A stretch of DNA of 64,000 bases from Buchnera aphidicola (Macrosiphum gaurae) (GTDB lineage: Bacteria > Pseudomonadota > Gammaproteobacteria > Enterobacterales > Enterobacteriaceae): assembly GCF_005080965.1 (NCBI RefSeq), contig NZ_CP034867.1:434001-498000 (forward strand), written 5' to 3'. Made by a program: the position numbers and the translations under genes. Positions 1-64,000 of the stretch are shown piece after piece. The notes under the pieces were generated by a model. The model saw only the letters and a program-made list of their open reading frames with translations, had not been told where the DNA came from and searched no databases. Positions within the stretch are counted from its first letter, which is position 1. The number at the start of each line of letters is the position of its first letter.

Positions 1-1138
1 ATTTATAAAAATAGTTAAACATGAATTAATTTTAGCAATGGGTGAAAAAAACAATTCTTTAAATTTATCTATTAAACCACCAGCAATTATATTAGTAGTT
101 GGTTTACAAGGATCAGGCAAAACTACTAGTTTAGCAAAACTAGGACAATGGATTAAAAATAAATATAAGAAAAAAATATTAATCATGTCTACTGATATTT
201 ATCGTGCAGCCGCTATTAAACAACTTCAAATATTATCTCAGCAAATCGAAGTAGATTTTTTTATATCTGGTGAAAATGAAGAACCAATAGAAATAACTGA
301 AAAAGCAATAAAACACGCGCAATTAAAATTATATGACATTTTATTAATTGATACAGCAGGACGTTTACATATTGATACAAAAATGATGCATGAAATCCAG
401 AAAATACAACATGTATCACAACCTATTGAAACACTATTAGTAGTAGATTCTATGATGGGCCAAGATGCTATAAATATGGCAAAAACATTCAATGAGCATC
501 TATTAATATCTGGTATCATATTAACTAAAACAGATAGTGATTCCAGAAGCGGAATTGCTTTATCTATGAGATATATTACTGGAAAACCTATCAAGTTTAT
601 AGGAACAGGAGAAAAAATGACATCTTTAGAAGCATTTTATCCTGAAAGAATAGTTGATAGAATTCTGGGAATGAATGATATTATATCTCTTATTGAAGAT
701 ATTGAAGAAAAAATAGATCAATCACAACTTCAAAAATTAACAAAAAAATTAAAGAAAGGTCATGATTTTAATCTAAATGATTTTTTAACACAAATTAAAC
801 AAATGAAAAAAATAGGAGGTTTAAATTATTTTATAGACAAATTTTCTATAAATCATCAACTATCTAATAGTATATCATTGTTAAATACAGACAAAAATAC
901 TTTAAATAAAGCAGAAGCAATGATATGTTCTATGACACCTAAAGAAAGAAAAAAACCAATGATTATAAAAGGTTCAAGAAAACGTAGAATAGCTTTAGGT
1001 TCTGGAACAAAAATACAAGACGTAAATAAACTATTAAAAAATTTTGATGATATACGAAGAATTATGAAAAAAATTAAAACTGATGGAATAACAAAAGTGA
1101 TGCGTGGAATAAAAAACATGCTGCCTAAAAATTTTTAA
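1..1138 (+). CDS. ffh: Signal recognition particle protein Ffh, 5' end outside the window
   Basis: SRP GTPase that binds 4.5S RNA and signal peptides and delivers nascent membrane proteins to FtsY. The frame is already open at base 2 and matches Ffh upstream of the first ATG (position 38), so the gene starts before the window. Visible are the P-loop GLQGSGKTT, the G3 motif DTAGR, the G4 region TKTDSDSR and a C-terminal Met-rich M domain with the RNA-binding stretch GSRKRRIALGSGT. The C-terminus ends in the usual basic tail. The rpsP operon follows 122 bases later. The family assignment is certain; only the N-terminal NG-domain start is missing. Confidence 0.97.
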   Translation, partial: FIKIVKHELILAMGEKNNSLNLSIKPPAIILVVGLQGSGKTTSLAKLGQWIKNKYKKKILIMSTDIYRAAAIKQLQILSQQIEVDFFISGENEEPIEITEKAIKHAQLKLYDILLIDTAGRLHIDTKMMHEIQKIQHVSQPIETLLVVDSMMGQDAINMAKTFNEHLLISGIILTKTDSDSRSGIALSMRYITGKPIKFIGTGEKMTSLEAFYPERIVDRILGMNDIISLIEDIEEKIDQSQLQKLTKKLKKGHDFNLNDFLTQIKQMKKIGGLNYFIDKFSINHQLSNSISLLNTDKNTLNKAEAMICSMTPKERKKPMIIKGSRKRRIALGSGTKIQDVNKLLKNFDDIRRIMKKIKTDGITKVMRGIKNMLPKNF

Positions 1139-1260
1139 AAAATTATATTATAAAAATATATATTTAATGTTTTTCTTATGCTTTTTAATCACAAAATATA
1201 ATTTTTTCAATTGATTTAAAACAATCCTTTTAATCTAACAACTTTTAAGAAGAAAAAAAT

Positions 1261-1509
1261 ATGGTAAAAATTCGTTTAGCTAAATATGGGACAAAAAAAT
1301 GTCCTTTTTATAAGATAGTAGTAGCAGATAGTCGTTTTTCTAGAAACGGCCGTTTTATTGAACGTTTAGGATATTTTAATCCTATTGCTAGAGGAAAGTC
1401 TGAAGCACTAAAATTAAATTTAGAACGTATTAAATACTGGACTAATCAAGGTGCTCAAATGTCAGAAAGAACTAAAAAATTAATAAAATTACTAAATAAG
1501 AAGAGGTAA
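1261..1509 (+). CDS. rpsP: 30S ribosomal protein S16
   Basis: Small-subunit ribosomal protein that binds 16S rRNA early in 30S assembly. The 82 residues equal the E. coli length, and the family signature [20 protein letters not shown] is clear. The ATG is preceded by an AAGAAG-type ribosome binding site. It is first in the conserved rpsP-rimM-trmD-rplS operon; its TAA (1507-1509) is followed at once by the presumed non-AUG start of rimM, suggesting tight translational coupling. Confidence 0.98.
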
Positions 1510-1510
1510 G

Positions 1511-2041
1511 ATTATCAATATCAGTATTAATATACCAGAAAAACCATTATTAGTAGGAAAAGTTGGAAAATCTTATGGCATATTGGGCTGGATACACATT
1601 TTTTCTTTCACAGAAAAAAAAGACGCAATATTTAATTATCTTCCATGGTTTTTTTTAAAAGAGAAAAAATGGGAAAAAATTGAAATTGAAAATTGGAAAA
1701 AATATAAAGATCATTTCATTGTCAATATAAAAGGCATTTCCAATCGCTCAATAACTGAAAAATTTACTAATTCAGAGATAATTATTAGTAAAAATACATT
1801 GCCTTTATTAAAAAAAAATGATTATTATTGGCATGATATTATCAACTACAAAGTATTTAATACAGATCAAAGTTATTTAGGAACTGTAATTAATTTAATA
1901 AGAATGAAAAATAATGATGTTCTTATAATAAAAAATAAATCAGATGTATTTAAAAACAATATATTAATTCCATTTATCGAGAACGAAATAATTAAAAATG
2001 TAGATACTAAAAATAAATTTATATTTGTTCAATGGAACTAA
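1511..2041 (+). CDS. rimM: 16S rRNA processing/ribosome maturation factor RimM, probable non-AUG start
   Basis: 30S assembly factor that binds S19 and helps mature the 16S 3' domain; RimM-N domain followed by a PRC-barrel. The conserved N-terminal motif LLVGKVGKSYGILGW lies upstream of any ATG, so translation must begin upstream of the in-frame TTG at 1583. ATT at 1511 (or ATC at 1514) follows an AGAGG ribosome-binding sequence at 1502-1506 and would give about 176 residues, against 182 in E. coli. The end, FIFVQWN, matches the family C-terminus. I chose ATT 1511 because it is the first codon after the rpsP stop; no AUG, GUG or UUG is available before the conserved motif. Confidence 0.9.
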   Translation: MINISINIPEKPLLVGKVGKSYGILGWIHIFSFTEKKDAIFNYLPWFFLKEKKWEKIEIENWKKYKDHFIVNIKGISNRSITEKFTNSEIIISKNTLPLLKKNDYYWHDIINYKVFNTDQSYLGTVINLIRMKNNDVLIIKNKSDVFKNNILIPFIENEIIKNVDTKNKFIFVQWN

Positions 2042-2082
2042 ATTATGTATTCTAAATGAAAAAAAAATATAATGATACTATA

Positions 2083-2828
2083 ATGTATTTTAATGTTATT
2101 ACTATTTTCCCGGAAATGTTTAATGCGATTATTAATTATGGCATAATAGGACAAGCAATTAAAAAAAAAATTATTAATATTAATTTTCTTAACCCAAGAA
2201 ATTTTAGTAAAAACAAATATAAATCTGTAGACGATCGTCCTTATGGAGGAGGACCTGGAATGTTGATGAGTTTTGAACCATTATATCTAGCTATTCAAGA
2301 AGCTAAGTCCAGATTAAAAAATGCAACTGTTATTTATCTATCTCCTCAAGGTAAAAAATTAGAACAAAATAATATAACAGAATTGATTAAAAAAAAAAAA
2401 ATTATCTTTATATGTGGTCGATACGAGGGAATAGACCAAAGAATTATTGCTAATCAAGTAGATGAAGAATGGTCTATAGGAAGTTATATACTGACCGGAG
2501 GAGAATTAGCTGCAATGGTTATGATTGACTCTATTTCTCGATTAATTCCAGGTGTTATTAAAAAAAAGTCAATAGAAGAAGATTCTTTTTCTAATAATCT
2601 ACTTGATTATCCCAGTTATACTCGACCTGAAATTATAAAAAACATGTCAGTGCCTAAAATATTATTGTCTGGAAATCATGATCAAATTCGTATTTGGCGT
2701 TTAAAAAAATCACTTGGAACAACATGGATTAAACGTCCTGATCTTCTAAAAAAAAAAAATTAACAGAAGAAGAAACAATGCTGTTAAATGAATTTAAAAA
2801 AAAATTTAGAGAAAAAAATAATTATTAA
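2083..2828 (+). CDS. trmD: tRNA (guanine-37-N1)-methyltransferase TrmD, frameshifted at a poly(A) tract
   Basis: SPOUT-family enzyme that makes m1G37 in tRNAs reading CUN, CCN and CGG, preventing +1 frameshifting. The knotted AdoMet-binding region is intact (DDRPYGGGPGMLM, GRYEGIDQR, SIGSYILTGGE). Start at ATG 2083 aligns exactly with E. coli MWIGIISLFPEMF; an in-frame ATG at 2056 would add nine residues. In the genomic frame a stop comes at 2761-2763, just after a run of 12 A (2748-2759). One extra A restores the family C-terminus LTEEETMLLNEFKKKF and ends at TAA 2826-2828, giving about 248 residues (255 in E. coli). A second run of 13 A (2389-2401) is read in frame. Confidence 0.93.
2748..2759 (+). 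other. Poly(A)12 frameshift/slippage tract in trmD
   Basis: Twelve consecutive A residues at which the trmD frame breaks. Thirteen A joins the two parts and restores the conserved tail. It could be a transcriptional slippage site or a homopolymer miscall. Confidence 0.8.
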
Positions 2829-2860
2829 TTTTTTTATTTTTCTGAATTAAAGAGGAAATT

Positions 2861-3208
2861 ATGCTCAGTATAATTCAAGAAATTGAAAAAGAACAAATAA
2901 AAAAAAATATACCTATTTTTAGATCCGGAGATACTGTGGAAGTGAAAGTATGGGTTATTGAGGGTTCTAAAAAACGTCTACAATCTTTTGAAGGAATAGT
3001 AATAGCAATAAAAAATCGTTATTTGAATTCATCTTTTACTGTACGTAAAATTTCTAATGGAGAAGGTATTGAACGAGTTTTTCAAACACATTCTCATAGT
3101 ATTGATGAAATTATTATAAAAAGAAAAGGTTTAGTTAGAAAAGCTAAATTATATTATTTAAGAACTCGTACTGGAAAAGCTGCACGTATTAAAGAAAGAC
3201 TAAATTAA
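2861..3208 (+). CDS. rplS: 50S ribosomal protein L19
   Basis: Large-subunit protein at the 30S-50S interface. The 115 residues equal the E. coli length, with strongly conserved segments such as [39 protein letters not shown] and [13 protein letters not shown]. It is last in the rpsP operon, begins 32 bases after the restored trmD stop with an AGAGGA ribosome binding site, and is followed by a clear intrinsic terminator. Confidence 0.98.
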
Positions 3209-3215
3209 TTTTAAT

Positions 3216-3253
3216 ATGCAGTCATAATAGAATTCTTGACTGCATTATTTTTT
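3216..3253 (+). terminator. Rho-independent terminator of the rpsP-rplS operon
   Basis: Perfect stem ATGCAGTCA/TGACTGCAT with a 12-nt loop, followed by TATTTTTT. It lies eight bases after the rplS stop and between convergent rplS and tldD. Confidence 0.85.
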
Positions 3254-3291
3254 ATACTATGTAAATAGTAATTGATTTTTATTTCTAAAAA

Positions 3292-4743
3292 TTATAAAGT
3301 TCCACCGATAGTTAATTTTTCTAATTTCATCGATGGTTGACCAATTCCAACTGGAATATTTTGACCATCCTTACCACAGATACCCATTCCTTGATCCATT
3401 TTTAAATCATCACCAACCATAGATATTTGTTGCATTACTTCTAAACCTGATCCTATTAGAGTTGTATTTTTAATTGGTGTCAAAATTTTTCCTTTCTTAA
3501 TTAAATAAGCTTCGGAAGTGGAAAATACAAATTTTCCAGAAGTAATATCAACTTGACCTCCAGAAAAATTTAAAGCATATATTCCATAATCAACACTTTT
3601 AATTATATCATCTATTTTAGATGTTCCAGATAACATATAAGTATTAGTCATACGAGGCATAGGTAAATATGAATAAGATTCACGACGTGCATTTCCAGTG
3701 GATTTCATTCCCATTAAACGTGCATTCATTTTATCCTGCATATACTTTTTTAGTATTCCATTTTCAATTAAAACATTATATTGACCTGGAGTACCTTCAT
3801 CATCGATACTTAATGATCCACGCTGATCTTTAATTGTTCCATCATCAATAATAGTACATAATTCTGATGCAACCCTTTTACCAATCATATTAGTGAATAT
3901 TGAAGTACCTCTTCTATTAAAATCGCCTTCTAAACCATGACCTACGGCCTCATGTAACAGAACACCTGGCCATCCAGAGCCTAAAACTACTGGAAATGTA
4001 CCTGAAGGAGCTTCTTTTGAAGATAAATTTAATAAAGCTATACGAACAGCTTCTTTAGACCAATAATCAATTCTAATTTCTTTTGAAAAATCATCTTTAT
4101 CTAAAAAAAAGTTATAGTCGGTACGACTTCCTCCTCCACTGCGACCACGCTCTCTTTTTCCATGATCTTCAACTAAAACACTAATTGAAAATTGTACTGA
4201 TGGTCTTATATCTGTTGCTAAATCCCCATCAGTGGAAGCAATTAAAATCTGCTCATACCCTCCTGTTAAGGTGGCGTTTACTTCTATAACACGAGAATCA
4301 AAACTGCGTGCTATATGATTTGCTCTATAAAGAAGATCAATTTTTTCTCTAGAAGAGAATATTGGCAAAGGATTCGCAGTACTATAAAAAGGTTGTATTT
4401 GTTTTCTTGATAAGGTTTTTGTTTTTCCTGAACCTTTTGTAAAAATAATACTACATGCTTTATTAGTACTAGTTCTCAAGGAATCTATTGATATTTGATC
4501 TGCGTAGGCAAATCCTGTACTTTCTCCTTTAATAGCTCTAACTCCAATACCTTGGTCAGAATGATAATTTCCTTCTTTTATAATGCCGTTTTCTAACGAC
4601 CAAGATTCATGAATGTGAGATTGAAAATACAGATCCCCATAATCTAACTTGCGTTTACAAAGTTCTTCCAAAGAAATAAAAATATCTTGAGAATTTATTT
4701 GATTTGCAGATAACAAATTTTCAGTAACTAATTCAAATGTCAT
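3292..4743 (-). CDS. tldD: Metalloprotease TldD
   Basis: TldD/PmbA-family zinc metallopeptidase. With its partner TldE (PmbA), not in this window, it forms a heterodimeric protease that degrades unfolded peptides and matures microcin/CcdA-type substrates. The metal-binding motif HEAVGHG sits near residue 264, and the glycine-rich C-terminal signatures ([30 protein letters not shown]) are intact. Length is 483 residues (481 in E. coli). It is monocistronic, convergent with rplS and divergent from aroQ. Confidence 0.96.
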
Positions 4744-4854
4744 TTAAACTCACTTAATTTATGATAATATTATATATATCCATTATAAAAGATAAAATAA
4801 CAAACAAAAATATTTTTTCTAAGAAATATTATACAATTTTTTAAAGAGATTAAT

Positions 4855-5325
4855 ATGAAAAATATTATAAATATATTATTAATAAATGGACCTAATTTAA
4901 ATCTTTTAGGAACAAGAGAAACTAAAATTTATGGCAATATTACCTTATCTGATTTATTAAAGAACTTGGAAATAAAAGCAAAAAAACTTAATATATCTTT
5001 AAAACATATACAATCTAATGCAGAACATGTGTTAATTGATAAAATTCATTCTTCAAGAAAAAAGGTTGATTATATAATTATTAATCCAGCAGCTTTTACA
5101 CATACCAGTATAGCTATTCGAGATGCATTAATTGCAGTTAATATTCCCTTTATTGAAGTTCATATTTCAAACATTTATGCTAGAGAAAATTTTCGTTCTC
5201 ATTCGTGGTTGTCTGATATTTCTAAAGGTGTAATTTGCGGACTAGGTCTAGATGGTTACCATTGGGCGTTAGAAACAATACATAATAGAATGATCAGTTT
5301 AAAAGATAATAAAATTTATAAATAA
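4855..5325 (+). CDS. aroQ: 3-dehydroquinate dehydratase, type II
   Basis: Third step of the shikimate pathway, 3-dehydroquinate to 3-dehydroshikimate, feeding aromatic amino acid synthesis. Family hallmarks are the N-terminal [16 protein letters not shown], the mobile-loop Tyr in IYGN, the substrate-binding QSNAE and [17 protein letters not shown], and the catalytic His in IEVHISN. The 156 residues are usual for the dodecameric type II enzyme. E. coli uses the unrelated type I enzyme AroD, so this is a point of difference from it. It has its own start with an AGAGA ribosome binding site and is convergent with fis. Confidence 0.96.
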
Positions 5326-5439
5326 AATATTCAGAATACTAAAAAACAAGATTGAATAAATGTTAATTATTTATAAAAAATACAATCAAGTTATTAAAAC
5401 TATTCCACAAAAAAAATTTTAATAATCAAAAATGTACTT

Positions 5440-5478
5440 TTGCACTCTCTTAAGTTGTTGTTAAAATAGAAAGTGCAA
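5440..5478 (-). terminator. Hairpin between convergent aroQ and fis, probable fis terminator
   Basis: TTGCACTCTC pairs with GAAAGTGCAA (ten positions, one mismatch) around a 19-nt loop. Read on the minus strand it is followed by ACATTTTTGATT, a weak U-tract, so it best fits termination of fis; it could also stop aroQ readthrough. Confidence 0.5.
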
Positions 5479-5509
5479 TTAGAAAGAGTCTAAAAAATCT
5501 TTAAAATCA

Positions 5510-5806
5510 TTAATTCATATTGTATTTTTTTAATTTTTTACGTAATGTGCTACGATTAATTCCCATCATTAAAGCAGCACGTGTTTGATTTCCTCTAGTA
5601 TACTGCATTATCATATCTAAAAGTGGCTGTTCTAATTCCGCCAATACTAATTCATATAAATTATCTACATTTTTACCATTTAAATTTAATAAATAATGTT
5701 TTAAAGATTTTTTTACTAATTCACGCAAAGGTATTTTTATATTTTCATCTTGATTATTTATAGTAGATAAAAACATAAATTCAATGTTATTTTTTTTTTC
5801 CAGCAT
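5510..5806 (-). CDS. fis: DNA-binding nucleoid protein Fis
   Basis: Homodimeric DNA-bending protein that organises the nucleoid and activates rRNA and tRNA promoters. The 98 residues equal E. coli Fis. The C-terminal helix-turn-helix, [21 protein letters not shown], is almost unchanged (Ser for Gly in the turn), whereas the N-terminal half has diverged. In E. coli fis is in an operon with dusB; here no dusB is present and fis stands alone. It is one of only two evident global regulators in the window, with csrA. Confidence 0.97.
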
Positions 5807-5964
5807 AGTACCATTAACTCTTAATTTTTTTATTTTATATACATTGTTTTAAAAAAATTGTACTTAAAAAGTAAATTTTTTATATATGAAATAATACATT
5901 TTAAAATTATTGATGAAATAAATAATATGTTTTATTAAGAATAAATACAATAAAATAAAAAAGT

Positions 5965-6915
5965 TTATTTAATATTTGATATTTTCAGAATAAGTTCTTG
6001 CATATCGTAAGGCAGAGGTATTGTCCAAGACACCAAATTATTATTGGCAGGATGATGAAAAGAAAGATGACTGGCATGTAATGCTTGACGAGAAAATTGA
6101 TAGATTTTATTGATCTTTTTATCTTTTATATAATTGAGTTGAATGTTAGAACCTCCATAATAAGGATCTCCAACTAATGGGTGTTTAATATGTAACATAT
6201 GAACACGTATTTGATGAGTGCGTCCAGTTTCTAATTTTATTGCTATATGCGTATGAAATTTAAAACGATTAATTATTTTATAATGAGTAACTGATTTTTT
6301 TCCTAAATGATGTACCATCATACAAGTTCTTTTAGAATGATGACGCATGATAGGCTGATTAATAGTCCCACCTGAAATCATTTTGCCTTTAACAATAGCT
6401 TCATATTCTCGAGTAATTTTTCTTTTTTTTAATTCTGATAATAAATAGTTATAAGAAAATAAAGTTTTTGCAATAACCATTAATCCACTAGTATTTTTAT
6501 CTAAACGATGAACTATTCCCGCACGAGGCAAGTCTTTAATATATTTATAATGATATAATAAAGCATTTAAAATTGTTCCTTTTTCATTTCCAGAACCTGG
6601 ATGAACAACTAAACCAGCAGGTTTATTAATAACTAGTATATCATTATCTTCATAGATAATATTTAAAAAAATATTTTCTGGAACATTAAATAATATATCT
6701 TTAGAAAAAGGATAAATTGTAAGTATTTCTCCTCCTAAAATCTTTTTATTCGGTTGGTTTAGAATTTTTTTATTGACTAATACTCGGTTCATAAAAATTA
6801 AATTTTTCAAATAAGAACGAGAATATTCTTTAAATATTTTAGATAAAACTAGATCTAATCTCTTCCCCAATAATGACGAACATGATACCACAGCACTTAG
6901 CTCTTTTTTTTTCAA
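5965..6915 (-). CDS. rluD: 23S rRNA pseudouridine synthase RluD
   Basis: Makes pseudouridines 1911, 1915 and 1917 in helix 69 of 23S rRNA. An N-terminal S4 RNA-binding domain (residues 1-75) is followed by the RsuA/RluD catalytic domain, with the catalytic Asp in the motif IVHRLDKNTSGLMVIAKT. The RTHQIRVHM and HPLVGDPYYGG signatures are present. Length is 316 residues (326 in E. coli). It is divergent from bamD, the same arrangement as in E. coli. Confidence 0.97.
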   Translation of the reverse strand: MKKKELSAVVSCSSLLGKRLDLVLSKIFKEYSRSYLKNLIFMNRVLVNKKILNQPNKKILGGEILTIYPFSKDILFNVPENIFLNIIYEDNDILVINKPAGLVVHPGSGNEKGTILNALLYHYKYIKDLPRAGIVHRLDKNTSGLMVIAKTLFSYNYLLSELKKRKITREYEAIVKGKMISGGTINQPIMRHHSKRTCMMVHHLGKKSVTHYKIINRFKFHTHIAIKLETGRTHQIRVHMLHIKHPLVGDPYYGGSNIQLNYIKDKKINKIYQFSRQALHASHLSFHHPANNNLVSWTIPLPYDMQELILKISNIK

Positions 6916-7058
6916 TATAATTACCCTTATATTTTGATGAATATTATTTTAACTTTAAAAGCGAATTTTTAATATTTATAGAATATGATATTCTATATAA
7001 TTACAAACATAAATATTTTTAATAAAAATTCTTATTAATTTAAATCAAATACATAATA

Positions 7059-7802
7059 ATGAAAAAAAAGCAGAGTATTATAATTACTTTTATAATTTTA
7101 TTTTTAAGCTTAACAGTTCATTCTCAATCTTTAAAAAACAATTATTTTATAGAAACATATATTCTCTATGAAAAATCTGAAAGAGAATTAAGAAAAGAAC
7201 ATTTTGATAATACTATATTTATATTAGAAAAAATAAAAAAAAATAATATTGCAAATTTTAATAATGATAAAATTCAAATGCATTTAATTTATGCTTATTA
7301 TAAAAACTTAAATTTTGATATGGCTCAAAAAAATATAGAGGAATTTATATATTATTATCCAAACCATCCAAATTTAGATTACGTGATGTATATAAAATGT
7401 TTAATTAGTATGACTCTAGATAAAGATATATTTTTTAAAATCTTACCTATAGATCATTATAAAAATGATATTAATCATACAATACATTCATTCTTTCAAT
7501 TGAAGAATTTTATTTATCAATATCCTAAAAGTCGATATCTTGTAAATGCTAAAAAAGATTTAATATATCTAAAAAATCGTTTATCTGAATATGATCTTAA
7601 AATCTTAAAGTTTTATTTTTTTCATAAAAAATATATAGCTGTTATAAATAGAGGAGAAGAAATAATTCAAAAATATTCAGAAACGCCAGCTGCACGAAAA
7701 GCTCTTATATATATGGAAAAATCTTATAAAGCATTAAAAATTTTTGATACAGCAAAAAAAATATCAAAAATAATTTTATTAAATAAAGTTCAAGAAACTT
7801 AA
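7059..7802 (+). CDS. bamD: Outer-membrane assembly factor BamD (YfiO), no lipobox cysteine
   Basis: Component of the BAM complex that, with BamA, inserts beta-barrel proteins into the outer membrane. It has TPR-like repeats such as [40 protein letters not shown] and YPKSRY (the family's AYQRFPNSKY-like motif). Length is 247 residues (245 in E. coli). The N-terminus has a hydrophobic signal sequence ending [11 protein letters not shown]. coli has the lipidated Cys here (LAGCS), and this protein has no Cys in the region, so it cannot be a canonical lipoprotein. It is divergent from rluD, as in E. coli. Confidence 0.92.
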
Positions 7803-7957
7803 AATTAATATAAAAATATTTGTTTTATGCAAAATATTGTAAAATATTTCCTACTAATATTCTTTTATGATTATTTTAAAAATAAAATGATTTAATAAAT
7901 TCCGTTTTTAGAATACCGCGTTCATATCATATTTATTTTTAATTAACAAGACAAATA

Positions 7958-10594
7958 ATGAATAAAACAACAAATAAAATACGTCAAGATTTTTTAAAAT
8001 TTTTTAAAGAAAAAGAACATGTAATTATTCCAAGTAGTTCTTTAATTCCTCATAATGACTCTACATTATTATTTACTAATGCAGGTATGAATCAATTTAA
8101 AGAAATCTTTTTAGGCGAAAAAAAAATCCACCACTCACGTGTAGCTACTGTTCAACGATGTTTAAGAACTGGAGGGAAACATAATGATTTAGAAAATGTC
8201 GGATACACTTCAAAACATCATACATTTTTTGAAATGCTTGGAAATTTTAGTTTTGGAGATTATTTTAAAAAAAAGGCAATCGAGTATGCTTGGGAATTAT
8301 TAACATCACAAAAATGGTTCAACATACCAAAAAATAAATTATGGGTCTCAGTATATCAAGATGATCATGAAACATATAAAATCTGGCATAACATCATAAA
8401 AATACCTTCTGAACGCATTATAAAGATAGGTGATAAAAACAACATTCAATATAATTCTGAAAATTTTTGGCAAATGGGTGATAGTGGACCATGTGGTCCT
8501 TGTACTGAAATATTTTATGATTATGAAAATAAAATTATAAATAATCCACTAGAGTTTTTAGAAAACAAAAACGGTCGGTTTGTTGAAATTTGGAATATTG
8601 TTTTTATAGAATTTAATCGTATATCAAATACAAAAATTATTTCTTTAGAAAACAAATCTATAGATACAGGTATGGGATTGGAAAGAATATCTGCTGTTTT
8701 ACAAAATGTTTATTCTAATTATCATATCGATATATTTCAAGAATTAATAGAAACTATATCTAAATTTAGTTCTTCAAATAATTTAAACAATGTTTCTTTA
8801 CAAGTTATAGCAGATCACATTAGATCTTGCGTATATATTATTGCAGATAATATTACTCCGTCAAATGAACACAGAGGTTATGTTTTAAGAAGAATTATCA
8901 GACGAGCATTAAGACATGGACATAAAATCGGAATTAAACAAAATTTTTTTTACAAACTAGTATCTAGTGTAATTAAAATTATGGGCAAAACTGCTGATTT
9001 TTTAAAAGAAAAACAAAAAAAAATAGAAGAAATTTTAAAAATAGAAGAAAAACAATTTTCTTATACGCTTGATAAAGGTTTAAAAATATTAAATAACGAA
9101 ATAAAAAAAATAAATAGCAATATACTTTCGGGTAAAACCGCATTTTATCTTTATGATACTTTTGGCTTTCCAATTGATTTAACAGCAGATGTTTGTCGTG
9201 AAAAAAATATAAAAATAGATTACACTGAATATGAATCATTTAAAGAAAAACAAAAAAAACAATCAAATGTTAATAAAAAATTTCATAAAAATTATAATGA
9301 TAAGATTATTATAAATGATACGTGTATTTTTGAAGGTTACAAAAAAAATACAACAAAATCATTAGTAAAACATATTTTTGTAAAAAATAAATCTGTTAAC
9401 AATATTAAAATAAATGAGAATGGAGTTATTTTCCTTGATAAAACAACATTTTATGGCGAATCAGGAGGACAAATAGGTGATATAGGTTATTTGTATTCTG
9501 AAAAATCATCTTTTGTAGTAGAAAACACAAAAAAATATGGAAACACAATAGGACATATTGGAAAATTAATTTCAGGAGAAATTGCAGTTGATGATTTTAT
9601 TTACAGTAAAATTAACAAAGATTACAGACATTCTATTCAATTAAATCATTCCGCAACACATTTATTACATGCTGCGCTACGAAAAATTTTGGGAAATAAC
9701 ATTAGTCAAAAAGGTTCTTTAGTAACTAATAAATATTTAAGATTTGATTTTTCTTATTTTAGAACAATAGATAAATCTCAAATACAGAAAATTGAAAATG
9801 TAATTAATATAAATATTCGTAAAAATGTTAAACTTGAAACTCAGGAGCTAAGTTTAGAAGAAGCCAAAAAGAAAAATGCAATAGCTTTGTTTGATAATCA
9901 ATATAGTTCTATCGTACGAGTTGTATTTATGAACAATTTTTCAATTGAACTTTGTGGTGGAACACATGTCAAAAGAACTGGTGATATTGGATTATTTAAA
10001 ATTATTTCTCAATCAAGCATAGCATCAGGAATCAAACGAATTGAAGCTGTAACGGGACAAAAAGCTATAGATTATTTGCATAAAACAGATAATTATATAA
10101 AAGATATATCTTTGATATTAAATTGCAATATTTTCGATATTAAAGAAAAAACAAAAAAACTTACTATTGTAATAAAAAATTTAGAAGAAAAAATAATTCA
10201 AATAAAAAATAAAGAAAATACACAAAATATAAAAAAATTACTTAAAAAAAGTACAGATATAAAGGGTACAAAATTTTTATCAAATATTTTTTATAACTAT
10301 GAACATAAATTATTAAGAGTCATAGTTGATAAGTTAAAACAAGAATTAAAGAATGTAATTACTATTTTAATAAATATTAAAGATAACCGCTTTACTGTTA
10401 TTGTTGGAGTTACGAAAAATTTACTTAATCAAATAACGGCAATAAGAATTATAGATATGATTACAAATGAAACACATGGAAAAGGAGGGGGAAGAGATGA
10501 AATCGCTGAAGGAGGAGGTATTTATACAAAACAACTACCTATTATTTTAGATAATATAAAATCATGGATTAATAAAAAGCTACATAAACAATAA
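7958..10594 (+). CDS. alaS: Alanyl-tRNA synthetase
   Basis: Class II synthetase charging tRNA-Ala. An N-terminal catalytic core (motif 1 region FTNAGMNQFKEIFLG, motif 2 region VATVQRCLRTGGKHND, motif 3 region GMGLERISAVLQ) is followed by the editing domain and a divergent C-Ala domain. The editing zinc ligands HSATHLLH (about residue 564) and CGGTHVKRTG are conserved, so mischarge correction looks intact, unlike LeuRS in this window. Length is 878 residues (876 in E. coli). It is followed by csrA, as in E. coli. Confidence 0.98.
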   Translation: MNKTTNKIRQDFLKFFKEKEHVIIPSSSLIPHNDSTLLFTNAGMNQFKEIFLGEKKIHHSRVATVQRCLRTGGKHNDLENVGYTSKHHTFFEMLGNFSFGDYFKKKAIEYAWELLTSQKWFNIPKNKLWVSVYQDDHETYKIWHNIIKIPSERIIKIGDKNNIQYNSENFWQMGDSGPCGPCTEIFYDYENKIINNPLEFLENKNGRFVEIWNIVFIEFNRISNTKIISLENKSIDTGMGLERISAVLQNVYSNYHIDIFQELIETISKFSSSNNLNNVSLQVIADHIRSCVYIIADNITPSNEHRGYVLRRIIRRALRHGHKIGIKQNFFYKLVSSVIKIMGKTADFLKEKQKKIEEILKIEEKQFSYTLDKGLKILNNEIKKINSNILSGKTAFYLYDTFGFPIDLTADVCREKNIKIDYTEYESFKEKQKKQSNVNKKFHKNYNDKIIINDTCIFEGYKKNTTKSLVKHIFVKNKSVNNIKINENGVIFLDKTTFYGESGGQIGDIGYLYSEKSSFVVENTKKYGNTIGHIGKLISGEIAVDDFIYSKINKDYRHSIQLNHSATHLLHAALRKILGNNISQKGSLVTNKYLRFDFSYFRTIDKSQIQKIENVININIRKNVKLETQELSLEEAKKKNAIALFDNQYSSIVRVVFMNNFSIELCGGTHVKRTGDIGLFKIISQSSIASGIKRIEAVTGQKAIDYLHKTDNYIKDISLILNCNIFDIKEKTKKLTIVIKNLEEKIIQIKNKENTQNIKKLLKKSTDIKGTKFLSNIFYNYEHKLLRVIVDKLKQELKNVITILINIKDNRFTVIVGVTKNLLNQITAIRIIDMITNETHGKGGGRDEIAEGGGIYTKQLPIILDNIKSWINKKLHKQ

Positions 10595-10737
10595 AATAAG
10601 AAGTATTTTCGTTTTACATGTGAAACATTAAATACTGAAGAAATTATCAGTTCAAAATTTATTGAGAATATACAATTAGAATATATTATCTAAATGTCTA
10701 ATGGTCTACGTTTAACCCTGTATTATTCATAACGCCA

Positions 10738-10775
10738 GGAACTAAAGAGGCGGAACTCTTTTAATATTTCAAGGA
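10738..10775 (+). promoter_or_regulatory. csrA leader with three GGA motifs and a GGA hexaloop hairpin; ribosome binding site
   Basis: Three GGA motifs (10738-10740, 10752-10754, 10773-10775) precede csrA. The middle one sits in the hexaloop GCGGAA, closed by AAAGAG (10744-10749) pairing with CTCTTT (10756-10761). The last is the Shine-Dalgarno AAGGA, seven bases before the ATG. GGA in a hexaloop is the classic CsrA-binding geometry, so autoregulation is inferred. The final part, CTTTTAATxTTTCAAGGA, resembles the E. coli csrA leader. Confidence 0.6.
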
Positions 10776-10782
10776 ACAAAGA

Positions 10783-10956
10783 ATGCTTATTTTAACTCGT
10801 CGAATCGGCGAAACGTTAATAATTGGCGATGAGATAACTGTAACAGTACTAGGAGTTAAAGGTAACCAAGTTCGTATTGGTGTAAATGCCCCTAAAGAAG
10901 TTTCGGTACATCGTGAAGAAATATATCAACGTATTCAAGCTGAGAAAAAACAATAA
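10783..10956 (+). CDS. csrA: Carbon storage regulator CsrA (RsmA)
   Basis: Small homodimeric RNA-binding protein that binds GGA motifs near ribosome binding sites and changes translation or stability of target mRNAs. The 57 residues begin [20 protein letters not shown] and include the invariant [20 protein letters not shown]. It is nearly identical to E. coli CsrA (61 residues) and lacks only the variable C-terminal tail. Its codon use and GC content are less AT-biased than the neighbours, consistent with strong constraint. An AAGGA ribosome binding site lies seven bases upstream. Context alaS-csrA-tRNA-Ser-tRNA-Arg-gshA is the E. coli order. No CsrB/CsrC-like RNA was seen here. Confidence 0.97.
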
Positions 10957-10974
10957 AAAAATTATTAATCAATG

Positions 10975-11010
10975 CTGCATCTTACCAATATTAAGTAAGA
11001 TGTAGTTTTT
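10975..11010 (+). terminator. Rho-independent terminator after csrA
   Basis: Stem CTGCATCTTAC/GTAAGATGTAG (11 pairs, one G-U), loop of nine, then TTTTT. It starts 19 bases after the csrA stop. Confidence 0.85.
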
Positions 11011-11121
11011 CACTTAATAAAAAATAAATATAATCTCTACTCTTTATATAAAAAAATATGTTTGACTTATATAAAAAAAAAAGTAAAATAATATCTATAA
11101 AATTAAAAAATTTTATGCACA

Positions 11122-11215
11122 GGTGAGATGGCCGAGAGGATGAAGGCGCTCCCCTGCTAAGGGAGTATGCAGAAAAATATCTGCATCGAGGGTTCGAATC
11201 CCTCTCTCACCGCCA
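11122..11215 (+). tRNA. serV: tRNA-Ser(GCU)
   Basis: Full cloverleaf: acceptor GGTGAGA/TCTCACC, anticodon stem CTCCC/GGGAG with loop CTGCTAA (anticodon GCT at 11156-11158), long variable arm ATGCAG/CTGCAT typical of class II tRNAs, T arm GAGGG/CCCTC. Discriminator G and an encoded CCA at 11213-11215. Position after csrA matches E. coli serV. Confidence 0.97.
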
Positions 11216-11233
11216 ATTATTAATTTTTATATT

Positions 11234-11307
11234 GCATCCGTAGCTCAGTTGGATAGAGTACTCGGCTACGAACCGAGCGGTCGGAGGTTCGAATCCTTCC
11301 GGATGCA
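11234..11307 (+). tRNA. argV: tRNA-Arg(ACG)
   Basis: Cloverleaf with acceptor GCATCCG/CGGATGC, anticodon loop CTACGAA (anticodon ACG, so A34 must become inosine), and T arm GGAGG/CCTTC containing one G-U. Discriminator A. No CCA is encoded (AAA follows), so CCA must be added by nucleotidyltransferase. It is 18 bases after tRNA-Ser, as in the E. coli serV-argV cluster, but only one copy remains. Confidence 0.96.
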
Positions 11308-11420
11308 AAAATACACAAAAAAATAATCTCTCAATTAAAAAATAATAAAAAAAGTATATTTAAATATTATATTTAAAATATTTTTAAGAGTCTTTCAATA
11401 TTTTAGATTAGGAGAGAAAA

Positions 11421-12977
11421 TTGATACAAGATATTTCGGAAAAAATTGCCTGGTTGAAAATTAATCCAAAAATGCTAGAAGGTATTTTTCGAGGCATTGA
11501 ACGCGAAACCTTAAGAATTGAAAAAAATGGAAATTTTTCTAAAAATACACATCCACATTTAATTGGATCCTCTTTAACTCATAAATGGATTACTACTGAT
11601 TTTGCAGAAAATTTATTAGAGTTTATTACTCCTACTAGTAATAATATAGATTATTTATTATCTTTCCTAACAGATCTACATCGTTTTACAGCATCAAAAA
11701 TAAAGAATGAACGTATGTGGCCTTTTAGTATACCTTATTTTTGTAACAAAAAACCAAAAATTCAAATAGCACAATATGGAACATCTAATCTTGGAAAAAT
11801 GAAAAATACTTATAGAAAAGGTTTAAAAAATCGCTATGGTGATGTTATAAATACTATTTCAGGAATACATTATAATTTTTCATTACCTTTGTTCTTTTGG
11901 AAAAATTGGAAAAAAGATAAAAATAAAAAAAATAATACTGATTACGTTTCATCAGGATATTTAAATTTAATTAGAAATTATTATCGATTTGGTTGGATTA
12001 TTCCTTATTTATTTGGATCATCACCTGCAGTACCATCACATTTTTTAAAAAATGCAAAAAAAAAATATAAATTCAAGAAAAATAAAGAAAACATACTTTA
12101 TTTACCATGGTCTACTTCATTAAGACTTAGCGATATTGGTTACACTAATACAAATATTTTAGATTTAAATATCATGTTTAATGATATCCATGAATATATC
12201 GAATCATTTAAAAAAGCTTTGGAAACACCATCAAAAAAATTTTTTAATATAGGATTAAAAGATTTAGATGGAAATTTTAAGCAATTAAACACCAATATTT
12301 TACAAATAGAAAATGAACTTTATACTCAAATAAGACCAAAAAGAAAGACAAAAATTGGTGAATCACTTTTAGAAGCTCTAAAAAATCAAGGAATTGAATA
12401 CGTTGAAATACGCTCTTTAGATATTAATCCATTTTCTCCTATAGGCATAAGTAAAAAACAAATACTATTGTTAGATTTGTTTTTGATTTGGTGTGCTTTA
12501 ATTGATTCACCTAAAATTGATAAAAATGATTTTATACTGGTTACCAAAAATTGGGAAAGAATAATTTATGAAGGGAGAAAACCTAATCAAAAAATTTACA
12601 TCAATAATCAAAATGAAACAAAAACATTAATTGAAATTAGCAATATTATATTTAAAGATTTAAATGAAATTGCATTAATACTAGATAATAATTCAAATAA
12701 TCTGTTGTATCAAACAGCATGTAAAGAAATCAAATCATTTTTTCAAAATCCAGATCTAACTTATTCAGCTAAATGCTTAAAATTTTTAATTAAAAAAGGA
12801 ATGAAAAAAACAGGTTTGTTTTTAGCTAACAAATATCATAAAAAATTTATTAATGAAAATCATTTAAATTTAAATCAAAATATTCTAGAAAAAGAAGCAA
12901 AATATTCCCTTCAGAAACAGGAAAACATAGAAAAAGAAGATATATTATCGTTTGAAGAATATATAAAAATGAAATAA
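11421..12977 (+). CDS. gshA: Glutamate-cysteine ligase
   Basis: ATP-dependent synthesis of gamma-glutamylcysteine, the first step of glutathione biosynthesis. The 518 residues equal E. coli GshA, and conserved stretches include [41 protein letters not shown] and [13 protein letters not shown]. The start is TTG, as in E. coli, after a TTAGGAGAG ribosome binding site; the length match supports it. It follows the tRNA-Ser/tRNA-Arg genes and is convergent with metK. gshB is not in this window, although in E. coli it follows rsmE. Confidence 0.97.
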
Positions 12978-12980
12978 TTC

Positions 12981-13002
12981 TCCCATGCTAGTAAACATGG
13001 GA
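12981..13002. terminator. Hairpin after gshA
   Basis: Perfect stem TCCCATG/CATGGGA with an eight-base loop, starting three bases after the gshA stop. No good T-run follows on the plus strand, so it is perhaps an mRNA 3'-end stabiliser or weak terminator. Confidence 0.4.
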
Positions 13003-13095
13003 TACTCATAAAAATATTAATATATTCTTTCATATTAGATATGCTTTGCTACTTTATAAAAAACGTTTTTAAATATTTTATCTTTAAATAATAAG

Positions 13096-13123
13096 ATTAT
13101 CCCAATATTTTTATTGAGATAAT
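13096..13123. terminator. Hairpin at the convergent gshA/metK junction
   Basis: ATTATCCCAATA pairs with TATTGAGATAAT (12 pairs, one G-U in RNA of the minus strand) around TTTT. The metK stop codon falls at the loop. CTTATTATTT follows on the minus strand and TCATTTATTTTAT on the plus strand, so it may act in both directions. Confidence 0.5.
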
Positions 13124-14250
13124 TCATTTATTTTATCAATTTTTTCCCATGGAAATTCCTCTCTTCCAAAATGTCCATAAACTGCTGTTTTCAAATAAAT
13201 AGGCTGAAGAAGATTTAGCATTTTAATTAATCCATATGGACGTAAATCAAAAACATTACGAATTAAAAAAATCAACGAACTATTACTTATTTTCCCAGTT
13301 TTAAAAGTATCTATCATGATGGAAATTGGTTCAGCTATCCCAATAGCATACGAAAGTTGAATCTCACAACGATCAGCTAAACCAGAAGCAACAATATTTT
13401 TAGCTACATATCTAGCTGCATATGCTGCAGATCGATCTACTTTTGAAGGATCTTTTCCGGAAAAAGCACCTCCCCCATGTCTAGCCATACCTCCATATGT
13501 ATCAACAATAATTTTACGACCTGTTAAACCGCAATCTCCCATAGGACCTCCTATAACAAATCTACCCGTGGGGTTAATAAAAAATTTTGTATTCTTTGTC
13601 AACCATTTCTTGGGTAGTACTGGTTTAATAATTTCATCCATCACAGCTTCTTTTAAAATATTTTGAGTAATATTTTCATCATGTTGTGTCGAAAAAACTA
13701 CAGTATCTATTCCTATTACATTTCCGTTGTTATATTTAAATGTCACTTGACTTTTAGCATCAGGTCTTAACCAAGGTAGAACATTTTTTTTTCTCAGTTC
13801 AGATTGTTTTTTCATTAAAAGATGAGCATAAGTAATAGGTGCTGGCATTAAAGATTCAGTTTCATTAGTAGCATAACCAAATATAATACCCTGATCTCCA
13901 GCTCCTTGTTTTAAAGGATCAGAACGATCTACACCTTGATTAATATCAGGTGATTGTTTTCCAATTGCACTTAAAACTGCACAAGAATTAGCATCAAATC
14001 CAAAATCAGAATTAATATAACCGATATTATTAATAGTATTTCGAGTAATTTCTTCGACATCAACCCAGGCAGTTGTTGTAATTTCTCCACCAATTAAAAC
14101 CATACCTGTTTTAACAAAAGTTTCACAAGCAACGCGTGCTTTAAGATCTTGTTTAAGTATTTCATCAAGTAATGCATCAGAAATTTGATCAGCAATCTTA
14201 TCTGGATGACCTTCTGAAACTGATTCAGATGTAAAAAGATATTCAGTCAT
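13111..14250 (-). CDS. metK: S-adenosylmethionine synthetase
   Basis: Makes AdoMet from methionine and ATP; AdoMet feeds TrmD, RsmE, CysG and MiaB, all in this window. ATP-binding [18 protein letters not shown] is near residue 10, with [12 protein letters not shown] and the P-loop-like [22 protein letters not shown]. Length is 379 residues (384 in E. coli), with a slightly shortened C-terminus. It is transcribed alone, divergent from endA. The 292-base upstream region shows no recognisable SAM riboswitch. Confidence 0.98.
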
Positions 14251-14542
14251 ATTCTATTTACCTTATTTTAAAATAATTTTATCTCTATAGTTTTAAAAAA
14301 TTCAAGATTTTTCAACATATAACAATCAAATGTAAGATATCTTGAGATTTAAATTTTTTAAATTTATAATAAAATCTTACTTCATTATAATATTTTTTAA
14401 AATAAAAAGTTATAACTAGATATTTATTGTTAATATGTGAAATATATTATATTTTAAAAGAAGGAAAAATAACGATATGTTTTTAATTTTTAATAACAAA
14501 ACATCATAAAAAATTTATTTTTTAAAAATAGAAAAAATAAAA
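14251..14542. other. Divergent metK/endA intergenic region with a tiny reading frame
   Basis: AT-rich region of 292 bases. It contains an inverted repeat GTAAGAT (from about 14333) / ATCTTAC and a ten-codon frame, ATG 14477 to TAA 14507-14509 (MFLIFNNKTS), preceded by AGAAGGA, one of the best ribosome binding sites nearby. No conserved gene remnant was recognised. Confidence 0.4.
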
Positions 14543-15264
14543 ATGATAAAAAAAATTTTGATTTTTATAATTAGTATGTTTTTTTTTTATCCTTGAATAA
14601 AAAAAATAATTTTAAAAAAAATACTATAAAAAATTTCTATCAAGCAAAAATTATATCAATAAAAATAAACAAAAATTCCCCAGGTTCTTTTTATTGTGGA
14701 TGTAAAATTGTTTGGAAACAAAAAAAAGGTGTTCCTGATCTATATTCTTGTGGATATAAAATTCGAAAAAATATTAATCGTGCAACAAGAATTGAATGGG
14801 AACATGTCGTACCAGCATGGCAATTTGGACATCATAAAAAATGCTGGAAAAAAGGAGGTCGTAAAAAATGTATCGCAGATAGAACATACCAATATATTGA
14901 ATCTGATCTTCATAATTTACAACCCGTGATTGGAGAACTTAATGCAGATCGTTCTAATTTTATATATGGTCAAGTAAGCTATAATACTTCAAAGTATGGG
15001 AGATGCAATATGAAAATAGATTTTCAAAGAAAAATAGCAGAGCCACCTGAAAGAGCTCGGGGCAGTATAGCTAGAACTTATTTTTATATGAGTAAAAAAT
15101 ATAATGTCATTTTGTCTAAAAAAGAAAAGAAAACATTTTCAATGTGGGATAAAATTTTTCCTGTTACAAAGTGGGAATGTGAAAGAGAAAAATTAATATT
15201 TAAAATACAAGGCAATCATAATAATTATGTTTATAAAAAATGTTATAAAAAAAGAAAAATATGA
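14543..15264 (+). CDS. endA: Endonuclease I (EndA), frameshifted at a poly(T) tract in the signal peptide
   Basis: Periplasmic, relatively nonspecific DNase of the endonuclease I family. The mature part is very well conserved: SFYCGCKI, the catalytic region [42 protein letters not shown] and [12 protein letters not shown] 14543 begins a signal sequence, [15 protein letters not shown], but a run of ten T (14579-14588) puts it out of frame and a TGA follows at 14594. One extra T joins signal peptide and mature enzyme into 240 residues (235 in E. coli). An in-frame TTG at 14593 would give a form with no signal peptide and is unlikely to be the natural start. It overlaps rsmE by four bases. Confidence 0.9.
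14579..14588 (+). other. Poly(T)10 frameshift tract in endA
   Basis: Ten T residues between the signal-peptide frame and the mature-enzyme frame. Eleven would restore a continuous protein. Confidence 0.75.
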
Positions 15265-16004
15265 ATAAAAATATACCACGTATATACGTTAAAGACCATT
15301 TAGAAACGAATAAAATTTACTTTTTATCAGAAGAAAATATACATTATATTAAAAAAGTTTTAAGAATGAAAATTCAAGATATATTAGAGTTATTCAATAA
15401 TACTAACTATATTTTTTTTGCTAATATAATATATATTTCTAAGAAAACAATTCAAATCAAAATCTTTAAAAGTGAATTAAAAAACATCGAATCTTCACTC
15501 CATATTCATTTAGGACAAGTCATCTCTAAACATGAAAAAATGGATTTTACTATTCAAAAATCAATTGAAATGGGTGTTCATATGATTACACCATTATTTT
15601 TTGAAAACAGTTATTTTCAAAAAAAAAACATTAATATATTTCATAAAATGAAACGTTGGGAAAAAATAGCAATTTCTGCATGTCAACAATGTCATCGTAA
15701 TATTATACCGAAAATCAAAACGCCTAAAAATATTTTTTCATGGTGTGAAGGAAATACAAATAATGATATAAAAATTATTTTTCATCCAAATACTAAATTA
15801 ACAATCAATAATTTAAAAAAACCCATAAAATATATTCGAATAATTATTGGATCTGAAAAAGGGTTTTCAAATAATGAAATTCAAAAAATTATTAAATATG
15901 GATTTATTCCAATGAGATTAGGACCTAGAATTTTAAGAACAGAAACAGCTTCCCTCGCAATTATTACTGCATTGCAAACAAAATTTGGTGATTTAATAAA
16001 ATAA
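15261..16004 (+). CDS. rsmE: 16S rRNA (uracil-1498-N3)-methyltransferase RsmE
   Basis: SPOUT-fold AdoMet enzyme that methylates U1498 of 16S rRNA in the decoding centre. It has an N-terminal PUA-like domain and a C-terminal knot with [14 protein letters not shown] and [19 protein letters not shown]. Length is 247 residues (243 in E. coli). The start overlaps the endA stop (ATGA), indicating coupling, and the pair keeps E. coli order; gshB, next in E. coli, is missing. Confidence 0.95.
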
Positions 16005-16130
16005 TATAATTTATTTTTATTTTTTATAGTTTTTTAAAAAAAACATTATTGAGCATTTAAAAATTTTTTTACTAAAATTGAATTAAAATTTCTATGAATT
16101 TTCAATAAAGTAAGAATAAAAAAATTTTTA

Positions 16131-16153
16131 AGTTATGAATCAATTTCATAATT
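16131..16153. terminator. Hairpin at the convergent rsmE/rpiA junction
   Basis: AGTTATGAA pairs with TTCATAATT (nine pairs including one G-U) around a five-base loop. No strong T-run is present. It lies between two stop codons. Confidence 0.4.
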
Positions 16154-16198
16154 AAAACATTTATAAATATAAAAAATAAAATTAGTTTCTAGAACAAG

Positions 16199-16888
16199 TT
16201 AATGTTTTTCTATCTCTTTAAGTCTTGATTTTTTATTAATAGTTTTTATTCCATTTCGTGTTCCAACTAAAATGACATCAGCACTTCTAGAAGCAAATAT
16301 ACCTACTGTAACTACTCCTGGTAATGAATTTATTTTTTTCTCCATAGATAAAGGATCTTTTATATATAAATTATATACATCTATAATTATGTTTCCATTA
16401 TCTGTGACAAAATTTTTTCGATATTTTGGTATGCCTCCAATTTTTACCATTTCTTGCAGAATATAAGAAAGAGCCATCGGAATAATTTCAACAGGAAGTG
16501 GAAATTTTCCAAGGACATTTACTTTCTTTGTTTTATCAATAATACAAATAAATTTTTTTGCCATTGTAGCAATAATTTTTTCTCTCGTTAAAGCACCTCC
16601 CCCACCTTTAATCATCTGCATACAATTATTAATTTCATCAGCACTATCAACATAAATAGTAAGTGAACTAAAATTTTCTAAGTTAAATACTTTTATGCCT
16701 TGTTTTTTAAGTAATGAAGTAGAAGAACTAGAACTAGACACTGCGCCATATATTAAATTTTTTACTGTGCTTAGAGCTTCAATAAAATAAAAAATAGTTG
16801 TACCAGTTCCTACTCCAACAATAGTATTGGGATAAATATAATCTAATGCAGCCCATGCTGCTTTTTTTTTTAATTGATTTAAATTCAT
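16199..16888 (-). CDS. rpiA: Ribose-5-phosphate isomerase A
   Basis: Interconverts ribose 5-phosphate and ribulose 5-phosphate in the pentose phosphate pathway. Substrate-loop [18 protein letters not shown], the active-site region YVDSADEIN (usually DGADE; here Ser replaces Gly), [13 protein letters not shown] with the catalytic Glu, and [10 protein letters not shown] are present. Length is 229 residues (219 in E. coli). A run of ten A near the N-terminus (16862-16871 on this strand as T) is read in frame. It lies downstream of the tRNA-Met/Leu/Gln cluster on the same strand. Confidence 0.96.
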
Positions 16889-17066
16889 AATATAAAAAAT
16901 TATTTTATTTTAAATAAAACTCTAAATTAGAAAAAGGGTAGATTTTTGATCTGATTTAATTGAAATTGAATATATAATTAATGGTTTTAAATAGTAATAT
17001 TTTATTTTTCATGATTCTAATAAAACTATTTTATTAAGAAGTTAAAACAAAAGATATTTTTTAGAT

Positions 17067-17141
17067 TGGCTGGGGTACCTGGATTCGAACCAGGGATGCC
17101 GGTATCAAAAACCGGTGCCTTAACCACTTGGCTATACCCCA
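17067..17141 (-). tRNA. glnU: tRNA-Gln(UUG)
   Basis: On the minus strand: acceptor TGGGGTA/TACCCCA, anticodon stem CCGGT/ACCGG with loop TTTTGAT (anticodon TTG), T arm CCTGG/CCAGG, discriminator G and encoded CCA (17067-17069). The weak U1-A72 pair is the normal tRNA-Gln identity feature. It is last of the Met-Leu-Gln cluster, corresponding to E. coli metT-leuW-glnU. Confidence 0.96.
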
Positions 17142-17183
17142 TTTTTTAATATTTTATGTTTATAAAAAAAATTTTTTATACTA

Positions 17184-17265
17184 TACGGGAGGCGAGATTT
17201 GAACTCGCACACCTTGCGGCGCCAGAACCTAAATCTGGTGCGTCTACCAATTTCGCCACTCCCGC
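17184..17265 (-). tRNA. leuW: tRNA-Leu(UAG), G1-U72 acceptor pair
   Basis: On the minus strand: acceptor GCGGGAG with CTCCCGT, anticodon stem CCAGA/TCTGG with loop TTTAGGT (anticodon TAG), class II variable arm, discriminator A. The first acceptor pair is G1-U72; E. coli leuW has G1-C72. No CCA is encoded (TAG follows), so it must be added. It is the middle gene of the cluster. Confidence 0.95.
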
Positions 17266-17278
17266 TCTTGGTAAATAA

Positions 17279-17355
17279 TGGTAGCTACGACGGGAATCGA
17301 ACCCATGACCCCAGCGTTATGAGTGCTGTGCTCTAACCGACTGAGCTACGTAGCC
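17279..17355 (-). tRNA. metT: tRNA-Met(CAU), elongator, with G1-U72 and A31-C39
   Basis: On the minus strand: acceptor GGCTACG with CGTAGCT, anticodon loop CTCATAA (anticodon CAT), discriminator A and encoded CCA (17279-17281). It is an elongator, because the anticodon stem lacks the three G-C pairs of the initiator and it matches E. coli metT. Two oddities: G1-U72 instead of G1-C72, and stem CAGCA/CGCTG leaves A31 opposite C39 next to the loop. Confidence 0.93.
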
Positions 17356-17452
17356 TAACAAAAATATTTTCTATAATAGAAATATATTTTATAATATATA
17401 AATTGAATAATCAACAAAATTATTTTAATTGGAAAGATTAATTAGGAATAAA

Positions 17453-19147
17453 ATGGATACCAAGATAAAAAATAAATATAAAAATTTTATTTGTCAAATT
17501 ATTAACAATGATTTTAATAAAAATAAAAGTCTATCTTTTTGCACTCGCTTTCCACCTGAGCCGAATGGACATCTTCATATTGGTCATGCAAAATCAATAT
17601 GTTTGAATTTTGAGCTCGCACATCTATACGAAGGACAATGTAATCTTCGATTTGATGATACAAATCCATTAAAAGAAAAAATTAAATATATTAATTCTAT
17701 CAAATATGACATTAATTGGATGGGTTATAAATGGCATGGTAATGTTCGTTATTCTTCCGAATATTTTTCAGAGTTATATGAATATGCAAAAGAATTAATA
17801 AAACGGGGTTTGGCTTATGTAGATCAGTTAACAAAAGAACAAATACGTCAATATAGAGGCACTTTAAATACTCCAGGTAAAAACAGTCCCTATAGAAACA
17901 GAACTATAAAAGAAAATATGCAACTTTTTAAAAAAATGAAAAATGGAGAATTTTCTGAGGGAGAAGCATGCCTACGTGCTAAAATAGACATGAAATCTTC
18001 TTTTATTATCATGCGTGATCCTGTTTTATATCGTATTATTTTTGCTGACCATCATCAGACTCAAAACAAATGGTGTATATATCCTATGTATGATTTTGCT
18101 CATTGTCTTTCTGATTCTATCGAAGGAATTACCCATTCGTTATGTACACTAGAATTTCAAGATAATAAATCTTTGTATAATTGGATATTAAAGCACACAA
18201 GTGTTAAACATCATCCTAAACAATACGAATTTTCTCGACTTAATCTAGAATTTTCGATTTTATCTAAAAGAAAAATAAAAAAACTCATTGATAAAAAAAT
18301 TATAGAAGGCTGGGATGATCCTCGAATTCCTACACTTTCTGGTTTAAGAAGAAAAGGATATACACCATCTTCTATCAAGAAATTCTGTCAAAAAATTGGA
18401 GTAACTAAACAAAATAATCTAATAGAATTTTCTATGTTAGAACATTGTATTCGTAAAGAATTAAATGAAACCGCTATACGTACGATGGCTATATTAGAAC
18501 CAATTAAAATATTTTTATATAATTTAAATGAAAATCATGAAGAAAAATTTACAGTTCCCAATCATCCTAATTATCCTAAAATGGGGACTCATAAAATTAT
18601 TTTTACTAATACCTTATATATTGAACGTTCAGATTTCAAAGAGAAATATGATAATAAATATAAAAGATTAAAACTAGGAGAAAAAATACGTCTGAGATAT
18701 GCTTATATAATTAAAGCAGAAAAAATAGAAAAAGATCAATATAATAACATTATTAATATAATATGTTATTGTGATTTGAAAACTTTAGGAAAAAAACCAA
18801 AAAATAATAAAAACCCTTCAGTAATACACTGGATTTCAGAAAAAAATACACTTGCAGTAGAATTCAGATTATATAATCCATTATTTAATATAAAAAATCC
18901 AGATCAAGAAAAAAATTTTTTATCATATATTAACTCTGACTCTTTAATAAAGAAATATGGATTTATAGAAAAAATAATAGGAGAAAAAATACAACAAAAA
19001 ATTCATGATAATAATCTAAAATTATTTTTTCAATTTGAAAGAATTGGTTATTTTTGTATAGATTATAGAAATTCCAAAAAAGATTATTTAGTATTTAATC
19101 GCACTGTCAGTTTGCGCGATACATGGAATATAAAAAAATTAAAATAA
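17453..19147 (+). CDS. glnS: Glutaminyl-tRNA synthetase
   Basis: Class I synthetase charging tRNA-Gln. Rossmann core with [18 protein letters not shown] (HIGH box) and the KMSKS-equivalent LSKRK, followed by the two beta-barrel anticodon-binding domains. Length is 564 residues (554 in E. coli). I start at ATG 17453, with AGGA seven bases upstream, because it aligns with the E. coli N-terminus; a TTG at 17429 would add eight unconserved residues. Its tRNA-Gln gene lies just upstream on the other strand. Confidence 0.97.
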
Positions 19148-19289
19148 AAAACGTTACGAATAATTAATACGAGTATATAATCTTACATTTGTATTTCAAA
19201 TCAAAATATAAAAAACAAATGTGTTGCTATAAAAATTTTTATTTTAATCAAAATATTTTATGATTTCAAATCATTATAAAATGTTTTAA

Positions 19290-22290
<3,001 letters not shown>

Positions 22291-22810
22291 TTTTCTCATA
22301 AAAATATAATTTTTTTTTAAAAAAGAATCAGGTATTTCTACAATATGCCTGTTTCTGATTTAGTGAAAATGTTTAATGCATTTAAAATGATATAATCATT
22401 AACATATATAAAATATTTTTTTATAGAAAAATTGTAAAAAACTAATAAAAAACGTTATTAGAAATAAAAATTTTTAAATATATTAAACTATTTAATAAAA
22501 ACAGCCGTACAAATTTTTTTATTAAAATAGAATATTTTAAATCTACTAATTTTTCAATAAAAAATTAGTAATGATTTTAAGTCTTTACCAATCAAATATT
22601 TTTTAAAAATTTATAATAAAATTTATCGTCAATAATTATATGTCACTTTAAGATTAGAATAGTATATTCTTTAGTTCGTTTAAATAAATTTATTACTCAT
22701 AAAAAAATAATAACTATATAATCATTGATATTTATATTATTCAAAATACGTATTGTAAAATGTTAAATAGATTGAAATAAAATTTTTTAGTATTTTTAAG
22801 TTCTAAAAAA
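22291..22810. other. Gene-free 520-base gap between convergent eno and nlpD
   Basis: No open frame or recognisable remnant on either strand. It contains a perfect 11-bp hairpin (22544-22570: TACTAATTTTT, loop CAATA, AAAAATTAGTA) that may end eno and nlpD transcripts, and a shorter repeat near the eno stop (GGTAT/ATGCC inside AATCA...). In E. coli rpoS lies downstream of nlpD; this gap is where it would be expected, and nothing like it survives. Confidence 0.5.
22544..22570. terminator. Perfect 11-bp hairpin in the eno/nlpD gap
   Basis: Arms 22544-22554 and 22560-22570 are perfectly complementary around a five-base loop. T-rich sequence lies inside one arm rather than after it, so the terminator role is tentative. 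Confidence 0.4.
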
Positions 22811-23827
22811 TCAGAAATTTTTATTGATTTTAGGTAAAATATCTAATGGATTTATAGATTCCCCGAGATAACGCACTTCAAAATAAAGTCGCGCTAGATT
22901 AGTTTTTGATGGACATCCCATTGTAGCAATTTGCTTTTTTTCATCTACCTTATCTTTTTCTTTTACTAAAACCAAATCATTAAAAGCATAAATACTAAGG
23001 TAATTTTTGTTATGTCTAATAATAATTAATCGACCATATTTTTCAAATAAATCAGTTACAACTACAATTTCTCCTTTCGCTGCAGCAAAAACTGGTTGTC
23101 CTTTAAAACCAGAAATTTCCATTGTTTTATTATCTGATTTCTTATTATATAGATATTGAACATTTGTATTTTTGACAGGCCAATACCAATTATTAGAAAA
23201 ATCAAAAGATTTTAAATCTGGAAAATTATTAACAATTTTAAATTTTTTACTACAAAAAAAGCATATTTTAGTTGATTTTATATTATTTTTTAAAAAATTT
23301 ATAGTATTTAATGGTGTTTTAAAAATAGATTCACAAGAACTGTATTTCTTTATAGTATTGTTTTCTGAATTTATAATAGAACAATTATTGGTATTTTCAT
23401 GAATTAAAAAATCTCCCATCCATATTTTTTGGCCTACAATTATTTTATATGGTTTTTTTATAGAATTAAATTTAGATAATTCATAATAATTATAACCAGA
23501 ATTTTTAGCAATAGAATAGAGAGTATCTTTGAATTTAACAATATAAAAAATTTTAAATCGATTTCCCTCAAAAAAACCAATAAAATTATTATTACCAATC
23601 ATAATTTTATCTTGTCTTGAAGAAAGTATTTTTTTAGACTTTAAAAATGAGAAACATTCATTTTTTTTTAAAAATAAAAAATTTTTTGTATATGTTTTAT
23701 TAAAATGCAAATTAGAATGATTTGGGTAATTAATAGACATTCCAGACACAAAACCATTGAATAAAAATAACAAAAATACTAAAAAGAAAAACTTAAATAA
23801 AAAAATTTTTAATTGCATTGATTTCAT
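22811..23827 (-). CDS. nlpD: Divisome-associated NlpD-like protein (LysM plus LytM/M23 domain), no lipobox
   Basis: In E. coli NlpD is an outer-membrane lipoprotein that activates the amidase AmiC at division. Here an N-terminal hydrophobic segment (residues 6-28) is followed by a LysM domain (YIVKFKDTLYSIAKNSGYNYYELSKFN) and a C-terminal M23 domain (GQPVFAAAKGEIV, YGRLIIIRHNKNYLSIYAF). The M23 metal ligands (HxxxD, HxH) are absent, as in E. coli NlpD, so it is an activator type rather than a peptidase. The lipobox Cys is missing: the segment ends FVSGMS. Length is 338 residues (379 in E. coli). It follows ispF; pcm, surE and truD of the E. coli cluster are gone. Confidence 0.88.
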   Translation of the reverse strand: MKSMQLKIFLFKFFFLVFLLFLFNGFVSGMSINYPNHSNLHFNKTYTKNFLFLKKNECFSFLKSKKILSSRQDKIMIGNNNFIGFFEGNRFKIFYIVKFKDTLYSIAKNSGYNYYELSKFNSIKKPYKIIVGQKIWMGDFLIHENTNNCSIINSENNTIKKYSSCESIFKTPLNTINFLKNNIKSTKICFFCSKKFKIVNNFPDLKSFDFSNNWYWPVKNTNVQYLYNKKSDNKTMEISGFKGQPVFAAAKGEIVVVTDLFEKYGRLIIIRHNKNYLSIYAFNDLVLVKEKDKVDEKKQIATMGCPSKTNLARLYFEVRYLGESINPLDILPKINKNF

Positions 23828-23907
23828 CTATTTAATTGAATAAGAAATAAATTTCTTACATAACATTTTCCATATATTTAAAAAAACTAAAGAAATATCT
23901 TATCTAT

Positions 23908-24393
23908 TTAAGCACATTTTTTATTTTTTATTAGCATTGTAATTGCTTGACAAGCAATCCCTTCTTTTCTTCCAATACAACCTATTTTTTGAGAACTCGT
24001 AGATTTAATACTAATGTTATCTATTTCAGTATTTAGGTCTAATGATAAATTTGATCTCATAAAAAATATGTAAGGAGACATTTTTGGCTCTTCTGCAATA
24101 ATAGTCACATCGATATTACCTATATTATAATTTCTTAATTTAATTTTTTTTAAAATTTTTTTCAATAAAATTCTGCTGTTAATGTTTTTATATATTTGGT
24201 TATCACTGGGGAAAAAAGTGCCAATATCACCTATTGCAGCAGCACCTAATAATGAATCTATTACCGCATGTATTAACAAATCACCATTAGAATGAGCAAT
24301 TAGACCTTTGTGATAAGGAATTAAAACACCACCTATAATTAATGGTTTTGTACTTCCAAAAGTATGAATATCAAAACCATATCCAACTCTCAT
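23908..24393 (-). CDS. ispF: 2-C-methyl-D-erythritol 2,4-cyclodiphosphate synthase
   Basis: MEP-pathway step forming the cyclic diphosphate on the way to isopentenyl diphosphate. Zinc ligands in [12 protein letters not shown] and [18 protein letters not shown], plus [10 protein letters not shown] and the C-terminal [11 protein letters not shown]. Length is 161 residues (159 in E. coli). It is 22 bases downstream of ispD, in the E. coli order ftsB-ispD-ispF. Confidence 0.97.
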
Positions 24394-24415
24394 AAAAATA
24401 TCCTTTTTTATTTAT

Positions 24416-25123
24416 CTAAATTATTTTTTTTAAATAAAAACTTGCAAGAATGAGATCTTCAGGCCAAGTAATTTTAATATTTCTGCAACTACCCATAACT
24501 AGTAATGGATTATATCCACAATATTCTAATGCTGATGCTTCATCTGTTATACTGATTTTATCTTTAATGATTTTCTTCAAACAATCTTTTAACAAATTTA
24601 TTTGAAATAACTGAGGAGTCAAAGCATGCCACAAGTTTTTTCTATGCACAGTATATAATACTTTTTTTTGCTGTAGATTACTACATTTAATGGTATCAGA
24701 AACTGGTCTTGCTAAAAGAGCACCTGCTGGATTTTTTTTAATAATAGATATTAATTTTTCTAAATCTTTATAACTTAAACAAGGACGAACTGCATCATGT
24801 ATTATAACCCAATCGATATTTTTTTCTGCTGCTATCAAACCTGATAAGACTGAGTTCATTCTTTTTTCACCACCAATCACAGAAATAATACGAAGATTAG
24901 ATGATATAGATAATTTATGAAAATAATAATCTTTTTTGTTTAAGCTTACAATTATACGAACTATATTCGGATGTAATAATAATACTCTCAAAGTATGCTC
25001 AAGAATAGTACGATTGCGAATTTTTATATATTGTTTAGGTAAATCATTTTTCATTCTTCTACCTATTCCAGCGGCAGGTACAATAGCTACAATTTTTGGT
25101 TCAAATAAATTAATTAAGATCAT
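24416..25123 (-). CDS. ispD: 2-C-methyl-D-erythritol 4-phosphate cytidylyltransferase
   Basis: Transfers CMP to methylerythritol phosphate in the MEP isoprenoid pathway. Nucleotide-binding IVPAAGIGRRMKNDLPKQYI, VIIHDAVRPCLS, and the C-terminal NIKITWPEDLILA. Length is 235 residues (236 in E. coli). Transcribed between ftsB and ispF. Confidence 0.97.
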   Translation of the reverse strand: MILINLFEPKIVAIVPAAGIGRRMKNDLPKQYIKIRNRTILEHTLRVLLLHPNIVRIIVSLNKKDYYFHKLSISSNLRIISVIGGEKRMNSVLSGLIAAEKNIDWVIIHDAVRPCLSYKDLEKLISIIKKNPAGALLARPVSDTIKCSNLQQKKVLYTVHRKNLWHALTPQLFQINLLKDCLKKIIKDKISITDEASALEYCGYNPLLVMGSCRNIKITWPEDLILASFYLKKII

Positions 25124-25183
25124 TTAATATCCAAAATAATACTATAAAAAATTTTATTGGATTATTATACAAATAAATATTTT

Positions 25184-25423
25184 TTATTTAAAAAAATTCA
25201 TATAAATTTCATACTTTTTTTTATTATCATTAATATGATTATGGAATTTTTTGATTTCTAAGATTATCTGATTGTTACGCATCTCAAGAAATTCATTGTT
25301 TTTTTTTTGCATTGCAACTTTTTTATATATTTTTATATAATCTATAATACCATTTTTTCCTATCCAAAGAGAATATTGTAACCACAATAATAAAGAAAAA
25401 AAAAATATTTTTAATATTTTCAT
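25184..25423 (-). CDS. ftsB: Cell division protein FtsB, C-terminally shortened
   Basis: Bitopic inner-membrane protein that forms a coiled coil with FtsL and binds FtsQ in the divisome. N-terminal transmembrane segment and signature FFFSLLLWLQYSLWIGKNGI match E. coli, followed by a heptad-like coiled-coil region to about residue 70. At 79 residues it lacks the C-terminal part of E. coli FtsB (103 residues), including the segment that contacts FtsQ (RPGETFYRLV in E. coli). No obvious frameshift explains the loss. It lies between cysC and ispD, but E. coli ygbE, normally between, is missing. Confidence 0.9.
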   Translation of the reverse strand: MKILKIFFFSLLLWLQYSLWIGKNGIIDYIKIYKKVAMQKKNNEFLEMRNNQIILEIKKFHNHINDNKKKYEIYMNFFK

Positions 25424-25480
25424 AAATTACTCTAAAAAAATAATCTTCTATAAATAAAAATTTTTTTATATTAAATACTT

Positions 25481-26101
25481 TTAATTGCTTCTCGAAAAAG
25501 GTATTATACTGCGATCATGCAAAATCTTGATTAGTTTTTTTGAATTATCTTCTAAAACATCTGTACCATTTAAAATGGCGTCAGGGTTTTGTGGAATTTC
25601 ATATTCAGATTGCACACCAGTAAAATCGGGTATTTTTCCAATACGAGCTCGTTTATACAATTTTTTAGGATCTCGAGATTCACAAATACTTATAGGTGTA
25701 TCAACAAATATTTCTAAAAAATTTTTTCTTCCTAACATTTTACAAATCATTTCTCTTTGATATTCATAAGGAGAAATGACTGACACTAATACTATTATAC
25801 CAGCATCTAACATTATTTTTGCTACTTCTCCAATACGTCTAATATTTTCTTCTCGATCGACAACACTAAAACTTAAGTCAGAACATAAACCAGATCTGAC
25901 GTTATCTCCATCTAATAAATAACTATTAATTCCATTTTTAAATAATGTTTTATCTAAAAAATTAGCAATACTTGATTTTCCTGAACCTGATAATCCTGTA
26001 AACCATATTGTAATTGATTTATGAGCATTTTTTTTTTCACGTTTTACACGTGTGATGGAATGTTTTTGCCAAATAATATTTTTTTTGAAATTGTTACTCA
26101 T
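25481..26101 (-). CDS. cysC: Adenylylsulfate kinase
   Basis: Phosphorylates APS to PAPS in sulfate assimilation. P-loop FTGLSGSGKSSIAN, DGDNVRSGLCSDLSFS, EENIRRIGEVAK and VSVISPYEYQRE. Length is 206 residues (201 in E. coli). It is separated from cysN by one base, in the cysG-cysD-cysN-cysC cluster. Confidence 0.98.
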   Translation of the reverse strand: MSNNFKKNIIWQKHSITRVKREKKNAHKSITIWFTGLSGSGKSSIANFLDKTLFKNGINSYLLDGDNVRSGLCSDLSFSVVDREENIRRIGEVAKIMLDAGIIVLVSVISPYEYQREMICKMLGRKNFLEIFVDTPISICESRDPKKLYKRARIGKIPDFTGVQSEYEIPQNPDAILNGTDVLEDNSKKLIKILHDRSIIPFSRSN

Positions 26102-26102
26102 T

Positions 26103-27524
26103 TTAATCAGAAACCTTTTTTGTTAAAAGTTTTGGTATTTTCCAATGTGGAAAATGTCGAGAAATTAAATCATGAAAATCTGATTCAAAATCTTTTTTAT
26201 TACAAGAAAATATTTTTTCTTTTTTTTCTGAACTATTGACGATCATTCCAGCACCAACAGTAATGTTTGTTAAAAGATCAATAAAAATCATATTGCCTGT
26301 CATTCTATTTTTACTATAATTATCAAAAATCATAGGTTCACTAAAAATAACTTTAACTCGACCAATACTATTCAAACTAAGAGAATTAGTTTTTGTTTTT
26401 GTTAAAGTGTTAATATCTATCTTAAATAAAATTTCTTTTATATAAACACGAGTTTTTTTACTAGATAATTTGATATTATATGATTGTCCTTTAAACAACA
26501 CATTATCTGTCATCCAAACAATATCAACGATAGATTCTCGAGAAGGTTGTAAAATAGAATCAACATTTACAAAAAAATCACCACGATTAATATCTATTTC
26601 ATCTTTTAATACTACTGTAACTGATTGACCAATTTCAGCTTTTTTTAAGTTTTGATCGAAAGTCACAATACGAGAAATATACGAATTAATATTTTCAGGT
26701 AATATTTTAATAGGTTGACCGACATGAATCGTGCCAGATAGTAAGATTCCAGAATATCCACGAAAATCTGAATTGGGACGATTTATGTATTGTACGAGAA
26801 ATCTAATTTCTTCTAGATTAGTGTTTGTTTTAATTTCTACTGTTTCTAAAAAATTTAATAATGTTAATCCATTATACCAAGGCATAAAATTTTTTTTAAA
26901 AACAATATTTTCGCCAAGTAAAGCAGACATCGGAATAAAAACAATATTTAAATTATCAGGTAACTTTCTAGAAAAAAATAAAAATTTTTTTTTGATATTA
27001 TTAAATGTTTCTTCTTTATAATCGACTAAATCCATTTTATTAATAGCAACAATTAAATATTTAATTCCAAGCAAAGTAGAAATAAAACTATGTCGAAAAG
27101 TTTGTTCTGATAATCCTTTTTTAGCATCAACTAATAAAATAGACAAGTCACATGTAGACGCTCCTGTTACCATATTACGAGTATATTGTTCATGACCAGG
27201 TGTATCTGAAATAATAAATTTCCTTTGATTAGTAGAAAAATAACGATAAGCTACATCAATTGTGATACCTTGTTCACGTTCAGACTGCAGTCCATCTACA
27301 ACTAGTGCGAGATCTATTTTAGATCCTTGTGTACCATGACGTTTGCTATCGCTTTTTAAAGAACATAATTGGTCGTCATAAATTTGTTTAGTATCATGTA
27401 ATAAACGACCAATTAGAGTACTTTTTCCATCATCCACGCTACCACATGTTAAAAATTTTAATAAAGTTTTTTTTTGTTGTGCATCGAACCACTGTTTGAA
27501 ATCATCTTTTACACTGATGTTCAT
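26103..27524 (-). CDS. cysN: Sulfate adenylyltransferase subunit 1 (GTPase)
   Basis: Elongation-factor-like GTPase that couples GTP hydrolysis to sulfate adenylylation by CysD. G1 GSVDDGKSTLIGRLLHDT, G3 DTPGHEQYTRNM and G4 NKMD are all present, followed by EF-Tu-type domains 2 and 3. Length is 473 residues (475 in E. coli). It starts 21 bases after cysD ends, in the same operon. Confidence 0.98.
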   Translation of the reverse strand: MNISVKDDFKQWFDAQQKKTLLKFLTCGSVDDGKSTLIGRLLHDTKQIYDDQLCSLKSDSKRHGTQGSKIDLALVVDGLQSEREQGITIDVAYRYFSTNQRKFIISDTPGHEQYTRNMVTGASTCDLSILLVDAKKGLSEQTFRHSFISTLLGIKYLIVAINKMDLVDYKEETFNNIKKKFLFFSRKLPDNLNIVFIPMSALLGENIVFKKNFMPWYNGLTLLNFLETVEIKTNTNLEEIRFLVQYINRPNSDFRGYSGILLSGTIHVGQPIKILPENINSYISRIVTFDQNLKKAEIGQSVTVVLKDEIDINRGDFFVNVDSILQPSRESIVDIVWMTDNVLFKGQSYNIKLSSKKTRVYIKEILFKIDINTLTKTKTNSLSLNSIGRVKVIFSEPMIFDNYSKNRMTGNMIFIDLLTNITVGAGMIVNSSEKKEKIFSCNKKDFESDFHDLISRHFPHWKIPKLLTKKVSD

Positions 27525-27545
27525 TTTTTTTAAATTCCTCTTTTT

Positions 27546-28454
27546 TTAAAAATAACCTTGTTTTTTTTTAAATTCCATAGAACTTTTTTGATCATGATCA
27601 ATAACTCGACCAGATCGTTCACTTGTTTTAACTATTAGTGTTTCTCTAATTATATCTTCAATATTTTTAGCTTCTGATTCAATCGCATTAGTTAAAGGCC
27701 AACAACCTAATGTACGAAATCTAATCATTTTTTCTTTTATTACTTCATTCGACTGAATGTTAATACGATTATCATTAATCATTATTAACATACCATTTCT
27801 TTCTAATACTGGCCGCATAGCAGAAAAATAAAGAGGAACAATTTCAATATTTTCTAAAAAAATATATTGCCAAATATCTAATTCAGTCCAATTTGAAAGT
27901 GGAAAAACACGAATATTTTCCCCTTTATTAATTTGACCATTATAATTCCACCATAACTCAGGGCGTTGTTTTTTTGGATCCCATTGATGAAATGAATCGC
28001 GAAAAGAATAAATACGTTCTTTAGAACGTGATTTTTCTTCATCTCGTCTTGCTCCACCAAAAGCAGCATCAAAACTATATTTATTTATAGCTTCTTTTAA
28101 TCCTTCTGTTTTCATAACATCAGTATATTTACTTCCTCCATGTTGAAAGGGATTTAAACCTAATGATTTTCCTTTTGAATGAGAATGAACTATTAGTTCT
28201 ATTTTTGAAGTTTTAGCAATATAATCTCTAAAGAGATACATTTCTTTAAATTTCCATCCAGTATCTATATGTAACAAAGGAAATGGTATTAATCCAGGAT
28301 AAAAAGCTTTTTTTGCAAGATGTAACATAACTGAAGAATCTTTCCCAATAGAATACAACATGACAGGATTTTGAAATTCCGCGATTACTTCTCTCATTAT
28401 ATAAATGCTTTCCGATTCTAATTGACGCAAATAAGTAGTATTTTTTTTAAACAT
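27546..28454 (-). CDS. cysD: Sulfate adenylyltransferase subunit 2
   Basis: Catalytic subunit that makes APS from ATP and sulfate. It has the N-type ATP pyrophosphatase PP-loop [16 protein letters not shown], with [31 protein letters not shown] and [15 protein letters not shown]. The 302 residues equal E. coli CysD. It lies 55 bases after cysG. Confidence 0.98.
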
Positions 28455-28509
28455 TATTTCTCCTTAAATTAATTTAACTGTAGAAAATATATTTATTTTT
28501 AATGTTATC

Positions 28510-29889
28510 TTATACATTTTCATTGTGAAACCATGCTAACTTTTCATGTAAACGAACAACATCTCCAACTATTAATAAAGATGGAGTTATAGTAAATTGA
28601 ATAATTTTTTCAATTTCGCTTAAACATCCCACAATAACTTTTTGATATATAGTTGTTCCCTTACTAACAATTGCTATTGGAGTTAGTTTTGATCGACCAA
28701 GTTTAATAAGTTTTTTAGCAATGTATACAGCCTGAAATGTTCCCATGTATATAACTAAAGTATAGGAGGCATCAGATAAAATTGACCAATTATTGACAAA
28801 ACCATCAACAGAATTATGTCCCGTAATAAATATAACACCCTGGGCATACTTACGATGTGTTAATGGTATACCAGTATAAGCTGAAACACCAATTGCAGAA
28901 GTAATACCTGGTACAATTTGAAAATCAATACCAGCCTTTTTTGCTGCTTCTATTTCTTCTCCACCACGTCCAAAAATGAAAGGATCTCCACCTTTTAAAC
29001 GTACTACTCTTTTCCCTTTTTGTGCTAAAAAAATTAATAATTTAATAATTTTCTCTTGGGTAATATTCTTTAAACCAAAACGTTTTCCAACACATATACA
29101 TTTTGCATCACGACGAATTAAATCTAAAACATCTTTAGAAACTAAATAATCGTATAAAACAACATCTGCTTGCTGTAATATTTGCAGTCCTCTTAAAGTT
29201 AATAAACCACTATCTCCTGGTCCAGCACCTACTAGAATAATTTCACCTTTTAATAAATTATTTTTATATATATTTTTTTTTAAAACATTAATCGCTTGTT
29301 CTTTTTTTCCATTAAGGATATGATCAACAAAAATACTCTTAAACAATTTCTCCCAAAATCGCCGTCTTTCTAAAACATTAAAAAAATGTTTTTTAATTAC
29401 AGATCTCCATTTTCCTGCAATTTTAGCAACATCACCTAATTTAATTGGTAACATCGCTTCAATTTTTTCACGTAATAAACGCAATAAAACAGGTGCAGTT
29501 CCTCCAGAAGACATGGCTACAATTACGGGAGAACGATCAATAATAGAAGGAAAAATAAAAGAACATTTTGCTTTATCATCGACTATATTTACTAATAAAC
29601 AACGTTTGTTACATTGTTTAAATATATATTCATTTAATTTTGTGTCGTTTGTAGCCGAAATTACTAAAAATATTTTTCTTAAATAAATCAAATCAAATTT
29701 TTTAGACAACCAATTTATTTTTTTTTCACGCAAAAGCAATTTAACTTCTAAGGATAACTCTTTAGCAATAACATTGACTTTGGCAGCAGCTCGAAGTAAC
29801 AATTTAATTTTATTAAAAGCCACTTCTCCAGCACCAATAACTAAAACATTTTTAGATTTCAAATCTATAAAAAGAGGAAGGTAATTCAC
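28510..29889 (-). CDS. cysG: Siroheme synthase CysG
   Basis: Trifunctional enzyme: uroporphyrinogen III C-methylation, precorrin-2 oxidation and iron insertion, giving the siroheme needed by CysI. The N-terminal Rossmann dehydrogenase/ferrochelatase domain has VLVIGAGEVAFNKI (residues 15-28). The C-terminal methyltransferase domain, from about residue 215, has LVGAGPGDSGLLTLRG and RLKGGDPFIFGRGGEE. Length is 459 residues (457 in E. coli). It is directly upstream of cysDNC, not next to nir genes as in E. coli, which places cofactor supply with sulfate activation. Confidence 0.98.
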   Translation of the reverse strand: MNYLPLFIDLKSKNVLVIGAGEVAFNKIKLLLRAAAKVNVIAKELSLEVKLLLREKKINWLSKKFDLIYLRKIFLVISATNDTKLNEYIFKQCNKRCLLVNIVDDKAKCSFIFPSIIDRSPVIVAMSSGGTAPVLLRLLREKIEAMLPIKLGDVAKIAGKWRSVIKKHFFNVLERRRFWEKLFKSIFVDHILNGKKEQAINVLKKNIYKNNLLKGEIILVGAGPGDSGLLTLRGLQILQQADVVLYDYLVSKDVLDLIRRDAKCICVGKRFGLKNITQEKIIKLLIFLAQKGKRVVRLKGGDPFIFGRGGEEIEAAKKAGIDFQIVPGITSAIGVSAYTGIPLTHRKYAQGVIFITGHNSVDGFVNNWSILSDASYTLVIYMGTFQAVYIAKKLIKLGRSKLTPIAIVSKGTTIYQKVIVGCLSEIEKIIQFTITPSLLIVGDVVRLHEKLAWFHNENV

Positions 29890-30257
29890 AGTAGCCTTAT
29901 TTTAAAAATATAAAATATATCAATAGAAAAAATAATTTTTAAATGTTAAAAAAGAGTGGCACAATATAATTATAAATCTGTTATAAATATTACCTAAAAT
30001 ATCTTTAGTATTACATTATAAGTAATGTATTAAAATATGATAAAAATCATATATTGTTTAATAAAACTTTTTAAAATATATATGTATGTATTACATAAAA
30101 TATAAATTTTAAAAAAATATTTTTTATTTATTACAGACCAGAATTTTAAATGTATTAAATTAAATACTTAACAAAATAAATAATTTACAATATAATTAAT
30201 AAAAAAAATATATAATACTTTCTAAAAAAAAAATTTTACTAATAATATTTAAAAAAT
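29890..30257. other. Gene-free 368-base gap between cysH and cysG
   Basis: No reading frame recognised. It must hold the promoter for the cysG-cysD-cysN-cysC block if that is separate from cysJIH. A 7-bp dyad TACATTA-TAAG-TAATGTA lies at 30012-30029. A TATAAT-like box can be read on the minus strand near 29966, but no convincing -35 goes with it, so no promoter is called. Confidence 0.4.
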
Positions 30258-30995
30258 TTAATTTTCATGTAAACCACATTCGCGTTTCAATCCAAAAAAA
30301 CGAGTTTCCTCTTCTAACATACCAGGAACATATTTTTTAGTAGTATGAGTATCTCCTACAGATAGATATCCTTTCTTGTATAAAGGATGAATATCTAAAT
30401 TATTTTCTTTTAAGTAATTTTTTATTTTATTATTAGACCAATCTAATATTGGTAAAATTTTAAATACTCCTTTTTGAATAGAAAGATATACTAAAGAATT
30501 TCGACTTTTTGATTGATCATGACGCAAACCAGAAAACCATGTTTGTACTGATAATTCATTTAAAGCACAATGCATAGGTTGTATTTTATTAATATCATTA
30601 TAAAAATTAATTCCTTCTATCCCTTTCTCCCATAATTTTCCATACCGTGCTTCCTGCCATGAAGGAGATATTCTTGATCTAAAAACTTTTAAATTTAGAT
30701 TAAATTTATTAGTTAATATATCAATAAATTTATATGTTTCAGGGAATAAATAACCTGTATCAATTAACACGACGGGAATATCGGGTTTTTGTTGAGTTAT
30801 CAGATGTAATAATACTACTGATTGAATACCAAAACTAGAGGACATAATATGTATATGAGGCAAATTGCTTAATGCCCAAGAAATACGTTTTTCTGCAGAA
30901 TAATTAGATAAAAGAACATTGAATTCAGATAATATCTTATTTTTTTTTTGAGAATTTAGTAAATTAATATTTTCAGTTTTAAATATAGACATCAT
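30258..30995 (-). CDS. cysH: Phosphoadenosine phosphosulfate reductase
   Basis: Thioredoxin-dependent reduction of PAPS to sulfite. [14 protein letters not shown] (PP-loop-like), [14 protein letters not shown], the C-terminal nucleophile Cys in ECGLHE and [17 protein letters not shown]. Length is 245 residues (244 in E. coli). It lies 12 bases after cysI in the cysJ-cysI-cysH operon. It lacks the extra Cys pairs of iron-sulfur APS reductases, so the substrate is PAPS. Confidence 0.98.
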
Positions 30996-31007
30996 GATTT
31001 CTCCATA

Positions 31008-32717
31008 CTAACTCCAAAAATCATAAATAGGATTAATAATTTCTTTAACAAAATTTTTTCTAATGACAAAATCTCCAAAAGCTTCATGTTTTTTTCGTTC
31101 ATGAGACCAAATTTTAATTAAATATTTTAAATGAATTAATATTTCTTTTTCTGTAATGTTTTCTTTATAAATTTTTGCAATTCGACTTCCTATTCGATTA
31201 CCTCCTATATATAAATTATATCGACCAATAGATTTACCAATTAAACCAATTTCAGCTAGCAATGACCTTCCACAACCGTTAGGACATCCAGAAACACGTA
31301 AAATTATAATTTCTTTCTCTAAACCATATTTTAACATGATTTTTTCTAGCTGAGTAATAAAAAAAGACAGCATACGTTCTCCTTCAGCCATGGCTAAGGG
31401 ACAAGTAGGAAATGAAACACATGCCATAGAATTTTGACGTAAATTAGTAATTTTACTGATCAATCCATGTGATACTGCTATTTTTTCTATTTTATTTTTA
31501 TGCTCCTCAGATACTTCAGAAATAATTATATTCTGATTAGATGTAATTCTAAAATTACCATCATGAACATTGGCTATTCTTAATAATCCAGATTTAAGTA
31601 ATTTATTTTTATCATCATATATACGTCCATTTTGAATAAATAATGTTAAACTCCAATTATTATTAATATCTTTAATCCAACCAAACCTATCTCCTCTACT
31701 GATAAAATTATAATCACGAATTGGTTCAAAAATAATATTCGCTCGTTTTTCAATTTCTTTTTTAAAAGAATTTAAACTAAAATTATTTATAGTATATCTA
31801 GTTTTAGCATTTGCCCGATCAGCACGATTTCCCCAATCTCTTTGAATTGTTACTATAGCTTTAGCTACAGACAAAGTTTTTTCTACAGAAATATAACCTA
31901 CTTCTGTTGCAAGAAACGGCCATGTATTCTTATTACCATGAATGAAAGATAGTCCTCCTCCAATTAATATATTAAAACCAATAATTCTTTCATTTTTTGC
32001 AATAACAATAAAATTCATATCATTTGCATACAAATCTACATCATTATATGGTGGAATAACTACAGTTGTTTTAAATTTTCTTGGTAAGTATGTTTGTCCT
32101 AATATAGGTTCTTTATCTGTTCCAACGATTTTTTTTTGATCTAACCAAATTTCTGCATACGCTTTCGTGTGTGGCAATAAAAAACTTGAAATTTTTTGCG
32201 CCCATTCATAAGCTTGTTGATGAATAAAAGATTCCATAGGGTTAGATGTGCAGAGTACATTTCTATTTACATCATTAGCAGTAGCCAATGAATCTAATCC
32301 TATATCATGTAACATTTTGTGTGCATCTTTTAATTTTTTTTTCAAAATTCCATGGAATTGAAAAGTTTGACGATTAGTCAATCTAATAGTTCCATACAAC
32401 GTATATTTGCTAGCAAAATGATCAATTTTTAACCATTTTTTAGCTTTTATTACTCCTCCGGGCAATCGACAACGAAGCATCATTGCATAACGTGGTTCTA
32501 GTTTCTGCTCATGTCGTTCTAAACGTAAATCTCGATCATCTTGCTGATACATACCATGAAATCGAATAAGTGAAAAATTATCTCCACTAAAACCATTGGT
32601 GATCTCATTATTTAAATCATCAATAATTGTTCCTCGAAGATAATTACTATTTTTTTTAATACGTTCTGCATCTGTTAATTTTTTTTCTGGAACTTTTTCA
32701 TTATAGTTTTTTTTCAT
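31008..32717 (-). CDS. cysI: Sulfite reductase hemoprotein beta subunit
   Basis: Reduces sulfite to sulfide with siroheme and a 4Fe-4S cluster. Cluster ligands in [17 protein letters not shown] and [11 protein letters not shown] near the C-terminus are intact; the tandem parachute-domain repeats are visible ([12 protein letters not shown]). Length is 569 residues (570 in E. coli). Its start overlaps the cysJ stop by one base (TAATG). Confidence 0.98.
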
Positions 32718-34522
32718 TAATATACATCTCTTTTATAACGGTTTTTAAAACGAAGATTATTTAAAAATTCATGAGCATTTTCAAGATTTAAACCACTGTT
32801 TTCAGTGATGATATCTAACAATGCTTTTTCAACATCTTTTGCCATTTTAGAAGCATTTCCACAGATATATATTTCAGCTCCTTCTTCTATCCAAGACCAT
32901 ATTTCTTTTCCATTTTCTCTTATCCTTTCTTGTATATATACTTTATGCTCTTGATCTTGAGACCAAGCTAAATGCATATTAGTAATTAATCCTTTTTTTA
33001 TGTATTGTTGCCATTCTGTTTGATATAAAAAATCTTCAGTAAAATTAGGATTTCCAAAGAAAATCCAATTTTTCCCTTTAGCACCATCATTATCTCTTTG
33101 TTGCATAAAAGAACGGAATGGAGCAATTCCTGTTCCTGAACCAATCATTATTATTGGAGTGTTGGGGTTAATAGGTAATCGAAAATTATTGTTAGTTTCA
33201 ATAAAAATTTTTATTGCATCATCAGGTTTTAAAAATTGTGTAATATAACCAGAAGCTCCACCAAAGTGCATGCAACCAGAAATTAATTTTTTCACAACAC
33301 TGACTGTGATATGAATTTCATCAAAAATTTCTGCTTGTGAAGAAGAAATAGAATACAATCTAGGTGTTAATGGACGAAGTAAACTAATCAATTGTTCAGC
33401 AGATAAGTTTGATGGATAATCATTTATCATTTTGATTAGAGGAGTTTGAATCGTATAATTTTGCAAATCAAAATCGTTAGATACAATATTTTTTAAAGAT
33501 TTATTTTTTGTAAAACTTGTATAGTTTTTAACAATATTTTTAGTATTATTGGTTAATTCAAAATTATTTTGCAAAGCATCAAAAATTGTAATGACATTAT
33601 TTTTGATTTTAATTTTATCAAACATATTTATAGAAAGTAATTCTAATATATTTTTTACTAGATTAGTATCATTTTTATACCAAACACCAAGTGCATCACC
33701 AGGTATATAATTAATATTTAAACCGCTAATATCAATTTCAATATGACGAATATCTTTTGTGGAATTACGACCAGTAATTTTTTGATTTTTTAAAATAATA
33801 GCTTTAGCGGGGTTTTGTTTTGTATAAGAATTATTTAAAATTGTAAATTTATTTTCTTTTTCTAAATCTAAAAAAGAAGATTTAACAATAATTTCTTTAT
33901 TATTAATAGATTCTAATAAATCTTGGGACCATTTGTTATAATCATCTTCGTATTCAATATCAGCATCAAATCGATCTAATAAAGATTTTCCACCCAATTC
34001 TTTAAATCTTTTATCAAAATCCTTACCTGCTTGACAAAATAAATTGTAAGATGTATCTCCTAATCCAAAAACACTATAATATAGATGATTTAAATCAGGT
34101 GCTTTTTTTGACGTTATAAACTTGTATAAAGATAATGCTTCTTCTGGAGGTTCACCTTCACCTTGCGTTGAAATAATTAAAATTAATATTTTTTCATCTT
34201 TTATTTTTTTAAATTTATAGTCAATCGCATTAACTAAGCGACTTTTTTTATTATTTTTATTAAGATATTCGTTAAGACGTTCAGATAATAACTTTGCATT
34301 ACCAGTTTGAGAAGCCGAAATTATAGTAATAATTTGATTATTTTCATTTAATTTATCTTTTTTAAGAGATATTACATCAGATTTTTGATTAGCAATTTTC
34401 CAAAAATAACCTGACAACCAAGCACTTTGAATATTAGTACAAGTCATTTCAAGTTGTTTTAAATTATTTAATTGTTCTGAATTTAATGGAAGTAAAAGAT
34501 CAAACATTTTTTGATTTTTCAT
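32717..34522 (-). CDS. cysJ: Sulfite reductase flavoprotein alpha subunit
   Basis: NADPH-dependent electron donor for CysI. N-terminal flavodoxin domain ([29 protein letters not shown]), then FAD-binding connection ([12 protein letters not shown]) and NADPH-binding domain ([27 protein letters not shown]), ending in KRDVY. Length is 601 residues (599 in E. coli). It is the first gene of cysJIH; no CysB-type site could be identified in the 190 bases upstream. Confidence 0.98.
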
Positions 34523-34712
34523 TGTACTAAATATCCAAATTTTATTACATTAAACACTTAATATTATTAATAAAATATAATTTACAGAAAATGTTAATTT
34601 TTTGCTATTACCTAATAATAAAAATAAAATTTTATGTAAAATTACTTATTCTAAAATTTTCAAGAAAATATTGATATAATATCTCAAGAGTAAACACAGC
34701 ATTAAAAAATAA

Positions 34713-37118
34713 TTATATATTTTCCATTTCTTTTAATTTTATTTTCGCGTTTTCTATAACACTGTTTGGTAATCCAGATAATGAAGCAACTGATATACCA
34801 TAACTTTTTTTTGATGTACCATTTTTAATTTTATACAAAAAAGCAATATGCGTATTACTTTCAATAGCAGTAAAATGAAAATTTTTTACACATTTTTCTA
34901 TTAATTCTAATTTTGTTAATTCAAAAAAATGTGTAGATAATAATGTCATAGATTTATTTTTATTTATCAAATATCTAGAACATGACCAAGCTAAAGACAA
35001 TCCCTCATTAGTTGATGTGCCTCGTCCTAATTCATCAATTAAAACTAAACTATTAGATGTTGCATTATGAAGAATATTAGATATTTCAGTCATTTCCATC
35101 ATAAATGTTGAACATCCATTACTTAAATCATCTGCAGAACCAATTCTTGTAAAAATCTTATCAATGGAACCAATTGAAGCATATCTAGCAGGAACAAAAC
35201 TACCGATCCAAGCCATTATTATAATAAGAGCAATTTGACGTATATAAGTGCTTTTTCCACCCATATTTGGACCTGTGATAATAAGCATTCTTTGCTTTTT
35301 CGATAAAATAATAGAATTACTGATAAATGGTGTCTTTAAAACACATTCAACAACTGGATGGCGACTATCTAATAAAGAAATACCATATTTCTTGCTCATA
35401 ATAGGACATACATATTTTAATGATATAGAACGTTCAGATAAATTTACTAATACATCTAATTCTGATAATGCTAATGCACTATCTTGTAATTTTTCTAAAA
35501 AAGGTTCTATAATATCAAAAATTTCTGCATATAATTTTTTTTCTAGAGATAAAGATTGAATTTCTGCATTTGAAACTTTTTGTTCATACTCTTTTAGTAT
35601 AGGAATAGTATAACGTTCTGCATTTTTTAATGTTTGTATTCTGATATAATGCTGCGGAACTAAATGAATATGACGTTTACTTACTTGGATGTAATAACCA
35701 ATAATTTTATTAAATCGAATCTTAAATGATTCAATCATTAATTTTCTTTTTTCTTTTTCTTCAAAAGCTTTGATATATTGTTTAGAATTTATTTTAATAG
35801 ATCTTAATTCATCTAATTGAGCATTATATAATGAAGCTATTACATTTCCATCACGAATTGATGAAGATGGTTTTAAACTAATTGCTTTTTTTAACAAAAA
35901 TAAAATATCTTTGAAATATCTAATAGAAAGACGTATTTTTTGTATATGTTTTGATTTTATTTTTTTTAGTATTAAATGTAAATCAGGTAATATTTCTAAT
36001 GTAGAACGCATTCGTATAAAATCATGAGGCGAAGCAGTACGCAAAGATATACGAGAATAAATTCTTTCTAAATCATTAACTTGACGAAGAATAGGTTGTA
36101 TTTCTTTGTAAAAAAGTTGTAAAATCTTAACACTTTCATGACGATTTCTAACGATATTAAAATTTTTTAAAGGAGAATTTAACCAACGATTTAACATTCT
36201 ACTACCCATAGATGTAACTGTTTTATTTAATATTGAAGATAAAGTATTTTTTTTTTCTCCTGAAATATTTTGAGTAATTTCTAAACTTTTACGTGTACTG
36301 AAATTCATAAAAATATTATCTTCCATATAATTATATTTTAAATAACGAATATTTGGTAAAACGCTCATATGCATCAATTTAACGTATTGAAGTAAACAAC
36401 CAGCTGCACGGATTATAAAATTATTTTTTTCTATACCAAACCCACTTAAACTATAAGTCTTAAATTGCAAATTAAGCAACTTATATGATGTTTCTAAATC
36501 AAACTCTAATAATGAACGTTTACGAATACATTTTCTATTTTCAATTAAAAAAATATCTAAAAAATTTTCTGGATAGAGTATTTCTTTCGGATTTGTACGT
36601 TCGATTTCTGAAAGTAAATCACTAGTATTAAAAATCTTAGATACACCAAAAAAACCTAAAGAAACATCTAATATAGAATATGCAAATTCATTGTCTTCTT
36701 TCCAAATAGCGGCTATAAAATTATCTTCATTTTCTTCAAGAAATGCTTCATCTGTAATAGTTCCAGGAGTAATAACACGAACTATCTTACGAGAAATTAA
36801 TTTATTTTTATGATAAGCTTCCTTTTCTTGATCACAGATTGCAATAGATTCACCTAATTTTACTAGTTTTGACAAATAATATTGTGATTTATCGCATGGA
36901 ATTCCAGCCATTGGTATAATCTTATTCTTTGAATACCCTTTTTTTGTTAAAGTAATTTTTAATAATTGAGAAATACGTTCAGCATCTTTATAGAATAACT
37001 CATAAAAATCACCCATTTGATAAAAAAGTAACATGTCAGGATACTGTGATTTTAAAGATAAATACTGTTTTATCATCGGAGTATGATTATTAATATCAAT
37101 AGTTATTTTTTTTTTCAT
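34713..37118 (-). CDS. mutS: DNA mismatch repair protein MutS, natural C-terminal truncation
   Basis: Mismatch-recognition ATPase. Mismatch-reading GDFYELF near the N-terminus, connector, lever and clamp domains, then the ABC-type ATPase with Walker A TGPNMGGKST and Walker B VLIDELGRGTSTNEG. I start at the second ATG (MKKKITIDINNHTPM), which fits E. coli better; ATG 37142 would add eight residues. The 801 residues end where the E. coli C-terminal tetramerisation segment (about 801-853) would begin, resembling the laboratory truncation at residue 800. Two ten-base homopolymers (36247-36256, 37106-37115) are read in frame. mutL is not in the window. Confidence 0.96.
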   Translation of the reverse strand: MKKKITIDINNHTPMIKQYLSLKSQYPDMLLFYQMGDFYELFYKDAERISQLLKITLTKKGYSKNKIIPMAGIPCDKSQYYLSKLVKLGESIAICDQEKEAYHKNKLISRKIVRVITPGTITDEAFLEENEDNFIAAIWKEDNEFAYSILDVSLGFFGVSKIFNTSDLLSEIERTNPKEILYPENFLDIFLIENRKCIRKRSLLEFDLETSYKLLNLQFKTYSLSGFGIEKNNFIIRAAGCLLQYVKLMHMSVLPNIRYLKYNYMEDNIFMNFSTRKSLEITQNISGEKKNTLSSILNKTVTSMGSRMLNRWLNSPLKNFNIVRNRHESVKILQLFYKEIQPILRQVNDLERIYSRISLRTASPHDFIRMRSTLEILPDLHLILKKIKSKHIQKIRLSIRYFKDILFLLKKAISLKPSSSIRDGNVIASLYNAQLDELRSIKINSKQYIKAFEEKEKRKLMIESFKIRFNKIIGYYIQVSKRHIHLVPQHYIRIQTLKNAERYTIPILKEYEQKVSNAEIQSLSLEKKLYAEIFDIIEPFLEKLQDSALALSELDVLVNLSERSISLKYVCPIMSKKYGISLLDSRHPVVECVLKTPFISNSIILSKKQRMLIITGPNMGGKSTYIRQIALIIIMAWIGSFVPARYASIGSIDKIFTRIGSADDLSNGCSTFMMEMTEISNILHNATSNSLVLIDELGRGTSTNEGLSLAWSCSRYLINKNKSMTLLSTHFFELTKLELIEKCVKNFHFTAIESNTHIAFLYKIKNGTSKKSYGISVASLSGLPNSVIENAKIKLKEMENI

Positions 37119-37259
37119 AATATAAAATCTATCTTTCTCCATTTATATATTCAAAAACATGAAAAATTATACTAATAGTATTTTACGCTTATATATTATA
37201 TTATGTTAAAGATCACTTTTATTCTTTAAAAAAACAGATAAATAAATTAGGTGATCAAA

Positions 37260-37889
37260 ATGAAAAAAATATTAATTATTTTATGGATCCTTCTCTTTTC
37301 TTTTAATGTTTTTGCTTGTGAATTTAAAAACGGAAAAGAATATACTACAAAAAATAAGATTATAACTGATGTCCCTAACATAATCGATTTTTTTTCATTT
37401 TTTTGTCCATACTGTTATGAATTTGAAAAAACACATAATATAAGATATTTAATTAAAAATAATGTAAAAAAAAACATAAATATTCAAATATATCATGTGA
37501 ATTTTTTAGGAGGAACATTAAGTTCTACATTAACAAAATCCTGGATAATAGCACAAAAAATGGGCATCGAAAAAAAAATTATTCTACCTATTTTCGAAGG
37601 AATTCAAAAAACTCATACAATTCATAATCTAAAGAATATAAAAAAAATATTTGAAAAAGAAGCAGGAGTGAACGAAAGTACATTTAATAATTTTTGGAAC
37701 AGCTTAACACTTAAAATATTAGTTCAAAAACAAAAAAAAGACATCAAAAAATCTAATTTAAAACATATTCCAAGCATGCTAATTAACGGAAAATACATAA
37801 TTGATTATTCAACAATAGAAGAAATATTTAAAGATAGTTTTTCTCAAAAATATATTCAACTCATTCAATTTTTACTAAACAAAAAATAA
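37260..37889 (+). CDS. dsbA: Thiol:disulfide interchange protein DsbA-like, CPYC active site
   Basis: Periplasmic thioredoxin-fold oxidase that introduces disulfides into exported proteins. Signal peptide residues 1-20 (IILWILLFSFNVFAC), active site FFCPYCYEFE, helical insert, and cis-Pro loop IPSM. The start is ATG 37260, after AGGTGA; a GTG at 37251 is less likely. Length is 209 residues (208 in E. coli). The usual DsbA dipeptide is Pro-His; here it is Pro-Tyr, as in glutaredoxins. dsbA-polA-engB keeps E. coli order. DsbB is not in the window. Confidence 0.93.
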   Translation: MKKILIILWILLFSFNVFACEFKNGKEYTTKNKIITDVPNIIDFFSFFCPYCYEFEKTHNIRYLIKNNVKKNINIQIYHVNFLGGTLSSTLTKSWIIAQKMGIEKKIILPIFEGIQKTHTIHNLKNIKKIFEKEAGVNESTFNNFWNSLTLKILVQKQKKDIKKSNLKHIPSMLINGKYIIDYSTIEEIFKDSFSQKYIQLIQFLLNKK

Positions 37890-37999
37890 TATTTTTTATT
37901 AATATCAAAATATATAATTTTTTCATTTTTTTATATTTATCCATTTTATTTTATCAAAAACAACATTTTGATGTAATAAACATATATTAAAGAGAAAAT

Positions 38000-38863
38000 A
38001 TGAATCAAAAAAAAAATGAACCTGTTATTATAATCGATGGAAGTTTATATTTATATTCATCTTATTATGGATTTCCCCACTTTGAAAACGCTTTAGGAGA
38101 ACCATTTGGAGCGATATATGGTATGTTAAAAATGATAGATAATATTTTGAAAAAATATCCAAATTCAAAAAAATTTGTCATTATATTTGATTCCTCTAAA
38201 AAAACATTTAGAAATAAACTATTTAAAGAATATAAGAAAAATAGATCACCTATGCCCAATTCACTATATATTCAAATTCAACCTCTTTTTGAAATATTAA
38301 AAAAAATTGGCATTAAAATATTAACTATACCAGGAATAGAAGCAGATGATATTATTGGTAGTTTAGCTTTTCAATTAGAAGAAACAGGAAATAAGATATT
38401 AATTATAAGTCATGATAAAGATATGCTCCAACTTGTAACAAAAAATATTAACATATTTAATAAAAAAAATAATTGTATTATTACACCAGAATCAATAAAA
38501 AAAAAATATGGTATTAAACCTAAAGAATTCATTGACTTTTTGGCTTTAATGGGAGATGTTTCTGATAATATTCCAGGAGTTCCTAAAATAGGAACTAAAA
38601 CTGCATTGTCTTTACTAAATAAGTTTTCTAATATTAGAAATATTTACAATAATATTGAAAAAATAAAATTTTTACCATTTCGAAATGCTAAGAATATTGC
38701 AATTCAACTAAAAAATAATAAAGACATAGCTTTTCTTTCATATAAATTAGCAGCAATAAAATTAGACATTCCAATCAATATAACTTCAAAAGAAATGATT
38801 TTAAATAAATATTGTTCTAAAAATACATTTCAAATTTTTAAAAGTCATATTTTTAAATCATAA
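38000..38863 (+). CDS. polA: DNA polymerase I reduced to its 5'-3' exonuclease domain
   Basis: Only the N-terminal 5' nuclease domain of Pol I remains (287 residues against 928 in E. coli). The metal-binding acidic residues are conserved in IIDGSLYLY, GIEADDIIG, SHDKDMLQL and the helix-hairpin-helix MGDVSDNIPGVPKIGTKTA. There is no remnant of the 3'-5' exonuclease or polymerase domain in the 60 bases before engB. It should still remove Okazaki primers as a flap/5' exonuclease, with filling by another polymerase. This truncated form is known in Buchnera. Confidence 0.96.
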   Translation: MNQKKNEPVIIIDGSLYLYSSYYGFPHFENALGEPFGAIYGMLKMIDNILKKYPNSKKFVIIFDSSKKTFRNKLFKEYKKNRSPMPNSLYIQIQPLFEILKKIGIKILTIPGIEADDIIGSLAFQLEETGNKILIISHDKDMLQLVTKNINIFNKKNNCIITPESIKKKYGIKPKEFIDFLALMGDVSDNIPGVPKIGTKTALSLLNKFSNIRNIYNNIEKIKFLPFRNAKNIAIQLKNNKDIAFLSYKLAAIKLDIPINITSKEMILNKYCSKNTFQIFKSHIFKS

Positions 38864-38923
38864 GTATATAAAAAATTTTTATGGAATTATATTAATAATA
38901 TTTTATTTATTATCTAGACATCA

Positions 38924-39541
38924 TTATTTATTTAAAATAATATACTTATTATACCAATTGCTTAGAATAGATCTCAATTTTTTAATACCAATTTTTTTAT
39001 GAGATGAAAATAGCAAAATTTCAAAAGAATCTAGTAGAAAATTTAATTTCTTCCGAACTATATTAAATTGAATATTTTGTTGACTTATTGTCATTTTTTC
39101 ACATTTAGTTAGCAATATTAAAATAGAAACTTTTTTATCAAAAGCTATATTAATTATTTTTTGATCAAGTTTTTTTAATGGATATCTAATATCCATTAGA
39201 AAAACAAAACCTTTTACTTGATTTCTTTTCTCCAAATAATCATATAACATTTTTTGCCATTTTTTTCTAATTAAAAAAGGCGCTTTTGCATAACCATATC
39301 CAGGAAGATCAGCTATTCTTAAACCCGAAACTACTTCAAAAAAATTAATTAATTGAGTTCTTCCCGGAGTTTTACTGAAATGAGCTAATTTTTTTTGATT
39401 AGTTAATGTATTAATAGCACTAGATTTTCCTGAATTAGAATAACCAACAAATGCAATTTCAATACCGTCTTGAATTTCTATATCAGTTGTTTTTGAATAG
39501 CTTTTTAAAAAACTTGTTTTATTATAATCTAATATGTTCAA
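38924..39541 (-). CDS. engB: Ribosome-biogenesis GTP-binding protein EngB (YihA/YsxC)
   Basis: Essential GTPase for 50S assembly. G1 VGYSNSGKSSAIN, G2/G3 KTPGRTQLINFFEV and DLPGYGYAKAP, G4 TKCEK, and the C-terminal FSSHKKIGIKKL. Length is 205 residues (210 in E. coli). Convergent with the polA fragment; Spot 42 RNA, which lies between these genes in E. coli, has no room here. Confidence 0.97.
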   Translation of the reverse strand: MNILDYNKTSFLKSYSKTTDIEIQDGIEIAFVGYSNSGKSSAINTLTNQKKLAHFSKTPGRTQLINFFEVVSGLRIADLPGYGYAKAPFLIRKKWQKMLYDYLEKRNQVKGFVFLMDIRYPLKKLDQKIINIAFDKKVSILILLTKCEKMTISQQNIQFNIVRKKLNFLLDSFEILLFSSHKKIGIKKLRSILSNWYNKYIILNK

Positions 39542-39744
39542 AATTTACTCCTTTTTATGATATTCATAAAGAATTGTCTAAATAAAAATTTTATTATTTT
39601 TATATAAAAGAAAATATTTTTTACACATATTCATAAAAGTTAGCATATCAATACTATTCCTCAATAATAAATCTCGTCTTATAATTCTATCTCAAACCAA
39701 TCTGTAATACATCTCTATTATTACTATTTTTAAAAGGAAAAAAA

Positions 39745-41568
39745 ATGCATCACAATATAAGAAATATTGCCATTATAGCACATGTTGATCATGGAAAAAC
39801 TACATTACTTGATAAACTATTACAACAATCAGGAACATTTCAAGAGCATGAAGAAAAAACTGAAAGAATTATGGATTCTAATGATTTAGAAAAAGAAAGA
39901 GGTATTACAATTTTATCTAAAAATACTTCTATAAAATGGAAAAATTATAAAATAAATATAGTAGATACTCCTGGACATGCTGATTTTGGTGGTGAAGTAG
40001 AACGTGTAATGTCTATGGTAGACTCAGTTCTTCTAGTCGTAGATGCTTTAGATGGACCAATGCCACAAACAAGATTTGTTACTCAAAAAGCATTTAAACA
40101 TGGTCTAAACCCTATAGTAGTTATCAATAAAATTGATAGAATTAATTCTCGTCCTGACTGGGTAGTAGATCAAGTTTTTGATCTTTTTGTTAATCTTGAT
40201 GCAAATGATCAGCAACTTGATTTTCCTATTATCTATACATCTGCTATTCTTGGAACTTCAGGAACAGATTATCTAAAGATGGAAAATAATATGATTCCAT
40301 TATATGAATCTATCATTAGATATGCTCCTGCTCCTAATGTGAATCCTGATCAAAAATTTCAAATGCAAGTCTCACAACTTGATTATAATAATTATTTAGG
40401 AGTTATAGGAGTTGGTCGAATTAAACAAGGATCAATAAAACCTAATGATACAGTAACTGTTATCGATAGCTCCGGAAAAAATCGAAATGGAAAAATTAAT
40501 AAAGTTTTAAATTATTTTGGATTAAAAAGAATAGAAATCGATCAAGGTAATGCTGGAGATATAATTGCTATTACAGGTCTCAATAAATTAAAAATTTCTG
40601 ATACAATTTGTCATCCAGATAATTTACAATCTCTACCGGCATTAAGTATAGACGAACCAACAGTAAATATGTTTTTCTCAGTAAATACTTCACCTTTTTC
40701 AGGAAAAGAAGGAAAACATATTACATCTCGTCAAATTTTAGAACGATTAAAAAAAGAAACTGTACATAATGTTGCATTACAAATAAAAGAAACTAAAGAC
40801 GCAAATATTTTTTCTGTCTCTGGGCGAGGGGAATTACATTTATCTATATTGATTGAAAATATGCGTCGTGAAGGATTTGAGCTACAAGTATCTCGTCCTA
40901 AAATCATTTTTCGCGAGATTGATAGAATTAAAAAAGAACCATTTGAAAATGTAACTTTAGATATTGAAGAGAAGAATCAAGGAAGTGTTATGCAGTTTAT
41001 AGGAACAAGAAAAGGTGAATTAAAAAATATGATTATGGATTCAAAAGGAAGAGTACGGCTTGAATATATATTGTCCAGTAGAGCACTAATTGGTTTTCGT
41101 GGAGAATTCATGAGTATAACTTCTGGAACAGGACTCTGTTATTCATCTTTTAGTCACTATGATTATCTTCAAAATAATAATATTGGACAAAGAAAAAATG
41201 GAGTTTTAATATCTAATAGCACAGGTATGGCAGTGGGTTTTTCTTTATTTAATTTGCAAGAAAGAGGAAAGTTATTTATAGGACATGGTGCTCAAGTCTA
41301 TGAAGGACAAATAATAGGATTACATAATCGTTCTAATGATTTGACAGTTAACTGCTTGACTGGGAAAAAATTAACTAATATGAGAGCTTCTGGAACAGAT
41401 GAAGCAATAGTTTTAACGACTCCTATTAATTTAACGTTAGAAGAAGCAATAGGATTTATTAATGATGATGAACTTGTAGAAGTTACACCTCATTCCATAC
41501 GATTACGCAAATTTTATTTGAAAGAAAATGAAAGAAAAAAAGCTCAACGAAATCAAAATATAAATTAA
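39745..41568 (+). CDS. typA: Ribosome-associated GTPase TypA/BipA
   Basis: EF-G-like translational GTPase acting in ribosome assembly and stress adaptation. G1 [19 protein letters not shown], switch [14 protein letters not shown]3 [16 protein letters not shown]4 NKID, then domains II, III, V and the TypA-specific C-terminal domain. The 607 residues equal E. coli BipA in length. Monocistronic, divergent from engB and convergent with gmk. The 203-base upstream region contains a TATAAT-like box (CTTATAATTC near 39680) without a clear -35. Confidence 0.97.
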
Positions 41569-41600
41569 AAAAGTAAAAATATTTAATATTGTCTTTTTAA

Positions 41601-41635
41601 TTATATAATTCTATTTATTCAATAGAATTATATAA
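41601..41635. terminator. Perfect 15-bp hairpin between convergent typA and gmk
   Basis: Arms 41601-41615 and 41621-41635 are exactly complementary (TTATATAATTCTATT on the left), with loop TATTC. It sits 33 bases after typA and 37 before the gmk stop. T-rich flanks are modest; a bidirectional terminator is the likely role. Confidence 0.6.
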
Positions 41636-41671
41636 AAATATTTGCAGGAATTATTTAATAGTTTTCTCTAA

Positions 41672-42295
41672 TTAACGTTTTAATAAATTCGAAATTAATA
41701 AGTTGTATTTATTCTTTTGATGAAATAAACATAGATGTTCCGCAGTAATAATTGTTTTTAAATCATTTACTGCTTGTTTGAAATCGTCATTAATAATCAA
41801 ATAGTCATATTCTGAATAATGTTTCATTTCATCTACTGCTTTTTCCATCCTGTTTGCAATTACTATATCACTATCTTGACCTCTTTCTCTTAATCTTTTA
41901 TACAATGTATCTTTAGAAGGAGGCAGTAAAAAAATACTTTTTGATTCTGGCATTTTATATTTAATTTGTTTAGCTCCTTGCCAATCAATATCAAGGAAAA
42001 CATCAATTCCAGAAAACAACATTCGTTCAATAGATTGACGCGAAGTGCCATAATAGTTACTAAAAACTTTTGCATATTCTAAAAAAGATTCCTGTTTAAT
42101 CATAATTTGAAATTCTTTTTTTGATACAAAATGATAATGTTTCCCATGCAATTCACCTGGTCGTATAATTCGAGTAGTATAAGAAACAGATACTTGAATA
42201 TTACACAAATTTTTTGACTGTAACAATCCTTGAATTAAACTTGATTTTCCTGTTCCGCTCGGAGCTGAAATAATAAAAAGAATACCTTGAGACAT
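41672..42295 (-). CDS. gmk: Guanylate kinase
   Basis: Phosphorylates GMP to GDP. P-loop [53 protein letters not shown] and IFLLPPS. The 207 residues equal E. coli Gmk. Transcribed alone, convergent with typA. Confidence 0.98.
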
Positions 42296-42423
42296 GATAT
42301 TTTTAAAATATAGTTTCGCCTGAAATTTTATAAAAAAAAATATTTTTTCTTAATGAAATAAAAAACAAATATTGTGTTTTTCAAAAGATAAAATATATAA
42401 ATAAAAAAATAATTTCTATATAA

Positions 42424-43386
42424 CTACCCTTTTTTTATTAAAAAAATATTTTTAAATCCATATACTCTAAATAAATTCTTTACGTCTACAGATTTTCGTA
42501 AAACTACTTGTATATAAATCTCTTCAAATTTAACATGAACTATAGATAATAAAAAACCAATTTTACACCATTTATCATGTATCTGAGTTTCGATAAATGA
42601 ACCTATTTTTGGTAAAATATTCCCTTTGCTTATTAAAAAACATAGAAAATGTTTATTTATTTTTTTAAAAAATATTCGTGCTATTGTTTCTTGTCCATAA
42701 TAACATCCTTTTTTAAAACTTATAGCTTTAAGCTTATCTAAATTAATTGCTTGTGGTGTAAATTTTTTAGAACATATTTCATCAATAATAGGAAATCCTG
42801 CTTCAATATCTAATAATAACCATTGTTTACTATTATTAAAGAATATATTTTTATTTATTTTTCTTTTTAAAATTAAAAAGTCAGACAAAGACAAAACTAA
42901 TAAAAAACGTTCTGACGGTTCTCCATACCACAGTATAGTTTTATTACTTTCATGAATTACTGAGCAATTTTTATCTGGTATTTTAATGAAAAAATTTAAT
43001 AAAAATGATCTAACGTTTAACCCTGCAAATCCTATTAAACAAACATCGCTTAATTCATGTATTTTTATTTTTGAAAAAACAGAATACTTTTGAATTTCTT
43101 TCACTTGAATTTTGCTAATACTTTTTCGTTGAATATAACCATAACCTTTTTCATAATGAAATAAATGCATAGTACTTGAAACTTTACCATTAAAATCACA
43201 ATGTGCGCAAAGTGTGTGATGAGTCTTAGGTAATAAATTCATATCAATAGTTAATTGACTTTGAAGATATTTTTTACTATCTAAACCTTCTACATAAGTT
43301 AAAGACCATTCTTCAAGAACTATCATTGTTAATGATAATTCATCTGAAGGATAAACAAGATTTTGTAACAATAGAAATGATGACAT
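42424..43386 (-). CDS. ygfZ: tRNA-modifying/iron-sulfur protein YgfZ
   Basis: Folate-binding protein of the aminomethyltransferase-like family, needed for some iron-sulfur enzymes such as MiaB (also in this window) and for tRNA modification. The family signature KGCYYGQETIAR, with the key Cys, is intact near residue 225. The rest is strongly diverged. Length is 320 residues (326 in E. coli). Divergent from prfB across a region holding a 22-base palindrome. Confidence 0.92.
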   Translation of the reverse strand: MSSFLLLQNLVYPSDELSLTMIVLEEWSLTYVEGLDSKKYLQSQLTIDMNLLPKTHHTLCAHCDFNGKVSSTMHLFHYEKGYGYIQRKSISKIQVKEIQKYSVFSKIKIHELSDVCLIGFAGLNVRSFLLNFFIKIPDKNCSVIHESNKTILWYGEPSERFLLVLSLSDFLILKRKINKNIFFNNSKQWLLLDIEAGFPIIDEICSKKFTPQAINLDKLKAISFKKGCYYGQETIARIFFKKINKHFLCFLISKGNILPKIGSFIETQIHDKWCKIGFLLSIVHVKFEEIYIQVVLRKSVDVKNLFRVYGFKNIFLIKKG

Positions 43387-43441
43387 TATTTTTATTTCCT
43401 AAAACACACTTAATATAAAGTATATAAAATTAAAATAAATG

Positions 43442-43463
43442 TATCTATTTAATTAAATAGATA
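43442..43463. repeat. Perfect 22-base palindrome in the ygfZ/prfB divergent promoter region
   Basis: Every base from 43442 to 43463 is matched about the centre (TATCTATTTAA and its complement). It overlaps a TATAAT box (43462-43467) pointing toward prfB. It could be an operator, a cruciform or chance in AT-rich DNA. Confidence 0.5.
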
Positions 43464-43561
43464 TAATAAAAAATACAATTTTTACATATTTTAAAAGAAT
43501 ATATTAAAAAAAGTTAAAAATTTTTCAATACAAATTAAATTAATAGAAGAACTATAAAACT

Positions 43562-44660
43562 ATGTCAGAAACAAATATGATAACCAATCAAATTAAAACT
43601 TTTAAAAAACGCATAAAAGACCTCAAGAGGTATCTTTGACTATAACAAAAAAGAATCTCGTATTTCAGAAATTAATTTAGAATTATCACTACCTGAAACA
43701 TGGAAAAATCAAATATCTATAAAAAAACTTAATAAAGAAAAATATTTATCAAGTTCTGTAGTTCAAAAGATTAATGAAATAGAAGAAAATATTAAAGAGG
43801 TAACTATTTTTTTAGAATTAGCAGTAGAAACAGAAGATGAAAGTGTATTAAAAGAATCTTTCATAGAAACACAAAAAATAGAAAAAAAAATTAAAAAACT
43901 TGAGTTTTATCGTATGTTTTCAAAAAAAAATGACCACTGCAATTGTTATATGGATATACAATCTGGTTCAGGAGGTACAGAAGCACAAGATTGGGCTAAA
44001 ATGTTACTTAGAATGTATTTAAGATGGGCTGATAAAAAAGGATTTCAAACAGAAATTATTCACGAATCTATTGGAGAAATAGTGGGTATCAAATCTTCTA
44101 CTATTAAAGTAAATGGAGAATATGCATTCGGATGGCTAAGAACAGAAACAGGAATACATCGTTTGATTAGAAAAAGTCCTTTCGACTCTGGGAATCGACG
44201 CCATACTTCTTTTGGTTCAATTTTTATATATCCAGATATAGATGAAAAAATTAACATAAACATAAATTCTTCTGATCTTAGAATTGATGTTTATAGAGCA
44301 TCTGGAGCTGGAGGACAACATGTAAATAGAACAGAATCAGCCGTACGTATTACTCACTTACCTACAAGTATTGTCACCCAGTGTCAAAATAATCGTTCTC
44401 AACATAAAAATAAAGAACAAGCAATGAAGCAAATGAAATTAAAACTATATGAAATGGAAATAAGAAAAAAACAAAAAGTGAAGCAAAAAATAGAAAAAAA
44501 TAAATCAAATATAACCTGGGGTAATCAAATACGATCATATGTATTAGATAACTCAAAAATTAAAGATCTTCGTACTGGTATTGAAAAAAATCACATTCAA
44601 TCTGTTTTAGACGGTGATTTAGATGATTTTATTGAACAAAGTTTAATAATTGGATTATAA
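43562..44660 (+). CDS. prfB: Peptide chain release factor 2, with programmed +1 frameshift
   Basis: Class I release factor for UGA and UAA. The reading frame from ATG 43562 reaches TGA at codon 26 (43637-43639), exactly as in E. coli, and continues in the +1 frame from GAC at 43638. The joined product is 365 residues, the E. coli length, with the catalytic GGQ in [15 protein letters not shown]. The SPF anticodon-like tripeptide lies in the conserved region as LPTS/RSPF-type context ([14 protein letters not shown]). Followed after nine bases by lysS, in the conserved prfB-lysS operon. Confidence 0.97.
43625..43640 (+). promoter_or_regulatory. RF2 autoregulatory +1 frameshift site
   Basis: AAGAGG (Shine-Dalgarno-like, 43625-43630), then TAT, then the slippery CTT TGA C. 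The core matches E. coli; the upstream stimulator is AAGAGG instead of AGGGGG, which still pairs with the anti-Shine-Dalgarno. Low RF2 lets ribosomes slip and make more RF2. Confidence 0.95.
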
Positions 44661-44669
44661 GGAAAAAAA

Positions 44670-46187
44670 ATGTCAGAAGTAAAAAATAATGATTATCATA
44701 AAAATGTTTGTAATAACGAAATAACAAGAAGACAAAAAAAACTGATTGATATGAAAAAAAGAGGGTTTTCTTTTCCAAACAATTTTATAAAAAATACTAC
44801 TTCAAAAAAAATTCATCAAAAATATCAAATAAAAGATGCTAAAGCACTTAAAGTATTAAAAATTGAAGTTTCTATTTCTGGTCGTATGATGCAAAGACGT
44901 GTTATGGGAAAAGCTTCTTTTTTTACACTACAAGATATGGAAGGAAAAATACAAATTTATATAAATGAAAAAGAAATATCACCTGATTTTTATAATACTT
45001 ATTTTAAAAAATGGGATATTGGAGATATTTTAGGTGTAACTGGGACATTATTTAAAACTAAAACAGGGGAACTATCTGTTTATTGTCAACATATAGAAAT
45101 ACTCAATAAATCATTGAAACCGTTTCCAGATAAGTTTCATGGTTTATCTAATCAAGAAATACGATATCGACAAAGATATCTCGATTTGATTAGTAATAAT
45201 AAATTATACAATCTTTTTAAAAAACGCTCTGATATTATTATGGCAATTCGTAATTTTATGACAGAAAATGGTTTTTTAGAAGTAGAAACTCCGATGTTGC
45301 AAAGTATTCCTGGAGGAGCAAATGCTAAACCTTTTATTACTTATCATAATGAAATAAACGCTAAAATGTATTTAAGAATAGCTCCTGAATTATATTTAAA
45401 AAAATTAATCATTGGTGGTTTCGAACGTATTTTTGAACTGAATAGAAATTTTCGTAATGAAGGGGTGTCAGCTCGACATAATCCAGAATTTACTATGATG
45501 GAAGCATATATTGCATATTCTAACTATGAAGATATGATGACATTAATAGAAAATCTTTTTAAGAAGATTACAGAATCAATTTTCAAAAATAATAAAATTA
45601 TATTTAATAAAAATAATTTTAATTTTAGCAAACCATTTCGTAGATTGACTATGAAAAATTCTATTCTTCAATTTAATCCGACAATTACATTGTCGGATTT
45701 AGATGATTTTAAATCAATAAAAGAATTTGCAAAATCAATAAATATTAAAGTAGAAAAACAATGGGGAAAGGGTCAAATAGAAAATGAAATTTTCGAAAAA
45801 ACAGTAGAAAAAAAATTAATTCAGCCAACTTTTATTACGCAATATCCAGTAGAAGTTTCTCCTTTAGCAAGACGCAATGATATTGATCCAGATACAACAG
45901 ATAGATTCGAGCTTTTTATTGGTGGATATGAAATAGGAAATGGATTTTCAGAACTAAATGATGTAGAAGATCAAAAAACACGTTTTTTAAATCAAATTAA
46001 ACAAGCAAATAAAGAAAATAATAAAAATATATTTTATGATCAAGATTATATAGAAGCCTTAGAATATGGTTTACCACCAACGTCAGGATTAGGAATTGGA
46101 ATAGATCGTTTGATTATGATATTAACAGATCAAATTAGTATTCGTGATGTAATTTTGTTTCCAACACTTCGTTCCTTTAATAAATAA
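44670..46187 (+). CDS. lysS: Lysyl-tRNA synthetase, class II
   Basis: Charges tRNA-Lys. N-terminal OB-fold anticodon domain (VSISGRMMQRRVMGKASFFTLQD), class II core with motif 2 FNRNFRNEGVSARHNPEFTMME (here ELNRNFRNEG) and motif 3 GLGIGIDRLIMIL. The 505 residues equal E. coli LysS. A high Lys content of the proteome makes this a heavily used enzyme. Confidence 0.98.
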   Translation: MSEVKNNDYHKNVCNNEITRRQKKLIDMKKRGFSFPNNFIKNTTSKKIHQKYQIKDAKALKVLKIEVSISGRMMQRRVMGKASFFTLQDMEGKIQIYINEKEISPDFYNTYFKKWDIGDILGVTGTLFKTKTGELSVYCQHIEILNKSLKPFPDKFHGLSNQEIRYRQRYLDLISNNKLYNLFKKRSDIIMAIRNFMTENGFLEVETPMLQSIPGGANAKPFITYHNEINAKMYLRIAPELYLKKLIIGGFERIFELNRNFRNEGVSARHNPEFTMMEAYIAYSNYEDMMTLIENLFKKITESIFKNNKIIFNKNNFNFSKPFRRLTMKNSILQFNPTITLSDLDDFKSIKEFAKSINIKVEKQWGKGQIENEIFEKTVEKKLIQPTFITQYPVEVSPLARRNDIDPDTTDRFELFIGGYEIGNGFSELNDVEDQKTRFLNQIKQANKENNKNIFYDQDYIEALEYGLPPTSGLGIGIDRLIMILTDQISIRDVILFPTLRSFNK

Positions 46188-46255
46188 TTTTATAAATTTA
46201 AAATTTGTCTTTTAAGAGATAAAAAAATTTTCACAAAAATTCAAAGAGATATAAA

Positions 46256-47503
46256 ATGCCACAACTACTGAATGATACTAAAAATAATCTTAATATAAAA
46301 ACAATTAAAAATTTAATAAAAAAATATGAACCTCCATTTTGGGTCTATGATTCTGATATTATCTATAAAAAAATTCAATTATTAAAAAAATTTGATATTA
46401 TTAGATTTGCTCAAAAATCTTGTTCAAACATTAATATATTGCGTCTCATGAGAAATAAAAATGTAAAAATAGACGCTGTTTCATTAGGTGAAATTGAAAG
46501 AGCTTTATTATCTGGGTTCAAAGGAAATACAAATGAAATAATATTTACTGCGGACATTTTAGATAAAGAAACCTTATCTAAAGTAGTTGATTATAAAATA
46601 CCAGTAAATGCTGGATCCTTAGATATGTTAAAACAATTAGGCAAAGTTTCGCCGGGCCATCATGTTTGGTTAAGAATTAATCCAAGATTTGGATATGGAC
46701 ATAGTAAAAAAACTAATACTGGAGGGGAAAATAGCAAACATGGGATTTGGGAACCTAAAGAAGCAATACCAATTATAAAAAAATATGCATTAAAATTAAT
46801 AGGTTTACATATGCATATAGGTTCAGGAGTAGATTATTTACATTTAAAAAAAGTTTGTCAATCTATGATTAAATACGTTTTTCAATTAAATCAAAACATA
46901 TCATCTGTTTCTGTTGGTGGAGGATTACCTATACCTTATAAATTTGATGATCAACCGATTGATATAAAAAAATACTTTATGTTGTGGGATATAGCAAGAA
47001 ATCAAATATCCGAATTTTTAGGAAAAAAAGTTGAATTAGAAATTGAACCAGGAAGATTTTTAGTTGCAGAATCAGGTATTTTAATTTCAAGAGTATGGGC
47101 TACAAAAAAAATGGGTAATAAAAATTTCGTTTTAGTAGATGTTGGATTCAATGATCTAATGAGACCAACTATGTATGGTAGTTACCATCATATTTCTGTT
47201 ATTCCTGGAGATGATAGAAACATTAACGAAACAGAAACAATTGATACTGTTGTAGCGGGTCCTTTATGTGAATCAGGAGATATTTTTACACAAAAAGAAG
47301 GTGGAACTGTTCAAACTAGAAAATTACCCTTTATAAAAATAGGAGACTATGTAATTTTTCATGATACAGGAGCTTATGGTGCTGCAATGTCATCTAATTA
47401 TAATACTAGACCACTCATTCCAGAAATATTACTGAAAAATAATGATTCTATTGTTATTCGTAGACGTCAGACAATTGAAGAAATATTAAATTTAGAAAAA
47501 TAA
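46256..47503 (+). CDS. lysA: Diaminopimelate decarboxylase
   Basis: PLP enzyme making lysine from meso-diaminopimelate, the last step of lysine synthesis. PLP-binding Lys in IRFAQKSCSN, GSLDMLKQLG, TGGENSKHGIW, HMHIGSGVDY, EPGRFLVAE and the C-terminal CESGDIFTQ and HDTGAYGAAMSSNYN. Length is 415 residues (420 in E. coli). It lies in a plus-strand run after lysS; asd, elsewhere in the window, supplies the pathway precursor. Confidence 0.97.
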   Translation: MPQLLNDTKNNLNIKTIKNLIKKYEPPFWVYDSDIIYKKIQLLKKFDIIRFAQKSCSNINILRLMRNKNVKIDAVSLGEIERALLSGFKGNTNEIIFTADILDKETLSKVVDYKIPVNAGSLDMLKQLGKVSPGHHVWLRINPRFGYGHSKKTNTGGENSKHGIWEPKEAIPIIKKYALKLIGLHMHIGSGVDYLHLKKVCQSMIKYVFQLNQNISSVSVGGGLPIPYKFDDQPIDIKKYFMLWDIARNQISEFLGKKVELEIEPGRFLVAESGILISRVWATKKMGNKNFVLVDVGFNDLMRPTMYGSYHHISVIPGDDRNINETETIDTVVAGPLCESGDIFTQKEGGTVQTRKLPFIKIGDYVIFHDTGAYGAAMSSNYNTRPLIPEILLKNNDSIVIRRRQTIEEILNLEK

Positions 47504-47538
47504 TATTTTTTTTTGATAAAAGGATATCATCGAAATAA

Positions 47539-48390
47539 ATGTACATCTTTTTCCCTAAATTAAATCCTATAATTTTTACTATTGGTCCTATTTCTGCTCA
47601 TTGGTATGGGTTTATGTATATTGTTAGTTTTTTATTCGCAATGTGGTATGGAAAAAAACGCAGTATTAAAAATAAAGAAAAGTGGTATAAAAAGAAAGTA
47701 GAAACACTCCTATACGCTATTTTTTTAGGTTCTTGCATTGGGGGAAGAATAGGATATATTATATTTTATAATTTTACATATTTTTCTCAGAATATATGGT
47801 GTGTATTTCATATATGGGAAGGAGGAATGTCATTTCATGGAGGATTAATAGGTGCTATAATTGTAATGTTATATTTTTCTTTTAAATACAAAAAAAAAAT
47901 ATTAGAAATATCTGATTTCATTACTCCATTAATACCTTTTGGTTTAGGTGCTGGAAGATTAGGTAATTTTATTAATAGTGAATTATGGGGTCGTGTATCA
48001 CCAAATTTTTCATATGCGATGATTTTCCCAAATTCTCAATATCAAGATTTAGAAACAATAAAAAAATATCCTCAATTAAAACCATTATTAGATAAATATG
48101 GAGCATTACCACGTCATCCTTCTCAATTATACGAATTTTTTTTAGAAGGCATTATTTTATTTTTTATAATTTATTTTTTCTCAAAAAAAAATAGACCATT
48201 AGGTAGTGTTAGCGGTTTATTTTTAATTTGTTATGGAATATTTAGAGTATTGATAGAATTTTTTAGGGAGCCAGATCCTCAAATAGGATTATTTAAGAAT
48301 GTGATTACTATGGGACAAATACTATCATTTCCAATGATTATTGTAGGATTAATTATCATGTATCAATCTTTCTATAAAAATAGATCGTGA
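47539..48390 (+). CDS. lgt: Prolipoprotein diacylglyceryl transferase
   Basis: Inner-membrane enzyme that transfers diacylglycerol to the lipobox Cys of prolipoproteins. Seven predicted transmembrane segments; Lgt signature GLGAGRLGNFINSELWGR is intact, with WEGGMSFHGGLIG and RHPSQLYE. Length is 283 residues (291 in E. coli). lgt-thyA neighbourhood as in E. coli (six bases apart). Two expected substrates in this window (BamD, NlpD) have no lipobox Cys. Confidence 0.97.
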   Translation: MYIFFPKLNPIIFTIGPISAHWYGFMYIVSFLFAMWYGKKRSIKNKEKWYKKKVETLLYAIFLGSCIGGRIGYIIFYNFTYFSQNIWCVFHIWEGGMSFHGGLIGAIIVMLYFSFKYKKKILEISDFITPLIPFGLGAGRLGNFINSELWGRVSPNFSYAMIFPNSQYQDLETIKKYPQLKPLLDKYGALPRHPSQLYEFFLEGIILFFIIYFFSKKNRPLGSVSGLFLICYGIFRVLIEFFREPDPQIGLFKNVITMGQILSFPMIIVGLIIMYQSFYKNRS

Positions 48391-48396
48391 GGAATC

Positions 48397-49191
48397 ATGA
48401 AACAATATATAAAATTGATTAAAACAATTATTAAGATTGGAAATAAAAAGACAGATCGTACAGGAACAGGTACTCTATCTATTTTTGGTTATAATATGAA
48501 GTTTAATTTAAAAATAGGTTTTCCACTTTTGACAACAAAAAAATGTCATATTCCATCTATTGTTCACGAACTTCTATGGTTTTTAAAAGGAGATACTAAT
48601 ATTGATTATCTTAATAAAAATAAAATATCAATTTGGAATAATTGGGCAGATCAATCTGGAGATGTTGGGCCAATATATGGAAAACAATGGAGAAGTTGGA
48701 ATGCACCCGGAGGCAATAAAATTGATCAGATAAAAAATGTATTGACACAATTAAAAAATAATCCTAATTCACGTAGAATATTAGTTTCTAGTTGGAATGT
48801 TGGAGAAATAGATAAAATGAAGTTGCCTCCTTGTCATGTCCTTTTTCAATTTTATGTTTTTAATAACACATTAAGTTGTCAATTATATCAACGTTCTTGT
48901 GATGTGTTTCTTGGTCTACCTTTTAATATAGCTAGTTATTCATTATTAATACATATGATAGCACAACAATGTAACTTAAAAGTTGGAGAATTTTTATGGA
49001 CAGGAGGTGATGTTCATTTATACAACGATCATATTGAATTAGCAAAAAAACAGATACTTAGAACACCACGAAAACTTCCAAAATTAATCATTCTCAAAAA
49101 ACCTCAATCATTGTTTCAATATTCTCTTCAAGATTTTAAAATCATTGAATATTATCCTCATCCTTCTATTAAAGGGAAAATATCTGTATAA
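48397..49191 (+). CDS. thyA: Thymidylate synthase
   Basis: Makes dTMP from dUMP using methylenetetrahydrofolate. Catalytic Cys in [13 protein letters not shown] near residue 146; [29 protein letters not shown] and GDVHLYNDH. The 264 residues equal E. coli ThyA. GAGGA ribosome binding site; directly after lgt. Confidence 0.98.
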
Positions 49192-49247
49192 AAAATTTAT
49201 ATTGAAAATAATATCTTGAAAAATCAATCGGATTAATTGTTAAATAC

Positions 49248-50567
49248 ATGAAATATATATATATAAAAACTTGGGGTTGTCAAATGAATGAATACGATTC
49301 ATCTATGATAATTACCTTGTTGCAAAAAAAAAATAAATACGTGCTTACTGAATCAGCAAATAACGCTGATATCTTAATATTGAATACTTGTTCTATAAGA
49401 GAAAAAGCTCAAGAAAAAGTCTTTCATCAGCTTGGAAGATGGAAAAAAATAAAAAATAAAAACCCAAAAGTTATTATTGCTGTAGGAGGTTGTGTAGCAA
49501 CTCAAGAAGGCCAAGAAATTTTTAAAAGAGCAAATTATGTCGATATCATATTTGGAACTCAAACTTTACATAGACTACCAAAAATGATTTCTGAAGTAGA
49601 AAAAAAAAATAAATTATCTATTGATATCAGCTTTCCTAAATTAGAAAAATTTCAATATGCTTTAGAACCTAAAAAAACAGGATATACAGCAGATATTTCT
49701 ATTATGGAGGGATGCAATAAATACTGCTCGTTTTGTGTAGTACCATATACAAGAGGAAGTGAAATCAGTCGTCCATGTGATGAGGTTTTATTTGAAATAT
49801 CAGTTTTAGCAAAACAAGGAGTAAGAGAAATTAATTTATTAGGACAAAATGTTAATGCATATCAGGGCCCAACTTTTAATGGGAAAATTTGTTATTTTTC
49901 AGAATTAATAAGATTAGTCGCAGAAATAGATGGTATTGATAGAATCCGTTTTATTACTAGCAACCCACTAGAATTTACGGATGACATTATCGAAGTATAT
50001 CAAGACACACCAAAACTAGTTAGTTTTTTGCACCTTCCTGTACAAAGTGGTTCCAATAGAATCCTCAATTTAATGAAGCGTTCATATACAATCGAAGATT
50101 ATGAATCTATTGTTAAAAAATTAATCATTGCTAGACCTAATATTCAAATTAGTTCTGATTTTATTGTAGGTTTTCCTGGGGAGTCTGAAATAGACTTTCA
50201 AAAAACTATGAACTTTATAAAAAATATTAACTTTGATATGAGTTTTAGTTTCATATATTCTAATCGACCTGGGACACCATCTTCTAAAATGAAAGATGAT
50301 GTTGATATGAAAGAAAAAAAAAGACGTTTATATCTTTTGCAAGATCGTATAAATGTACAAACACTATTGTGGAGTAGAAAAATGTTTGGAAGCATACAGT
50401 CTATTTTAGTAGAAGGTGTGTCTGATAAAAATATTATGAACTTATACGGGCGAACGGAAAACAATAGAATTGTTACTTTTCAAGGTTCATCTAAAATGAT
50501 TGGTCAATTTGTTAACGTAAAAATTAAACAAGTACATACACACTCACTAAAAGGTGAATTATTGTAA
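49248..50567 (+). CDS. miaB: tRNA-2-methylthio-N6-dimethylallyladenosine synthase MiaB
   Basis: Radical-SAM enzyme adding the methylthio group to i6A37. N-terminal cluster-binding domain with [19 protein letters not shown] and VGGCVAT; radical-SAM motif [17 protein letters not shown]-terminal TRAM domain. Length is 439 residues (474 in E. coli). A run of ten A (49324-49333) is read in frame. In E. coli miaB-ybeZ-ybeY-ybeX-lnt; here ybeZ and lnt are missing. Confidence 0.97.
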
Positions 50568-50587
50568 AAATAATTTAATCAAGATCT

Positions 50588-51054
50588 ATGAAAAATATTA
50601 TTTTAAATCTGCAACATTGTTGTCAGAAAAGTGAAAACATACCAAAAAAATTATATTTTAAAAAATGGATAAAAAAAGTTTTATATAAAAAAAAAACATT
50701 AATATAATCACGATACGAATCGTAGATGAATTAGAGATTAAAAAATTGAATTTTACTTATAGAAAAAAAAATAAACCTACAAATATTTTATCATTTCCTT
50801 ACAATCAATTTATTAAAGGCAATTATAAATTATTAGGAGATTTAGTATTATGTAAGAATATAATAGAAAAAGAATCTTTAAAATATGAAAAATTATTAGA
50901 ATCACACTGGGCCCATATAACAATACATGGAACACTACATTTATTAGGATATGATCATCAAAATAATCACGAAACAGATATTATGGAAAAAATTGAAAAT
51001 AAAATCATGCTTTCTTTGAATTATAAGCAACCACACATTTTAAAAAATTATTAA
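50588..51054 (+). CDS. ybeY: Endoribonuclease YbeY, frameshifted at a poly(A) tract
   Basis: Zinc-dependent endoribonuclease for 16S 3'-end maturation and 70S quality control. ATG 50588 opens the N-terminal half; at a run of ten A (50687-50696) the frame is lost and stops at TAA soon after. One extra A joins it to TIRIVDELEIKKLNFTYR, NILSFPYN and the metal-binding motif HGTLHLLGYDH. The joined product is 155 residues, exactly the E. coli length. A TTG at 50746 could in theory start the 3' half but would remove the N-terminal fold. Zn-ligands intact, so function is probably preserved if frame is restored. Confidence 0.9.
50687..50696 (+). other. Poly(A)10 frameshift tract in ybeY
   Basis: Ten A residues at the junction of the two ybeY frames; eleven would restore the 155-residue protein. 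Confidence 0.8.
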
Positions 51055-51134
51055 TCTTTTATAAAAAATATTTTAACTCAAGCATTTCTACAATAGAATA
51101 GTAGAACATATTTCAAAATAGACAATCTAATACT

Positions 51135-52010
51135 ATGAGTAATAAGCATTTACAAAATTCTGATAAAATAAATAGAAAAGGTTTTTTTTCTGTTCTATTA
51201 AATCAAATTTTTCATGATGAACCTAAAAATAGAGAAGAACTATTAGTATTAATTCGAGATTCAGAACAAAATGAACTTATTGATCAAGATACCTGCGATA
51301 TGCTAGAAGGAGTTATGCATATTGTCAAAAAAAGAATAAAAGAAATTATGATTCCAAGAACACAGATGGTAACATTAAAACTAAATTATAATTTAAATAA
51401 ATGTCTTGATATTATCATTGAATCCGCACATTCACGTTTTCCAGTTATGAGTAGTGATAATAATTATGTTGAAGGATTTTTAATCGCTAAAGATTTATTA
51501 CCATTTATGCAAAATTCAACAAACGTTTTTTTTATAAAAAATATATTACGACCTGCTGTCGTAGTTCCAGAAAGCAAATATGTAGATAGAATGTTAAAAG
51601 AATTTCGTTCAAAAAGAAATCACATGGCTATAGTAATCGATGAATTTGGAGCAGTTTCAGGTCTAGTTACTATAGAAGATATACTTGAATTAATAGTTGG
51701 AGAAATTGAAGATGAGTATGATGATGAAGAAACATTAAATATTAGAAAATTGCAAAAATGTACATTTTCTATCAGAGCACTTACAGAAATAAAAGAATTT
51801 AACGAAACTTTCAAAACTAATTTTAGTGATAAAGAAGTAGATACTATAGGAGGATTAGTTATGAAAGAATTCGGTCATTTACCAAGTCGTGGTGAAAGCA
51901 TCAATATTGATGGATATTCTTTTAAAATTTCCATAGCAGACAGTAGAAAAGTTATACAAATACATGTAACAATACCAGAAAATAAAGTACCAGTTCTAAT
52001 AAATACATAA
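51135..52010 (+). CDS. ybeX: CBS-domain protein YbeX (CorC)
   Basis: CorC/HlyC-family cytoplasmic protein linked to magnesium/cobalt efflux and more recently to ribosome-related metabolism. Two CBS domains (IMIPRTQMVTLKLN, FPVMSSDNNYVEGFLIAKDLLPF; HMAIVIDEFGAVSGLVTIEDILE), then the CorC_HlyC C-terminal domain (TFSIRALTEIKEFNETF). Length is 291 residues (292 in E. coli). It follows ybeY in the E. coli order. Confidence 0.95.
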   Translation: MSNKHLQNSDKINRKGFFSVLLNQIFHDEPKNREELLVLIRDSEQNELIDQDTCDMLEGVMHIVKKRIKEIMIPRTQMVTLKLNYNLNKCLDIIIESAHSRFPVMSSDNNYVEGFLIAKDLLPFMQNSTNVFFIKNILRPAVVVPESKYVDRMLKEFRSKRNHMAIVIDEFGAVSGLVTIEDILELIVGEIEDEYDDEETLNIRKLQKCTFSIRALTEIKEFNETFKTNFSDKEVDTIGGLVMKEFGHLPSRGESINIDGYSFKISIADSRKVIQIHVTIPENKVPVLINT

Positions 52011-52105
52011 AAAATTAATTTTTAAATTCAAATAAAAAAAATAAAATTATTTTTTAATTGATATTAAAAGTATTATATTTATTAAATATTTTTTCAGAGA
52101 AAAAT

Positions 52106-54685
52106 ATGGAACAAGAATATTTACCAAAAAAAATAGAATTATATGTACAAGAATATTGGAAAAAAAATAAAACTTTTGAAGTCAAAGAAGATTTAAAAAA
52201 AGAAAAATATTATTGTCTTCCTATGCTCCCATATCCTTCTGGAAAATTACATATGGGTCATGTTAGAAATTATACTATTAGCGATGTTATTGCACGATAT
52301 CAAAGAATGATAGGTAAAAATGTTTTGCAACCGATGGGTTGGGATGCGTTTGGTTTACCTGCTGAAGAAGCGGCTATAAAAAATAATACAAGTCCACTTT
52401 CATGGACTGAGAAAAATATAAAATATATGAAAAAACAACTTCAATCGCTAGGTTTTAGTTATGATTGGAGCCGTGAAATAACTACGTGTAATGTAGAATA
52501 TTATCGTTGGGAACAGTGGTTTTTTATTAAATTATATAAAAAAAAACTCGTTTATAAAAAAAATAGTTTAGTTAATTGGTGTTCTTATGATAAAACCGTT
52601 TTAGCAAATGAACAAGTCGTTGATGGTTGTTGTTGGAGATGCCAAAATCAGATAACAATAAAAAAAATTCCACAATGGTTTATTAAGATAAGACATTATG
52701 CCGAATCTTTATATCAAGATTTGAAAAAATTAACTCATTGGCCTGAAAATGTAAAAAATATGCAACGAAATTGGATTGGTCGAATAAAGGGATTTGAAAT
52801 AAAATTAAATATTTTTAAAAGTTGTCAAAAAATAAAAGCATTTACGAATAGATTAGATCTTATAATGGGAGTCACATATATTTCAATATCTATTTGCCAT
52901 AAGTTATCTCTTGGTTTATCTAAAAAAAATGAAGTTATTAAAAAATTTATAAAAAAATATCAATATATCTCACAAGAAGAACTAAAAACTGTTAAATATT
53001 TAGGAATTAATACAAATCTATTTGTTATTCATCCTATTACAGAAAAAAAAATACCCATTTGGATTTCAAATGTTACTCTAAAAGAATATGGTACAAATGC
53101 AGTTCTATCTATTCCTGGACATAATGAACACGATTGGAATTTTGCAGTCAAAAATAATCTTAAAATCAAATATGTTGTTCTAAATCCTAATTATAAAAAA
53201 TATAATTCATATAGTTCTTTTATAGACATAAAAGGAACGTTATTTAATTCAAAAGAATTTAATGGATTAAATTTTAAAGACAGTAGTATAAGAATAAAAA
53301 ATATATTGTTTCAAAAGAAAATATTAAAAGAAAAAATCAATTATAAATTACAAGACTGGTGTGTATCAAGACAGCGCTATTGGGGAGCCCCTATTCCAAT
53401 GGCAACATTAAAAAATGGAAAAATATTATCAATACCAGAAGATAAAATACCTGTAGTTTTACCAACAATCGAAAAAAATATAGATTCATTTAAAAAGTCT
53501 ATTAGTCCTGATTCTGATTGGGCTAAAATTTTTATCAACAATCAAAGTGCTATTAGAGAAACAGATACCTTTGACACTTTTATGGAATCATCTTGGTACT
53601 ATGCAAGGTATACTTGTCCAAATTTTAATACAGGCATGATTGATTCGATAGCATCAAAATATTGGCTACCTGTAGATCAATATATTGGTGGAATAGAGCA
53701 TGCAATTATGCATTTAATGTATTTTAGATTTTATCATAAATTACTGCGCGATTTTAAATTAGTCGATTCGGATGAACCTGTAAAAAATTTATTATGTCAG
53801 GGTATGGTTCTTTCTGAAGCTTTTTATGAAATTGATAAAAACTTACAACGTAATTGGATTCACTCGTCATCCGTCTTAATAAAACGCAATTCAAAAGGAG
53901 AAATTATTAAATCATACAATAAAAAAGGAAAAGAATTATTTTATGCAGGAATGATTAAAATGTCCAAATCAAAAAATAATGGAATTGAACCAGAATTAAT
54001 GATCGAACGTTATGGAGCTGATACAATTCGTTTATTTATCATGTTTTCTGCTCCTGTAGAATCTTCATTAGAATGGAAAGAATCTGGTGTGAAAGGAGTA
54101 CATCGTTTTTTAAAAAAACTTTGGAAAATAATATATAATTATATCAATATAAAAAATACGCATTATAAAATGAATTTTAATCTTTTAAATGATCAACAAA
54201 GTCATTTGCGTTACCAATTACATAAAACTATTGCCAAAGTTACTGACGATATAAGTCGTCGAAAAACATTTAATACTGCTATTTCTGCAATTATGGAATT
54301 AGTAAATGAATTAGCAAAAGCTCCAATACAAGAAGAACAAGATAAATCTATTATACGAGAATCTTTAATTTGTATAATTAAAATGCTCTACCCATTTACA
54401 CCTCATTTTTGTTTTTCTGTTTGGAAATATTTTTATGAAAATAAAACCATTGATAATGAAAAATGGCCTATCTTTGAAGAAAATATTTTATTGAAAAAAT
54501 ATGATATCATTATTGCTCAAATTAACGGGAAAACACGGTGCACTATAAAAATACCTAATGACTTAAATAAAGAGGAAATAGTTTTAAAAATAAAAAGTGA
54601 GCCTGCAATAAAAAAATATTTAAAAAATGTTGATATAAAAAAAATAATATATATTCCTAAAAAAATAATAAATTTTGTAATATAA
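52106..54685 (+). CDS. leuS: Leucyl-tRNA synthetase with a degenerate editing site
   Basis: Class I synthetase charging tRNA-Leu. HIGH-type motif PYPSGKLHMGHVRNYT, KMSKS (MIKMSKSKNNG), zinc-like region CCWRCQN, and leucine-specific C-terminal domain. The CP1 editing domain has lost its signature: E. coli TTRPDT (residues 247-252) is TNRLDL here at the same numbering, and GTGAVMAVPGHDQRD is GTNAVLSIPGHNEHD. I start at ATG 52106, aligned with the E. coli N-terminus, giving 859 residues (860 in E. coli). It lies in the E. coli order leuS-holA-nadD, with lptE missing. Confidence 0.97.
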   Translation: MEQEYLPKKIELYVQEYWKKNKTFEVKEDLKKEKYYCLPMLPYPSGKLHMGHVRNYTISDVIARYQRMIGKNVLQPMGWDAFGLPAEEAAIKNNTSPLSWTEKNIKYMKKQLQSLGFSYDWSREITTCNVEYYRWEQWFFIKLYKKKLVYKKNSLVNWCSYDKTVLANEQVVDGCCWRCQNQITIKKIPQWFIKIRHYAESLYQDLKKLTHWPENVKNMQRNWIGRIKGFEIKLNIFKSCQKIKAFTNRLDLIMGVTYISISICHKLSLGLSKKNEVIKKFIKKYQYISQEELKTVKYLGINTNLFVIHPITEKKIPIWISNVTLKEYGTNAVLSIPGHNEHDWNFAVKNNLKIKYVVLNPNYKKYNSYSSFIDIKGTLFNSKEFNGLNFKDSSIRIKNILFQKKILKEKINYKLQDWCVSRQRYWGAPIPMATLKNGKILSIPEDKIPVVLPTIEKNIDSFKKSISPDSDWAKIFINNQSAIRETDTFDTFMESSWYYARYTCPNFNTGMIDSIASKYWLPVDQYIGGIEHAIMHLMYFRFYHKLLRDFKLVDSDEPVKNLLCQGMVLSEAFYEIDKNLQRNWIHSSSVLIKRNSKGEIIKSYNKKGKELFYAGMIKMSKSKNNGIEPELMIERYGADTIRLFIMFSAPVESSLEWKESGVKGVHRFLKKLWKIIYNYINIKNTHYKMNFNLLNDQQSHLRYQLHKTIAKVTDDISRRKTFNTAISAIMELVNELAKAPIQEEQDKSIIRESLICIIKMLYPFTPHFCFSVWKYFYENKTIDNEKWPIFEENILLKKYDIIIAQINGKTRCTIKIPNDLNKEEIVLKIKSEPAIKKYLKNVDIKKIIYIPKKIINFVI

Positions 54686-54723
54686 AATTAAAATATATTT
54701 TTAAAGATGTTACTATTGCTTAT

Positions 54724-55719
54724 ATGAAAAGTATAAATCCATATGAACTAAAAAAAAAATTAATAAAAAAAATAAATCATTTGTATATTTTGTTAGGGGA
54801 AGATATTTTTTTATTAGAAAGAAATCAAGATTTAATATTACATTATGCATATCAAAAAGGATTTTTAGAAAAAGCTATAATTAATATAGAAAAAGATGTA
54901 GATTATAAAAAAATTAATCTTTTCTATAAAAATAGAAGTCTATTTTTTAAAAAAACAACCCTGATAATTAATTTTATTGTAAAAAAATTAAATGTCTTTA
55001 TAATTGAAAATATTTATAAAACATTATCTTTATTAGATTTAGATATTTTAATAATATTAAAATTTAATCATTTATCTTGTTTTATCAAAAAAAATAAATT
55101 AATTAATAACTTTAAAAAATTTCATGTAGTTTCTTGCTTTACACCATATAATTTACATTTCGTGAATTGGATTAAATATGAAATACGAGAAAAAAATATA
55201 AATATAGAAGAAAAGGCATTTTCTCTATTATGCAAATATTATGAAGGAAATACTTTATTTATATATAAAATTCTAGATATATTATATCTAACATGGCCTA
55301 AAACTTTTATTACAACGGAAAAAATAAAAAAAATTATTATTGATTTTTTTGATTTATCTCCATTACACTGGATTAATTCTATCTTTCAAGGTCAAATAGA
55401 AAAAGCTATTTATATACTAAACATTTTTTACAAAAAAAAATATAATCATCTCATTTTAGTGCGTGCTCTGCAAAAAGACTTATTAACATTAATTTACATT
55501 AAACGTGAAAAAAAAATAAATTTGCATATACAATTAAAACAACATAATATTTGGCATACAAGATATAAATTTTTTATAAATGCTTTGGAAAAAATAAATA
55601 ATAACAGTTTGTTAAAAGCAGTTCAAATGCTTGTAAAAATAGAAATAAATATCAAAAAAAAATATAATAATAATATCTGGAATCAATTGCAAGAATTAAC
55701 TTTAATATTATGTAAATAA
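54724..55719 (+). CDS. holA: DNA polymerase III delta subunit
   Basis: Clamp-loader subunit that opens the beta sliding clamp. Strongly diverged but recognisable by position between leuS and nadD and by the N-terminal HLYILLGEDIFLLERNQDLI, which resembles E. coli HolA. An AAA+-like fold is expected without a functional Walker A. Length is 331 residues (343 in E. coli). Very Lys/Ile/Asn-rich. Confidence 0.87.
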   Translation: MKSINPYELKKKLIKKINHLYILLGEDIFLLERNQDLILHYAYQKGFLEKAIINIEKDVDYKKINLFYKNRSLFFKKTTLIINFIVKKLNVFIIENIYKTLSLLDLDILIILKFNHLSCFIKKNKLINNFKKFHVVSCFTPYNLHFVNWIKYEIREKNINIEEKAFSLLCKYYEGNTLFIYKILDILYLTWPKTFITTEKIKKIIIDFFDLSPLHWINSIFQGQIEKAIYILNIFYKKKYNHLILVRALQKDLLTLIYIKREKKINLHIQLKQHNIWHTRYKFFINALEKINNNSLLKAVQMLVKIEINIKKKYNNNIWNQLQELTLILCK

Positions 55720-55744
55720 TATTTCACATTTAAACAAACAAAAA

Positions 55745-56395
55745 ATGAAAAAATTATATGTAATTTTTGGTGGGAATTTTGATCCTATTCATTATGGACA
55801 TATTTATTTAGCAGAAAAATTAGCAAAAGAAATCTCTATAGAAAAAATAATATTTTTACCAAACAATTATCCTCCGCATCGAAATAGAACTAAAACATCT
55901 ATACTAGATAAAATAAAAATGATCAAACTTGCTATTCATAAAAATCCTTTATTTCAAATCAGTTATTTAGAAACAAAAAAAAATCATTTTTTTTATACTA
56001 TAGATACATTAAAAAAAGTTAGAAAAAAAATAAGTCATTTAAGACCTTTATGCTTTATAATGGGAGAAGATAACTTACAAACATTCTATCTTTGGAAGGA
56101 TTGGAGAAAAATATTATTATATTCTCACTTATTAATTTATCCTCGAGAACATAAAAAAAATAATAATCATAATGATGATGAATTTAAAAAATGGATTGAT
56201 TGTCATACTGTATATGATTTGAATTTGTTAAATAAGCAATCATTTGGTTTAATTTATTTTTCACACGGTTCTTCTATTAATATTTCTTCTAGTAAAATAA
56301 GAAAAAATTATTCTACGGGTAAAAGTTCTTATGCACTTTTGCCATCTATTGTAAATAATTATATTATATCAAAAAAATTATATCATAATGATTAA
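55745..56395 (+). CDS. nadD: Nicotinate-mononucleotide adenylyltransferase
   Basis: Converts nicotinate mononucleotide and ATP to deamido-NAD. Nucleotidyltransferase motifs FGGNFDPIHYGH (HxGH) and the C-terminal ISSSKIRKNYSTG (ISSTxIR-like) are present. Length is 216 residues (213 in E. coli). Follows holA as in E. coli; the downstream cobC and rsfS genes of E. coli are absent here. Confidence 0.95.
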   Translation: MKKLYVIFGGNFDPIHYGHIYLAEKLAKEISIEKIIFLPNNYPPHRNRTKTSILDKIKMIKLAIHKNPLFQISYLETKKNHFFYTIDTLKKVRKKISHLRPLCFIMGEDNLQTFYLWKDWRKILLYSHLLIYPREHKKNNNHNDDEFKKWIDCHTVYDLNLLNKQSFGLIYFSHGSSINISSSKIRKNYSTGKSSYALLPSIVNNYIISKKLYHND

Positions 56396-56463
56396 TGATC
56401 CCCTTAATTCTTTTATTTTTTATAATACTAAAAGAAATAATTTGAAAGATATTTGATGAAAAA

Positions 56464-56694
56464 ATGGAAAAAAAAATTATATTGAATTTAATTGGACTAC
56501 GATGTCCAGAACCAATTATGATAATAAGAAAAACACTTCGCAATATGAAAAAAAATGAAAAAATATTAGTTTTATCAGATGATCCAACAACTAAAAGAGA
56601 TATTCCAAATTTCTGTTATTTTATGGAACATCAGTTGTTAAAAAATGAAATAAAAGTGAAACCTTATCGTTATTTATTAAAAAAAGGATTATAA
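56464..56694 (+). CDS. tusA: Sulfur transfer protein TusA
   Basis: Accepts sulfur from IscS as a persulfide and passes it to TusBCD/E for 2-thiouridine in tRNA. The persulfide Cys is in GLRCPEPIM (residue 14), followed by [17 protein letters not shown] and a C-terminal PYRYLLKKG. Length is 76 residues (81 in E. coli). Convergent with asd across a large hairpin. Confidence 0.96.
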
Positions 56695-56726
56695 ATTTTA
56701 AAAATATTTCTTATATAAACTATATG

Positions 56727-56790
56727 TTTAATATATACACTTCAAATTTAATATATAATCATTATATATAAATACAGTGTATATATTAAA
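56727..56790. terminator. Large nested hairpin between convergent tusA and asd
   Basis: Outer arms 56727-56741 and 56776-56790 are a perfect 15-bp inverted repeat. The 34-base loop itself contains a further dyad (TTTAATATATAA / TTATATATAAA, 56747-56772). No canonical U-tract follows on either strand. A bidirectional terminator or cruciform-forming site is inferred. Confidence 0.55.
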
Positions 56791-56821
56791 AAAACTTCTA
56801 TTTTTCTAAGTAGAAAATATA

Positions 56822-57934
56822 TTATAAATTAATTAGTATTTTTAACATTCTTCTTAAAGGTTCTGCAGCGCCCCATAAAAGTTGATCGCCGACAGTAAAA
56901 GCAGATAAATATTTTTTCCCCATGTTCAATTTTCTTAAACGACCTATCGGTATATTTAATGTATTAGTTACAGAAGATGGAGTTAATTTTAACAATGTAT
57001 CTTTTATGTTGTTTGGAATAACATTAACCCATCGATTATGATTTTCAATAATTTCTTCAATATTTTCCAAAGAAAGATCTTTTTTTAATTTAATAACAAA
57101 TGCTTGACTATGACAACGAAGTGAACCAATTCGGACACATACACCATCAATTAAAATTTTATTTGCAGATCCTAAAATTTTATTGGTTTCGGCTTGACTT
57201 TTCCATTCTTCTCGACTTTGACCATTGTTCATTTTTATATCGATCCAAGGTATTAAACTACCAGCTAAGGGAACAGAAAATTTTTCCACAGGAAAATCAA
57301 AGTTGCGAGATATTTCAGTTACTTTATGTTCAATATTTAAAATTGAAAGAGAATTATTTGATAAATCTTTTTCTACGACATTGTATAACTTACCCATTTG
57401 ATTTAACAACTCTATCATATGACGTGCACCTGCACCAGATGCCGCTTGATAAGTAGACATAGAAATCCACTCGACTAGTTTTTTTTTAAATAAACCTCCT
57501 AAAGACATTAACATCAAACTAACAGTACAGTTACCTCCTATAAAAGTTTTAATTCCCTTGTTTATAGAATTTTGTATAAGGTCGTAATTTACTGGATCTA
57601 ATATAATTACAGAATCACTTTCCATTCGTAAATTAGAAGCTGCATCTATCCAATAACCTTGCCAACCATTTCTTCGTAATTTTAGATAAACCTCTTGAGT
57701 ATACATTCCTCCTTGACAGGTAATTATAATATCCATCTCTTTCAATACATCAAAATCATAAGCATCTTCTAACATATTATGTGATATATTATTTAATAAA
57801 GGACTTTTTTGACCAAATTGAGATGTTGAGAAAAATACAGGTTTAATTTTAAAAAAATCATTTTCTTCTTGCATTCTTTTCAACAAAACTGATCCAACCA
57901 TTCCACGCCAACCAACTAAACCTACAGTTTTCAT
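56822..57934 (-). CDS. asd: Aspartate-semialdehyde dehydrogenase
   Basis: NADPH-dependent reduction of aspartyl phosphate, the branch point for lysine, threonine, methionine and diaminopimelate. N-terminal [16 protein letters not shown], catalytic Cys in [38 protein letters not shown] and RCHSQAF. I start at ATG 57934, which aligns with E. coli; a TTG at 57955 would add seven residues. Length is 370 residues (367 in E. coli). Divergent from yhgN, its E. coli neighbour. Confidence 0.97.
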
Positions 57935-58234
57935 CTTTAATAAATACGCGGACAATTTATATTAACAGTGGTCTTTATTAAAATTAATAATAAATACAGT
58001 TAAAGTAAACGTTTTCCGGCTCCTAAAAAATTAGCAAAAGAATATTATTTAATAATAATAAATTTTATGTAAGAAAAATATATACTCTCTAAAGATATGA
58101 GAAATTTTTAATAAGAATATTAAAATAGAAAATTCTATTTTAATTTTAAATATACTATAAAATCATAATTTTATTTTAGAAAAAATATTTTACATCAAAA
58201 ATAGCATAACTTTAAAAGGATATAATAGATTAAA
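57935..58234. other. Divergent asd/yhgN intergenic region with a long inverted repeat
   Basis: No gene recognised. Bases 58120-58143 form an 11-2-11 inverted repeat (left arm TTAAAATAGAA) in front of yhgN, a candidate operator or leader hairpin. An AAAGGA ribosome binding site precedes yhgN. Confidence 0.45.
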
Positions 58235-58825
58235 ATGACTGAAATAATCTCTACGACCATATTACTAATTCTAATTATGGATCCTTTAGGAAATCTTCCG
58301 ATATTCATGACAATATTAAAACACCTAGAAGAAAAACGACGAAGAATTGTAGTTATACGTGAAATGATTATAGCATTAATTGTTATGCTATTATTTTTAT
58401 TTGTTGGAGAAAAAATACTTGTAATTCTAAATTTAAAAACTGAAACTGTTTCAATATCTGGAGGTATTATTTTATTTTTAATTGCTATTAAAATGATTTT
58501 TCCTTCTGAAGATAATAATAATGAAGTTTCTGCATATGAAGAACCTTTTTTAGTTCCCTTAGCTATCCCATTAGTTGCAGGACCATCTTTATTAGCAACA
58601 TTAATGTTGCTATCACATCAATATTTACATCATATGCTTTATTTAGTGGGATCATTACTAATTGCATGGTGCTTCACCGTTATAATATTATTATTATCCG
58701 GTCTATTTTTAAAATTATTTGGTTCAAAAGGTGTTAATGCTTTAGAACGTCTTATGGGTTTAATTTTAATTATGCTTTCTACCCAAATGTTTCTTGATGG
58801 AATCAAAGTATGGTTTAAAAATTAG
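58235..58825 (+). CDS. yhgN: MarC-family inner-membrane protein YhgN
   Basis: Predicted six-transmembrane MarC-family protein of unknown transport function. Signature MDPLGNLPIFMTIL in the first segment and LAIPLVAGPSLLATLMLL in the middle repeat are conserved. Length is 196 residues (197 in E. coli). Neighbour of asd as in E. coli. Retention in a reduced genome suggests a needed membrane function; the substrate cannot be read from the sequence. Confidence 0.92.
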   Translation: MTEIISTTILLILIMDPLGNLPIFMTILKHLEEKRRRIVVIREMIIALIVMLLFLFVGEKILVILNLKTETVSISGGIILFLIAIKMIFPSEDNNNEVSAYEEPFLVPLAIPLVAGPSLLATLMLLSHQYLHHMLYLVGSLLIAWCFTVIILLLSGLFLKLFGSKGVNALERLMGLILIMLSTQMFLDGIKVWFKN

Positions 58826-58842
58826 AATATATTTTTTTTGAG

Positions 58843-58869
58843 AACCTGTTATTAGTAGAATAACAGGTT
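58843..58869. repeat. Perfect 11-bp hairpin between yhgN and pgk
   Basis: Arms AACCTGTTATT (58843-58853) and AATAACAGGTT (58859-58869), loop AGTAG. It is followed by AAAATAAG, not T-rich, and preceded by TTTTTTTT, so it is not a standard intrinsic terminator for the plus strand. Role unknown: mRNA 3'-end protection or processing is possible. Confidence 0.6.
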
Positions 58870-58946
58870 AAAATAAGTATTTAAAAGAAAATATGAAATA
58901 GATTAAAAAAATCAATAATAAAAAAATTAATAAAAAAGGCATTATC

Positions 58947-60119
58947 ATGACTATAAAAAAAATAACTGAAATAAATATAACTGGAAAAAGAGTTTTAATA
59001 AGAAGTGATTTAAATGTTCCTATAGAAAACGGTATTATTCAATCTGATGCCAGAATACTAGCGGCTTTACCAACTATTAAATTAGCTATTAAAAACAATG
59101 CAAAAGTAATTGTTATGTCTCATTTAGGAAGACCAAAAGAAGGATGTTATACAAAAAAATATTCTTTATTACCAATATTTCAATATTTTAAAAAAATATT
59201 TACTAATACTAAAATACATTTTTCTGATAATTTTTTAGATGGCATTCAACTTAATACAGGAGAAATTGCAATTTTAGAAAATACTCGTTTCAATGAAGGA
59301 GAATCACAGAATAGTGACAACTTATCTAAAAAATATTCCAATCTTTGTGACGTATTTGTGATGGACGCATTTGGAAGTTCACATAGGATAGAATCATCTA
59401 CTTACGGGATTGGAAAATTTGTTAAAATAGCATGCTCTGGACTACTTTTAATAAATGAAATAAATGCTTTAAAAAAAGCATTAAAAAAACCAAAACGTCC
59501 AATGGTGGCTATAATTGGAGGTTCTAAAGTATCAACTAAATTCAATATATTAGATAAATTAGGGAAAATTGCAGATACGATAATAGTTGGTGGAGGTATA
59601 GCAAATACTTTTTTAGCCATTGATTATAAAATAGGAAAATCATTACATGAACCAAATTTTATATTTGAAGCTAAAAAATTACGTGAAAAATACAATATTA
59701 TTGTACCGATCGATTCTCGTATTGGAAAAAAATTCTGTAAATATGAAAAATCTACAATTAAATTGCCGAATGATATAAAAGAAGACGAAGAAATTATGGA
59801 TTTTGGCGACGAAAGTATTAAAAAAATTGTTAATATTCTTAAAAAATCTCAAACAATTATTTGGAATGGACCAGTTGGAGTATTTGAATTTCCAAACTTT
59901 AGAAAAGGAACTGAAATAATTGCAAAAACCATTGCACATAGTAAAGCATTTTCTATAGCAGGAGGAGGAGATACATTATCTGTTATTGATATGTTTAATA
60001 TAAAAAACAATATCTCTTATATTTCAACTGGAGGAGGGGCTTTTTTAGAGTTTATGGAAGGGAAAAAATTACCTGCAATACATATGTTAGAAGAAAATTT
60101 TAAAAAACAAATCACATAA
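58947..60119 (+). CDS. pgk: Phosphoglycerate kinase
   Basis: Glycolytic enzyme making ATP from 1,3-bisphosphoglycerate. N-terminal RSDLNVPIENG and SHLGRPKEG, GGSKVSTK hinge, and C-terminal nucleotide-binding GGGDTLSVI and STGGGAFLEFMEGK. Length is 390 residues (387 in E. coli). First gene of pgk-fbaA, 15 bases apart, as in E. coli. Confidence 0.98.
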   Translation: MTIKKITEINITGKRVLIRSDLNVPIENGIIQSDARILAALPTIKLAIKNNAKVIVMSHLGRPKEGCYTKKYSLLPIFQYFKKIFTNTKIHFSDNFLDGIQLNTGEIAILENTRFNEGESQNSDNLSKKYSNLCDVFVMDAFGSSHRIESSTYGIGKFVKIACSGLLLINEINALKKALKKPKRPMVAIIGGSKVSTKFNILDKLGKIADTIIVGGGIANTFLAIDYKIGKSLHEPNFIFEAKKLREKYNIIVPIDSRIGKKFCKYEKSTIKLPNDIKEDEEIMDFGDESIKKIVNILKKSQTIIWNGPVGVFEFPNFRKGTEIIAKTIAHSKAFSIAGGGDTLSVIDMFNIKNNISYISTGGGAFLEFMEGKKLPAIHMLEENFKKQIT

Positions 60120-60134
60120 TTAATAGGAAAAAAA

Positions 60135-61217
60135 TTGAACATTTTAAATGTTATCAAACCTGGTGTTATGAATGGTGATGAAGCTCGAATAGTATTTGAA
60201 TTAGCGAAAAAAAAACGATTTGCAATACCAGCTGTGAATTGTATAGGGACTGATTCTATTAATGCTGTTTTAGAAACTGCTGCTAGAGTAAAATCTCCAG
60301 TTATCATACAATTTTCTCATGGAGGAGCTTCTTTCATTGCTGGTTATAAAAACTATTTTTCACCATCTCAAGAAGAGCAAGCAATACAAGGGTCTATATC
60401 TGGTGCTCAACATGTACATTTAATGGCGAAATATTATAAAATTCCAGTCATACTTCACACTGATCACTGTCCTAAAGAAATGTTGTCATGGATTAATGGA
60501 CTACTAGAAGTCGGCGAAAAATATTACCATGATAAAAAGAGACCTCTTTTTACTTCTCATATGCTTGATTTGTCAAAAGAAAGTTTACAAGAAAATATTT
60601 CCACTTGTAAAAAATATTTAAAAAAAATGCAAAATATTAATATGATGTTAGAAATAGAATTAGGTTGCACAGGAGGAGAAGAAGATGGTATTGATAATAC
60701 TAAAATAGATAAAAAATTACTTTATACACAGCCTCAAGATGTAAATTATGCTTACGAAGAACTAAATAAAATTAGTAAAAATTTTAGTATTGCTGCTTCA
60801 TTTGGTAATATACATGGTGTTTATCAACCTGGAAATATTGATCTAAGACCTATTATTTTAAAAAATTCACAAGAATTTGTAAGTACTAAACATAATCTAG
60901 AAAAAAATCCATTAAATTTAGTATTTCATGGAGGTTCAGGTTCAAATTTAAAAGAAATTAATGAATCCATTAAATATGGTGTTGTTAAAATGAATATTGA
61001 TACTGATATACAGTGGGCTGCATGGAAAGGTGTACTAAATTTCTACAAAAAAAATAAAGAATTTTTACAAAATCAATTAGGAAATACAAAAGATAAAAAT
61101 CAACCTAATAAAAAATACTATGATCCAAGATCATGGATAAGAAAATCACAGAAATCAATGTCTATTAGATTAGAAAAATCATTTAAAGATTTAAATGCTC
61201 TCAATATTTTAAAATAA
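60135..61217 (+). CDS. fbaA: Fructose-bisphosphate aldolase, class II
   Basis: Zinc aldolase splitting fructose 1,6-bisphosphate. Zn ligands in ILHTDHCPK, ELGCTGGEEDG, GNIHGVY and HGGSGS, and substrate loop NIDTDIQWA. The start is TTG 60135 after a TAGGA ribosome binding site; the N-terminus MNILNVIKPGVMNGDEA aligns with E. coli MSKIFDFVKPGVITGDD, which supports it. Length is 360 residues (359 in E. coli). Confidence 0.97.
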   Translation: MNILNVIKPGVMNGDEARIVFELAKKKRFAIPAVNCIGTDSINAVLETAARVKSPVIIQFSHGGASFIAGYKNYFSPSQEEQAIQGSISGAQHVHLMAKYYKIPVILHTDHCPKEMLSWINGLLEVGEKYYHDKKRPLFTSHMLDLSKESLQENISTCKKYLKKMQNINMMLEIELGCTGGEEDGIDNTKIDKKLLYTQPQDVNYAYEELNKISKNFSIAASFGNIHGVYQPGNIDLRPIILKNSQEFVSTKHNLEKNPLNLVFHGGSGSNLKEINESIKYGVVKMNIDTDIQWAAWKGVLNFYKKNKEFLQNQLGNTKDKNQPNKKYYDPRSWIRKSQKSMSIRLEKSFKDLNALNILK

Positions 61218-61244
61218 TTTTTATAAAAAATTTTAATTTGATTC

Positions 61245-61270
61245 CGGGGAATAAATAAAAATATTCTCCG
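61245..61270. repeat. Hairpin between fbaA and mscS
   Basis: CGGGGAATA pairs with TATTCTCCG (nine pairs, one G-U) around an eight-base loop, unusually GC-rich at its base for this region. AAAATCGC follows on the plus strand, so no U-tract. Confidence 0.5.
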
Positions 61271-61355
61271 AAAATCGCTGCATTGCAAAATAGACTATTT
61301 ATTGAAATAAATTATTGTAGTTTTTTAATTACTAGAAAAATATACAGAGAACATG

Positions 61356-62201
61356 ATGGATGAATTAAATGTGGTAAATGATATCAATCATGCAGGAAAT
61401 TGGTTGATACGTAATCAAGAGTTACTGCTTGGATATATGGTGAATCTAACATCTGCTATTATTATTTTAATTGCCGGAATGTTTATATCTAAAATTATAT
61501 CAAATGGAGTCAACCAAGTATTAATTACTCGTAATATTGATGCTACTATTGCTGGTTTTCTTTCCGCATTAATGCGATATATTATTATTACTTTTACACT
61601 CATTGCTGCATTAGGTAGAATTGGAGTACAAACAACATCAGTAATCGCTATATTAGGAGCAGCTGGTATGGCAATAGGTTTAGCTTTGCAAGGATCTTTA
61701 TCAAATTTTGCTGCTGGTGTATTATTGGTCACACTTAGACCGTTAAAAACTGGAGAATATGTTAATTTAGGAAGTGCTTCAGGAACTGTACTAAATATTC
61801 ATATTTTTTATACGACACTTCGTACTTTAGACGGAAAAATTGTGGTCGTTCCTAATAATAAAATTATCTCTGGTAATATTATTAATTATTCGAGAGAACC
61901 TGCTCGTCGTAATGAATTTATTATCAGTGTATCTTATAATAGTGATATTGATTTAGTAATAAAAATATTACGTAAAGTAATAGAAAAAGAAGATCGAGTG
62001 ATTAAAGATAGAGATATTATTGTTGGTCTGAGTGAATTAGCTCCATCTTCTCTGAACTTTATAGTGCGCTGTTGGAGCAAAAATAATGATTTAAATTCAG
62101 TATATTGGGATTTAATGGCTAATTTCAAAAAAGAATTAGATAAAAATAATATTAATATTCCTTATCCTCAATTAGATGTACATTTATATAAAAAAAAATA
62201 A
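61356..62201 (+). CDS. mscS: Small-conductance mechanosensitive channel MscS
   Basis: Heptameric tension-gated channel releasing solutes on hypo-osmotic shock. Three transmembrane helices; the pore helix TM3 region with [24 protein letters not shown] is nearly identical to E. coli, followed by the beta domain ([21 protein letters not shown]) and cytoplasmic cage. I use the second of two adjacent ATGs (61353, 61356) because [11 protein letters not shown] aligns with E. coli. Length is 281 residues (286 in E. coli). pgk-fbaA-mscS order is that of E. coli. Confidence 0.97.
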
Positions 62202-62260
62202 AGACAATATAAATATCAAAAAATGTAGAAAATTTTAATTTATTTTAGAAGAAGATTGTT

Positions 62261-64000
62261 ATGTTTAAAGTTTATAAATCAAACTCACTCAATATACTCT
62301 TATTAAAAGCATATGATATTATTCAAAAAAAACCTCTTTCTAATATTTTTGAAAAAGAGATTTTTATTTATGATAATAAAGTATTATTTCAATATTTAAA
62401 TATATTTCTTGCTGAAAAAGTAGGCATTTCCGCAAATTTTAAATTGTATCATCCTAAAGATTTTATATGGAAATTATTTCAAATCATATTATCTAAAAAA
62501 GAGCTAAAAAATACGTTTACTCATTCTATAATGATTTGGAAAATTATGAATATTTTAGATCAAAAAAATTTTTTTGAATATTACGATAACAAAAAAAAAA
62601 ATAAAACCCAAAATTTTAAATTTTCATTTTTAATGGCAAATATATTTGAACAATATATCTTTTATCGTCCTAATTGGATTAATGATTGGGAAAAAAAAAA
62701 CAATCAAAAATTAATCTGAGCGAAAAATGGCAAATAAAATTATGGATGAAAATAATAGACAATACAAAAAAATTAAATCAGTGTACTCATCATTTTTCAA
62801 ATTTATTTTATGATTTTTACAAATTAATTAAAGAAAAAAAAATAAAAAAAACACACTTACCTAATCGCTGTTTTGTCATTTCTTCTTTTTCGCTAAATCC
62901 TTCTTATATAAAAATTTTAAAAAAAATAAGTATATATATGAATATTTATTTTTTATATATTACACCTTATAAAAATAATATATTTAATTCAATTCAACCT
63001 AATAAAGTTTATTCATATGAAAAAATAGAAAAAGAAAACACTTTAAATAATTCATTAATGACATTATGGGGGCAATATGAAAAAATTTATTCTTTAGATA
63101 TAATTAAATCTCCAGAAATTAAAATTATTAATTACTTCAAAAAAAATAAAGATGATAATTTACTAAATAATATTAAAAATGATTTTTTTCAAAGTATTAA
63201 ATCAAGAAAAAAAAGATTTTTAAAAATAACAGATAACTCAATTTCTATCAATATTTGTTTTAATAAAAAAAATGAAATTGAGATACTACATGAAAAATTA
63301 TTAACATTTTTTCATGAAAATTCATCTATACAACCTGGCGATATAGTTGTTATTTCTTTTTTACTTGATGATTATATTCCGTATATTGACGCAATATTTA
63401 CAAAAGTAGACAAAAAAAAACAAATTCCTTTTTTTATTTCTAGAAAATTTTCTAAAAAAACAGAAATAATACTATCTTGTTTTAAAAAAATATTAAATTT
63501 ACCAAATAGTCGTTTTGAAAACGAAGAGATATTAGAATTACTTGATGTTCCTGAAATAGCAAAAAAATTTAATTTTTCAGAAGAAGAAATAAAAATTCTA
63601 TATGCTTGGATAGAAGAAGCAAATATTCGATGGGCTGTTGATTGTAAACATAAAGACTATTTATCCTTTCCTAGAGATAAACAAAATACCTGGTTTTATG
63701 GGATAGAAAAACTACTTTTGAGTTATGCAATGAATGATAGAGAAAAAATTTGGAATAATATTTTATCATGCAGTTCAATCAATGGTTCTAGAGCAGAACT
63801 TGTCGGAAAATTAATCATATTCATAAACACACTTAAGAAATGGCAAAAGAAATTATCTAAATCACAATATCTTACATATTGGTGTTCGTTATCTAAAAAA
63901 TTAATTATTGATTTTTTTTTCTACAGCAAAAAAATGGAAAAATCTATTCAGATGATTCAAAAGAATTGGATGAAAATGATTAATGATAGTTTATTGTCTA
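62261..64000 (+). CDS. recC: Exodeoxyribonuclease V gamma subunit RecC, frameshifted at a poly(A) tract and cut by the window end
   Basis: Chi-recognition and scaffold subunit of RecBCD. The N-terminal part (MFKVYKSNSLNILLLKAYDI; ISANFKLYHPKDFIWKLF; YRPNWINDWEKK) reads from ATG 62261 and stops at TGA 62718-62720 after a run of ten A (62691-62700). One extra A continues into SEKWQIKLWMKIID, which matches E. coli RecC, and the frame stays open to base 64000 with LELLDVPEIAKKF, ANIRWAVD and LLLSYAMND. The rest of the gene lies outside. Sequence is strongly diverged but collinear with E. coli RecC. Confidence 0.9.
62691..62700 (+). other. Poly(A)10 frameshift tract in recC
   Basis: Ten A residues at which the recC frame breaks; eleven join two collinear RecC segments. 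Confidence 0.8.

Follow-up and report, generated by a model that had tools for sequence, protein, structure and literature searches.

A gene that loses its reading frame at a homopolymer may be a sequencing error, a dead gene, or a living gene whose frame is restored during expression. The question is raised by four genes, trmD, endA, ybeY, and recC, in a 64,000-nucleotide stretch of the Buchnera aphidicola (Macrosiphum gaurae) genome (here referred to as “the window”). A first-pass annotation had reported that these genes lose frame at runs of A12, T10, A10, and A10, respectively, and that a single added base repairs each. Both statements are confirmed: the coordinates are exact, and the second half of every gene sits in the frame of a tract one base longer (Table 1). 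Here, we compared these tracts across genomes of the genus and evaluated how the breaks are best explained.

Table 1. Reading frames and homopolymer tracts of the four interrupted genes (window positions)
Feature	Positions	Strand	Details
trmD first frame	2056..2763	+	235 codons, stop just past tract; PF01746 E 1.3e-63
trmD A12 tract, frame lost	2748..2759	+	
trmD tail, second frame, LTEEETMLLNEFKKKFREKNNY	2760..2828	+	
endA first frame: start and hydrophobic signal-peptide-like stretch	14543..14596	+	
endA T10 tract, frame lost	14579..14588	+	
endA mature nuclease, second frame	14593..15264	+	PF04231 (Endonuclease_1) E 1.3e-38, 14593-15261
ybeY first frame	50588..50707	+	39 codons
ybeY A10 tract, frame lost	50687..50696	+	
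ybeY second frame with HGTLHLLGYDH motif	50689..51054	+	PF02130 E 8.4e-32
recC first frame	62261..62719	+	152 codons; PF04257 (Exonuc_V_gamma) profile 1-150
recC A10 tract, frame lost	62691..62700	+	
recC second frame	62686..64000, continues beyond window	+	PF04257 profile 152-313

The two recC pieces are collinear on the Exonuc_V_gamma profile, and the downstream piece aligns in a single frame with residues 144 to 1070 of a relative’s protein. Positions 50689 to 51051 of ybeY match the Pfam YbeY family (profile positions 30 to 127 of 129); the 39-residue upstream piece taken alone matches no Pfam family. Each gene carries a single break at an A or T run of about 9 or more. Of the 65 A/T runs of at least 9 bases in the whole window, whether or not in coding sequence, 4 break a gene, as against none found to do so among 256 runs of 7 to 8 (p = 0.0016); mutation rate rises with run length too, so that an excess of long runs among the breaks is no proof of mechanism. 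Long tracts also persist in frame, including an A13 in trmD (2389 to 2401), the longest run in the window, and an A11 in recC (62591 to 62601). Comparison of the window’s listed genes with relatives revealed no additional frame loss, the first automatic frameshift scan having been blind to breaks present in every genome.

The first-pass annotation had suggested comparing tract lengths in relatives, and this comparison shows endA and ybeY broken at the same tract in most genomes of the genus. The endA gene is out of frame at its tract in 28 of 35 genomes (26 with T10 and 2 with T9; a 36th, G024, has no endA match) and ybeY in 26 of 36 (23 with A10, 2 with A9, and 1 with A13). Both are out of frame in a pea-aphid Buchnera genome (G030), and the ybeY copies of two genomes (G013 and G034) are shifted in the opposite direction. 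The same endA and ybeY breaks thus recur in divergent species without gene decay, and the summed tree length spanned by the out-of-frame copies is about 4 substitutions per site. Reconstruction on a midpoint-rooted tree returned an out-of-frame root state for both genes with 6 changes each, compared with 7.4 (endA) and 8.9 (ybeY) when labels were shuffled; the break state fits the tree only loosely, so several origins are possible for each gene. We infer a single old origin, with endA and ybeY probably out of frame from roughly the time of the genus's common ancestor.

The other two genes have different histories. The trmD gene is broken at the A12 site in 7 of 36 genomes, that is, in 6 of the 35 relatives, with an identical A12 in genome G011; in another genome (G029), trmD loses frame near the gene end, the run there being under 9 bases long. 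No other genome has the recC break at this A10, but 11 more have recC broken at different A runs; in all, 12 of 36 genomes have a short open recC frame, with several distinct tracts involved. The four genes, which the first-pass annotation had treated as a single set, are therefore not one class: two breaks are genus-wide, one is found in some lineages, and one is private. A single cause shared by the four was considered and rejected.

The direction of the breaks extends well beyond these genes. That the tract is always one base short had been noted for the four genes, and it proves true of 18 of 18 primary long-tract sites, comprising 15 protein sites (dsbA, endA, lgt [two], nadD [two], nlpD, polA, recC [two], rimM, rsmE, trmD [two], and ybeY; merged by hand from 21 context groups) and 3 further recC sites. 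The scan used intact copies as queries and covered the window-matching region of 16 of the 36 genomes. Rows flagged by an overlap rule as not single (ybeY in several genomes, recC in G009 and G014, and nadD in G033) were left out, as was a one-short A13 break near the edge of the compared region in G021. Frameshifts in decaying genes, in contrast, run in the opposite direction in 8 of 23 cases (Fisher p = 0.006), these being pairs of matched pieces in which one event may count twice; in the decaying metK of G017, both kinds of shift are found at a T19 run. The number of intergenic tracts was too small for a neutral control. The one-way pattern may stem from the kind of break that an added base can rescue, besides, or in place of, a bias toward tract contraction.

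Purifying selection acts on the downstream halves of both endA and ybeY. Among pairs of out-of-frame copies, dN/dS is 0.14 to 0.45 for endA (9 pairs) and 0.08 to 0.39 for ybeY (8 pairs), and every out-of-frame copy retains a full-length downstream frame (206 to 217 codons for endA and 114 to 121 for ybeY), as do in-frame copies. The earlier suggestion that downstream parts look to be under selection is thus borne out for these two genes, which are those that the test covered. Constraint is weak on the upstream part of ybeY (25 codons; dN/dS 0.08 to 0.93, with one pair at dS 0), and the endA signal stretch, extracted in 27 of 28 copies, is too short for dN/dS. The upstream frame is nevertheless open as far as the tract in 28 of 28 endA copies and stop-free in 26 of 26 ybeY copies. 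Furthermore, 24 of the 26 broken ybeY copies have no ATG, GTG, or TTG ahead of the core strand, and 19 of the 28 broken endA copies have none ahead of the CGC motif.

The length of the endA and ybeY tracts is itself conserved. A run of the same length is kept in 27 of 35 genomes for endA and in 24 of 36 for ybeY, which rank first and second among 16 tracts (p = 0.008), the third-ranked being kept in 22 of 35. Across 15 relatives, tract length is unchanged in 14 (endA) and 13 (ybeY), whereas 45 in-frame control tracts average 0.36 and reach at most 11/14 (4 of 49 tracts, mappable in fewer than 12 genomes, were dropped), a comparison tilted in that these relatives include no in-frame copies of endA and three of ybeY. 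Both conservation p values are post hoc, since the two tracts were picked out after the 16-tract ranking. The endA and ybeY tracts are unremarkable when only the six closest genomes are compared, where 8 of 54 in-frame tracts are likewise unchanged; the trmD and recC tracts display no such length conservation.

We consider it likely that transcriptional slippage biased toward base addition restores the frame, a reading that in full includes the old origin of the endA and ybeY breaks. On this reading the tracts are real DNA, and RNA polymerase would slip where some 9 or more A or T stand in a row, often adding one base; a fraction of the mRNA would thereby come into frame and yield full-length protein. 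Because slippage would add a base, one-short breaks would be tolerated and opposite-direction breaks mostly lost. The gene would then depend on slippage, and any substitution interrupting the run would silence it, which would keep the run conserved. The trmD and recC breaks would be younger instances of the same process. The first-pass annotation had offered tract contraction with slippage rescue as one of two explanations, and it is the rescue that gains support, from persistence, selection, and the scarcity of internal starts as read in DNA. Together with the shared tract and phase and the direction of the breaks, these are what was observed; RNA-level correction, its rate, and protein production are inferred.

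Several other explanations account for parts of this pattern. Under-calling of homopolymers in sequencing or assembly, the second explanation offered earlier, would leave all four genes one base short, as they are, and would suit the private recC break. As a general answer we rejected it and hold it to be very improbable, because the endA, ybeY, and trmD breaks recur in other, separate genomes and because the window’s A13 and an A11 are called in frame, with no further frame loss in the listed genes. Gene by gene, it is refuted for endA and ybeY by the same-tract breaks in most genomes, very unlikely for trmD given the six relatives, and possible for recC. Early decay into ordinary pseudogenes has precedent in Buchnera, for example in the cys genes of G021 and G001, and recC, short in a third of the genomes through several different tracts, would suit it; yet endA and ybeY have kept full-length downstream frames and dN/dS well below 1 over some 4 substitutions per site, and the 18 long-tract sites are one-directional, unlike frameshifts in decaying genes, which makes this reading highly unlikely. 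We regard as scarcely more probable that an internal start translates the downstream half alone, with the upstream half a leftover. Such initiation is feasible in principle for the minority of broken copies that have a start codon (2 of 26 for ybeY and 9 of 28 for endA) and would fit the weakly constrained upstream part of ybeY. It was rejected as a general answer because most broken copies lack an ATG, GTG, or TTG before the conserved core residues (rare starts such as ATT being outside the count); moreover, it leaves the conservation of the tracts without a reason and does not sit easily with upstream frames that remain open.

The main rival is correction by the ribosome, through −1 frameshifting on A_AAA_AAA or U_UUU_UUU inside the tracts. 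A slippery heptamer is present in the zero frame within both the A10 and the T10 by inspection, a −1 shift predicts the one-short direction exactly for A and T tracts alike, no change in the RNA is necessary, and the trmD shift in G029 occurs at a run shorter than 9. Seven bases would suffice for such a shift, yet the 28 endA, 26 ybeY, and 7 trmD tracts are all at least 9 long; longer tracts mutate more, so the absence of shorter ones is not decisive. On balance, we judge ribosomal correction unlikely, though deserving of some credence. Published transcript data bear on slippage from both sides. In Buchnera transcripts, 151 of 157 insertions but 16 of 57 deletions were reported in homopolymers (PMC5574713), and 12 to 50% of transcripts of frameshifted endosymbiont genes were reported as corrected (PMC5009743). 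Against slippage rescue, Traverse and Ochman reported for Buchnera LSR1 of the pea aphid, a genome different from G030, no transcription error that restored a frame and a mean deletion rate per base not below the insertion rate (PMC5574713). In addition, the direction of the breaks could arise without any rescue if replication tends to shorten tracts.

Beyond slippage rescue as such, we raise only tentatively the idea that the out-of-frame endA and ybeY tracts are expression-setting elements and that the direction rule, under which only one-short breaks persist, reflects the RNA polymerase insertion bias, so that live broken genes could be recognized from the genome alone. A DNA endonuclease and an endoribonuclease would lie behind a fixed 10-base slippery run with only part of their mRNA productive, and selection would maintain both the 10-base length and the out-of-frame state since a lower dose would be useful.

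Slippage rescue at poly(A) tracts has been described in Buchnera and Blochmannia by Tamas et al. (2008, PNAS; as cited in PMC5009743, PMC3164680, and PMC3017870). As here, those cases involve obligate insect symbionts and a single frameshift in a long A tract of an otherwise intact gene, with 12 to 50% of transcripts reported as corrected; according to the citing texts, the Buchnera examples were frameshifted cell wall genes plus a locus in the symbiont of Rhopalosiphum padi, whereas the endA and ybeY breaks extend through most of the genus. Wernegreen, Kauppinen, and Degnan (2010, MBE) described ancient homopolymeric frameshifts maintained by selection, an identical concept in that frameshifts are conserved between species without gene decay; per citing text, their cases are mostly from Blochmannia, and the one-direction pattern and a comparison with in-frame tracts may appear there too. 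Degnan et al. (2011; PMC3164680) counted 8 to 18 homopolymeric frameshifts per Aphidinae Buchnera genome and named slippage as possible, but most pseudogenes described there are confined to a single genome, with several independent inactivations; endA and ybeY may be on the gene list of that study. The window also contains a fifth interrupted gene, prfB, absent from the first-pass list, with an ordinary release factor 2 (RF2) frameshift motif at 43634 to 43640. Its frame break is likewise conserved, in the window and the five closest relatives, but it is a +1 ribosomal frameshift that uses CTT TGA C and a Shine-Dalgarno-like element upstream (PMC3711429), lacks a homopolymer, and runs in the opposite direction. 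Judging from these sources as cited, the phenomenon is of a known kind (Tamas et al. 2008; Wernegreen et al. 2010), and what is new is the breakage of endA and ybeY throughout the genus, along with the one-direction pattern.

These results help to tell real, selected frameshifts from sequencing errors and dead genes on the basis of DNA alone, through three signs: a shared phase, the one-short direction, and a run length steadier than that of in-frame runs. The genus provides two natural test cases, an A run (ybeY) and a T run (endA) in the coding strand, with in-frame sister species as controls. It is probably a mistake to annotate such genes as truncated or as pseudogenes, and whether slippage-dependent expression is tolerated or favored in Buchnera is now a directly testable question.

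The tracts at which trmD, endA, ybeY and recC lose frame have exactly the coordinates and lengths reported in the first-pass annotation, and its reading of recC as collinear across the break was borne out by Pfam, which places both pieces end to end on one profile. The window covers chromosome positions 434001 to 498000 of a Buchnera genome of 654,448 bases in three contigs. Long tracts are over-represented among its gene breaks: 4 of the 65 A/T runs of at least 9 bases break a gene, and none was found to do so among the 256 of length 7 to 8. A further A run in trmD, in frame here, has 6 to 10 bases in the five closest relatives. The genus comparison set comprised 36 genomes, the closest of which, G011, shares 93.3% identity with the window; the Tokyo pea-aphid and Sg genomes among them were reportedly Sanger-sequenced. 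Illumina and 454 data are mentioned for the Ak and Ua project in a passage of PMC3164680.

Homopolymer tracts and the programmed frameshift site in the window
Gene	Feature	Position
trmD	A13 run, in frame	2389-2401
trmD	A12 run at break	2748-2759
endA	T10 run at break	14579-14588
prfB	interrupted gene	43562-44660
prfB	frameshift motif	43634-43640
ybeY	A10 run at break	50687-50696
recC	A10 run at break	62691-62700

The four breaks had been presented together as one class, but comparison with related genomes divides them: those of endA and ybeY are common in the genus, that of trmD is shared by fewer genomes (7 of 36 are broken there), and that of recC is private. ybeY is out of frame at the same point in 26 of 36 genomes and in frame in 10. 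In 24 of the 26 it is one base short (23 with A10, and G026 with A9); in G034 (A13) and G013 (A9) it is off in the other direction. Of 35 genomes (G024 had no endA match), 7 have endA in frame and 28 have it out of frame at the same point, always one short (T10 in 26, T9 in 2); the break separates a hydrophobic start, MIKKI...FFF, from the mature nuclease. A midpoint-rooted tree of the 36 genomes, built from the three loci, gives an out-of-frame root for each gene and 6 changes per gene, compared with means of 7.4 (endA) and 8.9 (ybeY) for shuffled labels. Frame state thus fits the tree loosely, so repeated origin is possible. Outside the genus, ybeY of the outgroup Bp is a single open frame of 164 codons. 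Two further genomes outside the genus have one-short ybeY breaks at poly-A, G048 (L209; 1.1 Mb, from another genus) near the same point and G087 (L284) at a different run; these two breaks look convergent. An excerpt of PMC4389277 also describes a frameshifted ybeY in Blochmannia turneri.

Tract length is conserved at both genes. Of the 16 runs of at least 9 bases compared at the three loci in 35 to 36 genomes, these two keep their length most often: in 27 of 35 genomes for endA and in 24 of 36 for ybeY, with one in-frame copy in each count (p = 0.008, post hoc, the two tracts having been chosen from four after inspection); metK T9 follows with 22 of 35. Over the whole window and 15 relatives, the endA run is kept in 14 and the ybeY run in 13 (p = 0.0009, equally post hoc), a comparison tilted by the scarcity of in-frame relatives (0 for endA, 3 for ybeY), and 45 in-frame control tracts are kept in a mean of 36%, at best 11 of 14. 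The six closest genomes alone gave no visible difference between these two tracts and others. A silent change removing the run would be costless for an in-frame gene and not for an out-of-frame one; because an out-of-frame gene could not lose its run at no cost, conservation of this kind is what slippage-dependent expression would predict.

The downstream halves appear constrained in length and sequence. In pairs of out-of-frame genomes, dN/dS was 0.08 to 0.39 for ybeY (8 pairs) and 0.14 to 0.45 for endA (9 pairs); values for the few pairs of in-frame copies were 0.08 and 0.22 (ybeY) and 0.10 (endA). All out-of-frame copies keep the downstream frame at full length (ybeY, 114 to 121 codons versus 114 to 116 in frame; endA, 206 to 217 versus 206 to 216). 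The upstream part of ybeY is free of stops in all 26 copies, with weak constraint over a stretch too short for a firm statement; the signal stretch of endA is even shorter. Among the out-of-frame copies, 24 of 26 for ybeY and 19 of 28 for endA lack any ATG, GTG or TTG in the second frame ahead of the conserved core residues. Most of these genomes would therefore need a frame shift at or near the tract for a full-length product, unless translation starts at a rarer codon.

One-base RNA slippage and a -1 ribosomal shift both give the one-short direction, and the A10 and T10 tracts hold slippery heptamers in the right phase for the latter; yet 7 bases would suffice for the ribosome, and no counted endA, ybeY or trmD tract is shorter than 9. 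Because of this length, and because slippage has been reported at such tracts in these symbionts, we favor RNA slippage as the probable route. Corrected transcripts amount to 12 to 50% as summarized in a section of PMC5009743, and to about 30% in a passage of PMC3017870. Counter to slippage, a genome-wide analysis of the Buchnera of pea-aphid strain LSR1 reports, in an excerpt of PMC5574713, that no frame-restoring transcription error was observed. A fifth interrupted gene, prfB, serves as a positive control, having the usual RF2 +1 frameshift motif AGGTATCTTTGAC, which the five closest relatives share.

Slippage rescue and ancient selected frameshifts were both reportedly published already (Tamas 2008, Wernegreen 2010), and endA and ybeY belong to this known kind. 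The literature searched, mostly titles and the starts of abstracts, gave no statement on either gene as a conserved Buchnera frameshift, a scope on which we do not claim a first report. Such breaks were counted in Buchnera by Degnan 2011, and most were private to a single genome, according to a passage of PMC3164680.

The trmD and recC breaks are probably younger or local. The trmD breaks at the window's tract are all one short, with the tail recognizable in the second frame in every case, and require 3 changes by parsimony. Elsewhere in trmD, G029 loses frame near the gene end at a shorter run, and G012 (L029, L297-L300) has two separate one-short breaks, at about residues 35 (A10) and 235 (A12). 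The open frame of recC is short in 12 of the 36 genomes; inspection of the break sites in these and in the Tokyo strain, where recC is intact, placed the window's tract break in its own genome alone and the remaining 11 breaks at different A runs (A10 to A20), each one short. Two coding runs at one-short breaks are of extreme length: A20 in recC of G016 (L269) and A17 in nlpD of G009 (within L305-L308).

The direction of breaks was scanned in 16 genomes over the region that matches the window, at runs of at least 9 bases where two open frames share a single clear overlap. All 15 distinct sites, and all 3 further recC sites from other genomes, were one short (18 of 18; p = 8e-6 versus even odds), a count that excludes the two opposite-direction ybeY copies, whose best interpretation is a later change after the gene had already been broken. 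Among decaying genes (cys genes, metK and mutS), 8 of the 23 matched-piece pairs showed frameshifts in the opposite direction, and a T19 run in metK of Ua (G017) shows both kinds. At that locus (L309-L312), metK matches only as fragments dispersed over several frames, and no match was obtained for mutS; SAM synthetase appears to have decayed there. Several frameshifts likewise occur in cysN, cysD, cysG and cysI of G021 (L116-L119) and Sg (L285-L288), and in cysH of Sg; these sulfate-assimilation genes, open in the window, look like decaying pseudogenes. A rival explanation of the one-short direction would be a replication bias that shortens tracts. Published transcript data fit that direction in part: in pea-aphid Buchnera, a section of PMC5574713 gives 151 of 157 insertions versus 16 of 57 deletions in homopolymers; single-base additions predominated, although the mean deletion rate per base was not below the insertion rate. 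With transcript insertions so concentrated in homopolymers, the breaks most often open to repair by the polymerase would be the one-short ones.
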